The notes under the pieces were generated by a model. The model was not told where the DNA came from. It searched no databases and saw only the letters and a list, made by a program, of their open reading frames with translations. A DNA stretch of 64,000 nucleotides, taken from contig NC_087083.1 in the NCBI RefSeq assembly GCF_026151205.1, forward strand, positions 11,220,944 through 11,284,943, read 5' to 3'. Within the stretch, counting starts at the first letter, position 1. Every line of letters begins with the position of its first letter. Source of the DNA: Bolinopsis microptera (lineage: Eukaryota > Ctenophora > Tentaculata > Lobata > Bolinopsidae). The position numbers and the translations under genes were made by a program. This document shows positions 1 through 64,000 of the stretch, piece by piece.

Positions 1-898
1 CAGCTATAACAGCAGTAGAAACGACTACATCTTCTTCTTTTGATTGGTCGGCGTCGACAGTAAGCCTTCCTTACGGTGGCTTTCACAACGCGTCCCCATT
101 CTCCAACTCCTGCTGCTGGAGAGAGAGACTCCCAAGTTATATACCATAAATATATTATACATAGATATCGACAACAGACTCCGAGAGTCTTGAAGTTCTG
201 TTACCACCGCCCCTGGTGCAACCCCGCCGGCCGGTTAACGACGGAGCGACAGGGACTTCCAGGGGAGGTCATGGCCTACTACGTGCAACTAGTAGGAGTA
301 TGCAATGTTCCTGTAATGTCACTGTAGACGTCTATAGTTTTTTTTGAGTGACCAATCCAAAGCCAAATCCTGGAGTTACACGAAACATGGGAGCATGAGA
401 GCGTGTCAAATCCTGTGGTTAAACTAGACATGGTAGCCTGTGAGCGTGTAGACCGCTCCTCTATCGTTGTTTTGAGTGTCCGATCCAAAACCAAATCCTA
501 GGGTACACGAGACATGGAAGCCTGTGAGCGTGTTAGATTCTGTTAAGTGTTAGAGAGTTAGAGTCCTAGGGTTACACGAGACGTGGTAGCCTGTGAGCGT
601 GTAAACCGCTCATCTATCGTTGCTTTAGGTGTCCGATCCAAAACCAAATCCTGGCGTTACACTAAATGTGGGAGCCTATGAGCGTGTTAGTTTCCTGCGC
701 AAGATGTTATTTGCCTGTGGGAAAAGCGGTTATGCTGCGGTTCTAAGGTTGGTTGAGGCTATTAGAACCTTTCCTTTGTTGTAGAGATGGCTAGTCCCTT
801 CCTTTGCATAGGTTAGAAACACCCATGCACCTTCCGTTCGAGCCACCCACCCCACACCGCGTGGAGGTTCGGTGAGGTTTTCGTGGGGCAAACGGCTA
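1..898. repeat. gene-free stretch with a diverged tandem repeat (347-690)
   Basis: No convincing gene is seen. From about 347 to 690 a diverged repeat recurs: a 'gatccaaaaccaaatcct' block followed by a 'cacgagacatgg' block and 'cctgtgagcgtgt', with a spacer containing 'ccgctcatctatcgttg'. At least three to four copies are visible at roughly 130-150 bp spacing. The first bases of the window resemble 935-970, so a related repeat may extend leftward out of view. Short open frames here have no domain signature. Confidence 0.6.
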
Positions 899-1318
899 CA
901 TCATAGTCGAGACTGCAACACCAAGCATTAACGTCGAGCTATAACAGCTATAACAGCAGTTGAAACGGCTATATCATGAGATCATAGTCGAGACTGCAAC
1001 ACCAATAGTGGAAACGGCTAGGTATATCATAAGATCATAGTCGAGACTGCAACGCCAATAGTGGAAACGGCTATATCATAAGATCATAACCGAGACTGCA
1101 ACACCAATAGTGGAAACGGCTATATCATAAGATCATAGTCGAGACTGCAACACCAGTAGTGGAATTACGGCTATATCATAAGATCATAGCCGAGACTGCA
1201 ACACCAATAGTGGAAACGGCTATATCATAAGATCATAGACGAGACTGCAACACCAATAGTGGAAACGGCTATATCATAAGATCATAGTCGAGACTGCAAC
1301 ACCAATAGTGGAAACAGC
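899..1318. repeat. minisatellite, unit about 49-50 bp, 7-8 copies
   Basis: Tandem copies of a roughly 49-bp unit containing 'ggaaacggctatatcataag' followed by 'atcatagtcgagactgcaac' and 'accaatagt'. The first copies are diverged and the middle ones nearly identical. No gene is associated with it. Confidence 0.9.
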
Positions 1319-1794
1319 AGACCATCTAGGCGTCTATGATTGTCTAAACTGCAATAACGGTTTAGAAAGGATTTGCTCGTATGATTTTCAGCTTTACTGA
1401 TGGGATAAATTGTGTAACACTGTTACACCCCAAAGTTCCAAAGTAAAGGAAATTTCTCGATTAAATCCGTGACATAACCTGAAATATTGATGAATATCGT
1501 CAATAGATAAGTGAAGCTATAGTAATAAGCAAGTAAACCGGTTTATAACTCCACCAAATAAATTCCGTTATCAATATGTTCCTACGTAGAATTGAAAAGG
1601 TTGCAGCATTTTTATTTTCGAAATTTGACCATATGATATTAGTTTTAAAGAACGATTCCAGTTGAAACTATACTTTTGGAACGTGTGATATCTTGCAGGC
1701 TGAAAATGTATCCCACTACATGAGACAAAACACACAAGTGACGACTATTAACGATTAATAAAGTAGCTGTATTAACGAATAGCTAAGATCCACT

Positions 1795-1930
1795 ATAAAT
1801 ACCAATATAAGTACAAATATAAATACAAATATAAATACAAATATAAATACAAATATAAATACAAATATAAATACAAATATAAATACAAATATAAATACAA
1901 ATATAAATACAAATGTAAATACAAATAAAT
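1795..1930. repeat. 12-bp AT-rich tandem repeat (aaatacaaatat)n
   Basis: About ten copies of a 12-bp unit. An open frame on the minus strand across it is a translation of the repeat, not a gene. Confidence 0.95.
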
Positions 1931-4901
1931 TAATATACAAATGGTGATCTACTAATTTTATGCTTCTGTTAACTGACCAGCTGTATTTACAGTAGTTACT
2001 CATGATATGTTCTATCGCGTCTGTATCTGCTCAATGATTGCCACGGTAAATACTCTAACTATGCTATAAAGACACACAAATATATAAATATCAATATATT
2101 GTATATGAGTATGTTGATAAATATATACTAATATTAAATATATAATGATAATGAATTTGTTATATACTGGCTGATCGTAAGACATTTTAATCAAGCATTA
2201 TTAGCGAATTGGTAAAGAGTGAAGCATGTTCATACGAATATATATAAATGTATGTTTATGGTACTTATTATATCAATGTATCTTAGTATGATCAGTGAAT
2301 CTTGTTGTACGGGCACTGTACTGCATAGCATTATTACTTAGTGTTAATATTCATTCCAAAGACTTTCACCATGCTAATTACAAAACAATTCCGCAGTTTC
2401 CGATTTTTTACAATTAATCAAACGGTAATTTGGAAGATGTCAATATGGTGTTTCAGCAATTTCACTAAATAGAATCCAAAACTCATCGTTGAAAAATGAA
2501 TTGTAGAAATTTGTCGAATAGTAAGTAAGCAATAGTAGTAAGAAGGTAAGAGTGTCCAATATAGTAAGTAATAGTAGTAAGCAATGCTTGAATGTATTCG
2601 GTTATAGTTGCACCAAACCGACCTTAAAACTTCAAAAAGAAACGGTCTGATCTATAGCTCTATAAGTGTAGCAATCACTTTTAGTGTTGGCACCAGCGAT
2701 TTAAAAGTAAGGGACTCAATACGTTTATAGTTATTTAAAAGTAAGGGACTCAACTTGATAGATTTAACCTCAGTTAGTTCTGTAACTTACCACGAAAGAT
2801 ATTTCTGTTCATAAGCTCTGGGATATATAAATTATAAGTGAGTATAAATCATGGATAAACAGTATGCATAAAAGGTAAAAGTAAATAGTTAATAATATAG
2901 TATAAACTTGTTTTGGGTTTACATCAAATTGTGCTGTATTAACTGCACATATCTGCGTGGTGTTTACTGCAAATTGTGCTGTATTAACTGCACATATCTG
3001 CGTGCTTGATATTTCTGCAGTACAGACGCTAATAGATAGTAAACGCAATGTGCTGTAACGTAACTTCGATCGCGACCACCCTATTTCCTAATTCCGTAAT
3101 TGTTAATTAAAGTTTAAACACATAATATTTAAGTAACAATGATCCTTTGCGATAATCAATTCATTTTAAATTTTGCGAATAGTTACATGAATTATATTCC
3201 AATAACAAGGGCATTTCATATCAACCATCCAACACAAGCTTACTAAACAGTAAAACACGATCATTATATAACACGAAACACACAAATGAAAGACTTGGAC
3301 AAGGAATGCAAGGGTTGATTGCGGAGGATAATGGCTCACGTCTCGGAATAATCAACCTCCGTTTAAAGAGTACACATAATTGCAGTCTGTTAAACGCCTG
3401 CTAAACGCCTGCTAAAGGCCTGCTAATTGTTACAAAACGATCACCACCATCATCTCCGATGCGCATCATTAATTCAGTACTGATTACATTTAATCCCCTT
3501 TATCCAGTGCTAATCTCGCACAGGAACATTTTTTGTGTGATTATACCGGAAGAGTATTTTTTGGATTACAAGAATGGAGATTTATTGTGTGGGATAGTGA
3601 GGAGCGATTAACTTAACAGATGGGTTTATAATTGCCGACTGGATCTGATTAGCGCGGCGCTCTTCCGCCTGTCTGCTCTGCTGCTGCCCAATCAGCACGG
3701 CCAACACTAATAATCATTGGAGACGGGCGGGGAGTTACAAGAGAGATGATTCTTCAAGAGATATTCATATCTTGGATAACAATTTGTAATGAAGTGTTGC
3801 CAATAAAATTGGGAAATGGAATATAACATGGTATATTATACTATTATACATTATAGATAGCATTGGAGATCGGATAAAAACCTGTCTATAGTGAGTATTA
3901 TTCAGTACTACAGTAATAGTAATCTACTTATTGGTAGCTAATCTTAACGGACAGCACCATATAGAACAGTGGGGTCTGCTACTGAACAGTCCTGTTCATT
4001 TTATCTTCCCACGTCATACTGGAATGCAACCAGTTCATTTTCTGGAACACAGCAAAAATTAATACTTCGCAATAAAATCTGTATTAATATGAAATGAGTG
4101 AACAGTTTTGAAGTTGAAATGTGGTTTCAACTAATGTTCGTCACGTCGCGTTAAGCTTTGAAGAATTTAATGATATGTTGGATAATTATTATAAGGCCCC
4201 ACTGTTAGTGTTACCACTGATGAGAGAAGACTATAATTGTTCCAAGCTATTCAGGTCCATCTTATGGATTATTACTATCAATATGTTGTCTTACCTGGCA
4301 CACCAGTCCCTGTGTGCGGCGCTCTTTTCGTGAGAGGAGCAAGCAATAGACTAGCAAGCTAGGTAATATTTCGTCAGGGTATGACACGTTCAAACAAAAA
4401 TCATATTACTACTACTAGATAAACGATATTATACTAGGTAAACGATAAAATTAAACTGGGAGGTTAAGAGATTGGGCCAAGGTTTTGCCAGAAAAACCTA
4501 CAGTTTTGTTAAATTCAAAACTATAATTTAGACTTCCAATTTTTATGAGGATTGGAGTACGATTAGAAACAGTTCATGATATAGCGAAAACGGAAATAAA
4601 TGTTTCAGCTTTCTGCTTTATCCAGTTTTTTATTAAAAAGGTGAAGCAACATTTTTATTTTTTAAAGTTTTTAAAAATCATATGCCGGGCGCACCTAAAA
4701 GACTTAAATAAAGAGGTAAGTGAAATGTTTTGAAAAACCTGTAGTACGCGATCGTAAATCGTAATTCATCGGTCTTCAATCTTCCATAGATTATATCTTG
4801 CAACATTGCAACATTGCAACATTGGGTCCAACAACGATCTATGTTGTATCCCGACCACTCTAGTTTGTGAATTATTGTGATTATAATATGACATTGTCTT
4901 C
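1931..4901. other. gene-free, AT-rich intergenic stretch
   Basis: No exon or domain was recognised on either strand. Small local duplications are present. A block with 'gtgctgtattaactgcacat' occurs twice in tandem near 2926-3007, and 'ttaaaagtaagggactcaa' occurs twice near 2700-2755. An open frame at 4121-4333 begins with GTG, lacks recognisable sequence features and was not called. Confidence 0.5.
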
Positions 4902-4984
4902 GAGGTGGGGACCCCAGGCTATAATGTTCATAAAAATCCGCCGAATAGAGATTCGGCGGAATGACAGGCTGAGCGCCGCCCAGT
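4902..4984 (+). mobile_element. short (~80 bp) interspersed repeat, uninterrupted copy
   Basis: This copy begins near 'gaccccaggctataatgttc' and ends at 'gacaggctgagcgccgccca'. Its centre forms a hairpin, 'ccgccgaat' against 'attcggcgg'. The same two halves occur at 22799-22832 and 28498-28533, and in reverse at 39341-39394 and 45508-45527. In both of those places a large insertion sits in the AT-rich centre. It is probably a short non-autonomous transposon or retroposon. I do not recognise the family, and no tRNA-like promoter boxes were seen. Confidence 0.65.
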
Positions 4985-6317
4985 ATAAGACGTGGCACAG
5001 AAGAGAAAAGCAGATTCGAGCAGTCTCATAGAGTATCGCTAGTTTTTTTTGTATTCCGTTGATTATCTTTAGATTATATTTATCGACCAGTTATTGTTCC
5101 CAACCAGATATACCAAACTCCGACTCTAAGTGATTAGGTACTTTATTCAAACACAACCAGTTAGTTAAGCTAAAGTCATTTTAATTTAGTAGACCCGCCT
5201 ATAGTGTGCTCATACAAGATATAATAATTATGTTTTGTGAAAATGCGTGTAGATTGTAGCATCATGGTTTTGTAGAACACTGAACAGTAACACAGAATTA
5301 AAATGAATGTTAATCAGTGAAGTGAACTCTGTAGTCTGTAACCATGCCAACCCCGGAAACCAGATACCAAAACATTAGTACATTCATTGTATTACCGTCC
5401 GTGTCCCAAAGAGGAAACACCGTATCACACTAGCACACGACTAGCTGTGCAGATGTCAGCAATGTTAACGTTATCTAATATCGTAAATGTTAACGTTTCT
5501 TAACATTCCTTTAAATTTTTGGTCTCTCTTCTTTTGGATTCGTCTGTTTCATCCATTTAATTGACTTTGTTGCAACTTTATTTAGCAACTATCAACTTGT
5601 AAGCAACTCTTCTTATTCCCACTCTTTCTCAAAGTTTAAACTTATCTACCGTGTCTTGTCAGTTCATTGAGGGTATTCTAGCGTTTGTTTTTGAATGCTT
5701 GCTAAAGTCTCACGTTGTAACAGCAACTGTAAACAATAACCATGCAGACTGTATCTTTAAGGCTCTTATTTTGACTGAAGTATTGACAGTACTGAAAGAT
5801 AGAACAATGTCGATTGTAGCTTCAAGATGACATGGTATTGATACGTGCGTAAGAGTAAATAAATAGTGCTTGCCTAAGGTATTTGTGAAAATCAAAATAT
5901 TTGAATTAGCGATTTAGAAAGGGACAGAAGTTGCTAGACATGAACAATGTAACATGCTGAGCGGTTAAAATTTGTTATCTTGAAGTTCAATAGGAAACTT
6001 ACATCACTCAACCACTTCATTCTCAACTGTAGATTTTATTTTTCATTTTTGTTTTGTTGACATTTTTCCAGGTGCCAAAATGTTAGCTTTTCACGTAACA
6101 TGGTTATTAGTATTTATTTTTACCTACAATATTAACGAATAACAGATAAGTACTAATAGATAATATAAGTCTATATGCCATTAAGGTTGTTATTTTATTA
6201 GCATGTTTAAAAATGAAAAGGGTACATGCGAGCTTTTTACTTTTTTAGAAATACACAGTTTCTTACAGACTGTTTTGTTTTAACTTACAATCACCGATAC
6301 TAAATATCTAGCTTGAA
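4985..6317. other. upstream flank of the EF-hand gene, no gene seen
   Basis: AT-rich sequence with no recognisable exon. It presumably holds the promoter and any 5' untranslated exon of the gene that starts at 6318. No TATA box could be assigned with confidence. Confidence 0.4.
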
Positions 6318-9300
6318 ATGGTATCTTTAGCTGAGACGTCTATCAGTGGTGCTGCTATAGGTGCACATGATTCGGGTAAGTGTCTACAGTAAGGATTACT
6401 TTATCGGACTTTATTTAGGTGGACATTACGTGGACGGAAATAATTCTGGCTGGACATAATTATGAACGCCAAGAATTTTTGAACGTACAATGTACATCAT
6501 GGTAGTCATCATGGTAGTCAATAGTCATCATGGTAGTCATCATGGTACAGTCATCATGGTAGTCATCATGGTAGTCATCATGGTAGTCATCATGGTAGTC
6601 ATCATGGTAGTCATCGTGGTAGTCATCATGGTAGTCATCATGGTAGTCAATAGTCATCATGGTAGTCATCATGGTAGTCAATAGTCATCATGGTAGTCAT
6701 CATGGTAGTCATCATGGTAGTCATCATGGTAGTCATCATGGTAGTCATCATGGTAGTCATCATGGTAGTCATCATGGTAGTCATCATGGTAGTCAGACTT
6801 TAATTTAGACGGAGCCCTCCAGTGTCCACGTAAAGCCTGACCAAATAAAGTCCGACAAGTCATTGAAAAGATCTAGACCTCGATAATAATAACCGGCTAT
6901 TTCTGCACAACTGCAAAATTTGTTACTTTCAGCAACGATAGCAAATTTCTTTGCAAAAGAAAAGGACGTTTTAAAACAGGAGATCACAAAAAAGGATGAC
7001 CAGATAGATGAATTAAAGCTTAAAGTGTATCGATTGGAAAATGAAGTATCTGCATTGAAACAAGATATCAAGGTTTGGCTTTTTGCCACGTAATTTCACT
7101 GAACATATAGAAACATATTTCATGAGGTGCACCCCTACTCACACTCATAGCAAGACACTCAGACTATTCTGATTTTCCAAAAACCATACTTTAATTATAA
7201 CTAATTTCCAAAGAGTACAGCTCCGAAGAGGAAGACAAGCAAGAGTTCAAACCATGATGAACCAGCGGAGCTACCCTCGCTTATAGACACAGTATACGGG
7301 AAGAAAGAGAACAACACTGGCAATGGTAATGTATCCACTGCAACACCGCCTAATGTATCCACGGAGACTAAGAAGAAAGTTAATGTAAAGAAAAAGAAAA
7401 CTGGTGAGCTTTTTTTGGCTGCATGTATTATCTTATTCAAATTCAGTTTTTCTACATTTATTAACTTTAAGCAATAACTTTATTACTCATCTGCTGTTAA
7501 AATTCATAGAAAGGGTTCCATTTCGATTACTTATGAACTTTTAGTTTTAGGCTAAAACTAAAAGTTCATAAGTAATCGAAATGGAACCCTTTTAGCAAAC
7601 GAATGTTTCTCTGGACAGGTTTCTATTTCTCTTTGAATTATAAATTCTCCGTATTCTAACTAAATATTCTAACCAGGAGTAAAAAGAGGCTCAGTAGCTA
7701 GTAACGGACTGAAAAGTAACTCAAGAGTCAGCGTGACCAGCACTACTACACCGGCAGTGGTCGTTCCAAATCCTACCTCAGTGTGTACAAAGTGTTCCTC
7801 CTTAGGGGTCAGTAGTATTTATAGCAGTGTGTACAAAGTGTTCCTCCTTAGGGGTCAGTAGTATTTATAGTAGTGTGTACAAAGTGTTCCTCCTTAGGGG
7901 TCAGTAGTATTTATAGCAGTGTGTTCAAAGTGTTCCTCCTTAGGGGTCAGTAGTATTTATAGTAGTGTGTACAAAGTGTTCCTCCTTAGGGGTCAGTAGT
8001 ATTTATAGTAGTGTGTACAAAGTGTTCCTCCTTAGGGGTCAGTAGTATTTATAGCAGTGTGTACAAAGTGTTCCTCCTTAGGGGTCAGTAGTATTTATAG
8101 TAGTGTGTACAAAGTGTTCCTCCTTAGGGGTCAGTAGTATTTATAGTAGTGTGTACAAAGTGTTCCTCCTTAGGGGTCAGTAGTATTTATAGTAGTGTGT
8201 ACAAAGTGTTCCTCCTTAGGGGTCAGTAGTATTTATAGCAGTGTGTACAAAGTGTTCCTCCTTAGGGGTCAGTAGTATTTATAGTAGTGTGTACAAAGTG
8301 TTCCTCCTTAGGGGTCAGTAGTATTTATAGTAGTGTGTACAAAGTGTTCCTCCTTAGGGGTCAGTAGTATTTATAGCAGTGTGTACAAAGTGTTCCTCCT
8401 TAGGGGTCAGTAGTATTTATAGCAGTGTGTACATAGTGTTCCTCCTTAGGGGTCAGTAGTATTTATAGCAGTGTGTACAAAGTGTTCCTCCTTAGGGGTC
8501 AGTAGTATTTATAGCAGTGTGTACATAGTGTTCCTCCTTAGGGGTCAGTAGTATTTATAGCAGTGTGTACAAAGTGTTCCTCCTTAGGGGTCAGTAGTAT
8601 TTATAGCAGGAGTATTAGCTTATTAGCTTATTAGAGTATTAGAGTATTAGAGTATTAGAGTATTAGAGTATTAGAGTATTATAGTATTAGAGTATTAGAG
8701 TATTAGAGTATTAGAGTATTATAGTATTAGAGTATTAGAGTATTAGAGTATTAGAGTATTAGAGTATTAGGGTATTAGAGTATTAGAGTATTAGAGTATT
8801 AGAGTATTAGAGTATTAGAGTATTAGAGTATTAGAGTATTAGAGTATTAGAGTATTAGAGTATTAGAGTAGTGGAGTATTAGGGTATTAGAGTATTAGAG
8901 TATTGGAGTATTAGAGTATTAGAGTATTAGAGTATTAGAGTATTAGAGTATTAGAGTATTAGAGTATTAGAGTATTAGAGTATTAGAGTATTAGAGTATT
9001 AGAGTATTAGAGTATTAGAGTATTAGAGTATTAGAGTATTAGAGTATTAGAGTATTAGAGTATTAGAGTATAAGAATATTAGAGTATTAGAGTATTAGAG
9101 TATTAGAGTATTAGAGTATTAGAGTATTAGAGTATTAGAGTATTAGAGTATTAGAGTATTAGAGTATTAGAGTATTAGAGTATTAGAGTATTAGAGTATT
9201 AGAGTATTAGAGTATTAGAGTATTAGAGTATTAGAGTATTAGAGTATTAGAGTATTAGAGTATTAGAGTATTAGAGTGGCACTTTAATTTTCTTGCTCTG

Positions 9301-10359
9301 CTTATACAATGAAATATTATAAACGGAGAGTGCTGACCTTCATTAGGTAACACAACAACCCTATACCAACTTACTAATACTCTAATACTAATACCACTGG
9401 ATTTCAGGTGCTATCAGAACAATTCCCGAAGATCAAGCTAAAAACCTATGTTAACTGCAAAAATAAATTTGAGCTTGCAGATGTTAATGGGGACGGTGTA
9501 AGTAGAACTTTTCTTCGTCTAAATTATTGATTGCTTAAGTATAATTCGCACTTATCAAATTGGCTTTTTTTAGAGTAACTGAGGATCAATAAAGATATCA
9601 CACGTGCACTCACAATTTATTGAGGATTAGTTCAGATTTATGAAGTCCAGTATTCGAAGTTAAACCTCAAGGAATTTAGATTTTAAAATTTAAACCAAGG
9701 CCCAAGTATAAACTTATATTAATGAAAGAACAAACAAAAGCTTAAAATTTTGCCTCCGAGTAAAATTGAGTCATTTATACCTTGATAATTGACATTAATT
9801 AATAAAAGAACATAATAATGTGAATATACAGACTGTTGACTCAGAAGAGCTGTCTACCATTTTGGAAAGTGCAGGACTCTTCTTTACATCATCCCAAATA
9901 CAAGACATCCTCAGTAAAGTTGACAATGATGACGACATTGCTCTGGACTTCGTTGAAGTTTTGCAGGTACTCTAAATTACAAGGAAACAGCCGCGGTAAA
10001 TCGGGGTTTTGTTTGTTCACGTTATGTATGTTAAGCTAATTAGTATTACCACGGAAAATAGTAGTTTTACAGCAATGTATTATAATAATACAGTATTATT
10101 CAGAAGTAACAGATAATAACACGTTCATCCTTTAGGGAGGAGTTCGTCTCATTTGTAACCGGATAATTTTGTTTTCAGGTGGTAAGTACGTCTCATTTGT
10201 AACCGGATAATTTTGTTTTCAGGTGGTAAGTACGTCTCATTTGTAACCGGATAATTTTGTTTTCAGGTGGTAAGTACGTTAGAAGAAAATCCAAACAGAA
10301 GAGCAGATCTACCTAAAAGTTTGAAAGACAATCAAAGCAAGGTGTGCTCAGTTATGTGA
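6318..10359 (+). CDS. coiled-coil and EF-hand protein, seven exons, 278 aa
   Basis: I assembled this by eye from splice sites. Exons: 6318-6375, 6933-7072, 7214-7403, 7677-7807, 9408-9497, 9832-9966, 10267-10359. Every junction is GT-AG and every phase joins (0/1, 2/0, 0/1, 2/0, 0/0, 0/0), totalling 837 nt from an ATG to TGA. Exons 1-2 give a short N-terminus and a charged coiled coil (about residues 30-66). Exons 3-4 are Lys/Ser/Thr-rich with a CTKC motif. Exons 5-6 encode an EF-hand pair. The first loop, DVNGDGTVDSEE, has all canonical calcium ligands and is split by the intron after DG. The second, DNDDDIALDFVE, has Ile at loop position 6 instead of Gly. The protein is probably an intracellular calcium-binding one, but I do not recognise a named orthologue. 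Introns 1, 4 and 6 hold tandem arrays. The gene is tail-to-tail with the anoctamin gene. Confidence 0.82.
6490..6795. repeat. 12-bp tandem repeat (catcatggtagt)n in intron 1
   Basis: About 25 copies of a 12-bp unit with occasional 'caatagt' interruptions, entirely inside intron 1 of the EF-hand gene. Open frames on both strands here are repeat translations. Confidence 0.95.
7510..7592. other. perfect 83-bp palindrome in intron 3
   Basis: The 41-nt arm 7510-7550 is the exact reverse complement of 7552-7592, with a single central base. The left arm starts 'aaagggttccatttcg' and the right arm ends 'cgaaatggaaccctt'. It lies in intron 3 (7404-7676) of the EF-hand gene. It could be a hairpin or miRNA-like RNA, a recent inverted duplication, or an assembly foldback. 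Confidence 0.9.
7781..8608 (+). repeat. 46-bp minisatellite spanning the exon 4 / intron 4 junction
   Basis: About 18 near-identical copies of a 46-bp unit. The first 27 bp of the first copy (7781-7807) are the coding end of exon 4 (SVCTKCSSLG region). The next 19 bp are the start of intron 4, with donor 'ggg|gtcagtag'. Each copy therefore repeats an exon end plus its 5' splice site. Confidence 0.95.
8611..9275. repeat. 8-bp tandem repeat (gagtatta)n in intron 4
   Basis: About 80 copies of an octamer, with few substitutions, directly after the 46-bp array. Together the two arrays fill most of intron 4. Confidence 0.95.
10144..10276 (+). repeat. 44-bp triplication of the exon 7 acceptor
   Basis: Three copies of a 44-bp unit, each ending in 'ttttgttttcag' followed by 'gtggtaagtac', the first bases of exon 7. 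Each copy carries a good 3' splice site immediately followed by a sequence that also reads as a consensus donor (gtg|gtaagt). I placed exon 7 after the third acceptor, at 10267, because only that copy continues into the coding sequence. Confidence 0.9.
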
Positions 10360-10865
10360 AGCTTTATGTTCACCTTGTGTCAGTTACCATTGGTTACTAT
10401 TGGTTACCATTGTTGGTTACAATCAATTACTGAAGTGAAACTTCGACCACGTTTGTGACGGGCTGGACAGAAGAGCCATTGTAGAGTTTAGCTTATTATT
10501 TTAGAGACTGTAGACTGTAGAGTGTAGAGTACTGTAAATATAATTTAGCAGGATCATGGTTGGACATTTATGGAAGACTGAATTAGGATAAAGTAGACAA
10601 AATTCGACTTTTCAATATTAAAACAATGATATAATTTTGTTTATAATACAAACATTTTACTGCACTTGATACTTCATATTTCATGTTTTCGTTATCTAAA
10701 TAGACAAAACAATATAATCGCACAATCAAATTAATGAGTTACTAGTTGTACTGAATTTCTATAAAAAAATAATTCCCAAATAAGCTATTTAAAAAAGATT
10801 TGATCTATTTTTACATAAAATTGCACAGTTTTCCAATTATGCAAGTGAAAGTGTCAGTGAAGCAG
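10360..10865. other. convergent intergenic spacer
   Basis: AT-rich 3' flanks of two tail-to-tail genes. There are short repeats such as 'gttaccattggttac', but no gene or clear AATAAA signal was identified. Confidence 0.5.
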
Positions 10866-12843
10866 TCAGTGCTCGTTGAGCTCAAGCTCAGAGGCGTCAT
10901 GGAACAGTTTGACTTTTCCCCACTTTTGCTTTGGCTTAGTCTCCGTTTTCTTTTTCACAACCTCCACCATTCCCCCTCCTCCAGCCGTCCCAATGGTCTC
11001 CATAAACTTCACATACTCCCTCCTCGCTAGCTCATCCTTAACAGAGGGTGTAGTCTCTGGAACCATCAGCCACATGATTACCACTAACGACAATATGATA
11101 TGTTCCAGAGACATCATAGTAGTAGCCACTGCTAGTCCAGCTTCCGGGGCTACAACCTGAACATGATCACTCCCGGACTTGACAGCATGTTCCGCAGACA
11201 GAGCTATTACTTGGAAGAAAGATGGAGCGTACGTCCGGAGCTGTCCGGAGGTGAAGCAGAAGATGTAGAGGTTAGTGAAGACTGATAAGAGGACAATGCC
11301 TTTAACCAGGACCGACCACACTCCGATATCAGTGACTCGGTGTACTGTGGGACGTTTGGTAATGTAGCTCAGTTTGAAGATGTCAGAGTACATTTCCAGG
11401 ATGTTACAGATGACAGATAAGGGTGCTGCCATAGGGAAGGCTCCTGCAAATAATGTCACGTAACCCAGCTGTATGATCATTTCAAGATAGTCGTCAAACT
11501 GTTCATACTCGCTTTTGTCGTAGTCTTCGTCGATAGCATTATCAGAGGGTAATTTGTTTTCTTTCTTAGTCATGGTTCTGGAAGCTTTTCTCGTGATGAA
11601 GGGGATGATGGTTTCACAAGACAGTCTCCTAACGGAATCACAGGTGTATAAACTCACAAGGTTTCTACGTAACAGTACAATGTCTGCTTCTATAAAAGCT
11701 AGATAGAATAAGGCAACGTAGCAATCAAACGCTTCGAAAAAGAATCTCTTGATGTAGAGAGCATTCTCGTGTTCTGTTGGGGATCTGTGGTTCTCCCAGT
11801 CAGTGAGTATGTTGGCTACCACTTGGTACACTTTGTTAAGCACCTGTATGGTCACTATATGAAGAATGACTGGAACCTTCAAGAGAACAAACGGCATTGG
11901 ACCCTTGCCAGAGCGGTCAAAGTATTGTCCCTCATCACACAACCAGGAGATGCTCGGGAAGAGGAGATACTCCCTGCTGTATGAGAACTTGTGGATGTAT
12001 CCTTGCAGATTCAAACTAACTACCATGACAAAGAAAGCGATCATGAGTAGAAAGAGAGTTACACAAGCACTGATACAATACCTGAACAGTCTCTCCTGAG
12101 AAGAGAAATACCTCTCCGGCATACCAGTAACAGGACTAATCCTCTTCCGTCCAGTGAAGCCAGGACGTACTTCTCTCCTCCACTGGACAGCACTGATACC
12201 CCAGTCACAAGCCAGACTAGCACACTTCCTCTCCCAGCTCTTAGCGAACAGTACCCCCCAGATCACCACAAATAGAGTGTAGACAGGGGTGACTAGGGAG
12301 TTGTCCACGTTAATGTCAGGGTGCAGGTAATGGTAGAGAGACACAGTGAACCCAGCCACCGCGGGGAGGAGCAACCAGGAGATGTAATTAGTTAACCAGG
12401 CAAAGTAAAGGGCCACATTGGACCCGAAGTAGTGTTCCACGAGATCACAGAACGACCCTTCAAGGGGACCAGCGTGCCAGGAAGCTGTGCACTCTGCTGA
12501 GCTGGAGTGGAGGGGCCAGAAACTGTACCATTCTACCCGCTCTAATGCTAGAATATGAGGGGTCGCTCTTCAGTAGTCCACACTTGGGCCTCGGGAAGAA
12601 GTCAGGGAGGGTTTTCATTTTGATTCGCTTCAGAACCTCGCTGGTTATGTAAGAGAGTTCGGATGGTTTGAAGATTGATTGGGTGGATGTTTTGTTAGTG
12701 TAGGGTGGCTGGTATTCTTTGTGCTTTCCACTCAGATACTCACGTTTGAACCCCTTTAAATCCCGTTTTAGAAACCCCCACCTTCTGCTTCCTTCGTTAT
12801 CAGCTCTTCTGGGGCTGTGACAACAATGCTGAATAATTTGCAT
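10866..12843 (-). CDS. anoctamin (TMEM16) family protein, intronless, one frameshift
   Basis: Anoctamins are ten-helix membrane proteins that act as calcium-activated chloride channels or lipid scramblases. The main frame runs from the 5' side of 12440 down to a TGA at 10866-10868. It carries family hallmarks: EHYFGSNVALYFAWL before the first helix, ENHRSPTEHENAL between helices, DDYLEMIIQLGYVTLF, and ICNILEMYSDIFK with the paired E/D of the calcium site. At least eight hydrophobic segments are visible. The N-terminal part (ATG at 12841-12843, with SELSYITSEVLKRIKMKT) is in another frame. The two frames fit together as a single protein if one base is lost or gained near 12545-12565, where the shifted reading gives YSFWPLHSSSAECTASW. 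The total, about 659 residues, matches the shorter ANO10-like members; ANO8/ANO10 is my guess at the subgroup. The frameshift could be an assembly error or a real lesion. Confidence 0.92.
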
Positions 12844-13060
12844 TTTCCTGGATGGTCATGACATGACATGTTTCAGTCCGTTATCTTGGATTCTTCCTTT
12901 CACAAAATCCAAAAGGGTTTTGATCTTTTGTCTTTAAGATAACAACATAGTCCACCCATTTGCGTTAAAAGAGTTGCTAACACCTGCGGTATGACGTTAA
13001 TCAATTTATCAATTAATTAATTACATTAATCAGTTACATATTATTATGGTACACTTACAG
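12844..13060. other. 5' flank of the anoctamin gene
   Basis: Short AT-rich stretch upstream of the ATG on the minus strand. 'catccag' directly before the start region could be a 3' splice site of a 5' untranslated exon, but this is not supported further. Confidence 0.3.
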
Positions 13061-16000
13061 ATGCGGATTCTGCTGGGGGGGGGGGGGGGGGGTGGGGGGG
13101 GGGGGGGGGGGGGGGGGGGGGAGGAAATTTTTGAAGTGGACAAGAAAAAACCAAAAAACACCTTCCGTTTTAAATAAACACATCAATAAAAAAACCCCCC
13201 CGAATTAAAGGTTATCTTTTTAGCATCCAGAATAATAAATTCCCCCCCCCCCAACGTACTAGCCCAAAAAAGCATGAAATGAGGGCACCCCATAAATTCC
13301 GGTATCAAAGTGATTAAGATACCGAAAAGACCCACATCGGTGAAACCCAAACCCTTCACTTTTTAAAATTAAACGGAAGCAAACAACCCTCAAAAAAAAC
13401 CAAGGTTTTGGGAAACTTGGAGGGCGATGTCCAAAGTACACCCCTGGAGAAAGCTATCTAATTTCAAGTTTACAAAATTTAAAAAATTATTATAGCATTT
13501 ACTACTTACGTAAAAAGGACAGCAAGCTTTTAAAGTACAAATAACGAATAGTTTCTAAGATGGTAAAGGCATGATAATGAGTGACATGTCGAAAAAATAC
13601 ACTCGACACTATAACTTTTGTGCAACACTTAAAGGTTCTTAAAGTATTTAAGGGTTAATGTAGCAATTAGCTTTTTAAAAAAAAACAATAAATAACCACC
13701 AAAACCCCAAAATTCTTTATTTAAAAGTTTTTAAGCCACCCTGCCACTCCTGCACAAAAAAAAGTTAAAGTTATGTAAAAAGCGAATTAGCTTTTTAAAA
13801 AAAAATGTTTCTTTTTTTATAAACCCGTCCACCACTCGATTGGGAAATTCCAACTCAAGGGTTTTGGGTGAAAATAGTATTTAAAATAAATAAAAAGTAT
13901 TGAAAATAGAAAAGCGACAGAAAATAGGCTTGTTTGGCCCAAAGGTAAAAGGGAAAATTTTGATTAAAACAAGGAAATAATAGGGAAAAAAGTTAAAAAT
14001 GGAAAAGCTAACATTTTTTGTTTAAAATTAAAAGGTAACCATGGGTGTTTAGGTGCAACTCAAAACTTATGCTGTGCAAAAAAAATGGCGAAATTTAAAT
14101 GTAACTTTTAAGCTTAAACACAACTTTCACGTTTCTAATGAGATCGGAGCGATTGAAACAAAATTAACAATTAAAAGTAGTTTTTAACTTTAAACAGGAG
14201 ATTGGAAAGAAAAACAGTGATATTTTCTGACAGGGATATCAGCCCCTATTCCGACCACAAGGACCGTATTTAAGTTTTTTAATTAGCGACAGAAATTTCT
14301 TTAACATTTTTTAAAAAAAATTGTTTTTAAAATTTAAAATGTTTGGGGAAAATTTTTCACCCCTCGACTTTTCACCCAACCAGGCCCCTGAAAAAAAGTA
14401 TTGGTACGACTGCAGTGGAGAAAAGGGGGGACTGCGTGGGTTGGGGGATGGTGGAATGGGGGCTGCGTGGGGATTTTTTTGGGGGGGGTGCGGGAGGGTG
14501 GGGGACGCAGGGAGATGGGGGACTGCGGGGGGAAGGGGGGGATGCTTGGAGAAAGGGGGGGGAAGGGGGTGGGGATGGGGGACTGCGGGGATGGGGGGGG
14601 GGGGGGGGGAGGGGCCTGGGGGGGGGACCCGGGGCCCTTTTTGGCAACAAACAAAAAAAACTTCGGCCCCCTAAGGGCCCCCTAATAACTTATAAAAAAA
14701 ACAGCCGAAATGGTCACATTAACCCATTTGGGGGACGGTTTTTAAAATTTCCGATTTTATGGGGTTTTAAAAAAAACTAGGCACTTTAAAAAGCAAAAAT
14801 GATATAAAAAAGCAACCCGTATCTCGTTTACTTTTAAAAAATACAGGGTTGGGTCGCATACGACCACTCTCCGGGGCCAAAAGCCCATCACGGTTTTTTC
14901 CTTTAAACTTCTGAAAAAAAAGACGTTTGGAAAAAATAAAATAAAAACAAAATTAAAAAAAATGGTCAATACGTTGACCCTTTAAATTTTTAAAAATAAA
15001 GAATTTGGGGCATTAAAAAGGCCCCCCTCGGGGTCACGGTTTTTTAATTTTTCTACAAATTTCCCCTGTAAAATTCTTGAAAAACAGCCCAAACATTAAC
15101 ATCAAATTCAAAATCGCCTCTCAGCAAGTAAAACCATAAACTGCAAAAATCGGTTTTAAATTGGGTCATTAGCGACCCCCCAAGACCCCAAAAAGATTTA
15201 AAAAATATAATGTTCAAAATTTTTTTCAAAAAATTAGTAAAAAACAAGTTTAAATTTGGTCATTACCCCTGCGTTGTTTAAATTTTAAAATCGACAACTG
15301 GGCAATAAAAGACCCACTCGGAAGTTAACCACGACTTTTAAATTTTCATATCAGTTGTTTTAAAACCCTCAAGAAAGACACTGTGGGCTTAATTTTCCCC
15401 GCAAACCCCGGGGGCTACCCTTAGCCCTTCCCAGATCTGGATCTCACGGTAATCTGCAGTCACTCACCCCAAAGAGTCAGCTGCGAATAATGGGCAGAAT
15501 TGGGATGAATTTGGAGGGGATTTATCAGCTGTTAGTACAAACCCAATGTCGTGGACAGCAAAAAAACATGCCTATCTTTCCCGATTTCCCAGAACGCCAA
15601 GAAGAAAAAATACAACTGCTGGGGGTTCAGATTTCAGGGGGCTGCATCTCTCTCTTTGCAGCCCCTTTTTTTTACTTCTTAGGGCCGCAAAATTACGTAA
15701 TCACTTATTTACAAAATTTTTTAGCCCCCCCCCCCCCCACCACATAGCTATTTTGTCAAAAAAACCAACTTAAAACTTTGGAAACTCCCCTCCCCTTCGG
15801 GCCCATTTCGTAAAAACTTGTTTTCGTTTTTAAAGCTGCCTCTTTTCGGGGGGTTTGTTTCCCCCAAAAGGGTGTTTCTAGAAAGCGGTTTTCAGCACCC
15901 CCCCCCAAATTGGGGGGGGGGGGGGGGCTTTTTTTTTGTTTTCACAGGCGGGGGGAATTTAGGTTGGGGAGGGAGTTGTTTTTTATTTTGTTCTTTCTAG

Positions 16001-16470
16001 GAAGAAAAAAAACCTTTTTTTGGCATTTTGGGGTTTTTGGGTTTGAATAGCAATTTGGGCCACCGTTTTTTTCGTATTTTCCCAAGGGGTTTAAGATTCT
16101 CGTAATTCGCAGGGGATTTTTTCTTGAGTGACATGACTATCACCGTGGGCCCTGGGTCTCAAGCGGTGGGTTGTAGCGGGCGTTTTTTCCCGATTCCAAT
16201 TGCGAAAAAGGGGAACAAATCTAATAAGCAAAAAACAACACGGCATTACCTAGAATTGGAACGAGGGGGCCCTTCCGTTCAATTTCCACCCCCCATAGTA
16301 TTAAGTCGGACGCGCCCAGCATTGCAAGTAGTGTTTTTTTTTTTCGCGCTCTTTTATGAGTGTGACGGGCCCCCTTTTTGGCCCTGGATCTCAGAAAGGG
16401 GTATGTCAGCCACCCCTGTTTTTTCGGGAATTAAGACCCACGGTGCTTTTTGATGGGGGGAAAAAGCATG
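13061..16470. other. homopolymer-rich segment, probably low-quality consensus
   Basis: Extreme G, C, A and T runs (for example about 13075-13123, 14470-14640, 15725-15740, 15895-15930) lie in sequence unlike either flank. The part at 14860-15340 is a garbled reverse complement of the clean sequence at 16470-16980. Mixed bases there have turned into homopolymers: clean 'cttctgaaacaaagacg' appears as 'cttctgaaaaaaaagacg'. Gly- or Pro-rich open frames around 14334-14780 are translations of G runs and are not genes. The remainder, 13130-14700, holds nothing recognisable. Confidence 0.7.
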
Positions 16471-17338
16471 ATACGATAATAATTGATGAGGTGGTTCCAT
16501 ATTCGTGTGGGTCGTTATTGACCCAGTTGATCGATTTTAAAAGTTAAATCAACGTACAGGAGTAATGACCAAGATATAACATGTTTTTTATACTAATATT
16601 TGTAAAAGTTTGACAACATTATATTTAATTAATCAATTTTGTGGTCCTAGTGGGTCGCTAATGACCCATTTAACCGATTTTTTCGCAGTTTATGATGATA
16701 ATCACTTGCTGAGAGGCGATTTTGAACTTATGATGTCATGCTTTAGGCTGAATTCAAGAAGTTACATGGACATATGTAGTAATAAGCAAGTGAGCCGAGT
16801 GGGTCGTTAATGACCCAAATTCTTTATTTTTAAAAGGTTAGAGTTACACAGTATTGACCATATGTTTTTAACTTATGCTACAGTTTTTATTTTATCCTAA
16901 CGTCTTTGTTTCAGAAGTTAAAGCCGAAAAACCGTGATGGGTCGTTTGCGACCCGGACGAGTGGGTCGTATGCGACCGCAGTTAGTAAACAGCGTCTAGC
17001 TCTGTTTGTGAACATTTGATTATCACGGGCTTTTCATATGTCTCAAGGAAATCGTTGCCCGCAACTATTTTGTCCTCAACAAAATAAGCCTACATAAAGT
17101 TTTAATGTCCCAATCAAGGCAAGAAGTAAAGTGAAATATTTTCCAATTATGACGACTAATTAGCCTAATTATTTAGTTGTTAGTAATTAATTGGGTCTCG
17201 ACTGGAAAGTCAATAATGTAGCCCAATAAATTTTGAGCATATGTGCGAAAGATTCGTTGCGTTTAGTATTATGGTTTGTCCTCTATAGCCTCTAGAAAAG
17301 GTGGGTCGTAAACGACCCTATCGTCCCTAATGGGTTAA
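14719..17338. mobile_element. TTAA-flanked non-autonomous DNA transposon (piggyBac-like)
   Basis: The left end reads TTAA then 'cccatttgggggacgg'. The right end, reverse-complemented, reads TTAA then 'cccattagggacgat'. TTAA target duplication with a short terminal inverted repeat starting CCC is characteristic of piggyBac-type elements. Inside, long inverted subterminal regions (14860-15340 against 16470-16980) carry repeated palindromes. No transposase frame is seen. The left half is affected by the poor sequence described separately, so its end is less certain than the right one. Confidence 0.6.
16509..17318. repeat. series of GGGTCR-YGACCC palindromes
   Basis: Six near-identical 15-16 bp palindromes of the form gggtcgttaatgaccc occur at about 16509, 16652, 16801, 16939, 16963 and 17303. 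The first four are 138-149 bp apart. Garbled counterparts exist in the left half of the element. They are probably transposase-binding or structural subterminal repeats. Confidence 0.8.
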
Positions 17339-18004
17339 GCCCCATGAACGTGTGGCCATGTCACAGTGCGTGGCTTTGTATTGACTCAGCTTTTTGTTAA
17401 GTTCGCCCATTACATATCGGGCCCGTAACACACGAAAACCCTAGTGCTAACCCATGGATTAGCACATTCAGTGAATGCCACGTGACTTGTCAAGATGGTC
17501 CGTTCTAATTCATATTGTGACCACACGCGATGGTCTCACGAACCTTACATTTTGACAAATAACCTGCCCTCGTAGCTTAAGTGTGTGGCTCTTTATTAAT
17601 TTACACTATAAATAGTGAGTTATATTAATGCGCTCGTTCAACTTAAAGACTTAATAACTTATGAAAACTTAATTACTTATTACTTAATTACTTATTACTT
17701 TATTAGCAGTAAAGGAGGTAGCAGTTGCCAGATCACTTAAAGCCACTAAAACCCAATAAAACCCAATAAAACTAGGCTCAATGGAGGCTGATGACGTGAG
17801 AATGTCTGTGGACTTGACGATGTTATGAGTAGAGTCCCAGGAATTCTGTATACGATCCTCAACATAGCACAGTAAATCGTGCGGCAATGAGGAGAGGCCA
17901 TGGGATTAGTGCTTTATATTATCTTATTAATATTATCGGGGCGTGCTTTTCTCTGCTCTACACTACTGTACACTTTTCAGCTTTTAATTACAGCGCACTT
18001 TTTA
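17339..18004. other. gene-free stretch
   Basis: No supported gene. A minus-strand open frame at 17684-17887 starts after an in-frame stop and was not recognised. 'acccaataaa' is locally duplicated near 17752-17770. Confidence 0.4.
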
Positions 18005-18745
18005 GTAGAAGCTCTTACGGGCATTTTCTGTTCGATACGCTAGGGACTTCAGATACACCTTTCTAGACGTATTTTTGACCGTAGAATCGATTAAAAGTGG
18101 TTTTTAAATGATAAGACTGAGTTTCCCGGGTAAAATCGCCAAAAAACATGGTTTTTGAACTATTCAGCAAGTTAATTTCGTTGGCATATCAGCAAAATTT
18201 GCATGAATATAGCTGAAACACAGCCGCACATGATGGCATTAAAATTAAGCTTTTATTCCAGGATTTCCCCGGGTAAAAATCCGAAAAGGTGGTTAAAATG
18301 TGCTCTTTTTTGCTTAAATTTGAAATAATTTTCTGCAGTTATATTAAATCAACTCAAGAATAGTCGTTTCGTGTTTGCCTACATTTTTCCTTTCCGAGAA
18401 GTACCCACTTGATATACTTTATCGAAGTTTGAATATTGTCAATCTGCAAGCGTTTTTGTCACATTTCCGACGCGAGATTACGTCTGTTTTAGCTAACATT
18501 TTCACACCGAATAGAAAACAATGTGATTTTATTGCTGACAATATATGAATATAAATACTTTATTGGCCTAAGAGTTATAGACTGTCAAAGTTTAAAACGC
18601 GCATTGGTATAGCATGTGACTAATAAGGTCCTATTTATATTTCTAAACATATTCTTGATCCTTACACATCATACTATTGTGTCCAATTAATGGTTAGGTC
18701 TCCAAACTCAGAAACACGTTATTTTGCCCGTAAGAGCCTCTTCTA
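18005..18745 (+). mobile_element. TIR transposon, diverged copy 1 (TAGTAGAGGCTCTTACGGGC family)
   Basis: Terminal inverted repeats 'tagtagaagctcttacgggc' and 'gcccgtaagagcctcttcta', about 741 bp apart. The interior aligns with the copies at 38082-38942 and 39395-45507, including 'agtacccacttgatatactt' and 'cgcgcattggtatagca'. It has no coding capacity, so it is a MITE-like non-autonomous DNA transposon. TA flanks are possible. Confidence 0.85.
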
Positions 18746-19182
18746 TAATAAAACACGAACAAACTTAACTATAGCTGCAGTACTGAAAACAACGACCAGG
18801 AGGATGAAAATAACCCAAGCAGTAAGTCAGTAAGTGCCCACATTCTAGCCATACAAATTTAAACACAATTAGCCATTTTGATTTATTGTTATTAGAAATA
18901 TAACCACTGAAAAGGATGCGAGTATAAACTTATGAAGAGAATGCACATAGCAACGGTAACATAGCAACGGTAACAGAAAGATTAGGGAACTATTCCGTTA
19001 TTGGTATGTGGGCCTAATGTTTAACATATTACTTCCTACCTACCTTATACTTTGATCGAGTTGTACTTCATGATCATATCAATCACTCAATAAGAACAAA
19101 ATTAGATTTCGGTGTTGACATCAATATGTAATATTGCAATGTAACTCCACTTTCAGAGAGAGTTCATAAATCCCGCTGAAAA
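18746..19182. other. gene-free stretch between elements
   Basis: AT-rich. A short direct duplication 'atagcaacggtaac' occurs near 18948-18973. The right part (from about 19030) is probably retrotransposon remnant leading into the fragment at 19183. Confidence 0.4.
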
Positions 19183-19615
19183 ATGTTTGGGCACATTCTT
19201 CGTAGCGACTGCAACTCACCACCACAACTAGCTCTAAATTTTGCTGTTGATAGTATGTCAAATTCGAGGGGAAGGATTGGTAGACATCAATGTAATATTT
19301 TTGAAACTATTTTAGACGATTTGAATAAAAGAAATATTTATTTGAATAATAGTGACGACTTGACAGACTTAAGGTATTTAGCCTCGAACCGCCAATTGTG
19401 GAGAAATTTATTTTGATTTTGTTTAGTTCGATAATTTCAGTTTTAAGTTCAATTTTTTGCATAATTTTTGATTTTGATAATTTCAGTTTTAAGTTCCATT
19501 TTTTGCATTTATTGTAAATTTTCAGTTCTGCAAGTCTTTTAAGTAGACTTATTAGGTCTTTAGGATGTTTTTAGTAACTACTTTGGATTTGTGTAAAGTT
19601 TGATAATAATAATAA
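19183..19615 (+). pseudogene. C-terminal remnant of a non-LTR retrotransposon ORF2 with 3' tail
   Basis: The 77-residue frame 19183-19416 begins MFGHILRSDCNSPPQ and ends DLRYLASNRQLWRNLF. This pattern is typical of the extreme C-terminus of RTE-like reverse transcriptase polyproteins ('GH..R.D...PP', 'R.GR', 'LA.DR..WR'). Only the C-terminal tail remains, with a stop codon just upstream. It is followed by an AT-rich 3' region with two copies of 'gataatttcagttttaagtt', ending near 'gataataataataac', a simple-repeat tail expected for such elements. Confidence 0.65.
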
Positions 19616-19921
19616 CATCAATATCTTTATTTGACTCTCAGGACATCAAGCAAGGGTTCATCACACAGTACATCAGCGTTACCAAATAAAATATAACCTA
19701 CTTACAGCTGCTGAAACTGGAAATTTATTCTAGTTCACTGGCAAGTTGACAAACATTTTATCACGCACATTGTCCATTAATCATAATGCTGACAATCGCG
19801 ACTGTCGCTTTCATGTCATAACAACGAGCGTTTCATTTCGAGGAAAATATTTAGGTAGGTTAGAACTCCTGACTAAACGAGTACCGAAGGCACGAGTTTT
19901 GTCAGGAGTTTTATAAATGTC

Positions 19922-20374
19922 TTATGGTACGGCACAAGACAACAGTCTTGGGAACATTTTCCGACAAAAAGATTGAAATTCCTGTCATGCTGCTACCATC
20001 GTGTTACTCTCGTGGTTGCCACATGACAGCTTACCTAACTGCTATTGGACAGCGCACTTTTGTCACATGACGATTTGCTTATCGACACTTATTGAGTACT
20101 GTATTTCATAAATCACATACAGTACTCAATAAAATAATTCCTTTGCGATAGATGCTCCTCTAATTTCCAACGATTACAGTGATATTTCAAGATTGACTCA
20201 ACCCTTGCTGTTCTCTCAAACTATAAGGATGTAATTGTGAATATAATTTTGCTTGAGCACGAAATCCAGCCTTTCTCACTGGCTAATATAGGTCACGTTA
20301 TCTATCAAATGACTGTACCTCGTGACTGCGTCACTCGGTTACCACGTGCTCGACAAACTGGTGCCGTACCATAA
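19922..20374. mobile_element. candidate MITE with 14-bp perfect terminal inverted repeats
   Basis: 'ttatggtacggcac' at 19922-19935 is exactly inverted at 20361-20374. Inside lies a 16-bp perfect hairpin (20089-20104 with 20117-20132) carrying 'gagtactgtat'. Just outside the left end is another hairpin of 'aactcctgac' with 'gtcaggagtt' (19863-19912). There is no coding capacity, and target duplications are not clear. Confidence 0.5.
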
Positions 20375-20988
20375 TTACTCTTAGTGAATTCTATATATTC
20401 TAGTTAGCTCTACAAATCGGAACGAAACGAAATTAGTTTCGTTTCGTTTAATTAGTTTTTTAATCAATTCTGGGAACCCCTTTTATGTTTTTGTGAATTG
20501 AAAAAAAGGAGTTCATGCCAAAACAAGAATAAATTGTTGAACCTTTTTAAGTTTGAATACTGTTTAAGACCCTTTTAAACATGAATATTGGCTATAAATA
20601 GAAAATAGCAACGTTAGTTTTATTAATATTATATAATATCCCACAATCCACGGTTGTTATAGGTAATTCAATACCAGTGTTCTACTTTTGTACAGATGAC
20701 ATTGACTCATGGGAATACGTGCTTGATTATCGTGTATACTCGGAAAAGACGTAAGTTGTGGGAGTAGTGAAGTAGTGAGTACACTGCACTTGACACTCAG
20801 ACAAACTTATTCGGTACCTTTGTCCGTGTCGCATTTTAAATATTAAATCGCATTTTTTATCGATTTATTTATCAGTTTTGCAAGTTGTCTCTGATTAATC
20901 TTTAGATTTTAATCTGCAATCAATTTACAGGTATAAAATCCCATATAATGTATACCATACTTTGATGACACTTTCTTTCTTCCCAGCG
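20375..20988. other. 5' flank of the sulfotransferase gene
   Basis: AT-rich. A perfect 12-bp hairpin 'aacgaaacgaaa' / 'tttcgtttcgtt' lies at 20421-20448. A strong 3' splice site 'tttctttcttcccag' ends at 20986, two bases before the ATG at 20989. An intron in the 5' untranslated region is therefore likely, with its first exon somewhere upstream. Confidence 0.5.
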
Positions 20989-21927
20989 ATGATTAAGCGA
21001 CTTAGAAAAATTAGTTATGCCGTCATGGTGTTTTTATTCTTGGTCTTACTTTGGAAAGAAATTATCAGGAACCCGGGAATTATGGAGCTGTCCTCCATTA
21101 AAGAGAAAAGGATTTCAGAACGTGTATATCCTGACCCAGCTTTTAATCTCTCCTTAAATCCCAAGAAAAAGATAGTAATTCTGTTAACTTCATTTCGCGG
21201 TGGATCTACATTTCTAGGCCAAATTTTTGATAGCAATCCTAGGTTACAATATCTGTTTGAACCGTTTTACGATGGAAGTATCAGAAAAATGTACAAGGAA
21301 GGGGATATCCTCGGAGCTCGACCGGACCACACAGAGTACGAGCTGCGAATGCTGTACTTACAGCAAATAATGCACAACTGTTCTGTGTATCCAACTAACT
21401 TTCCGGAGAAGCATGAACGGTGTGGAACTGCTGAAGAGAACTTGGCACGGTTCAACTCTACAGTGTGCGGTGATAGGAGCTACAAAAAAGGAGAACTGTA
21501 CCAAGAGATCTGTAGATACCGTGCTACAACCATCCTTAAAGTTATACGTATGAAAAACATTGAAGACCTGCTGAAAATAGAGCAGATAAAATCTGCTAAT
21601 GTGAAGATAATACACCTTATCCGGCACCCGATACCACTGATGATGTCGAGGAGGTACGGTGGCTTGTTCTACATGTGGGATCAGAAACTAGTTTTGGAAA
21701 GTAACTACCAGCACTTTCCCAGTTGGAGGGTGAAAGTGGCGTTAGAAATGTATGATTACTGTTCTGAAAATATCAGGAATTTAGCGTTTGCTGAGTCCAA
21801 CAGTTGGATCAAGGACCGGTACATGATGGTTAGTCATCGAGATATGAGTCTTAAACCCCAAGAAACCACGGAGAAAATATATGATTTTGTAGGAAAGACA
21901 CTTACTAAGTTACTAGTGCTCTCGTGA
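20989..21927 (+). CDS. carbohydrate sulfotransferase-like type II Golgi membrane protein
   Basis: This would transfer sulfate from PAPS to a glycan in the Golgi. The ATG at 20989 is preferred over frame extension upstream because a splice acceptor ends two bases before it. It also gives the expected topology: short basic tail MIKRLRK, then a membrane anchor (about residues 8-22). The 5'-phosphosulfate site is TSFRGGSTFLG (about 67-77), and the 3'-phosphate site is the region KIIHLIRHP. EPFYDG and several N-glycosylation sequons also fit this family. The frame stops at 21925-21927 after YDFVGKTLTKLLVLS. The conserved C-terminus continues in another frame just downstream (see 21928-22664), so this 312-residue frame is truncated by a frameshift or sequence error. 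Confidence 0.85.
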   Translation: MIKRLRKISYAVMVFLFLVLLWKEIIRNPGIMELSSIKEKRISERVYPDPAFNLSLNPKKKIVILLTSFRGGSTFLGQIFDSNPRLQYLFEPFYDGSIRKMYKEGDILGARPDHTEYELRMLYLQQIMHNCSVYPTNFPEKHERCGTAEENLARFNSTVCGDRSYKKGELYQEICRYRATTILKVIRMKNIEDLLKIEQIKSANVKIIHLIRHPIPLMMSRRYGGLFYMWDQKLVLESNYQHFPSWRVKVALEMYDYCSENIRNLAFAESNSWIKDRYMMVSHRDMSLKPQETTEKIYDFVGKTLTKLLVLS

Positions 21928-22664
21928 AATTAGAGACTACATAACAGATATAACGGGAGCGAGTTCCGAAAGGTTTAAAAAGAGAAGTAACAATGCTCTG
22001 GACGTGTATAGGAATTCAACTGAGCTTTCAGACAAGTGGAAAGAACTTGGGATGTTTGGTAAATATTGGAATAAGTTTTCTGTTGAGCTTCAGTGTACTA
22101 CTATATTTATAACTGTTGGATTATTGCTACCATCTTATTTCCTCAGTTTTTTGGTGTTTAACTACAATAAAAAGTTTAATTACATTTTTACAAGTTTTAC
22201 AAGTTCGTTTAGGGGGGGGGGGGGGTTCACCCTGATTTTTTTGTGAAACTTGGTTTCGAGATAGCAGTTGACCAACAAACTAGGACCGGTGACCGAACTT
22301 TTGAGGGGTCCCGGACCCCAACCGCCAAACGGTGCCCGCGGGGCAGCCACGCCCATATTTGGTCCAAATTAGGCCCAATTTAGCCAAATACCCCGAACAT
22401 GCCCAAAACCCAGATTTTAGGTGCTCTACTTGTAGCTAGTGGTCCCCTGACCTCGTGTATGAATTTTCATTAAGATTGGACAAAAATGAACTTGGGATGT
22501 TTGGTGAATATTGGAATAAGTTTTCTGTTGAGCTTCAGTGTAGACAAGTGTACGATCTTTTAGGGGAAAGTTCTACTGTAGACAACATATCGCGAGCAAA
22601 AGCTTTGCGGACCCAATCAGACATATCTGATAGAAATCTTTACAACTATTTTAGTCAAATTTGA
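21928..22664 (+). pseudogene. displaced and partly duplicated sulfotransferase C-terminus
   Basis: Directly after the stop, another frame reads REIRDYITDITGASSERFKK and continues to KWKELGMFGKYWNKFSVELQC (about 22040-22100), the usual C-terminal region of carbohydrate sulfotransferases. About 450 bp later a near-identical segment (22487-22545, NELGMFGEYWNKFSVELQC) appears and continues to a proper end RNLYNYFSQI and a stop at 22662-22664. The intervening 386 bp includes a 12-G run and has no recognised content. No GT-AG pair joins the pieces in frame. The 3' part of the gene was therefore disrupted by a frameshift plus a duplication, or is misassembled. Confidence 0.7.
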
Positions 22665-22786
22665 AAATATGAAATTATGGAGCTGTTGATGGACACGATT
22701 GTATTTATACATTTATTATTGACCATTGTTAATTGTCTGGCCCGGCGCGCGCTACTTCGAAGATATTTAGACGAGTAACATCCGTC
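22665..22786. other. short spacer between sulfotransferase and composite element
   Basis: No feature apart from a GC-rich patch 'cccggcgcgcgctacttcg'. Confidence 0.4.
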
Positions 22787-23276
22787 AAATTTATCATTAC
22801 CTGAGGACCCCAGGCTATTATGTTCATTAACATAATCACAATGCTGGCAAGCATTACCGTCGCCCTTATATTCACAATACTATTTACCCCCTATACTATT
22901 ATATCCCCTTTATTGATTTCCAGGCATTAAGACTCATCGAAAGTAGATCAGCAGGTACATTTAAGTTCAAAACTTTCTAATTCAATGTTAAAGATGACAG
23001 GAATAAGAAATAGTTATATGGAGGTTTTTAAGAAATTTGCGCAAAATACGCGCCAGCATGTTATACGAAATTAGGTAAAAAACCCAAAATCGCCATATTC
23101 AGGTGCCTTAAAAACCATGTTAAAATTGAGTTAGAGATCTGAAACTTTGCAGGGCGTCTAGACCTTATCCAAATCGACTGTAAAAAAAATTTCATGTTTC
23201 AGGAGTATCGTGAAGTGGGTTTTCTGGAACCCCTGTTTTACAACAGATTGTCGTGAAGATATATATATATATATTT

Positions 23277-23597
23277 GACCAAAACCCATAATCATGGGTA
23301 GAGTGAACCGCTGCCAGTGTCTCTCTTTTCCAAACAAAAGAAAATGATATTAATTTGAGGAACCGTCCGCAAATGCAAATTGATACCGAGAATGAAATCG
23401 GTCGCTCGCTTTTCCCATTCAATAAGCTTTATTACAATACGTAAGCCGTGAATGAATGGGAAAAGCGAGCGACCGATTTCATTCTCGGTATCAATTTGCA
23501 TTTGCGGACGGTTCCTCAAATTAATATCATTTTCTTTTGTTTGGAAAAGAGAGACACTGGCAGCGGTTCACTCTACCCATGATTATGGGTTTTGGTC
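23277..23597. repeat. H palindrome copy 1, short loop
   Basis: Inverted arms of roughly 145 bp. They begin 'gaccaaaacccataatcatg', include 'gataccgagaatgaaatcgg' and end 'ctcgcttttcccattcaat'. The loop is about 30 nt ('aagctttattacaatacg' region). The arms appear nearly perfect. Confidence 0.9.
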
Positions 23598-24738
23598 AAA
23601 TATCATCTCTTTTTGATTATAATGTCAGGATAATTTACACAGTCGAAACTTAATAAGGAGGTAATTTCAACGATTTCGAAATTTTACCTTTGAAAACGTT
23701 TCCTTGTGTTTAGGTAGGCATATCTGTCAATAACAGACTGAATATAGCACTTTTTACTCATTCAAGTTGGCATTAAATTCATATATAATGCCATTTTAAT
23801 ATCGTGGGAAAGCAGAATATATTCGAAATCACGAATGAGCAAAATTCTCACCTTTCGCACGTGCAAACTTTGAGCGGACGTTGCGTGCGCATAAAATATT
23901 GAATCACCATAAATTTTTGCATAGTGTTATTTAATATATAGTTTGATAAGCATGAAAAGTTTCAGAAGATTTCAAAAAGAACTTGGATCACAACGGGACT
24001 CCAAAGTTGGTAAAAATCGTGAAAATAACAATTTTTAGTGATTTTAGCTATTTTAAATGAATTTGGGCGTGTCCCCACGTGTGCAACTTTTCGATTTTCA
24101 ACTTTAAAACTAGCCTATAACACAATTTAGACCTTTAGGAAGCAAAATTGAGCTCCACAACCCAAGGGATGGCCCAACACCAGAGAATACTAATTCACAA
24201 CTTTTGTGTTTTTATAAAATTATTCTTCAAAAAAGCACAAACTTCAATAGCGAATATCTTTATGAAGGAGCAAGGTAGGAAAACTTTCCGGTAGATTTTC
24301 AGAATGCTTGAACAATTATCTAAGATAAAAATGTCCTCAGATTTTGAATAAAATTACTCCTTAATGCTTTAAAATCGATTTGAAAAGTTGTTATTTTGTC
24401 AAAAATCAAGTTTTAAAAACACTTAAATTGATGACGTCATCAAGTGATGATGATGACGATAAATTATTTTTCGATATAATGTAAACTAAAGTATAAACAA
24501 TTATCTTTAAAACCTGTGGTTCGAAATGACTGTATCTTTTATACTTTTGAATCTACGGACACTTAAATGTAGGCTACAATTTACTGCAAAAGCGTCTATA
24601 CTATATCACAGTGCTGGCAAGCACGAGCGGTGTCTTTATTGGGAGTATACTATGTACCCCCTTTACTATTGTACCCCCTTTACTATTATACCCCCTTTAC
24701 TATTATAACCCCTTTGGTACTCGTCGGAAGCCTCTTTC

Positions 24739-24796
24739 GTGCACGCGAAGCGTGCACTCCGGCCGGAGGCGGCGGCCGAAGGCCGCCGCCTCCGGC
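24739..24796. other. GC-rich double hairpin, both loops GAA
   Basis: Two adjacent perfect hairpins: 'gtgcacgc' GAA 'gcgtgcac' (24739-24757) and 'gccggaggcggcggcc' GAA with its exact complement (24762-24796). They sit in an insertion of about 75 bp that is absent from the sister A module at 22918-22925. The GC content contrasts sharply with the AT-rich surroundings. Confidence 0.9.
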
Positions 24797-26195
24797 AGGA
24801 GTTTTTCAGGCATTAAGACTCATCGGAAGTCGTTCAGCAGATTTATTTTTAGTTCAAAACATTCTAATTTGATGTTAAAGATGACAGGAATAAAAATAGT
24901 TATGTTGAGATTTTTAAGAAATTTGCATAAAATACTCGCCAGCACTGTTATACGAAATTCGGTAAAAAACCCAAAATCGCTATATTCAGGTGCCTTAAAA
25001 ACCATGTTAAAATTGAGTTAGAGATCTGAAATTTTTCAGGGCGTCTAGACGTTGACCAAATCGACTGCAAAAAAAGTTTCAGGTTTCAGGAGCATCGGGA
25101 AGTGGGTTTTCTAGAACCCCTGTTTTACGATAGATTGTCGTGATACATATATACATATATATATATATTCAGGGATAGACGCTTTGCCAGTCAATTGTAG
25201 TCTGTATTTAATTGTCCATAGATTCAAAAGTATAAAAGATACAGCCATTTCCGACCACAGGTCTTGCAAATAATTGTTTATACTTTAGTTTACATTGTAT
25301 AAAAAAATTATATGACGTCATAAACACCCCTTGATGACGTCATCAAGTTAACCGTTTTTAAAACTTGATTTTTGACAAAGTAATAACTTTTAAAATTAAT
25401 TTTAAACCATTAAGGAGTAATTTTATTCAAAATCTGAGGAGATTTTTATCTTAGATAATTGTTTAAGCATTCTGAAAATCTACCGGAAAGTTTTTCTAGC
25501 TTGCTCCTTCATAAAGATATTCGTCATTGAAGTTTGTGCTTTTTTGAAGAATTATTTTATAAAAACGTCAATTTTGCGATTTAGTATTCTCTGGTGTTGG
25601 GCCATGCCTTGGGTTGTGGAGCTCAGTTCTGCTTCCTATAGGTATAAATTGTGTCATAGGCTAGTTTTAAAGTTGAAAATCGAAAAGTTGCACACGTTGG
25701 GACACGCCCAAATTGATAGAAAATCGCTAAAATCACTGAAAATTGCTGTTTTCGTCATTTTCTGTCAACTTTAGAGTGCCGTTGTGATTACAGTTCTTCT
25801 TAAAATACTTTGAAACTTTGCATGCTTATCAAGCTATATATAAAACAATTACATGCAAAAATTTACGGCGATTCAATATTGGATGCGCACGCAACGTCTG
25901 CTCAAAGTTTGCACGTGCGAAAGGTGAGAATTTTGCTCATTCGTGATCTCCAACAAATTCTGCTTTGCCACGACAGTTTAATGTCATTATATATGAATTT
26001 AATGCCAACTTGAATGAGTATTAAGTGGCATATTCAGTCAGTGATCGACCGATATGCTTCCCTAAACACAAGGAAATGTTTTTAAAGGATAGATTTCGAA
26101 ATCGTTGAAACTTCCTCCTTATTAATGAAGATATCAGTTTATATTTCGACTTTATAAAGTACCCTGACATTATAATCAAAAAGAGATGATATTTT

Positions 26196-26697
26196 ACCAA
26201 AACCCATAATCATGGGTAGAGTGGACCGCTGTCAGTGTCTCTCTTTCCCAAACAAAAGGAAATGATATTACTTTGATTGACCGTTCTCAAATGCAAAATG
26301 ATACCGAGAATGAAATCGGTCGCTCGCTTTTCCCATTCATTTACAATTGTAATAGATTAAGAAGAACTACACAAAGGCAGCTGTACTCGGCAATGAAGAT
26401 TCAATAAACTTCAGCTAATTCAATAAGTAATACTAATAACTACCACCCTTACCCCGAAATACTAGGTATCGACCCGAACGCAACCCAAAGAGATTTTTAC
26501 AGCATCTGATTGATGTAATCAATCGAAACTTATTACAATTCGTAAGCCGTGAATGAATGGGAAAAGCGAGCGACCGATTTCATTCTCGGTATCATTTTGC
26601 ATTTGAGAACGGTCAATCAAAGTAATATCATTTCCTTTTGTTTGGGAAAGAGAGACACTGACAGCGGTCCACTCTACCCATGATTATGGGTTTTGGT
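26196..26697. repeat. H palindrome copy 2, full-length with ~200-bp loop
   Basis: The same arms as copy 1, starting 'accaaaacccataatcatgg', around a unique centre of about 200 bp containing 'gcagctgtactcggcaatga' and 'gaaatactaggtatcgaccc'. The same centre is found at 50250-50470. This is therefore probably the complete H element, and copies 1 and 3 are internally deleted forms. Confidence 0.85.
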
Positions 26698-28157
26698 AAA
26701 ATATATATATATAGCTTCACGACAATCTGTTGTAAAACAGGGGTTCCAGAAAACCCACTTCCCGATACTCCTGCAACATGAAATTTTTTTTACAGTCGAT
26801 TTGGACAAGGTCTAGACGCTCTGCAAAGTTTCAGATCTCTAACTCAATTTTAACATGGTTTTTAAGGCACCTGAATATGGCGATTTTGGGTTTTTTACCT
26901 AATTTCGTATAACATGCTGGCGCGTATTTTGCGCAAATTTCTTAAAAACCTCCACATAACTATTTCTTATTCCTGTCATCTTTAACATTGAATTAGAATG
27001 TTTTGAACTTAAATATACCTGCTGAACTACTTTCGATGAGTCTTAATGCCTGGAAAACAATAAAGGGGATATAATAGTATAGGGGGTACATAGTGTTGTG
27101 AATATAAGGGCAACGGTTATGCTTGCCAGCATTGTGATATATAATATAGACGCTTTTTGCAGTCAATTGTAGCCTACATTTAAGTGTCCGTAGATTCGAA
27201 AGTATAAACGATACAGTCATCTCGAACCACAGGTTTTAAAGATAATCGTTTAAGCTTTAGTTTACATTGTATTGAAAAATAATTTAACGTCATCATCATC
27301 ACTTGATGACGTCATCAAATTAAGTGTTTTAAAAACTTGATTTTTGACAAAGTAACAACTTTTCAAATCAATTTTACGCTATTAAGGAGTAATTTTATTC
27401 AAAATCTGAGGACATTTTCATCTTAGATAATTGTTCAAGCATTCTGAAAATCTACCGGAATAGTTTCCTACCTTGCTCCTTCATAAAGATATTTGCTATT
27501 GAAGTTAGTGCTTTTTTGAAGAATAATTTTATAAAAACACAAAAGTTGTGAATTAGTATTCTCTGGTGTTGGGTCATCCCTTGGGTTGTGGAGCTCAATT
27601 TTGCTTCTTAAAGGTGTAAATTGTGTTATAGGCTAGTTTTAAAGTTAAAAATCGAAAAGTTGCACACGTGGGGACACGCCCAAATTTATTTAAAATAGCT
27701 AAAATCACTAAAAATTTTGATTTTCACGATTTTTATCAACTTTGGAGTCCCGTTGTGATCCAAGTTCTTTTTGAAATCTTCTGAAACTTTGCATGCTTAT
27801 CAAACTATATATTTAATACCACTATGCAAAAATTTACGATGATTCAATATTGTATGCGCACGCAACGTCCGCTCAAAGTTTGCACGTGCGAAAGGTGAGA
27901 ATTTTGCTCCTTCGTGATTTCGAATATATTCTGCTTTCCACGATATTTAAATGGCATTATATATGAATTTAATGCCAACTTGAATGAGTAAAAAGTGCCA
28001 TATTCAGTCGGTTATCGACAGATATACCTAACTAAACACAAGGAAACGTTTTCAAAGGCAGAATTTCGAAATCGTCGGAATTACCTCCTTGTTAATGAAG
28101 TTTCGATTGTGTAAATTATCCTGACATTATAAATATAATCAAAAAGAGATGATATTT

Positions 28158-28478
28158 GACCAAAACCCATAATCATGGGTAGAGTGTACCGCTGCCAGTG
28201 TCTCTCTTTTCCAAACAAAAGGAAATGATATTAATTTGAGGAACCGTCCGCTAATGCAAATTGATACCGAGAATGAAATCGGTCGCTCGCTTTTTCCATT
28301 CGATCACGGCTTACGAATTGTAATAAAGCTTATTGATTGGAAAAAGCGAGCGACCGATTTCATTCTCGGTATCAATTTGCATTAGCGGACGGTTCCTCAA
28401 ATTAATATCATTTCCTTTTGTTTGGAAAAGAGAGACACTGGCAGCGGTACACTCTACCCATGATTATGGGTTTTGGTC
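28158..28478. repeat. H palindrome copy 3, short loop
   Basis: Arms nearly identical to copy 1, loop 'gatcacggcttacgaattg' and following bases. It lies at the right edge of the composite. Confidence 0.9.
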
Positions 28479-28679
28479 AAATAGTATATAATAATAAAGA
28501 TTTGGCGGAATGACAGGCTGAGCGCGGCCCAGTAAATTTATCATTGACATATTGATATATCATCTGAATTTTGAGTCTTGCAATCAAACATTTTAACTTC
28601 TAAGAAAGAATTTTGATAAAAAAGTCCTTGCGTTAAGTAACTGTGCCTTATCCATGCCCAATCCGAACCTAAGTTGCCC

Positions 28680-29770
28680 CTCAACTTAAAGTCATAAAGT
28701 TGAAACTGAGTTTCCCCGGTAAAATCGTAAACAACTGATTTTTGAGCCAAAAAACCAAATTTTTAAAACTTTTGAGCAAATTTATTTTATTGGTATATCA
28801 GCAAAATTTGCTTAAAGTAGGCAGTGCGCCATCGACCGTAAAACGCGCGCGCTGACAATTGAATGGTTTTTTAGCTCATATTTCGGCCAGCACATTATTT
28901 CGAAAACAATCAAAAAATTATAATACTTCCCATATAACAATTTTGTTGAAATTTGGTCAGCTTACGTAAACACTTATGTTTACTGACATGAACCTAAATT
29001 AGTTTGAGCAATTTCGATCATGGTCAGAATTTGAGTTATCAACGAATTTATACCTATTTTATCATTTTTAGACCTCTTAATCAAAACCAATCTCTCCAAA
29101 ATAAATTAGGTTCGGTAGTTAAGTATGATTAAAAGGTTCTGACAAATTTTCAGCATGATTCATGTTCAGGAACCGAAAATATAATAAAATAATACGACAA
29201 AAATCAACGAATTTCGCCAAATTACGAGACTTTTACACTTAATTTTGCTTGCTAAAGCCTTGTAGGTTTACAACCTACCAGGACGCGCGCCGAGTTGGAC
29301 GGTCCAATATATAGAACAGTTATTTTACGGGTATAAAGCCGCGCACGGGTATAAAGCCGCGCACCATAAAATATGGCACCTAGGCGAAACTCACTGATCA
29401 TTCCAAAAAGGTAAAACAAATTTGGTACTGTGAAAATTTTCACAGTCTCTAGAAAACAATGGAACAAAAATTTTGAAAATCCGAGCAAGTTTATTTTTGT
29501 CGTGCACCCCCTACTTAAAGATAGCTAAAACACAGCTGCACATAATGGCATTAAAATTAAATTATTATTCCAAAATTTCCTCGGGTAAAATTCAAAAAGA
29601 TAGTAAAAATTTGCTATCTTTTGTTTACATTTGAAATAATTTTTTGCAGTTGTATTATTTGTTAGTGATTGAATCAACTCAAAAATAATCGTTTAGTGTT
29701 TGCCTAAATTTGTGCTTTCAGAGAAGTGCCCATTTGATATACTTTATCGAAGTTTGACTATTGTATTTGT
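28680..29770 (+). mobile_element. degenerate TIR-transposon copy split by a hAT-like MITE
   Basis: 28680-28817 and 29513-29770 align with the interior of the TIR transposon at 38082-38942 (for example 'gagcaaatttattttattgg', 'agaagtgcccatttgatata'). The outer ends are lost. The gap between the two parts is the element at 28818-29512. Confidence 0.65.
28818..29512. mobile_element. hAT-like MITE, copy 1
   Basis: Ends 'taggcagtgcgcca' and, inverted, 'tagggggtgcacga', flanked by a 7-bp direct repeat CTTAAAG that matches the interrupted target. Short imperfect terminal repeats starting TAGG with 7-8 bp target duplications suggest a hAT-type origin. A second copy is at 45946-46532. The interior is non-coding and carries a short tandem duplication 'cgggtataaagccgcgcac' near 29326-29363. 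Confidence 0.7.
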
Positions 29771-29869
29771 TACTCGATCTGCACGTACGTCGTACAGGAG
29801 GGCCTTGTATCACGTTGTGACCCACACGGTCGTTTCACTATAGTGTACAGTTTCTTACAACGTATGACA

Positions 29870-30360
29870 AGGAGGGCCAACTGCCAAAGTGCAAAACTAA
29901 AAAACTATTGCTAACTGCAGCTAACTGCTGTCACAGGAGGGGCAAAGTGCATAAAAAACTATTGCTAACTGCTGCTAACTGCTGCTCACTGCTGCTCACT
30001 GCTGCTCACAGCTCACTGCTACTATGGGAGCGCGCGCGACTGCAGTGAGCAGCTGCAGTGAGCAGCAGTGAGCAGCAGTTAGTAGCAGTGAGCAGCAGTG
30101 AGCAGCAGTTAGCAGCAGTAAGCAGCAGTTTCTTTGCACTTTGCCCCTCCTGTGAGGCGCGCGTCGTGCGCGGCGCGGTAAATTATAATGTGTTGGTTCA
30201 GCCGAATTAATTATTATCAAGTTTATTTATTGCGTGGGCGCGATTGCAGCAGTTAGTAGCAGTTTGTGGCAGTTAGTGCCAGTGTGTAGCAGTTAGTAGC
30301 AGTTTGTAGCAGTTTGTGGCAGTTTCTTTACACTTTACTCCTCCTGTGTGCGCCATAGTA
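29870..30360. repeat. inverted and tandem AGCAGCAGT-type repeat block
   Basis: 'cacaggaggggcaaagtgca' near 29932 is inverted as 'tgcactttgcccctcctgtg' ending near 30155. The arms consist of tandem 'actgctgct' units on the left and 'agcagcagt' units on the right, around a 'gagcgcgcgcga' centre. A further diverged right end ('actttactcctcctgtgtg') is near 30335-30353. It is probably a MITE-like element with tandemly expanded arms, partly nested. Confidence 0.6.
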
Positions 30361-30582
30361 TATAACATACAATTTTCTTAATCATGTAAAACGCAAGATA
30401 TTTTCAAAATGGTTAACAATCGATCACATTTACTTTCAATCGATCACATTTACTTTTCAATTCGTTAGCAATTTCACTCGCTAATGGATTGCTGATAAGA
30501 TAGTACGTGTTGTACTGTGTTGACGTCATTCTTGTACCGACTCAACAGACCGGACCACCACCACCACCATCACCTGACAGAC

Positions 30583-32331
30583 ATGATCAGTCCAGCGTCT
30601 TCTCAACACTCCACCGGGCCGCCAGGTAGCGGCACGCCCACCGCTACCTACAGTCTTAAAGAGGGCTACCTGGCAAATCTACAAAGTGCAGGTACAGTCT
30701 TGAAAATTGATTGTTCGACACAGACAAACATCAGATGCTATAGCCCACAACTCTGCATTGATTTAGTCGACAAATTGTCGGACCAACAAATTTTTGATGA
30801 GCTCACGAGAATTTACGACGACAAGAGCTACGTCGAATTACGTGACACTCCTAGGAAAAAGGAGTTCTCCCTCAAACAACACTTTACTCGTGTTCTAATG
30901 ACTGACGGCGACGCACTGACACACAGACTGAACGATCTAACCTCCCATTTTTCGAGGCACGTCTGTGAAGCGAACTCCCAGTTGGAGGAGCTGAAGAAGA
31001 ACATCGACTCCGCCCAGACACTGGTAGCAGACCTCCAAACACCAGCTACGTGTGCTCCGCCTGCAGTTCCAGAGAACGCTGACATCTGCTTCTCTCCACC
31101 TCCAGCTCCAGCACCGTCAGATGCTCCAGTTAGTCAGCACTCACCAGGTAATCTGGAACCTTACGAACTTTACGAAGGTAATCCGTTCGCAGATTTTGAT
31201 GCAGGAGTCTTGGACTCAGGGACAGAATATGACCGTGATTTTGGGAGCAGGAAAACGGCTTATTACGGATCATTGCCTTATAAGTACGGGGGGAGCCACC
31301 ACAAGGCTAGGGATTTTGACTCAAACCCATATCTGAAACTTATTATTGATAAACGCGTATCTTTGTCCCCCGATGTCCATGAATCCTCAAATAGTTTCTT
31401 GGTGACTAAATACGACTCACACACAGCTCACATTCCTCCCCACAGCGACAACGAGCCGTCGCTTGACCCCGATAGTTCCATCCTGACCATCACTCTCGGA
31501 GCTGCACGCCCAGTTGTTTTCAGGAGGAAGCTGCCAGGAAAGTACGAGCGATTTTCCATTACCCCCGAGCACGGGTCTTTGTACTCCATGACTCGGTCTA
31601 GCCAGAACCTCTTCGATCACAGTGTACCGCGGGTCCATCAAGAGCAGTGCACAGGCACCCGGATCAGCATTACGTGCAGAACTTTGATCAGTCCATCATC
31701 CCGTCCTAAGCAGAGCCCTGTCTCTCATCCCTCCACCACCAGCCAGCCAGGGCCTAAACGCGTACTGATCCTCTCTGATTCCAAAAACGCTTCTTTTGAT
31801 TGCAGTGAACTGCAAGAGCCTGCCGTAGCTTTCAGAAATGATCTCTTTCTGCTGCGCGATCTCGACCAACACGATGAGTCCATTCGGCAGGCTGACGTAG
31901 TCCTAATCTCAGCAGGGATAAACGACCTGAGGAAAAACGGTGCAGATCCCCAGACTCTCCACAACCACGTTAAACTTTTCATTGACAAGTACAGACACTT
32001 GAACGTTCAGTTTTTATTTGACTCCATCAGCCCATTGTCCATAAATGCAGATCGTTTCAACAAAATGAACCGGACAATAGATCTGACGAACGAACTGATG
32101 CTCCAACTCTCCTTACGCAGTAGAAATTTCAAACTCTTTGATAATGTTCTATTCGGCCTACCGCACCTAGCACGCGACGGCATTCACTTCAACAAGCTAG
32201 GTAAATCAGTGCTCACCAGATGCTGGGTTCACTGTATCCTCTTGACTCTGGGGCTGCGTAAAGGGCCGCTACCCTTACGCGTCCTTTATGCTAACATAGT
32301 AGAACGATTTTCTCGGTCCACTTATAGGTGA
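30583..32331 (+). CDS. LINE ORF1 with C-terminal SGNH esterase domain
   Basis: 582 residues from the first in-frame ATG at 30583; the frame is open upstream to 30517 but only with non-ATG codons. The N-terminal third has a short coiled-coil stretch (SQLEELKKNIDSAQTLVADL). The middle is Pro/Asp/Ser-rich and probably disordered. The C-terminal ~190 residues form an SGNH-hydrolase-type domain: VLILSDSKN (nucleophile Ser region), ISAGINDLRKNG (the G-x-N-D block) and RDGIHFNKLGK (catalytic Asp/His). Esterase domains of this kind are known in ORF1 proteins of CR1/L2-group LINEs, where they are thought to assist retrotransposition, possibly through membranes. The catalytic residues appear retained here. 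Confidence 0.88.
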   Translation: MISPASSQHSTGPPGSGTPTATYSLKEGYLANLQSAGTVLKIDCSTQTNIRCYSPQLCIDLVDKLSDQQIFDELTRIYDDKSYVELRDTPRKKEFSLKQHFTRVLMTDGDALTHRLNDLTSHFSRHVCEANSQLEELKKNIDSAQTLVADLQTPATCAPPAVPENADICFSPPPAPAPSDAPVSQHSPGNLEPYELYEGNPFADFDAGVLDSGTEYDRDFGSRKTAYYGSLPYKYGGSHHKARDFDSNPYLKLIIDKRVSLSPDVHESSNSFLVTKYDSHTAHIPPHSDNEPSLDPDSSILTITLGAARPVVFRRKLPGKYERFSITPEHGSLYSMTRSSQNLFDHSVPRVHQEQCTGTRISITCRTLISPSSRPKQSPVSHPSTTSQPGPKRVLILSDSKNASFDCSELQEPAVAFRNDLFLLRDLDQHDESIRQADVVLISAGINDLRKNGADPQTLHNHVKLFIDKYRHLNVQFLFDSISPLSINADRFNKMNRTIDLTNELMLQLSLRSRNFKLFDNVLFGLPHLARDGIHFNKLGKSVLTRCWVHCILLTLGLRKGPLPLRVLYANIVERFSRSTYR

Positions 32332-33217
32332 ACTAGTTTTGTGTTTAAGCCATGAAGTTGAGCTGACTGATAAAGTTAAGTTTAAGTTATGTTTAAAAGA
32401 AGTCTATTAAATTACCCAAAATGTCAACAAATCTGCTGTGATTAAACGTATCGACAAATACCTGCATCAGAGGGTGCAGCCTATCGTACAATGAAAAGAG
32501 GATTACAAATAAATAATCGCACTATAATTTCAAACTGGCTAGTGGCTATCATCAATTATTTGCTATATTTTCATGTCTTAGCGATCCCATGACTTTATTT
32601 TTTCAAAATCAGCTGCTCACAGTTCAGCATCGAGGCTAGAAATGATCTGATTGGCTCTTTCAAACACTATCTAATCTCATCCTGTAATCTCATATTTACA
32701 ATTTATTCTAGTCTAATATTCAAATCGGCCTATTAACCTTTACATTTACTCAGTCAACTATTTCCGAAATCAACCATCACTATCTCACTAAATCAAGGCT
32801 GATAATAACAATACAATCACACTTAAACGGTCACGATCTTTCATATCAATAACCCAAAATATTCATTACTATAATTATTATGTCAGTATGACAGACATTT
32901 ATAACATAATAGAACATACGACGTACAATCTTACGATGACATACGTGACACAATTTATTTTTTTTTCAGGAATGAGGTCACACAGATACAGCACTACAAT
33001 TTGTATACACTCTCACACAGATCTTGTATTTTTTTAAATTTCATTTTAAACAGGCAGGTATAATAAACAGGCAGGCAGGTTTTGATTTGTACTCTGTACA
33101 GGTAAATCTGTACAGGTTACTCTTAGTTTAGTCAGAAAGTCACGAGCTGATTCACACTCAGGGCTGAATAGTCCTTGCTGAACAGTTCTGACAGGTTACG
33201 TTTTCCTAGTTCTATAG
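32332..33217 (+). other. spacer between the two LINE ORFs
   Basis: About 886 bp with no long frame on either strand. It contains 'tttattttttttttcagg' near 32956-32971, a good-looking 3' splice site, and duplicated 'aaacaggcaggta' near 33050-33080. How ORF2 is translated after such a long gap is not evident. Confidence 0.5.
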
Positions 33218-36200
33218 AAACTATATTACAAGTTTTATATAGATATTATCAGTATAACTAATCAAGTAGATCCACCGACCAATTCTAAACAATGTGGCAC
33301 TTGTAAAACACGTTTAACAAAGAATCATCCATTACTCTTTTGTGCAACATGTAAAGCAACTAAACATCATAAATGCGAATCGTTATCTAAGTCTGAAGCC
33401 AAAGCACTGAAAGCGAATCCTACCTGGTCATGCAAGAGCTGTAAAAACAGTAATACTAGTAACGATCTACACTCGAATATTGATGAAACTGTAAACGATA
33501 GTGGCTCTCAGCAGGCGAAAGTTAAATTTAAGGCACAGTGTTACGCTTGTTTAGGATGGTCTTATTCTATAAATAATGTGAGAGAATGTGATTGGTGCGA
33601 CAGGAAAGTTCACGTGAAATGCTACAGAGGTGTGTTAGGATGTGTGAAGTGTTGCGAGGAGAATATTGCAGGTTTCAATATAAACTGCATCGATTTGAAC
33701 GAGAACTACTGCACAGAGTCGGACAAAATCTCATTTAATCCGTACCACAGAGATTGTTTAATAAATGATATAGGAGATAAGCTAGATGATCACGAGGGTT
33801 GCTCTGATTATTGGAACGAGCTATCTCAATTCTTACAACGCTGTGAATATAAGCAGCCGACGCACGTAAAATCTGCGAATCGCAACGAGCTCAAGATTTT
33901 TTCCCTAAATGTGAGATCACTACATAATAACATCAGCTACTTCCGGGAAGAGATCGACACATATAGCAATTTCGATATCTTAAGTTTTAATGAAACCAAC
34001 TGTACTCTGAATAAATTACCGAACGGGATTACTGACCTTATTTTGGAAAATTTCTACGAGCCTATCCAGCAAGACCCTGTAAGGAAAACAGGCAGGGGAG
34101 GGGGTTTAACGATATATATTAACAAACGGGTCTGTAATCCGGAACAAATTGAATCTTTTAGGCCACATTTTGAGGGGGATGGTGACTTGAACGGTGAGTT
34201 CCAATTTGTAAAGATTCACAACTGCAAAGGCTTCAACAAAACTAAACTGTTAGTTAATGTTTATCGCTCTCCTTCCAGGAGTATTGACAAATTTACCGAA
34301 ATTCTAGATAACCTACTTCGAAGTCTTGATAGGCACTCTCGCAAACACATCGTTTTTACCGGTGACTATAATGTTGATTTAGTAAAACACGAAAAAGATG
34401 TAGCAGGGAAAAATCTTATCGCAGTTTATGAAAAATACGGATTTGTACAACTGGTGTCAAGGCCCACTCGTGTAACTGATCATAGCGCAACCTTAATTGA
34501 CCACGTCTATACCAACGACCTATTAAATACCTTGAGTTGTCATGTACTGACGGTCAATGTGTCGGACCACTTAGCAACACTGACGACACTCTCACTGGGC
34601 AGGAGTGCAGGGAGGCGCGTTATATCGAGTGAGGGTCGTGAGAAGGTGCCGAACTTCCGCAGGTTCAATGCGGCTGCACATGCTGATTTCAAAAGAATTA
34701 TTGAGAGCGAAACGTGGAGTGAGGTGCACAGAGAAACTAATGCGAATGACCAGTATGACAAATTCAGTGAAATCTATTCCAAACATTACGATCAAGCATA
34801 TCCTGAAAAGAAACCTGGACCTAGACGTAAAAATGAACGGCACGACTCAAAACCCTGGATCTTACCGTGGCTAGAAGATGCATGTGCCCGCAGACAACGT
34901 CTCTACCACGATAAGATAAAAGTTCCCAGCGTGACAAATATTGCTGCGTACAAAAAAATTAATAAATTTTGTAACAAACATATAAATTTGGCCAAAATCA
35001 AGTACTACAAAAACTTTTTTGAGGAGTACCGCGACAACTCCAAAAAGCAGTGGCAACTTATTAATAGTCTCCTGGGTAGAAATGTCAGGCACTCTGGGCC
35101 TATTAAAATAAAGGATGAATGTGGAAACATACTCAGCAGCCATTCCGATGTATCGGCTAAATTTAATGAGTATTTTTCCAACATTGCAAGCAACATAAAG
35201 TCCCAGATAAGTGCTAGGCAAACTTTCGATCCAGGAGGTTTTGAAGAATTCTTACAGGACGGACGTAGGACGGATATAGGTACTAGCAGTATTGAGTTAA
35301 GACCTGTTACGCCCTCTGAAATCAGTAAAGTAGTAAAAAAATTCAAGAACAAAGCGACACTTGACACAAAAATTGAACCAATGAAGCTTGCAAGCTTAGA
35401 TACGAAATTTACAAAAACGTTGGCCGTAATCATAAATTCTTCCTTTACTGAGGGAATATTTCCAAATGCTCTAAAATCGGCACGAGTTGTTCCGATACAC
35501 AAAGGTGGCTCTAAAACAGAAGTTACTAATTACAGACCAATCTCTTTGCTAAGCTCTTTCTCGAAAATATACGAAAAACTTATGCATAGTCGAGTTCTTG
35601 AATTTTTAGACTTCAATGGATCACTTTTTGAAAGCCAGTACGGTTTTAGGCCTGGCATGTCATGTGAACACGCTTTACTTAATGCTCAAAATAGTATTCT
35701 ACACTCTCTCAACAGTAAGCAAATTGCTGTGCTGCTTCTTCTTGACTACTCTAAAGCTTTTGACGTTATTGAACATCCTATACTACTAAAAAAACTGGAA
35801 CATTACGGCATTAAAGGTTCAGCACTTAAATGGTTCGAGTCCTATCTGAGCGGCCGCCACCAATTCGTGACTGTCGGTGGAGAAGACTCGAGGCCCAAAG
35901 AAATCCAGTTTGGAGTACCCCAGGGGTCGATTTTGGGACCATTACTCTTTGTGATCTATATCAACGACCTTCCAAACATCACAAATTTAGCTAAGTTTAT
36001 ACTGTACGCAGACGATGCGAATATCATAGTTACTGGTTACACAGAGCAAGAGGTTCAGTTCAAACTAAATCAAATAACCTCGCTCCTGATCAAATGGGTT
36101 GATAGCAACGGACTTGCTCTCAATCTCAAAAAAACTCACTTTATGGTATTTAGCAATCATAGAACGACAACCCTTTCTAACATTAATGTTTCCATAGCTG

Positions 36201-36979
36201 GAGTAGTGATAGATCAAGTGACTGAGGCACGTTTCCTCGGAGTAATAATCGATGATAAATTAACGTGGAGCAAACACATACATGCCGTTAGGGCCAGGAT
36301 GAATAGATACATGGGTATCATGTACAAAATTAAACGGCACTTACCGTTAAAAGTCAGGCTTCAAATTTATCACAGCTTTGTTCAATCCCACCTCAATTTC
36401 TGCTCCCTCGTCTGGGGTTTCGCAGCCAAATCACACATTGAGTCACTATTCAAAAAACAGAAACAAGGTGTGAGAATGGTTATGCCAGGTTACGTCAACT
36501 ATTTCTACAAGGACGGCCAATTGCCTGCACACACGAGGGATAGCTTTAAAGAGTATGGAATTCTCACTATTCATGGAATAATCGTGAAGAACGCACTTAT
36601 ATTAATGCACAGGATGAAATACTTTCCTGAAACAGTGCCAAAATCAATCAAAGGCCTTTTTCCAAGTAATATCCCGACAGTTAACTCCAGCCATGAGACT
36701 AGCTCTGACTGGCTTCTTACATACGGTAGTAACACTTTTAGACAATCAGTATTTTTTAAAGGTCCACTGCTTGCCATCACTGAAACAAACTTAAATATAA
36801 CTTGTCTTCCCAGCTTATTTTCAATAAACATTTACAAGTCTAATGCAAAACGTGTGCTATTGGAACACCAATCAAGAGGCAACAACGAGGAAAGCTGGCA
36901 AACCTTTTTACTGAATAATATTCCAGGTTTAAGGAAATCTCAACGGTCACAAAATCACACACCCCACAACATAACTTAG
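33218..36979 (+). CDS. LINE ORF2: PHD-like fingers, APE endonuclease, reverse transcriptase
   Basis: The frame is open from 33218 (after TAG at 33215-33217) to 36979, but has no ATG before the PHD-like region. Translation start is therefore unknown: non-ATG, spliced, or reinitiation. In order: a Cys/His-rich finger CGTCKTRLTKNHPLLFCATC and continuing KHHKC...WSCKSC; a second finger CYACLGW...CDWCDRKVHVKC; an APE-type endonuclease (IFSLNVRSLHNN, NVYRSPSRS, FTGDYNVDL, SDHLATL); and a reverse transcriptase with NYRPISLLSSFSKIYEK, LLLLDYSKAFDVIEHPIL, GVPQGSILGPLLF and the catalytic FILYADDANI. The C-terminus lacks an obvious zinc knuckle. Size and motifs fit the CR1/L2/jockey group. Confidence 0.92.
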   Translation, partial: KLYYKFYIDIISITNQVDPPTNSKQCGTCKTRLTKNHPLLFCATCKATKHHKCESLSKSEAKALKANPTWSCKSCKNSNTSNDLHSNIDETVNDSGSQQAKVKFKAQCYACLGWSYSINNVRECDWCDRKVHVKCYRGVLGCVKCCEENIAGFNINCIDLNENYCTESDKISFNPYHRDCLINDIGDKLDDHEGCSDYWNELSQFLQRCEYKQPTHVKSANRNELKIFSLNVRSLHNNISYFREEIDTYSNFDILSFNETNCTLNKLPNGITDLILENFYEPIQQDPVRKTGRGGGLTIYINKRVCNPEQIESFRPHFEGDGDLNGEFQFVKIHNCKGFNKTKLLVNVYRSPSRSIDKFTEILDNLLRSLDRHSRKHIVFTGDYNVDLVKHEKDVAGKNLIAVYEKYGFVQLVSRPTRVTDHSATLIDHVYTNDLLNTLSCHVLTVNVSDHLATLTTLSLGRSAGRRVISSEGREKVPNFRRFNAAAHADFKRIIESETWSEVHRETNANDQYDKFSEIYSKHYDQAYPEKKPGPRRKNERHDSKPWILPWLEDACARRQRLYHDKIKVPSVTNIAAYKKINKFCNKHINLAKIKYYKNFFEEYRDNSKKQWQLINSLLGRNVRHSGPIKIKDECGNILSSHSDVSAKFNEYFSNIASNIKSQISARQTFDPGGFEEFLQDGRRTDIGTSSIELRPVTPSEISKVVKKFKNKATLDTKIEPMKLASLDTKFTKTLAVIINSSFTEGIFPNALKSARVVPIHKGGSKTEVTNYRPISLLSSFSKIYEKLMHSRVLEFLDFNGSLFESQYGFRPGMSCEHALLNAQNSILHSLNSKQIAVLLLLDYSKAFDVIEHPILLKKLEHYGIKGSALKWFESYLSGRHQFVTVGGEDSRPKEIQFGVPQGSILGPLLFVIYINDLPNITNLAKFILYADDANIIVTGYTEQEVQFKLNQITSLLIKWVDSNGLALNLKKTHFMVFSNHRTTTLSNINVSIAGVVIDQVTEARFLGVIIDDKLTWSKHIHAVRARMNRYMGIMYKIKRHLPLKVRLQIYHSFVQSHLNFCSLVWGFAAKSHIESLFKKQKQGVRMVMPGYVNYFYKDGQLPAHTRDSFKEYGILTIHGIIVKNALILMHRMKYFPETVPKSIKGLFPSNIPTVNSSHETSSDWLLTYGSNTFRQSVFFKGPLLAITETNLNITCLPSLFSINIYKSNAKRVLLEHQSRGNNEESWQTFLLNNIPGLRKSQRSQNHTPHNIT

Positions 36980-37665
36980 TATTAGTAAACTATCTAAACA
37001 ACATGAGGCACTCACTCAATAAACTTCTTAGTTACAAAAGCACTTCAAAACTAATAATTACCGACCACTTTTGAAATCGGAAAATTTTCACTGCCAGACC
37101 TGCTACTAGTTTACTGATAGTACTCCTGGCCATTGCTCAATTAAAGCCTTATCAGCACAACACGCACAATCACATATCATCAACGTAGCTGATCTCAACG
37201 CATCATAATAACAACCACGCGCACACACACCCACTTACCACTACACAGTACCACACAGAGCCCAGCAATCAATTCAAATATCGCCTAGCTGATTTTGATA
37301 GAATAACATCGTGATCCAGCGTGATGAATTGTTTTAATCTTAATTGAAGTTAAACGGCTGCACCCCTGACTTTTTAACTAAAAGATAAGAGACGTATATA
37401 TTAGGACATTTGTAATCTAATAAAATTTAAAGTTTTGGTGTGTGAATTAAAGCTTGGTGTGAGAATTAGTGTGGAAATAAAGAGATTCATTTTATTACAT
37501 CATATATCTTAATTAAGTGACAGTAAGTATTATTATTTTAACTACAGCTTATATTATTTCAGTTAGTATTGACATGAATGTTATGATTTCAGTTTATTTA
37601 TTATATATTATATTGTCAATAAACCGGTTTCAAAGCCCTTAAGGGTGGCCCTCGGGTCTTTAAAA

Positions 37666-38081
37666 CAAAACAAACTTTTCACTTGCTTATTGCTACGATG
37701 ATATCTTTTATTTTTTTATACGTTTCATTGCTGTAGTAGTAAATACAAATTATTACATCACGTCATACAAAGTATTTTCGCAATATGGGCTCTTACTAAT
37801 TCGCTCGCCCAAAAATTTCACGTGACTTTGGTTTTTATGGTTTTGCAGCCGTACAAAACGGTTTTACATAAACCCTAATCCCAACCCTAACCCTAACCAT
37901 AACCCCGAAGCTAACCATAACCCTTACCACAACCCTAACCCTAACCCGGGCCCTAAACAATCGAATTCGTATTTTACTAGCCTGTCACGTGACCAAAACG
38001 GTTTTTTGCCCATAACTCTCCAGGGTAGCATTTTAACCCTACGTCATGGGGGGTGATTCGGAATCAGCGTATCGATACAAT
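37666..38081. repeat. spacer with degenerate CCCTAA telomere-like repeat (37870-37957)
   Basis: 'aaccctaaccctaacc' and related degenerate hexamers cover about 90 bp. The rest is unassigned. 'tcacgtgac' occurs on both sides of the hexamer block. TTAGGG-type interstitial repeats recur in the opposite orientation at 45529-45575, on the far side of the nested elements. Confidence 0.7.
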
Positions 38082-38942
38082 TAGTAGAGGCTCTTACGGG
38101 CATTGTCTGCTCGATACGTTAGGGACCCCAGATACACCTTACTAGACGTATTTTTGACCGTAGAATCGATTGAAAGTGGTTTCAAGATGATTGGACTGAT
38201 TGTTCTGGGGTAAAATCGCAAAAAACCGATTTTTGGGCCAAAAATAGGCCAAAAAACCATGTTTTTTGATATTTTGAGCAAGTTAATTTTGTTGGCATGT
38301 CGGCAAAACTTGCATAAAGATAGCTAAAAGACAGCCGCACAAGATTGTATAAAAATAAAACAAATCCCTCTATTTGTTCTGAGGTAAAAATCCAAAAAAG
38401 TGGTAAAAATTTTGACTTTTTTGCTTTAAGTTTGAATAATTTTTTGCAGTTGTATTAAATCAACCCAAAAATAGTCACATCGTGTTTGCCTAAATTTTTC
38501 CTTTCCGAGAAGTACCCACTTCATATACTTAATCGAAGTTTGAATATTGTCACTCCGCAAGCGTTTTTGCCAAATTTTCGACGCGCACTACGCGCAAAAG
38601 CATTTAGTTGTTATCAATTGGCACCCGCGCGTTCATCATAAATTTCAAACAGCTATAACTCAGCGAGATTATGTCCGTTCTAGCTCATATTTTCACACTA
38701 AATAGAAAATAATGTGATCTTATTGCTGACAAAATATGGATATAATTACTTTATTTGCCTTAGAGTAATAGACTGTCAAAGTTTAAAACGCGCATTGGTA
38801 TAGCACGTGACTAATAAGGCCAAATTTATACTTCTTAACATATTATCGATCCTTAGACATCATACTATTGTGTCCAATTAGCGGTTAGGTCTCTAAACTC
38901 GTAGCAGAAAACACGTCTTTTTGCCCGTAAGAGCCTCTACTA
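38082..38942 (+). mobile_element. TIR transposon, intact copy 2 (861 bp)
   Basis: Terminal inverted repeats 'tagtagaggctcttacgggc' and 'gcccgtaagagcctctacta' bound an 861-bp non-coding interior. It is nearly identical to copy 3 (39395-45507, before its LINE insertion). The flanks allow a TA target. The minus-strand open frame near 38081-38281 recurs identically in copy 3 and is just repeat sequence. Confidence 0.93.
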
Positions 38943-39340
38943 AATGGAGTTATTATAATTGGGCCTCATGATAATTTAATCATAAATCTATTACTACGCT
39001 CATTCCATTGTATCGGACATTGTTGTTACTGTTAACAAATGCATTGAATTTGAGGTACTGGTAATTCATCCAGCATTTGTAAATATGAGTATTTAATGGC
39101 CTTTGGTATGTTTAACACTGCTTAGTTCTAGTTTAAGTTAAGAGTGAAATTAAAACTTCAAATTAATGATGTTATCTGAAGTTTTTTTTCCAATTTATTT
39201 TATACTAATTTGTATGTTTTCTATCAGTCATCACACATGACACATTGAAATTTGAATCATGATCATCAACTGGATGATCTGGATGATCCTATGATGATTA
39301 CCTAATTACTCTACACTTGACTATCAGTATCACATGACTT
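38943..39340. other. spacer between two TIR-transposon copies
   Basis: AT-rich, no gene. 'tggatgatc' occurs twice near 39272-39290. Confidence 0.4.
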
Positions 39341-40477
39341 ACTGGGCCGCGCTCAGCCTGTCATTCCGCCAAATCTATATGTTAATGAACATAATAGTAG
39401 AGGCTCTTACGGGCATTGTCTGCTCGATACGTTAGGGACCCCAGATACACCTTACTAGACGTATTTTTGACCGTAGAATCGATTGAAAGTGGTTTCAAGA
39501 TGATTGGACTGATTGTTCTGGGGTAAAATCGCAAAAAACCGATTTTTGGGCCAAAAATAGGCCAAAAAACCATGTTTTTTGATATTTTGAGCAAGTTAAT
39601 TTTGTTGGCATGTCGACAAAACTTGCATAAAGATAGCTAAAAGACAGCCGCACAAGATTGTATAAAAATAAAACAAATCCCTCTATTTGTTCTGAGGCAA
39701 AAATCCAAAAAAGTGGTAAAAATTTTGACTTTTTTGCTTGAAGTTTGAATAATTTTTTGCAGTTGTATTAAATCAACCCAAAAATAGTCACATCGTGTTT
39801 GCCTAAATTTTTCCTTTCCGAGAAGTACCCACTTCATATACTTTATCGAAGTTTGAATATTGTCACTCCGCAAGCGTTTTTGCCAAATTTTCGACGCGCA
39901 CTACGCGCAAAAGCATTTAGTTGTTATCAATTGGCACCCGCGCGTTCATCATAAATTTCAAACAGCTATAACTCAGCGAGATTATGTCCGTTCTAGCTCA
40001 TATTTTCACACTAAATAGAAAATAATGTGATCTTATTGCTGACAAAATATGAATATAATTACTTTATTTGCCTTAGAGTAATAGACTGTCAAAGTTTAAA
40101 ACGCGCATTGGTATAGCACGTGACTAATAAGGCCAAATTTATACTTCTTAACATTTCAAAGGATTTCAAAGGATTTCAAAATAAAATGATCATTACATAA
40201 ACATTGTGTCGGATCTAAATTTAAAAAAATAAAGATAAAATGAAAGTCAAAAACGAAAAAACCGAAACCTGTCCTGAAAAATGCACGGTTGACGGTTATA
40301 GTCTAAAGAGTTTAAAAACCGAGCTATTCTAAAAAGGAATGTTCATGACGCGAACAACCAGTCCTTTGTGTCCATGCCTATGATCCACACATAAATTCCA
40401 CACTAAATCAAAAGTGTGAAACGCACACGAAAAATAACACACTGTCGGATCCACGTTTCGCATGTTGAGTCCGTGAG

Positions 40478-43400
40478 TCATGTTGTAGGTCCTTCCTTTT
40501 CTTTTCTGTCACTCGGGGGGAACCTCCGCTTGTTCACTTTACTCAAGAATCTGGCAGTTTCTCTGATCAATAGGATATCCTTGAAGAGGTCGGCAAAGGT
40601 CTCCGCTCCAGAGGTGATCATGGTTCTCGCCTGCTGACCTATGTTTCGCCTCAGGTCGTCGTAAAGCGAACAATCCGTGAGAACGTGTTTCTCATCTTCA
40701 ATGATCGGCTCAAACATTGGTAGTTCGGCCAGTATTCCGACAGCTTCAAGGTCTGATGAAGAACAGTGCTTACAAATGCGACTGAGCGGATTTTCACGGT
40801 TGATGGCGTATCTACCGGTCTCGATGTTGAACTTATGAGCACTCATTCTGAACTGCGCCAGCCGCTTCACCTCTTCTCCACTGAGCTGCAGGTTCAGGTA
40901 CGCTTCAGCTGTAAATTCACTTTTGATAGTGTTGTAGAAACTGAGCTTCCGGTTGTTTTGCCGCTCCTCGTTCCAACAGTTAATAAAAGTACTACGTAGT
41001 GCTGTTTTGAATTGGTTGGGGTAGGTCAACCTGCGAGATGATACTGACTGAAGGCTTTGTCGGAGATCTTCTATACCTTTGTACCATGGCAGATTGAGTG
41101 TGCGTTGTTCTATGAACGCCTGTCTGGCTAGACTTGTGCAACCAGCTCTGTCCATTTGCTCAAGTCGGTTGAAATACCCAAATACTTGCTTTGATGCCTT
41201 TATCACTAGGGGGCAGCGGCCTGTATCACCCCATACACTCGCATTTGAGGTTTTTCTGCCCACTCCTAAGGTCCACTTGAGGAATGAGAGATGAAGCTTT
41301 TCGAGAGGATCTCTTGCAGTCTCCTTCAGGAGAGATTTGGTGTTGATATTATCTTGATAGTTTCTGACAAAGAGAGTCTCTGGGAGCCACACCTGACATC
41401 CGTATGTCACAATCGGTACCACAAGCGCGTCGAATAGCTTGAATACGATTGTTCGCCTGAAGTGTCTTAAGTCAATACTGCTTTTTAGCGCGAAGTAGCT
41501 TCTGAGACCTTTTTGCTTCAGTTTGTTCTGTGCTACTGCTGAAGAACCGTTGAGGGTAAAGGTTATCCCGAGGTAGCAATATTCTCGAACTGATGTGATG
41601 TTGGATTCGCCGAGTTGGAATGTCAGACTCTCTTTAAGGAGCCTCCCGGAACGGTTGAACACCATCACTGCCGTTTTTCCGATGTTAACGGTTAGTCCCC
41701 ATTCGATACAGTAACTGTGTAAAACGTTTAGAAGTTTCTGTAGTCCAGTATGATCAAGGGCAAGAAGTATAAGATCATCAGCCCAGAGGAGATGAGTGAT
41801 ATTAACATTATTCAGTTCAGGGACGTTGACTTCCTCAGCGTTATCCAGATCTAGGGAGAGTTGGTGGATGAAACACTTGAACAGCTCAGGAGACATCGGG
41901 TGACCTTGCTCAGTCCCACAGTGAATGTCGATTGTCTCTGACAATCTGTTCAACAGTTTGATTTTTGCTGAGGAATGTGAATACATCTGCTCGATACATT
42001 GAAAGTATCGACCTCTTACTCCTAGCTCCCAGAGTTTATAGAGCATGGCATCTCGGCACACAGAGTCGAACGCCTTCGCGTAGTCGACGAAGCATCCATA
42101 TAGCCTCTTTTTCCGTTGCGTTACATACTTTTGGATGCAAGTTGAGAGTGTTAGTATGTGGTCACTCGTCTGTGCTTTTTTACAGAACCCTAGCTGGTTT
42201 ATGGTGTCTGGACAGTTCAGTGACCGGAATGTGAGTAGGCGCTGTAATAAGATAGTTGAAAACAGCTTCCCAACATTGCTCGCCACGGCTATCGCCCGGT
42301 AGTTGTTCGGATCGTATACACTCCCCTTTTTGTGCAAGGGGGTAACTAGAGAGGTCGTCCATGGATACTCCCCGAGTTTCAGACAGTGGTTGAACAGGTT
42401 GAGAACAGCTGACAGCATTGGTTCATCTGACGAAATGAGGAACTCATTCAGGATTTTATCTTCGGCGATGGCTTTCCCTTTCTTAAGGCCTTTGATGGCG
42501 GTCCGAAGTTCCTCTATTTCGATATCTTTGTCCAGAACTTCCACGAGTTCATGAACACGAAGTTCAGTCTTTCTGCGTTCCGTGAAGTCAGCAGTTTCTT
42601 CATTCGGGATGGAAGGTTTTGAGTACAGCTCTTTGAAGAATTTACAGAAGTTCATCATATCGAAAACGTCCAGCTTTGAGCCATTTGAGGAGAAGCTTTT
42701 AAGTTTCTTAAAGCGACTCCAGTTAATGTCGCGCCCCTCGTCAACATCACGACAAAGAGATTCCACGAACTTGGCCTTCTTCTGTCTCACGAGCTTTCGA
42801 TATTCGCGGCGTTTGTTGTAGTAGCTGTCTCTCAGTTCTTTATCAAGAGGACTTTTACCGTATGTTTTAGCTAATCGATTTAGTTCACGTTTTTCGATGA
42901 TGCAGGCAATATCAAACCATGGAGACTTCGGTTTTGCCCTTTTGTATCCCCGAGTTTTCCTATTGAGGGGTTTTTGTTTATGTTTTCTAGGTCTTGGTAG
43001 GGCCTGATCAGCCATATCACGATAAATGCCGACGATGTTTTCATTGAGCTTAATGACATCCTCCTTTTTTACGCAAACAGCTTCAACCAGTTCCGCGATT
43101 CTGCTTGCAAACTGGGGTTCTTTTTGGACATCTAGGAACTGCTGTTTATTCTCTGAAGCATTCTCGTCCCATTTGTGTTTTATTGGGGCTGGCTGGAGTG
43201 AGGATAGAATTTCGTCCGGATCAATTATATAATTATGACTCAGTTTCAGTGTGCATAAGCATGGGCGGTGGTCTGAGAATTTCGTAAGATCTAAGACCTT
43301 AAGACTTTGCACCGATTCCCTTAGCATGGGGGATGCTGTTACGTAGTCTACAACGCTGTGTCCATTGTAATTAATTGAGGTGGGTTCCCCAAAGATGTCT

Positions 43401-44104
43401 CCTAGTGTATCACCATTAAGAATGCTAAGGTTCAGACTGGATATGAAGTCCAGAAAAAGTTTTCCCCTTGGGTTTATCACAGAGTCTTTGCTTGATCTTG
43501 TTGATTTTTCTGGAAAGCTTGCAATTGTCGAGAAAGCCTCGATGTCAGCTGGAGGTTCATCATCAAAGTTAAAGTTGAGGTCCCCTGTTCTTGCATTGAA
43601 GTCTCCTAGAACCAGTTTCTCGCCGAGATCTGTGTTTTCAGCAACAAAGTCAATAATGGATTCGAGTGTTGACTGGGTTGGTCCACCATTGCTGTTTTTC
43701 AGTCTCTTTTTGTAGGATGACTGCTCTGGGGAGTCGTATACGTTGATTATTGTGAACTTAAGAGTATCATCAGTGGCGGGGCAAAAAGTCACCGCTTGAA
43801 TATCTGGATGGGAGCTTTTTACGGGCTTGAAGTCTCCTGACAGGGATCGATGGACCCCCACACATAGCCCACCGGAGCGCGAGCCGGTTCTAAGGCTATT
43901 GTAGCATTTGAAGTTTGGAAGGTGGAACTCAGCCTTCGTTTCCTGCAGGCAGAATATGTTACACCCAATGAGAAGTTTGGTGAAGTCCTCATCATCGGCC
44001 TTGGGGCCCTCTTTGGAGGACATTGCGTCATGAATGTTCCACGACAAGATCCTCATAAGGTCTTGTTGGTGGCTCGTAGTCCTATCAAATATAGAATTAA
44101 TCAT
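40478..44104 (-). CDS. LINE ORF2: APE endonuclease and reverse transcriptase, 1208 aa
   Basis: The protein starts at ATG 44104-44102, overlapping the end of ORF1 by 8 nt (ATGATTAA). Endonuclease: RILSWNIHDAM, IFCLQETKAEF, GGLCVGVHRSL, KLVLGDFNARTGD, FSDHRPCLCTL. Reverse transcriptase: NNYRAIAVASNVGKLFS, NQLGFCKKAQTSDHIL, YGCFVDYAKAFDSVCRD, GTEQGHPMSPELF and the catalytic HLLWADDLILLAL. The C-terminal region has CKHCSSSDLEAVG and then EDEKHVLTDCSLYDDLR, the conserved tail of many LINE polyproteins. It is full length with no stops. The reverse-transcriptase motifs differ from the LINE at 30361-37665, so this is a different clade, which I did not name. Confidence 0.95.
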   Translation of the reverse strand: MINSIFDRTTSHQQDLMRILSWNIHDAMSSKEGPKADDEDFTKLLIGCNIFCLQETKAEFHLPNFKCYNSLRTGSRSGGLCVGVHRSLSGDFKPVKSSHPDIQAVTFCPATDDTLKFTIINVYDSPEQSSYKKRLKNSNGGPTQSTLESIIDFVAENTDLGEKLVLGDFNARTGDLNFNFDDEPPADIEAFSTIASFPEKSTRSSKDSVINPRGKLFLDFISSLNLSILNGDTLGDIFGEPTSINYNGHSVVDYVTASPMLRESVQSLKVLDLTKFSDHRPCLCTLKLSHNYIIDPDEILSSLQPAPIKHKWDENASENKQQFLDVQKEPQFASRIAELVEAVCVKKEDVIKLNENIVGIYRDMADQALPRPRKHKQKPLNRKTRGYKRAKPKSPWFDIACIIEKRELNRLAKTYGKSPLDKELRDSYYNKRREYRKLVRQKKAKFVESLCRDVDEGRDINWSRFKKLKSFSSNGSKLDVFDMMNFCKFFKELYSKPSIPNEETADFTERRKTELRVHELVEVLDKDIEIEELRTAIKGLKKGKAIAEDKILNEFLISSDEPMLSAVLNLFNHCLKLGEYPWTTSLVTPLHKKGSVYDPNNYRAIAVASNVGKLFSTILLQRLLTFRSLNCPDTINQLGFCKKAQTSDHILTLSTCIQKYVTQRKKRLYGCFVDYAKAFDSVCRDAMLYKLWELGVRGRYFQCIEQMYSHSSAKIKLLNRLSETIDIHCGTEQGHPMSPELFKCFIHQLSLDLDNAEEVNVPELNNVNITHLLWADDLILLALDHTGLQKLLNVLHSYCIEWGLTVNIGKTAVMVFNRSGRLLKESLTFQLGESNITSVREYCYLGITFTLNGSSAVAQNKLKQKGLRSYFALKSSIDLRHFRRTIVFKLFDALVVPIVTYGCQVWLPETLFVRNYQDNINTKSLLKETARDPLEKLHLSFLKWTLGVGRKTSNASVWGDTGRCPLVIKASKQVFGYFNRLEQMDRAGCTSLARQAFIEQRTLNLPWYKGIEDLRQSLQSVSSRRLTYPNQFKTALRSTFINCWNEERQNNRKLSFYNTIKSEFTAEAYLNLQLSGEEVKRLAQFRMSAHKFNIETGRYAINRENPLSRICKHCSSSDLEAVGILAELPMFEPIIEDEKHVLTDCSLYDDLRRNIGQQARTMITSGAETFADLFKDILLIRETARFLSKVNKRRFPPSDRKEKEGPTT

Positions 44105-45395
44105 TGCGCTTCCTTTTCGGTTTGTATCCAGTTTCGTCCTCGTAATTCCCGTGACTGGTCTCCATGTCTACAGTTCTATAAAGAGAATCACGAAACTTCA
44201 GCCAGGTTTTCCGTTGGCCTCTTTCTGAGAGGAACAGTTCTACGCCATTTTTTCCTGTCCCTTTGTTTATGAATCCACCGAGATTACGATTACACGATGT
44301 AAAGACACGGTTTCGGTATTTTTGTCCTGATCTGAGGTTGCTCACAAAAGTTGACAGCAAGCCATTAAAGGATTCAATCTCCTCGGTCAGACGAGGGTAG
44401 CCAGGGATTGGGATGATCGCTGATAGGCAGAGTTTAGCCGTTGTCGATTCGAGGATGTTGTAGACCATCTGTTTATATTTACCGAAAAGATCGTCAGCAG
44501 AAAGTTTGAGCCAGAATAGGTCTTGAAATCCTGTATGCACGAACACGACATCTGGTTTTGTGTTTCGCACTTTTGATACGAGGCCTCCTTTCGAAATGAT
44601 ATCGTCGACCGAGAAGGCTCGATATGTGCTGATCTCAAAACGACTGCTAAATTTGGTCCCGTCAAATTTGTCGAAAAAATCATCGTGAACAAGGAGACAT
44701 TTTCGGTTCGACCGCTGGGTCGGATGTGATCTTCCTCTTGGTGTTTCTGGGCTGGTCTGGGCATTCTCCTTTGGTGATTTTTGTGCTGGCTCCTTGTGGC
44801 ATAGGTTGTTAGCAGATACGGTTTCTCCATGAGTGCTATTTACTGTTGCCACATGGCTAGTTGGGATAGAAACTCCTGTATTTTCAGTTTGATCTATTCC
44901 TGGAGTCTTATCCTTATCAAGATCGGTTTTCTCGGAGGGGGGCTGTGATCGACTACTTCCTTCTGGTTCATGTTGTCGGCATTGGCCATTGGTATCGTTG
45001 GCTGTTGAAGTTGTGGCTTCTTCCCGGTCCTCCTTCTTGTTTGATGGTTTCCTAGGTCGTTTAGTACCCAGTGGTGATGGGGCTGTCTCACATGAAAGCC
45101 TCGTGTCATGGCTTCCTAGAACCTTGATATTCTGTTGTTTTTTTGTTCTGTCACTGCAGTGATTGCTTGAGGTCTGGTTATGATCTCTTGTCGAGTTGTC
45201 ATGTTTAGGTGGACCTCCTGACTTGCCTCTAGTAGGAGCTAGATGAGCACTAAGGCGCCGAGGGGAGTACAGCTGGTTGTTTTCAAATCTAGCGGAGGAA
45301 CCAGGGATACTAGGAATAGGTATACTCTGCACTTCAACCTCATCCTCAGGAGGGATCATGTACGCAGACTCCTCGATGACTTCACTTTTAGTCAC
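44097..45395 (-). CDS. LINE ORF1 with SGNH-like domain lacking catalytic residues
   Basis: The frame is open from 45395, a GTG directly after an in-frame TAG. The first ATG is codon 13 (MIPPEDEVEVQ). The N-terminal half is hydrophilic, rich in Ser/Thr/Pro/Lys, probably disordered and nucleic-acid binding. The C-terminal ~200 residues resemble an SGNH fold: KCLLVHDDFFDKF where a GDS nucleophile block is expected, DVVFVHTGFQDLFWL for the G-x-N-D block, and KNGVELFLSERG for the D-x-x-H block. Each expected catalytic residue is replaced. The last codons overlap the ORF2 start, which suggests translation by termination-reinitiation. Confidence 0.78.
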   Translation of the reverse strand: MTKSEVIEESAYMIPPEDEVEVQSIPIPSIPGSSARFENNQLYSPRRLSAHLAPTRGKSGGPPKHDNSTRDHNQTSSNHCSDRTKKQQNIKVLGSHDTRLSCETAPSPLGTKRPRKPSNKKEDREEATTSTANDTNGQCRQHEPEGSSRSQPPSEKTDLDKDKTPGIDQTENTGVSIPTSHVATVNSTHGETVSANNLCHKEPAQKSPKENAQTSPETPRGRSHPTQRSNRKCLLVHDDFFDKFDGTKFSSRFEISTYRAFSVDDIISKGGLVSKVRNTKPDVVFVHTGFQDLFWLKLSADDLFGKYKQMVYNILESTTAKLCLSAIIPIPGYPRLTEEIESFNGLLSTFVSNLRSGQKYRNRVFTSCNRNLGGFINKGTGKNGVELFLSERGQRKTWLKFRDSLYRTVDMETSHGNYEDETGYKPKRKRND

Positions 45396-45528
45396 GTGCT
45401 ATACATATTATCGATCCTTAGACATCATACTATTGTGTCCAATTAGCGGTTAGGTCTCTAAACTCGTAGCAGAAAACTCGTCTTTTTGCCCGTAAGAGCC
45501 TCTACTATAATAGCCTGGGGTCCTCAGG

Positions 45529-45575
45529 TAAGGGTTAGGGTTAGGGTTGGGATCAGATTAGAGGGTTAGGGTTTT
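45529..45575. repeat. short TTAGGG-like interstitial repeat
   Basis: 'agggttagggttagggttgg' followed by 'gagggttagggtttt'. Orientation is opposite to the CCCTAA block at 37870-37957. Confidence 0.75.
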
Positions 45576-45945
45576 GAAAATTCTTTCAGAACCAGCTAGA
45601 GAATTACGGGTTGAAAAAGTCATGTGACAGTCGAGTGTAGAGTGATTAATCATCATCCCAAAATGACACCGAGAATGAGAATGGTCGCTCGCTTTTCCCA
45701 TTCATTCAAAATTGAATAAATGGAACTGGAAGCAGTACTCAGCAATAATAGTAATAACGATAAGTTGCAATTACACGCCTCTAATTAAATTTTAACATGT
45801 TTTTAAGCATCTGAATATGGTGATTTTTGGGTTTTTAAAAGAATTTTGCAAACGAGTTTGAACGGGGTAAAATGTAATTTGGTCAACGGGAGCCCTAACA
45901 GTAACACTCCCGACTACAAGAATAAATGATCAATACTGCAAAATA
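45576..45945. repeat. degenerate fragments of the H and A modules
   Basis: 'accgagaatgagaatggtcg' and 'ctcgcttttcccattcatt' near 45667-45706 match an H arm. 'ttaacatgtttttaagcat' and following near 45790-45838 match part of module A. This is an old, scrambled copy of the composite at 22787-28545. Confidence 0.7.
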
Positions 45946-46532
45946 TAGGTAGTGCGCCATCGACAGTGAGCCGCGCGTGCCGACAGTAGGATGGTTTTTT
46001 AGCGCTAATTTCGGCCAGCACAATTTTCTTCAAATAAATAGATATTAAGTATCCTTCCCGACTTCCGATTGCAACAAAAATTGGTAAGCTTACTCATAGA
46101 CTTACAAGGAAAGTGTCCGAAAAGTTTAAAGCATATCCAACCATTAGACATTATGTTACAGCTAAAAGCAGCGTATTTTGATCACTATATCAACTCCGAT
46201 ATCCACCAAATTTTTCGGACAGTTGTGAAAGCCCTATTGGAAGGTCTTCGCCAATTTTCAGAATGATCTCATTCAAGGAACTGAAGATATATCCAAATAA
46301 TACGACAAAAATCAACGAATTTGGTCAAATTTGGTCAAATTACGCGAGTTTTACAGCTAATTTTGCTCCAAAAGCCGCGCACCATCAAATATGGCACCTA
46401 GGCGAAACTCACTGATCTTTCCAAAAAAGGTATGACAAATTTAGTATTGTGAAAATTCTCACAGTCTCTAGAAAACAATGGTACAAAAAATTTTAAAATC
46501 CGAGCAAGTTTATTTTTATGGTGCACCCCCTA
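45946..46532. mobile_element. hAT-like MITE, copy 2
   Basis: Ends 'taggtagtgcgccat' and 'ggtgcaccccct' + 'a', homologous throughout to 28818-29512. It is flanked by CAAAATAT on both sides (8 bp when the shared T is included), supporting hAT-type insertion. Confidence 0.75.
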
Positions 46533-46785
46533 CAAAATATGACACGGAAAATATATAAGTATAATGGAAATAAAAGAGGCACAGGGTTTTAAAAACGAAC
46601 AGTTAATTCTGCAATGGGTGCAGCCCTGTCGGGTCAAATTCTTGAGGTGAGGGAACTTATTCTGGGAAGAGAATGACTTCATGAATTAAGTCTGGGGTAG
46701 CTAGATATGGCATCCATAAGAAGCAAGGGCGTCAAATAACTTTAATATGACAGTTTTCCTTATTGACGGTAGCTTCATCTGATCC

Positions 46786-49700
46786 TTATTCAGCTTCATC
46801 TGTGGGTACTTCATGGAACTCCTTTTCCTCCAGCTTCTCAGTCTTCAAAGAGCTTTTTCTGTTGGAAAGAGAATTCAGCAATTCTTGCTTCACATCTGGT
46901 TGAAGTAAAACGAAGAAAATGAAGATGAAAAGACCCTGAAAGAAGAAACATTTAGTCATTACAAAATTGAACAAAGTTATTGGAATTTATTTACTAGAAG
47001 AGCAATAAGAGTTAAGTTATCAAAAATAAAATTTTCTGTTAGTGTCTATGAAAAGCAATTTCAATTGTTGATAAGCGTTTTTATCATATACTTCATATTA
47101 TAAGCGTTAAAAATTGCTTTTTTCATGTATTTTTCAAACAGAAAATTGCAAAATCGCTTATAACCGCATTTCTAAATGTCCATTTAACTGGTTTGTTTAG
47201 TAAGTGTCTAGCAGGTTTGGAAAGCGCACACATTTGTGATTTTTTATGAACAATTATAATCGCTTATAATCGCTTATACTCGGTTTTTTTCCCGGCTGAC
47301 CGCTTTTCCAACACTCATTATATATATATATAATGAGTGCTTTTATATATATATAAAAGCAATTTGGAAGCGTTTACAAACGGTTCTTTAAAAAAAGCGC
47401 CTTTTGACCGCTCATTAACTGATTAATTAAGCGATTATTATCGACTATAAGGAAATTCCACTTCTTGTACGACTACTAGAAGACTTTCTATTTTTTTGTC
47501 TGGAATGTATACCTTGACCACGCATTTAAACCTGCATTCCGTTGGTTAGGATGAAGACCATTTGGACAATCCCCTTCATATGTTTATTGTCGATGTATAA
47601 AAGTGGGGCTGTAATCCAAGTGCAGCCCAGCGAGAGAGCTACTGAGAACACGCTTCTAAGCTGTTTCTGGGGGAGAAGTTTAGTTTAGGAGAACTACTAT
47701 ACCACACTACTATACCACACTACTATATTTATACCACACTACTATACCACACTACTATACCACACTACTATACCACACTACTATACCACACTACTATACC
47801 ACACTACTATACCACACTACTATACCACACTACTATACCACACTTCTATAATACCACACTACTATACCACACTACTATACCACACTACTATACCACACTA
47901 CTATCACTATACCACACTACTATACCACACTACTATACCACACTACTATACCACACTACTTTACCACACTACTATACCACACTACTATACAGCACTACTA
48001 TACCATACTACTATACCACACTACTATACTACACTAATATACCACACTACTATACCACACTACTATACCACACTACTATACCACACTACTATACAACACT
48101 ACTATACCACACTACTATACCACACTACTATACCACACTACTATACCACACTACTATACCATACTACTATACCACACTCATGCTACAATGGCGGAAGCAA
48201 TTAACCAGCTTCATGACTTTCAAAACATGCCAAATCCACACCAGTATTAAAATCTATTAGTCAAAGATAGCCTTAAGTTACCTTAAAATAAGTGTTGGAG
48301 GGTTGGGATAACTTGTTGACCGTGAAGATGATTCCTGCAACTTGACAGAAAGTCCATATATTGTAGCACAAACATAGGTACACTGGCAGGAGCAAAAAGT
48401 AAATCTGAGAATTCTTTCCAAACCAACAACTGAAGATTGTGAGAATTGCCGGGGTTATTTATTAAGCGGGACAAAATTAACAGCGGGAGCCGGGATTATC
48501 AGAATTGATTATTCTATCTCTGATCTCGGCTGATTATTTTATTCCGGAGGTGTTTATAATAACTCTGATGTCATGGAAACACTAAATTGAACGTTATGAT
48601 ATGCCGGGTTATTATTAAGGGGTATATAAAGTTTAACGCACAACTCATCATGCAGATAAGATAATGAATCCTCGAACACTGCCACAACTACATTGATAGT
48701 TGTTATCGTCAAAGACACTCCTGAAAGTTATATTATATTCATCGGATGATGATTAATCACTGTAAACACTGTACACATCCAAATTTTACATTTTTGATTT
48801 AGGCCTTTAAAAACATTTTGCGGTCAAAATAATATTTAGGCCAAATTCTTTAAAAGGCCTAAGGCTAAATGAGTGAATCAAAAATACGGGCTAGAAGATA
48901 AAGTCCTGAGAAGATTTAAAACTTAACCTTGAACCTGAAAATTTCATGGGAAAATTTTGAAAATGAAAATGCCTTAAGCTTTATAAAGTTGGTTTCATTC
49001 AAAAATATTGATATTTGACCAATTCATGAGCCAACATTTAATTTTATCAAATTTGGTGCGTATGTCCAAATATGGGCATATGGTTTTTGGCTTATAACTC
49101 AGTAATTTTATGGGTTTTGAGCAAGGATGTAGCTCAAGTAGCTTAAACTTCTCTCACCTAGTGTTCCGAAAAAAGCTTTCTTGAAGAATTGTCGAGGGTA
49201 GACGCCATACGAGTCTAAAGAATGTACTATCTGTGAAAATTAGATTATTGTATATATTGTAATGAGGACTATGACTCATGCGCGAATAAGCGCACGAACC
49301 TTAAAATATCATTTTAAGTTGAAAAGGTGTGGTTAGTAATTGCCAAGGTGTGGTCAAGTAATTGTCAATGGTAAGATTTAATCACTTAAGGTATGTGGCT
49401 TACTTTCAACCGGAGCCAGTACGCGTCAACTACCATCCACCCAAATGTTGCCAGGTACATCCATTGCATGAGGAAAGTGAAGCTATAACAAGCACGGCTG
49501 TCACGTGGAGTTTCTCCTGGTTTATTTGCATGTGTTAATATAGTGTATTAATCCTTTTCAAACAAAGTTACAACGAATTCTTCATGTAGTGCATCCTGGG
49601 TTTGGACAGGATATGCCCGTTTAAAATATTTCCATCACGTTACATTACATAATTCTCAATAAATGTAATAGATTTGTAGTGTTGTAATTAGTTTATACTA

Positions 49701-50780
49701 TATACATTAATAATAATACACACGTTATTTGTGGATCCACATAGAAATTACAGGGGATAAAATAAGCTAAATCAATAAGCGGACTCACAAGTCACATCTC
49801 GTGTTATCAGGCTTGATGATAAAGCGAGGCACAAGGTAAAACCTTGTGTTCGACAAGAGATAGTAATGGTATTAGCATCAGTGGCGCAAAGTCTGCCCCG
49901 CTGAATATTTTTGGCGTCCCTACATAAATTTTACAGTGCTTTAAAAAACAAAAAAAGGTATTTTTTGGCGCCAGATATTTCGTTAAAGATCTAAAAGTCG
50001 GAGGAAATTGTCCCCTCTGATGAAGCACCCGCCCCGGCTACCCCACCCTCGCTATTACTGCAACCAAAGTGTGCACCTGTTAGTAAGAAGAAGAAGGAAG
50101 CTGTACAAAGACAGGAGGAGAAGCTGGACCGTAGTTTGATGTAGGTAAGTTTCCTCAGAGACCTTGTGGGGGTGAGACTTGTTATCATACTCATTTACAT
50201 GTAACAATGATAAACTCCTATGTTAATTTACATCGCACAAATTTATCAGACTCGGTCGCTTTTCTCATTCATTTACAGTTGTAATAGATTAAGAAGAACT
50301 GTCCGAAGACAGCTGTACTCGGCAATAATGATTCAATAAACATAAGCTAATGGGACACTAACTACCGCCCTTATCCCGAAATACTAGGTATCGACCCTAA
50401 AGCAACCCAAAGAGATTTTTACATCATGTGATTGATGCAATTAATCGAAACTTATTACAATTCGTAAGCCGTGAATAAATGGGAAAAGCGACCGACCGAT
50501 TTCATTCTCGGTATCATTTTGCATCTGCGGACGGTCATTCAAATTGATATCATTTACCTTTGTTTGGGAAAGAGAGACACTGGCAGCTGTCCATTCTACC
50601 CATTTTGGTCAAATTTACTTATATCTAATAAGCATCATAATATTATATAGAATTTGAAGGCACTCACTTGAAAGATATCCATATGATAATGGAAAAAATC
50701 AGGAACACGATTGAAACTGACAAAACGACTTTAGTCAGAAATGATTGGAATGGATTATTGGCCAAATCCGTAAACGGATC
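46786..50780 (-). CDS. adhesion GPCR seven-helix region and tail
   Basis: TM1: SFLTKVVLSVSIVFLIFSII (50780-50668). TM2: SSFSSCLCTASFFFLLTG (50162-50077, donor gtgcac). TM3, with the conserved ECL1 Cys: RACYSFTFLMQ ... ATFGWMVVDAYW (49516-49404). ICL2 exon: 49230-49158. TM4: SLTITTINVVVAVF (48720-48642). ECL2 CWFGK and TM5: 48429-48282. TM6: SVFSVALSLGCTWITAPLLY (47666-47532). TM7: GLFIFIFFVLLQ and a Glu/Lys-rich cytoplasmic tail ending PTDEAE (46935-46786). Cys-Cys pairing (ECL1/ECL2) is preserved. Confidence 0.95.
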
Positions 50781-53700
50781 CTGTGAAAATAAAAATATTA
50801 ACTTAATTTATATTAAAACCTTAATTATCGTTCAACTTTTAAAATAATAACTTTCTAATCCCTTTTTATGAACCATGTACAAATGTTGATTAAAGAAGGT
50901 TAAATCAGACAGTGAGAGGCTGCCGGTTAATTTCTAATTCTCACCATTAAGATAGCGAAAGATGTTAGATGGTGACAAACACATTGAACCCTGCCCCCAC
51001 CAAGTTCCTGAGTGGTACAATTGTCACTCTTCCAACCAACCTCTTCCACATCCCAGTACACGCATCTGGACCTGTTGTCACTGTTCTGGAGATAGGTGTG
51101 ACTATAAACTATAAACTATAAACTATAAACTATAAACTATAAACTATAAACTATAAACTATAAACTATAAACTATAAACTATAAACTATAAACTATAAAC
51201 TATAAACTATAAACTATAAACTATAAACTATAAACTATAAACTATAAACTATAAACTATAAACTATAAACTATAAACTATAAACTATAAACTATAAACTA
51301 TAAACTATAAACTATAAACTATAAACTATAAACTATAAACTATAAACTATAAACTATAAACTATAAACTATAAACTATAAACTATAAACTATAAACTATA
51401 AACTATAAACTATAAACTATAAACTATAAACTATAAACTATAAACTATAAACTATAAACTATAAACTATAAACTATAAACTATAAACTAAGTAAGATTAC
51501 TAACGTAGTTCTTATGAAAGGTAATAGTCACGGGGAGAGCAGAATGATTGGATATCTTGATGCCCACTACAGGAGAGTGGATGATGACGTCACTATTGTG
51601 ATTATCTACTTTAAACCAGCTGTCTTCTCTGTAGTATATTGCTACCATCCAATCTGTCTCTCCCAACAGTGATATCTGGAGTGGAAAAGTGAGCAGTTGG
51701 TAAAATTAAAAATTGTGTTATTATTAAGCTGTTTGCTAAGGTTATACTAATTCTAATTTTAATGACGTAATTGCTTTGAAGAAAAATGTGGAGTTCGGAC
51801 ACATATGTAAGTATGTAATTTATATGGAGTATGAGAACAAATATCTGCTTTACCTTGACATTAGGTCGAGTCCTATCACTGATATCTCCGGTAAAGTCAC
51901 CATCAACACGCTTACTGATGAGAATAGAGAAATGTTCCTGGTGTAAGGTTTCAGATTGCTGGACATATTCAGTGAGTTTTCCTACTAGCTCCTCTGTTAC
52001 CTCTGGGAACCTGCGACCATTATATCCTCATGTAGGGTTAAGAAAAGCTATTTAATTTGAGATGATCAAGAATTGGTTCACTCCTTTCTTGTTGGTGAGA
52101 ATCTTGGACGGCCGAAAGTTTTTGGCCCATCAATAGCTCAACAAAAATGCTGTTTTCTTGACTATAAGAGGTTATATTTTGGTTTTTAAAGCCCCCCCCC
52201 CCCCCCCCCCACCACCCTAATATACATACAATTTAGTCACAAATGACAAATCATAAGGTGGTTCAGCTTAGTAGCTGGCACTCAATTCCGTATACAGCTC
52301 TGTTCCCTTGATAAATGTTATACTCACAATTGCCTAGTGGTAATAGGGACACGTGATGGTACTTCCATCAGTTCTCCCATCCAATCCAACAAAACCTCAA
52401 CCCCCTTCCTATCGTACAGATAGTTCTGAACACGTCTCACCGCCCCGACAACGAGCCGGAAATCATTGTTAGTCATTTTGTCAAATTGCTGGGGAGTTAT
52501 CTGGGACAACGCAGAGGGGTGTGGTGTGGTACCGTTCTGAAATGATATAAAGATATAAGTTGAGGGGTGTGATGTGGTGCTGTTATGAGAGGATATAAAG
52601 ATATATGTCAAGGGGTGTGGTGTGGTGCTGTTATGAGAGGATATAAAGATATATGTCAAGGGGTGTGGTGTGGTACCGTTCTGAAAGGATATAAAGATAT
52701 AAGTTGAGGGGTGTGGTGTGGTACCGTTCTGAAAGGATATAAAGATATATGTTGAGTGGTGTGGTGTGGTACCGTTCTGAAATGATATAAAGATATAAGT
52801 TGAGGGGTGTGGTGTGGTACCGTTCTGAAATGATATAAAGATATAAGTTGAGGGGTGTGGTGTGGTACCGTTCTGAAATGATATAAAGATATATGTTGAG
52901 GGGTGTGGTGTGGTACCGTTCTGAAATGATATAAAGATATAAGTTGAGGGGTGTGGTGTGGTACCGTTCTGAAAGGATATAAAGATCTAAGTTGAGGGGT
53001 GTGGTGTGATACTGTTATGAAAGGATATAAAAATATGAGTTGAGGGGTGTGGTGTGATACCGTTATGAAAGGATATAAAGATCTAAGTTGAGGGGTGTGG
53101 TGTGATACCGTTATGAAAGGATATAAAAATATGAGTTGAGGGGTGTGGTGTGATACCGTTATGAAAGGATATAATAATATGAGTTGAGGGGTGTGGTGTA
53201 ATACCGTTATGAAAGGAAATAGGAAATTGAGAGTTGAAGCACTAACTGTATTAACTATAATATTAATAGTAATAACAGGGGGTACACAGGAGTACTCACA
53301 ATAATATCTGAGAGAGTGTTGTAGATAAGCGTGTTGCAGGAAAAGTTACAGTTCTCAACATCCCACGTGCTGTTAGACGTGCACAGCATCTTAGCGTCTC
53401 CTCCCGGACACCTTTACGAGCGTTTTTAAAATAAAATGTGACATTTTTATATCAAATAAGAATTCAGAGAACAATTTATTGTGTAGCATCAAAACAATCT
53501 GATGTTCCTTGACGGACTTTTTGGTCAAAACAAGCCTGAAAAGTAAAATACCACTTTTTGACTTTACAACTTTATAAAAACGTAGCCTTTTCAGATACGA
53601 TATTAAAATTTTACACACATCTTGAAAAAGATATGATTAAACTTCGTGCTATCACAAGAAATGATTGACTTATAGCCTCTCAACAAAAAAAATTGTGCTT

Positions 53701-56700
53701 TTCCGAAAAATGCACTTTGACCAGGAAATGCTCGATTAGAAAAATGGGAATCCTCAAACAAAATTTTTATGGTATGGAAAGGGTGCACTAGATGGTCACT
53801 GAACTTTCTATGAGGTCATTTGGGCTGGACATTTTTGGTGTAAAAAAAGGATTCTGAAAATTGAACGACTTGGAAAGACTTTATTTGAACGGACATAACT
53901 ACGGAAACTATATACTAGCTAGTAGCTATATACTAGTCCTTCTAGCATCCACGTTATGTCCATTCAAATAAAGTCCGATAAGGTATTTTGTAATGAATGC
54001 ATCTTCAAAGTAAGAAGGTTAATAATATTTCCATCTTACTTCGCAGTCGAGTAGTTTCCTGGAGTTGCTGCAGCAAATTCTAATGTTCCGTACTTATCGT
54101 CTTTTCGCTTAATAGCCTTGCACACTTTATCTAAAATGAAGCTATTGCATTATCATTTAGGGGTGGTCAAATAAACTGACTCATACAAGAAACAGAAAGA
54201 ATACAAGGAATACAAGGAATACAAGGAATACAAGGAATACAAGGAATACAAGGAATACAAGGAATACAAGGAATACAAGGAATACAAGGAATACAAGGAA
54301 TACAAGGAATACAAGGAATACAAGGAATACAAGGAATACAAGGAATACAAGGAATACAAGGAATACAAGGAATACAAGGAATACAAGGAATACAAGGAAT
54401 ACAAGGAATACAAGGAATACAAGGAATACAAGGAATACAAGGAATACAAGGAATACAAGGAATACAAGGAATACAAGGAATACAAGGAATACAAGGAATA
54501 CAAGGAATACAAGGAATACAAGGAATACAAGGAATACACGAAATACAAGGAATACAAGGAATACAAGGAATACAAGGAATACAAGGAATACAAAGAATAC
54601 AAGGAATACAAGGAATACAAGGAATACAAGGAATACAAGGAATACAAGGAATACAAGGAATACAAGGAATACAAGGAATACAAGGAATACAAGGAATACA
54701 AGGAATACAAGGAATACAAGGAATACAAGGAATACAAAGAATACAAGGAATACAAGGAATACAAGGAATATAAGGAAGACAAGAAGACAAGGAAGACGAG
54801 GATTTGAAGTACATACCAAAAGTTCTAAACCGTTACTTTAAATGAGTTACTTATTATCGAAGAACAAATTAGTACAAAACTAATAAATCTCTGCAGCTAT
54901 CATTACTAATTCTAAAAATTCCAGGAAAGCTTGAAATAAAATAAGCAGCTAATTACGAGCTCTCAATTGGTAAATAAGTATTAAAAATATAATTACTCAC
55001 CAGCTATGGTAATATGGACAATGTTGCTTTTATGTAGTTTCTCAATGTCTTTTATTTTGTTACGTTGACAATAGAACCATCCCTGTGAGAAAGGATCGCT
55101 GACCGAAGAGTCTAGAGTGTAGATAGATATATCTCCGTCATCATCTTCTGTACTTTGCACTAAGGAATATGTGGTGAACACTATTCGGACTAGTAAGCAT
55201 TATCATTGGATTTCTGTTTAACAACACTTTTAGTTGATTTGCTAACACTTTTTTAAGAGGCAATTAAAAAATTCATGTTTCACCTCTGTAGACGATTTCA
55301 TACATCTAAATATTTTTTAACAGTGTTTTCGGTATTAAAAATTTTAATTTATACAATCGTTTTCACAAGCGGACCCATTGTGCGACTGTCTAACTTTTGC
55401 AGGATTATTTTATTGAAGCCTTATAACAAACCCTCGTGTGTGTGACCATGATTCTTCTCTGATTTGGATATATTGTCTATATCTTGATGGAACCACCTGA
55501 CTCCTGCCCCAGTGTTGTTAACCCGGGAAAAGTCGTTAAGTAGGACCTGGCAGGTGAGCACTGCTTTCTCTCCTCTCTCCACAAGTTGATACTCAGGGGA
55601 CGCTATCATTCCTGCAGGGGTCATATTTAGTGTAATTAATATTACTCAATTCTCTATTAATCTTATATGCAGTTTATTTTGATTGGTCAGACGATTTCCC
55701 AAACTTGACAATTTTATATTTCGGTTTTCACCTTTTCCATAGGGGCGTTCCTTTACATCAACTTCACCAGATTGCATTAGGGAGGCCTTCGAGTTGAAAA
55801 TCCAAACAATTTGTTGTCTCTGAAACATATGGCTAGTTAATATTCTGAGGTAAAGTGTGAATATAATACGCAGGTGTTGAGGTGTTATATGATTATATAA
55901 TCGGAATATTCGAATTATCGCGTGTTCGAGTTATTTCATTAATTTGTTACCATTTCAGTGTGTGTAACCAACTGATATACTATACAGTATATACTATATT
56001 ATATAACATTTGTTTTCCTATATCAGTATAATATATATAATATACTGATATAGGAAAAAAATGTTTCAACTTAGGAGCATTCTTGAGTAAATCTTACGTT
56101 TGGTATAAATTCCAAAACACCAGATGCTAATTCCCCGGCCAGAGAAATATCTTTAAAGGCATTTTCCCATAACATCACGTCTTTTATTTTGCTGTCTGAT
56201 ATAATCCTAGGGAAAATTTATAAGCAGTTTTTTTGCAAATACTCTTTCATTTCTGTTAGTCACCTATTTGGATGGTGTTGAAGGTAAACTTACGTTTTGT
56301 CACCTATTTGGATGGTGTTGAAGGTAAACTTACGTTTTGTCACCTATTTAGATGGTGTTGAAGGTGAACTTACGTTTTGTCACCTATTTGGATGGTGTTG
56401 AAGGTAAACTTACGTTTTGTCACCTATTTGGATGGTGTTGAAGGTAAACTTACGTTTTGTCACCTATTTGGATGGTGTTGAAGGTAAACTTCCCTCCGTT
56501 TTTTATAACAGGTGTGGCGAACTTATCATAACGGGGAATTTTGCGTTCTCTGCAGGACCTCGTAGTTCTTTGAGACTCGGAAACTGAAAAAAAAGTTGTT
56601 CAGTAAGGGCAATTATGGTTACCTTCATCAGCATTGAAAAGTAAGGGCTATTATTTTTCCCTTGATAAACTTTCTGAACAGTGAGGGCTGTTATGGTTAC

Positions 56701-57266
56701 CTTGGTCAAATCTCTGAACAGTAAGGGCTATTTCCGTATTTTTAGTTACATCAACACACACTGTTCTCCATATTCCGTCGCAACGCAGTTGAGGCTGAGG
56801 AAAATAATAATAACGTATAATTGCTTTTATTATTTAATGATTGAAGGAAACATAACAGTATAATTTTAGATTTGTTTGGAGAGGCGAATCATACACAGTT
56901 TAGAGGCGAATCATACACAGTATAATGGATGACTAAACAAGTAATTGTGCGAGTATCGATGTAACAATGTTTATTATCTAGCTATAAAATGTAAATAACA
57001 ATGTTTATTATAGTGAACAAACTCATCAAAATCAAATTATTTTTAGTATTCTCCTGCTAAAAGAGGATTATATAATAAGAAATTAAGAACGCCAGGAAAC
57101 TTACAGTCAGATGGAAAACTTCAGGGCAGTACCTTGTCCAAACTTGCAACACTTTATCAGATGAGCTTGGTGCTTCCTTACTGTTACCAGTAGTGATCCT
57201 AATCAGTTCAGCACCTGTGTTTCTATCTGAGCAAGCGAGGGATTCAGATTGTATAGAGTAACTCAC
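46786..57266 (-). CDS. adhesion GPCR, 21 exons visible, 5' end beyond the window
   Basis: I assembled this by eye from GT-AG sites. Exons (5' to 3'): 57266-57105, 56794-56701, 56583-56454, 56206-56098, 55819-55732, 55611-55447, 55180-55001, 54130-54040, 53411-53300, 52536-52328, 52010-51854, 51675-51505, 51085-50945, 50780-50668, 50162-50077, 49516-49404, 49230-49158, 48720-48642, 48429-48282, 47666-47532, 46935-46786. All 20 junction phases agree, giving 2706 nt and 901 codons with the stop at 46786-46788. Order: unassigned Cys-containing extracellular region, one Ig-like domain, HormR-like module, GAIN with GPS, seven helices, short acidic tail. The receptor would sit in the plasma membrane and self-cleave at the GPS. 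Ig-HormR-GAIN-7TM recalls the ADGRA group, but an orthologue is not assigned. The first exon boundary is uncertain because it merges into the 44-bp array. Confidence 0.92.
47313..47360. other. two adjacent perfect AT palindromes in an intron
   Basis: 47313-47338 (actcatta ... taatgagt) and 47339-47360 (gcttttatat ... aaaagc) are back-to-back perfect palindromes in the intron before the last exon. They may be the centre of a MITE. Flanking 47040-47460 has repeated 'cgcttataa' motifs. Confidence 0.8.
47693..48178. repeat. 13-bp tandem repeat (actataccacact)n in an intron
   Basis: About 36 copies of a 13-mer fill most of the intron between the TM5 and TM6 exons and stop 27 bp from the TM6 acceptor. 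Confidence 0.95.
50240..50612. mobile_element. partial H element in the TM1/TM2 intron
   Basis: It matches the unique centre and right arm of the full H element (26330-26697): 'cagctgtactcggcaata', 'gaaatactaggtatcgaccc', 'ccgatttcattctcggtatc'. The left arm is mostly missing. Confidence 0.85.
50945..52536 (-). CDS. adhesion GPCR GAIN domain and GPS
   Basis: Exons 52536-52328, 52010-51854 and 51675-51505 give the helical and beta parts of a GAIN domain (for example SPVVGIKISNHSALPVTITF). Exon 51085-50945 is the GPS: CVYWDVEEVGWKSDNC ... VQCVCHHLTSFAILM. It has the four cysteines, two tryptophans and an intact HL-T cleavage tripeptide. Autoproteolysis and a tethered agonist beginning TSFAILM are therefore expected. 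Confidence 0.95.
51102..51489. repeat. 7-bp tandem repeat (ctataaa)n filling the GAIN/GPS intron
   Basis: About 55 copies of a heptamer, essentially without substitutions, occupy about 390 bp of the 419-bp intron 51086-51504. Only about 16 bp remain on either side for splice signals. Confidence 0.97.
52512..53215 (-). repeat. 48-bp minisatellite spanning an adhesion GPCR acceptor
   Basis: About 14 copies of a 48-bp unit. On the gene strand each unit carries 'tttatatcatttcag' (3' splice site) followed by the first about 23 bp of exon 52536-52328 ('aacggtaccacaccacaccc'). Some copies read 'tttcataac', losing the AG. The genuine exon uses the copy nearest the coding sequence. Confidence 0.95.
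53300..57266 (-). CDS. adhesion GPCR extracellular exons: unassigned region, Ig-like, HormR-like
   Basis: 57266-55732 encode an unassigned extracellular segment with several cysteines (LACSDRNTGAEL, LRCDGIWRTVCVDV, and a stretch ending in LASGVLEFIPN). Exons 55611-55447 and 55180-55001 form an Ig-like domain: GEKAVLTCQVLL, then AGVRWFHQDI, then GWFYCQRNKI and SNIVHITIAG. Exons 54130-54040 and 53411-53300 give VCKAIKRKDD ... KCPGGDAKMLCTSNSTWDVE ... CNFSC, a Cys/Trp pattern like the hormone-receptor (HormR) motif that often precedes GAIN domains. Confidence 0.8.
54199..54771. repeat. 9-bp tandem repeat (gaatacaag)n in an intron
   Basis: About 64 copies of a 9-mer with few substitutions, in the intron between the Ig-like and HormR-like exons. 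Because 9 is a multiple of 3, three long open frames appear on the minus strand. These are translation artefacts. Confidence 0.97.
56005..56066. other. 26-bp inverted repeat in an intron
   Basis: Arms 56005-56030 and 56041-56066 ('ttcctatatcagtata' core) with a 10-nt AT spacer and a few mismatches at the outer ends. Confidence 0.75.
56259..56490 (-). repeat. 40-bp minisatellite spanning an adhesion GPCR donor
   Basis: Six copies of a 40-bp unit. On the gene strand each has the coding end of exon 56583-56454 ('caccatccaaataggtgac' + 'aaaac') followed by the donor 'gtaagtttacc'. The copy nearest the coding exon is the genuine junction, because its phase joins to the next exon. Confidence 0.95.
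56597..56737 (-). repeat. degenerate triplication spanning an adhesion GPCR donor
   Basis: Three diverged copies of about 45-52 bp. On the gene strand each reads approximately 'atagcccttactgttcagag' followed by a variable stretch and 'aag|gtaaccat' or a mutated version. The genuine junction is at 56701. Confidence 0.7.
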
Positions 57267-60200
57267 CTGACTCAGCTACTTACCTTTGTAGGACACAGCA
57301 GGTAACTCACCTGACTCAGCTACTTACCTTTGTAAAACACAGCAGGTAACTCACCTGACTCAGCTACTTACCTTTGTAAGACACAGCAGGTAACTCACCT
57401 GACTCAGCTACTTACCTTTGTAAACCACAGCAGGTAACTCACCTGACTCAGCTACTTACCTTTGTAAGACACAGCAGGTAACTCACCTGACTCAGCTACT
57501 TACCTTTGTAGGACACAGCAGGTAACTCACCTGACTCAGCTATACTTACCTTTGTACGACACAGCAGGTAACTCATCTGACTCAGCTACTTACCTTTGTA
57601 AGACACAGCAGGTAACTCACCTGACTCAGCTACTTACCTTTGTAAGACACAGCAGGTAACTCACCTGACTCAGCTACTTACCTTTGTAAAACACAGCAGG
57701 TAACTCACCTGACTCAGCTACTTACCTTTGTAGGACACAGCAGGTAACTCACCTGACTCAGCTACTTACCTTTGTAAAACACAGCAGGTAACTCACCTGA
57801 CTCAGCTACTTACCTTTGTAAGACACAGCAGGTAACTCACCTGACTCAGCTACTTACCTTTGTAAACCACAGCAGGTAACTCACCTGACTCAGCTACTTA
57901 CCTTTGTAAGACACAGCAGGTAACTCACCTGACTCAGCTACTTACCTTTGTAGGACACAGCAGGTAACTCACCTGACTCAGCTATACTTACCTTTGTACG
58001 ACACAGCAGGTAACTCATCTGACTCAGCTACTTACCTTTGTAAGACACAGCAGGTAACTCACCTGACTCAGCTACTTACCTTTGTAAGACACAGCAGGTA
58101 ACTCACCTGACTCAGCTACTTACCTTTGTAAAACACAGCAGGTAACTCACCTGACTCAGCTACTTACCTTTGTAAAACACAGCAGGTAACTCACCTGACT
58201 CAACTACTTACCTTTGTAGGACACAGCAGGTAACTCACCTGACTCAGCTACTTACCTTTGTAAGACACAGCAGGTAACTCACCTGACTCAGCTACTTACC
58301 TTTGTAAAACACAGCAGGTAACTCACCTGACTCAGCTACTTACCTTTGTAAAACACAGCAGGTAACTCACCTGACTCAACTACTTACCTTTGTAAGACAC
58401 AGCAGGTAACTCACCTGACTCAGCTACTTACCTTTGTAAGACACAGCAGGTAACTCACCTGACTCAGCTTCTTACCTTTGTAAGACACAGCAGGTAACTC
58501 ACCTGACTCAGCTACTTAAATTACCTTTGTAGGACACAGCAGGTAACTCACCTGACTCAACTACTTACCTTTGTAAAACACAGCAGGTAACTCACCTGAC
58601 TCAGCTACTTACCTTTGTAAGACACAGCAGGTAACTCACCTGACTCAGCTACTTACCTTTGTAAGACACAGCAGGTAACTCACCTGACTCAACTACTTAC
58701 CTTTGTAAAACACAGCAGGTAACTCACCTGACTCAGCTACTTACCTTTGTAAGACAGAGCAGGTAACTCACCTGACTCAGCTACTTACCTTTGTAAGACA
58801 CAGCAGGTAACTCACCTGACTCAGCTACTTACCTTTGTAAGACACAGCAGGTAACTCACCTGACTCAGCTACTTACCTTTGTAAGACACAGCAGGTAACT
58901 CACCTGACTCAGTTACTTACCTTTGTAGGACACAGCAGGTAACTCACCTACTTACCTTTGTAGGACACAGCAGGTAACTCACCTGACTCAGCTACTTACC
59001 TTTGTAAAACACAGCAGGTAACTCACCTGACTCAGCTACTCACCTTTGTAAGACACAGCAGGTAACTCACCTGACTCAGCTACTTACCTTTGTAGGACAC
59101 AGCAGGTAACTCACCTGACTCAGTTACTTACCTTTGTAAGACACAGCAGGTAACTCACTCGACTCAGCTACTTACCTTTGGAGGACACAGCAGGTAACTC
59201 ACCTGACTCAGCTACTTACCTTCGTAGGACACAGCAGGTAACTCACCTGAGTCAGCTACTTACCTTTGTAAGACACAGCAGGTAACTCACCTGACTCAGC
59301 TACTTACCTTTGTAGGACACAGCAGGTAACTCACCTGACTCAGCTACTTACCTTTGTAAGACACAGCAGGTAACTCACCTGACTCAGCTACTTACCTTTG
59401 TAAGACACAGCAGGTAACTCACCTGACTCAGCTACTTACCTTTGTAAGACACAGCAGGTAACTCACCTGACTCAGCTACTTACCTTTGTAAAACACAGCA
59501 GGTAACTCACCTGACTCAGCTACTTACCTTTGTAAAACACAGCAGGTAACTCACCTGACTCAGCTACTTACCTTGGTAAGACACAGCAGGTAACTCGCCT
59601 GACTCAGCTACTTACCTTTGTAATACACAGCAGGTAACTCACCTGACTCAGCTACTTAAATTACCTTTGTAGGACACAGCAGGTAACTTACCTGACTCAA
59701 CTACTTACCTTTGTAAAACACAGCAGGTAACTCACCTGACTCAACTACTTACCTTTGTAAAACACAGCAGGTAACTCACCTGACTCAGCTACTTACCTTT
59801 GTAAGACACAGCAGGTAACTCACCTGACTCAGCTACTTACCTTTGTAGGACACAGCAGGTAACTCACCTGACTCAGCTACTTACCTTTGTAAAACACAGC
59901 AGGTAACTCACCTGACTCAGCTAATTAACTTTGTAGGACACAGCAGGTAACTCACCTGACTCAGCTACTTACCTTTGTAGGACACAGCAGGTAACTCACC
60001 TGACTCAGCTACTTACTTTTGTAGGACACAGCAGGTAACTCACCTGACTCAGCTACTTACCTTTGTAGGACACAGCAGGTAACTCACCTGACTCAGCTAC
60101 TTACCTTTGTAGGACACAGCAGGTAACTCACCTGACTCAGCTACTTACCTTTGTAAAACACAGCAGGTAACTCACCTGACTCAGCTACTTACCTTTGTAA

Positions 60201-62727
60201 AACACAGCAGGTAACTCACCTGACTCAGCTACTTACCTTTGTAAAATACAGCAGGTAACTCACCTGACTCAGCTACTTACCTTTGTAAGACACAGCAGGT
60301 AACTCATCTGACTCAGCTACTTACCTTTGTAAGACACAGCAGGTAACTCACCTGACTCAGCTACTTACCTTTGTAAGACACAGCAGGTAACTCACCTGAC
60401 TCAGCTACTTACCTTTGTAAAACACAGCAGGTAACTCACCTGACTCAGCTACTTACCTTTGTAAAACACAGCAGGTAACTCACCTGACTCAACTACTTAC
60501 CTTTGTAGGACACAGCAGGTAACTCACCTGACTCAGCTACTTACCTTTGTAAGACACAGCAGGTAACTCACCTGACTCAGCTACTTACCTTTGTAAAACA
60601 CAGCAGGTAACTCACCTGACTCAGCTACTTACCTTTGTAAAACACAGCAGGTAACTCACCTGACTCAACTACTTACCTTTGTAAGACACAGCAGGTAACT
60701 CACCTGACTCAGCTACTTACCTTTGTAAGACACAGCAGGTAACTCACCTGACTCAGCTACTTACCTTTGTAAGACACAGCAGGTAACTCACCTGACTCAG
60801 CTACTTAAATTACCTTTGTAGGACACAGCAGGTAACTCACCTGACTCAACTACTTACCTTTGTAAAACACAGCAGGTAACTCACCTGACTCAACTACTTA
60901 CCTTTGTAAAACACAGCAGGTAACTCACCTGACTCAGCTACTTACCTTTGTAAGACAGAGCAGGTAACTTACCTGACTCAGCTACTTACCTTTGTAAGAC
61001 ACAGCAGGTAACTCACCTGACTCAGCTACTTACCTTTGTAAGACACAGCAGGTAACTCACCTGACTCAGCTACTTACCTTTGTAAGACACAGCAGGTAAC
61101 TCACCTGACTCAGTTACTTACCTTTGTAGGACACAGCAGGTAACTCACCTACTTACCTTTGTAGGACACAGCAGGTAACTCACCTGACTCAGCTACTTAC
61201 CTTTGTAAAACACAGCAGGTAACTCACCTGACTCAGCTACTCACCTTTGTAAGACACAGCAGGTAACTCACCTGACTCAGCTACTTACCTTTGTAAGACA
61301 CAGCAGGTAACTCACCTGACTCAGCTACTTACCTTTGTAAGACACAGCAGGTAACTCACCTGACTCAGCTACTTACCTTTGTAAAACACAGCAGGTAACT
61401 CACCTGACTCAGCTACTTACCTTTGTAAAACACAGCAGGTAACTCACCTGACTCAGCTACTTACCTTTGTAAAACACAGCAGGTAACTCACCTGACTCAG
61501 CTACTTACCTTTGTAAAACACAGCAGGTAACTCACCTGACTCAGCTAATTAACTTTGTAGGACACAGCAGGTAACTCACCTGACTCAGCTACTTACCTTT
61601 GTAGGACACAGCAGGTAACTCACCTGACTCAGCTACTTACCTTTTTAAAACACAGCAGGTAACTCACCTGACTCAGCTACTTACCTTTGTAAAACACAGC
61701 AGGTAACTCACCTGACTCAGCTACTTACCTTTGTAAAATACAGCAGGTAACTCACCTGACTCAGCTACTTACCTTTGTAAGACACAGCAGGTAACTCACC
61801 TGACTCAGCTACTTACCTTTGTAGGACACAGCAGGTAACTCACCTGACTCAGCTACTTACCTTTGTAAAACACAGCAGGTAACTCACCTGACTCAGCTAC
61901 TTACCTTTGTAAGACACAGCAGGTAACTCACCTGACTCAGCTACTTAACTTTGTAAGACACAGCAGGTAACTCACCTGACTCAGTTACTTACCTTTGTAG
62001 GACACAGCAGGTAACTCACCTACTTACCTTTGTAGGACACAGCAGGTAACTCACCTGACTCAGCTACTTACCTTTGTAGGACACAGCAGGTAACTCACCT
62101 GACTCAGCTACTTACCTTTGTAGGACACAGCAGGTAACTCACCTGACTCAGCTACTTACCTTTGTAGGACACAGCAGGTAACTCACCTGACTCAGCTACT
62201 TACCTTTGTAAAACACAGCAGGTAACTCACCTGACTCAGCTACTTACCTTTGTAAAACACAGCAGGTAACTCACCTGACTCAGCTACTTACCTTTGTAAA
62301 ATACAGCAGGTAACTCACCTGACTTAGCTACTTACCTTTGTAAGACACAGCAGGTAACTCATCTGACTCAGCTACTTACCTTTGTAAGACACAGCAGGTA
62401 ACTCACCTGACTCAGCTACTTACCTTTGTAGGACACAGCAGGTAACTCACCTGACTCAGCTACTTACCTTTGTAAGACACAGCAGGTAACTCACCTGACT
62501 CAGCTACTTACCTTTGTAAGACACAGCAGGTAACTCACCTGACTCCGCTACTTACCTTTGTAAGACACAACAGGTAACTCACCTGACTCAGCTACTTACT
62601 TTTGTAAGACACAGCAGGTAACTCACCTGACTCAGCTACTTACCTTTGTAGGACACAGCAGGTTACTCACCTGACTCAGCTACTTACCTTTGTAGGACAC
62701 AGCAGGTAACTCACCTGACTCAGTCTT
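57260..62727 (-). repeat. 44-bp splice-site-bearing satellite, about 124 copies
   Basis: Each 44-bp unit, read on the adhesion GPCR strand, contains 'tcag|gtgagttacc' and 'acaaag|gtaagtag', two sequences matching the 5' splice site consensus. They delimit a 27-bp block in frame phase 0. The unit shares 'gtgagttac' with the first coding exon seen (57266). Variation (tcc/tct/ttt before acaaag) and marker variants recur at about 1.14-kb intervals ('cttaaattacc' at about 58515, 59655, 60803), so longer blocks have been duplicated. Confidence 0.97.
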
Positions 62728-63042
62728 GCCAGTACTGTCATAAACTGTAACCAACTATTTAAAAATAAGATATCTTTTGCTAGAATTTTAAATTTTAAGT
62801 CATAGAGCAATCTTCTCAATTTTAAAATTTAAAAATAACATTTTACCCTAACTATGATATGGTGGCATTTCATACTTAACTAAAATTCAACTTTAAAAGT
62901 CAATAGATTATTAGTCACAACAAAATTATAGTTTAAGACATCCATTTTGCATTGTGTTTCCAATATTAGAATTTATGATATGTATTGATTGAATAATTGG
63001 TAATAAATTTAACTTTTGTTTTATTAACTTTTGTTTTATTAC
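62728..63042. other. unique island inside the 44-bp satellite
   Basis: 315 bp of AT-rich non-repetitive sequence with no recognised feature, interrupting the array. Its right edge has 'aacttttgttttatt' duplicated. Confidence 0.8.
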
Positions 63043-64000
63043 TTACCTTTGTAAAACACAGCAGGTAACTCACCTGACTCAGCTACTTACCTTTGTAAGA
63101 CACAGCAGGTAACTCACCTGACTCAGCTACTTACCTTTGTAAAACACAGCAGGTAACTCACCTGACTCAGCTACTTACCTTTGTAAGACACAGCAGGTAA
63201 CTCACCTGACTCAGCTACTTACCTTTGTAAGACACAGCAGGTAACTCACCTGACTCAGCTACTTACCTTTGTAAGACACAGCAGGTAACTCACCTGACTC
63301 AGCTACTTACCTTTGTAAAACACAGCAGGTAACTCACCTGACTCAGCTACTTACCTTTGTAAAACACAGCAGGTAACTCACCTGACTCAGCTACTTACCT
63401 TTGTAAAACACAGCAGGTAACTCACCTGACTCAGCTACTTACCTTTGTAAAATACAGCAGGTAACTCACCTGACTCAGCTACTTACCTTTGTAAGACACA
63501 GCAGGTAACTCACCTGACTCAGCTACTTACCTTTGTAGGACACAGCAGGTAACTCACCTGACTCAGCTACTTACCTTTGTAAAACACAGCAGGTAACTCA
63601 CCTGACTCAGCTACTTACCTTTGTAAGACACAGCAGGTAACTCACCTGACTCAGCTACTTAACTTTGTAGGACACAGCAGGTAACTCACCTGACTCAGCT
63701 ACTTACCTTTGTAGGACACAGCAGGTAACTCACCTGACTCAGCTACTTACCTTTGTAAAATACAGCAGGTAACTCACCTGACTCAGCTACTTACCTTTGT
63801 AGGACACATCAGGTAACTCACCTGACTCAGCTACTTACCTTTGTAAAACACAGCAGGTAACTCACCTGACTCAGCTACTTACCTTTGTAGGACACAGCAG
63901 GTAACTCACCTGACTCAGCTACTTACCTTTGTAGGACACAGCAGGTAACTCACCTGACTCAGCTACTTACCTTTGTAGGACACAGCAGGTAACTCACCTG
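63043..64000 (-). repeat. 44-bp satellite, second block, continues past the window
   Basis: About 22 further copies of the same unit up to the last base of the window. The true upstream exon of the adhesion GPCR must lie beyond it. Confidence 0.97.

Follow-up and report, generated by a model that had tools for sequence, protein, structure and literature searches.

Tandem arrays across exon–intron junctions in two genes of the ctenophore Bolinopsis microptera

Organization of the arrays

Two genes in a 64,000-nucleotide window of the Bolinopsis microptera genome (NC_087083.1, positions 11,220,944 to 11,284,943), an EF-hand gene and an adhesion GPCR gene, contain six tandem arrays with units of 40–48 bp, and all six lie across an exon–intron junction. 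Each unit joins exon and intron bases of a single junction, with exonic parts of 29, 13, 23, 38, 32 and ~16–17 bp. The exon-side edge of every array lies within coding sequence, and the arrays extend into the intron only. The genome is rich in minisatellites, and these arrays probably arose by tandem duplication of the ordinary sort; junctions would tolerate it since splice site and reading frame both survive in the outermost copy. Tandem Repeats Finder recovers all six arrays, and the initial statement that the unit includes coding bases plus the splice site holds in all six. Since the exonic part varies from 13 to 38 bp, the breakpoints lie away from the splice site, which counts against a copy made by splicing.

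Arrays in the EF-hand gene

A hand-spliced model of the EF-hand gene, with six exons on the plus strand, gives one continuous open frame, and the spliced protein matches Pfam EF-hand_1 (4e-6, 26.4 bits; cut-off 25.4). The exon at 7677–7807 runs into the first array at its 3′ terminus, with the donor GGG|GTCAGT in copy 1. This array (46 bp × 18.1, 98% matches, 7779–8609) crosses the donor after 7807; 29 bp of the unit are exonic and the remainder is intronic, and the donor string is present in 18 copies. It is directly adjoined by an entirely intronic 8 bp × 83 array (8610–9277). The second junction array (44 bp × 3.2, 98% matches, 10141–10279) crosses the acceptor at 10267 with 13 exonic bp, and its final copy supplies the acceptor of exon 6 (10267–10341). 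In all three copies, TTTTCAG is followed 3 nt on by GTAAGT. Of the two acceptor arrays, this one has a candidate cryptic donor in its exonic part, GTG|GTAAGT in exon 6.

Arrays in the adhesion GPCR gene

The GPCR gene lies on the minus strand. Its hand-spliced model of 12 exons is one continuous open frame, and the protein matches Pfam GPS (5.3e-11) when the query includes one further exon, which was translated by eye and is placed at ~50945–51091 by a genome search. Pfam searches with the raw frames of both genes returned nothing useful, whereas the spliced models did match; Rfam searches gave nothing above gathering scores. A search for paralogues that might show an array-free junction found none close enough.

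Three of the four GPCR junction arrays lie at the positions first given for their junctions (52536, 56454 and 56701). The acceptor of the exon at 52328–52536 is the final copy of a 48 bp × 14.8 array (93% matches, 52514–53221), with 23 exonic bp. The exon at 56454–56583 ends in a 40 bp × 5.8 array (97% matches, 56259–56491) across the donor AAAAC|GTAAGT at 56454, with 38 exonic bp. The exon at 56701–56794 also ends in an array (56601–56732), which crosses the donor CAAG|GTAACC at 56701 with 32 exonic bp and keeps the donor string in two copies. This array is diverged (72% matches), and its unit, initially put at about 50 bp, is 40 bp × 3.3.

The fourth array has a 44-bp unit and occupies 57258–64000 with 153 copies in the window (92% matches); sequence past the window extends it to ~65843, for a length of 8.6 kb and ~193 copies overall. 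Position 57266, proposed initially as its exon boundary, is not one: the array merely stops at 57258, 31 bp before the next exon (57105–57226, acceptor TTGCTCAG|AT). The junction that it crosses lies outside the window at ~65827, where the upstream exon has its donor, ...GTCCTACAAAG|GTAAGT, and ~16–17 bp of the unit are exonic. Among 180 nearly full units, GTAAGT is intact in 171 and GTGAGT in 170: the repeated donor has not decayed, nor has it been singled out for preservation. The intron that holds the array is 8.6 kb long, and would be ~57 bp with the array collapsed.

Reading frame and array growth

In five of the six arrays, the exon-bound copy alone keeps the frame open, the exception being the 48-bp acceptor array; none of the four donor arrays offers an alternative donor with an open frame. 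The 'many equivalent splice sites' proposed for these arrays are therefore equivalent as sequence and not for the protein, since in those five arrays any other copy breaks the frame. Judged by the reading frame, splicing presumably uses the outermost copy.

These features suggest how the arrays could have formed. A local tandem duplication would give birth to a minisatellite, and slippage or unequal exchange may later expand it. Where the duplicated 40–50 bp happens to cross an exon–intron border, the outermost copy would still provide the exon with a functional splice site in the correct frame, and the remaining copies would sit inside the intron and be spliced out with it. Because the inner copies would be removed and the outermost retained, the mRNA would be unchanged and the arrays could grow freely; in the GPCR gene, array expansion may have taken a small intron of ~57 bp to 8.6 kb. 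If this is right, junction-crossing duplication is a cheap and repeatable way of lengthening introns that leaves the protein untouched, and the genome offers a gene with ~190 near-identical consecutive donors. The choice among equal sites, the extent of cost-free intron growth and a possible role of high-copy boundary duplications as a stepping stone to new introns could then be tested in nature.

Junction preference

Tandem duplication at existing junctions is not confined to these two genes. Junction arrays are also found in dynein, sushi and lectin exons and in CLASP-like and SAXO-like genes, which bears out the initial suggestion that the process runs repeatedly; the genes concerned are spread over several chromosomes. 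This recurrence, together with the six of six arrays crossing a junction in the window, favours a second reading, in which junctions are true hot spots where R-loops, paused polymerase or AG|GT microhomology promote the birth or growth of arrays. Many genes would then carry tens to hundreds of near-identical tandem splice sites. The spliceosome would have to choose the outermost, intron-distal site in each, and this would amount to a natural experiment, perhaps with polymorphism, on how splice sites are chosen and how introns grow. We regard this reading as possible but doubtful, for the following reasons.

First, a random sample shows no clear excess of arrays at junctions. In 24 pieces of 10 kb (240 kb), taken at round positions picked blind to sequence, tandem arrays make up 8.55% of the DNA and 26 have 30–60 bp units. 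Overlap with predicted junctions is seen in five of the 26, where 2.7 would be expected (P 0.13); two other settings give P 0.086 and 0.051, and at the P 0.13 setting none of the 14 arrays with at least 2.5 copies lies at a predicted junction. We read 16 of the 26 arrays in context, and one more of 27 bp. In the window, which was itself chosen for such arrays, 5, 6 and 4 of seven arrays (period 30–60, at least 2.5 copies) lie at predicted junctions under the three settings, against 1.08, 0.68 and 0.57 expected, which exceeds what indifferent placement would give and so speaks against mere tolerance. The sixth (57258) is counted for a false junction, because its true junction lies outside the window.

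Second, the motif tests differ with the spacing considered. At a spacing of ~25–80 bp, arrays take in 7 of the 80 sites of the donor motif AGGTAAGT and 2 of the 145 sites of the controls (P 0.011), among the matches listed, with sites up to C1:2606499; counting two copies of one element once gives P 0.024. This result supports hot spots, and belongs to a test devised after the first list had been seen. Nine minus-strand rows that repeat already listed sites were left out of it, and a tandem at C1:1164786, with a spacing of 1034 bp, exceeds the spacing limit and is not an array there. At 14–27 bp, on the other hand, AGGTAAGT and the composition-matched control GATAAGTG show 3.3 and 2.9 loci per 1000 sites (P 0.78), with no excess. 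Tandem pairs number 383 for the donor motif, 10 for the mirror control TGAATGGA and 219 for GATAAGTG. The apparent donor excess over the mirror control is undone by the second control, and is gone when distinct loci are counted (at least 21 for the donor motif, from the first 100 of the 383 pairs listed).

Finally, we compared donor-motif arrays with donor-motif sites in general. Seven of 25 such arrays from pattern lists begin at the end of a coding exon in our judgement, three of them with firm homology. This share is no larger than that of predicted donors among AGGTAAGT sites (4 of 11), and only three of seven long-spacing donor arrays have clear exon ends. Three donor-motif arrays were rejected as exon ends by eye: L060, and the pair L058 and L059, which are copies of a single element. 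The score of L060 (19.3) is higher than those of two of the seven accepted arrays (17.7 and 17.9); it was rejected despite this because its 'exon' is a degenerate repeat. Of the initial proposal that junction arrays are a general property of this genome, the recurrence elsewhere therefore stands, whereas a general preference of arrays for junctions is unproven.

Alternative splicing at the 48-bp array

The copies might instead be used, giving isoforms by alternative splicing, and the 48-bp acceptor array of the GPCR gene is the likeliest place for this. Its unit encodes 16 amino acids with NGT/NST motifs, so the extracellular part would grow by 16 residues, N-glycosylation motif included, with every additional unit. 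All seven further intact acceptors in the array are in frame and open, and their use would add 48 to 144 residues. However, a length of 48 bp by itself keeps the unit in frame, so an open unit is unsurprising. The AG is lost in ~7 of the 15 copies, including both neighbours of the used copy, and the other five arrays have no alternative copy that keeps the frame open. We therefore consider the isoform reading unlikely.

Comparison with known systems

The human gene IFI6 (G1P3, 6-16) reportedly contains a minisatellite that gives multiple splice donor sites, with a short unit of 12 bp, and several of these donors are said to be used. The four donor arrays here are similar in that a minisatellite at an exon end repeats the donor; they differ in their larger units (40–48 bp) and in that the inner donors would break the frame.

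A further likeness is found in the potato RdRp gene, where, according to Ma, Lan and Niu (2016, PMC4974935), a tandem duplication crosses an intron–exon boundary with a unit made of the intron end, the acceptor and the exon start. There are two copies, and RNA-Seq and phylogeny show the new intron. The likeness is that the unit spans one junction, as in six of six arrays here, and that GTAAG occurs in the exonic part, as in EF-hand exon 6. The differences are that the present arrays have 3 to ~193 copies, occur at donors as well as acceptors and are several per gene, and that a new intron here is a candidate only. The Rogers/Hellsten AGGT model, and the fission-yeast genes in which a 24-bp AGGT segment is repeated (PMC4974935), also start from tandemly duplicated segments that contain splice-site sequence; there the duplicated stretches lie within exons and give rise to an intron, whereas all six units here already hold a junction and intron bases. 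The arrays are best read as boundary-crossing duplications of a known kind, carried to high copy number.

Formation of new introns by duplication of the potato type would have an example in the EF-hand exon 6 array, where each 44-bp copy has an acceptor followed, 3 nt inside the exon, by GTAAGT, as in the potato case (PMC4974935), and two 41-nt introns parted by GTG can be proposed. However, 41 nt is very short, and removing the whole of 9967–10266 gives an open frame with no new intron needed. This reading is quite improbable, and the initial suggestion of a route to new introns is not borne out, as nothing here shows an intron formerly absent.

Two of the six units were compared with the rest of the genome. 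The 46-bp EF-hand unit gives only weak matches (65–69%), all in an array of simple 24-bp repeats on C8; this match, which by eye follows a TAG stop, was rejected as a simple repeat. The 44-bp GPCR unit gives no match elsewhere in a search that skips very common words. One 32-bp array has two copies in similar flanking DNA on C1, so some arrays do travel, but a dispersed element (introner, transposon or satellite) inserting at junctions is hardly credible, given these searches and six unit sequences that all differ and each hold the local exon's own coding bases. By our reading, the introns of both genes also contain at least four long short-period arrays, absent from the initial description, that are entirely intronic (8 bp × 83, 13 × 37, 7 × 55 and 9 × 69).

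Junction arrays in the two genes

The window occupies C12:11220944-11284943. All six junction arrays described in the initial annotation were recovered by Tandem Repeats Finder. They belong to an EF-hand gene on the forward strand, with a 46-bp array at the donor at 7807 and a 44-bp array at the exon 6 acceptor at 10267, and to an adhesion GPCR gene on the reverse strand, with a 48-bp array at the acceptor at 52536, 40-bp arrays at the donors at 56454 and 56701, and a 44-bp array running from 57258 past the window end. When the hand-read exons are spliced, each gene gives a single open frame, from six exons in the EF-hand gene and 12 in the GPCR. The EF-hand protein matches the Pfam model EF-hand_1 at 4e-6, where its 26.4 bits exceed the cut-off of 25.4, and the EF-hand pair model at 1.1e-6, slightly below the cut-off of that model. 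Its loop DVNGDG|TVDSEEL is interrupted by an array-free intron, and a near-perfect inverted repeat (about 40 bp per arm) was seen by eye in an intron of this gene at 7508–7600. The GPCR protein carries a GPS motif (Pfam, 5.3e-11) within one extra exon, added by eye and located at about 50945–51091 by genome search.

These observations were mostly correct as first made; one junction was misplaced. Position 57266, claimed as an exon boundary, is merely the end of the 44-bp GPCR array, which extends in the adjoining DNA to about 65843 (8.6 kb, about 193 copies). On the gene strand, the array begins inside the final 16–17 bases of the upstream exon, which ends in ...SYK with the donor AAAG|GTAAGT at about 65827. 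GTAAGT is intact in 171 of 180 nearly full units and GTGAGT in 170 of 180. Reduced to one copy, the intron would measure about 57 bp, judging from the sequence.

Copies compatible with the reading frame

For every array, we asked which copies, if spliced, preserve the open reading frame. No copy besides the first does so in the EF-hand donor array (46 bp, 18 copies), the 44-bp GPCR array or the GPCR donor arrays at 56701 (two intact donors) and 56454 (five intact donors), and none besides the last in the EF-hand acceptor array (44 bp, three copies). In the 48-bp acceptor array at 52536, splicing to any of the seven other acceptors still intact would keep the frame open, and each extra unit would add 16 residues, including an NGT or NST motif. 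The AG is kept in only eight of about 15 copies there and is lost in both copies adjoining the predicted used one. Thus, the 'many equivalent splice sites' proposed earlier hold for the DNA in most copies, but equivalence at the protein level is possible only in the 48-bp acceptor array. Where equal donors are duplicated, the intron-proximal one is often favoured; if so, splicing at the outermost of about 190 copies would stand out.

Origin of the arrays

The exonic portion of the unit varies from 13 to 38 bp across the six arrays, so the breakpoints lie away from the splice sites, and each of the six junctions has a different unit sequence. The genome (264.65 Mb in 232 contigs) was searched with the units of two of the six arrays: the 44-bp unit has no match elsewhere in a search skipping very common words, and the 46-bp unit aligns elsewhere only with a simple array of 24-bp units on contig C8, at 65–69% matches. 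Taken together, the varied breakpoints, differing units and few or no matches for the two units searched suggest that the six arrays probably arose by local tandem duplication and then expansion, for which slippage or unequal exchange may be the mutational mechanism. A mobile element as the source is a poor fit with the differing units and, for those two, with the scarcity of matches; a copy made by splicing is a poor fit with breakpoints lying off the splice sites.

Two other arrays lie in distinctive surroundings. At 120–455 of L032, a piece of C8, a large MITE-like inverted repeat was seen by eye immediately upstream of a 24-bp array. On C1, the same 32-bp array occurs twice in similar flanking DNA, at about 37 and 762 kb (L058 and L059). 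About 0.72 Mb separates the two copies; this array travelled together with its surrounding DNA.

Arrays and junctions across the genome

The proposed comparison of arrays with splice sites was run on 24 randomly sampled 10-kb pieces (two per contig from C1 to C12, at round positions picked blind) and on junctions from a home-made, self-trained gene predictor, with arrays first collapsed to one copy. When tried on a smaller amount of DNA, the predictor at the chosen setting gave exact matches to 12 of 20 hand-read exons and found 30 of their 40 ends; two of the 20 had themselves been misplaced in the hand reading. Tandem arrays occupy 8.55% of the sampled 240 kb and include 26 with 30–60-bp units. 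The collapsed unit overlaps a predicted junction in five of the 26 against 2.7 expected (P 0.13); two other settings gave seven against 3.9 (P 0.086) and five against 2.1 (P 0.051). For sampled arrays of at least 2.5 copies, the overlap is 0 of 14 against 1.6 expected (other settings, two against 2.35 and 0 against 1.2). Six of nine arrays in the window overlap predicted junctions against 0.82 expected, a count that includes the 57258 array, scored on a false junction while its true one lies outside the window; the other settings gave five against 1.31 and four against 0.69. These counts mark the window as unusual and the genome sample as showing a mild junction excess at most. The earlier interpretation is borne out in part: for recurrence over the genome, but not for junction targeting, copy equivalence or intron gain.

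We viewed 16 of the 26 sampled arrays and one 27-bp array in context. Acceptor arrays were accepted in three genomic pieces: at L009 5544, in a predicted gene with a CLASP_N domain (2.4e-24), at L023 2015, without a Pfam match, and at L017 6551, with only four exonic bases. A donor-side array (27 bp x 51, L030 2530–3921) was accepted in a SAXO-like gene (4.2e-15), where, on visual inspection, a unit could enclose a whole 18-nt microexon and both of its splice sites. Two arrays lie within exons, at L014 9098 and, wholly inside a predicted exon, at L022 270–756 (54 bp x 9), where the unit length keeps the frame as an 18-residue protein repeat. The remaining arrays viewed are intronic, intergenic or uncertain.

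Donor-motif arrays

Genome-wide, the donor motif AGGTAAGT has 10,764 single sites (mirror, 7,968) and 383 tandem matches at a start-to-start spacing of 14–27 bp against 10 for its mirror; the composition-matched control GATAAGTG has 8,945 (mirror, 6,078) and 219 (mirror, 109). Among the matches listed, over the listed spans, the two motifs have similar rates of 3.3 and 2.9 distinct loci per 1000 sites (21 and 20 loci, P 0.78), so AGGTAAGT is not enriched at this spacing. At about 25–80 bp, in a comparison conceived post hoc once the first list was known, seven of 80 AGGTAAGT sites lie in arrays against one of 62 and one of 83 for two control motifs (distinct sites among the matches listed, first 2.6 Mb of C1; P 0.011, or 0.024 with two copies of one element merged).

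The upstream side was inspected for 25 donor-motif arrays, comprising the 21 distinct loci among the 100 listed of the 383 tandem matches, and four arrays picked from the list of single sites. In seven, a coding exon was judged to end at the first copies. Exon scores in these seven lie between 17.7 and 40.3, and none of the remaining 18 exceeds 14.9; some of the high scores include repetitive coding sequence. Homology support is firm for three of the seven: L040 (Sushi, 7.1e-7), L053 (Lectin_C, 4.5e-5) and L038 (dynein heavy chain, best PDB match 7.9e-7). L037 (Sushi, 0.0029) and L042 (7tm_1, 0.0073) fall under the Pfam cut-off, L036 and L052 have no Pfam match, and L052 has no PDB match either. 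The dynein exon upstream of the array in L038 (C1:884611-885310) seemingly carries an in-frame duplicated segment. Three further donor-motif arrays gave no accepted exon end; one of them, L060, scores 19.3 but was rejected because the putative exon consists of a degenerate repeat. In our sample, four of 11 AGGTAAGT sites are predicted donors; seven of 25 arrays does not exceed this, which, with both counts small, matches tolerance without preference.

Relation to known systems

Human IFI6 reportedly contains a minisatellite with multiple donors. In titles and abstract openings of open-licence PMC literature on minisatellites and tandem repeats at splice sites or exon–intron borders or in ctenophores, we found no description of high-copy junction arrays in a ctenophore. 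PMC4974935 describes a potato RdRp gene in which a two-copy tandem duplication over an intron–exon boundary made a new intron, with a cryptic GTAAG inside the exon as donor; it also covers the AGGT model of Rogers and Hellsten, as well as fission-yeast genes in which a 24-bp AGGT segment is repeated. The EF-hand exon 6 array shares the potato anatomy (acceptor, GTG, GTAAGT), but has three copies rather than two. We place the junction arrays among boundary-crossing tandem duplications, as a high-copy variant.

Other features of the window

Putative retroelement-like open frames of 610, 1253, 1229 and 433 aa occur at 30498–36945 and 40538–45398. At 37871–37947, Tandem Repeats Finder also reported the telomere-like hexamer AACCCT in a chromosome-internal position, repeated about 13 times with 69% matches.
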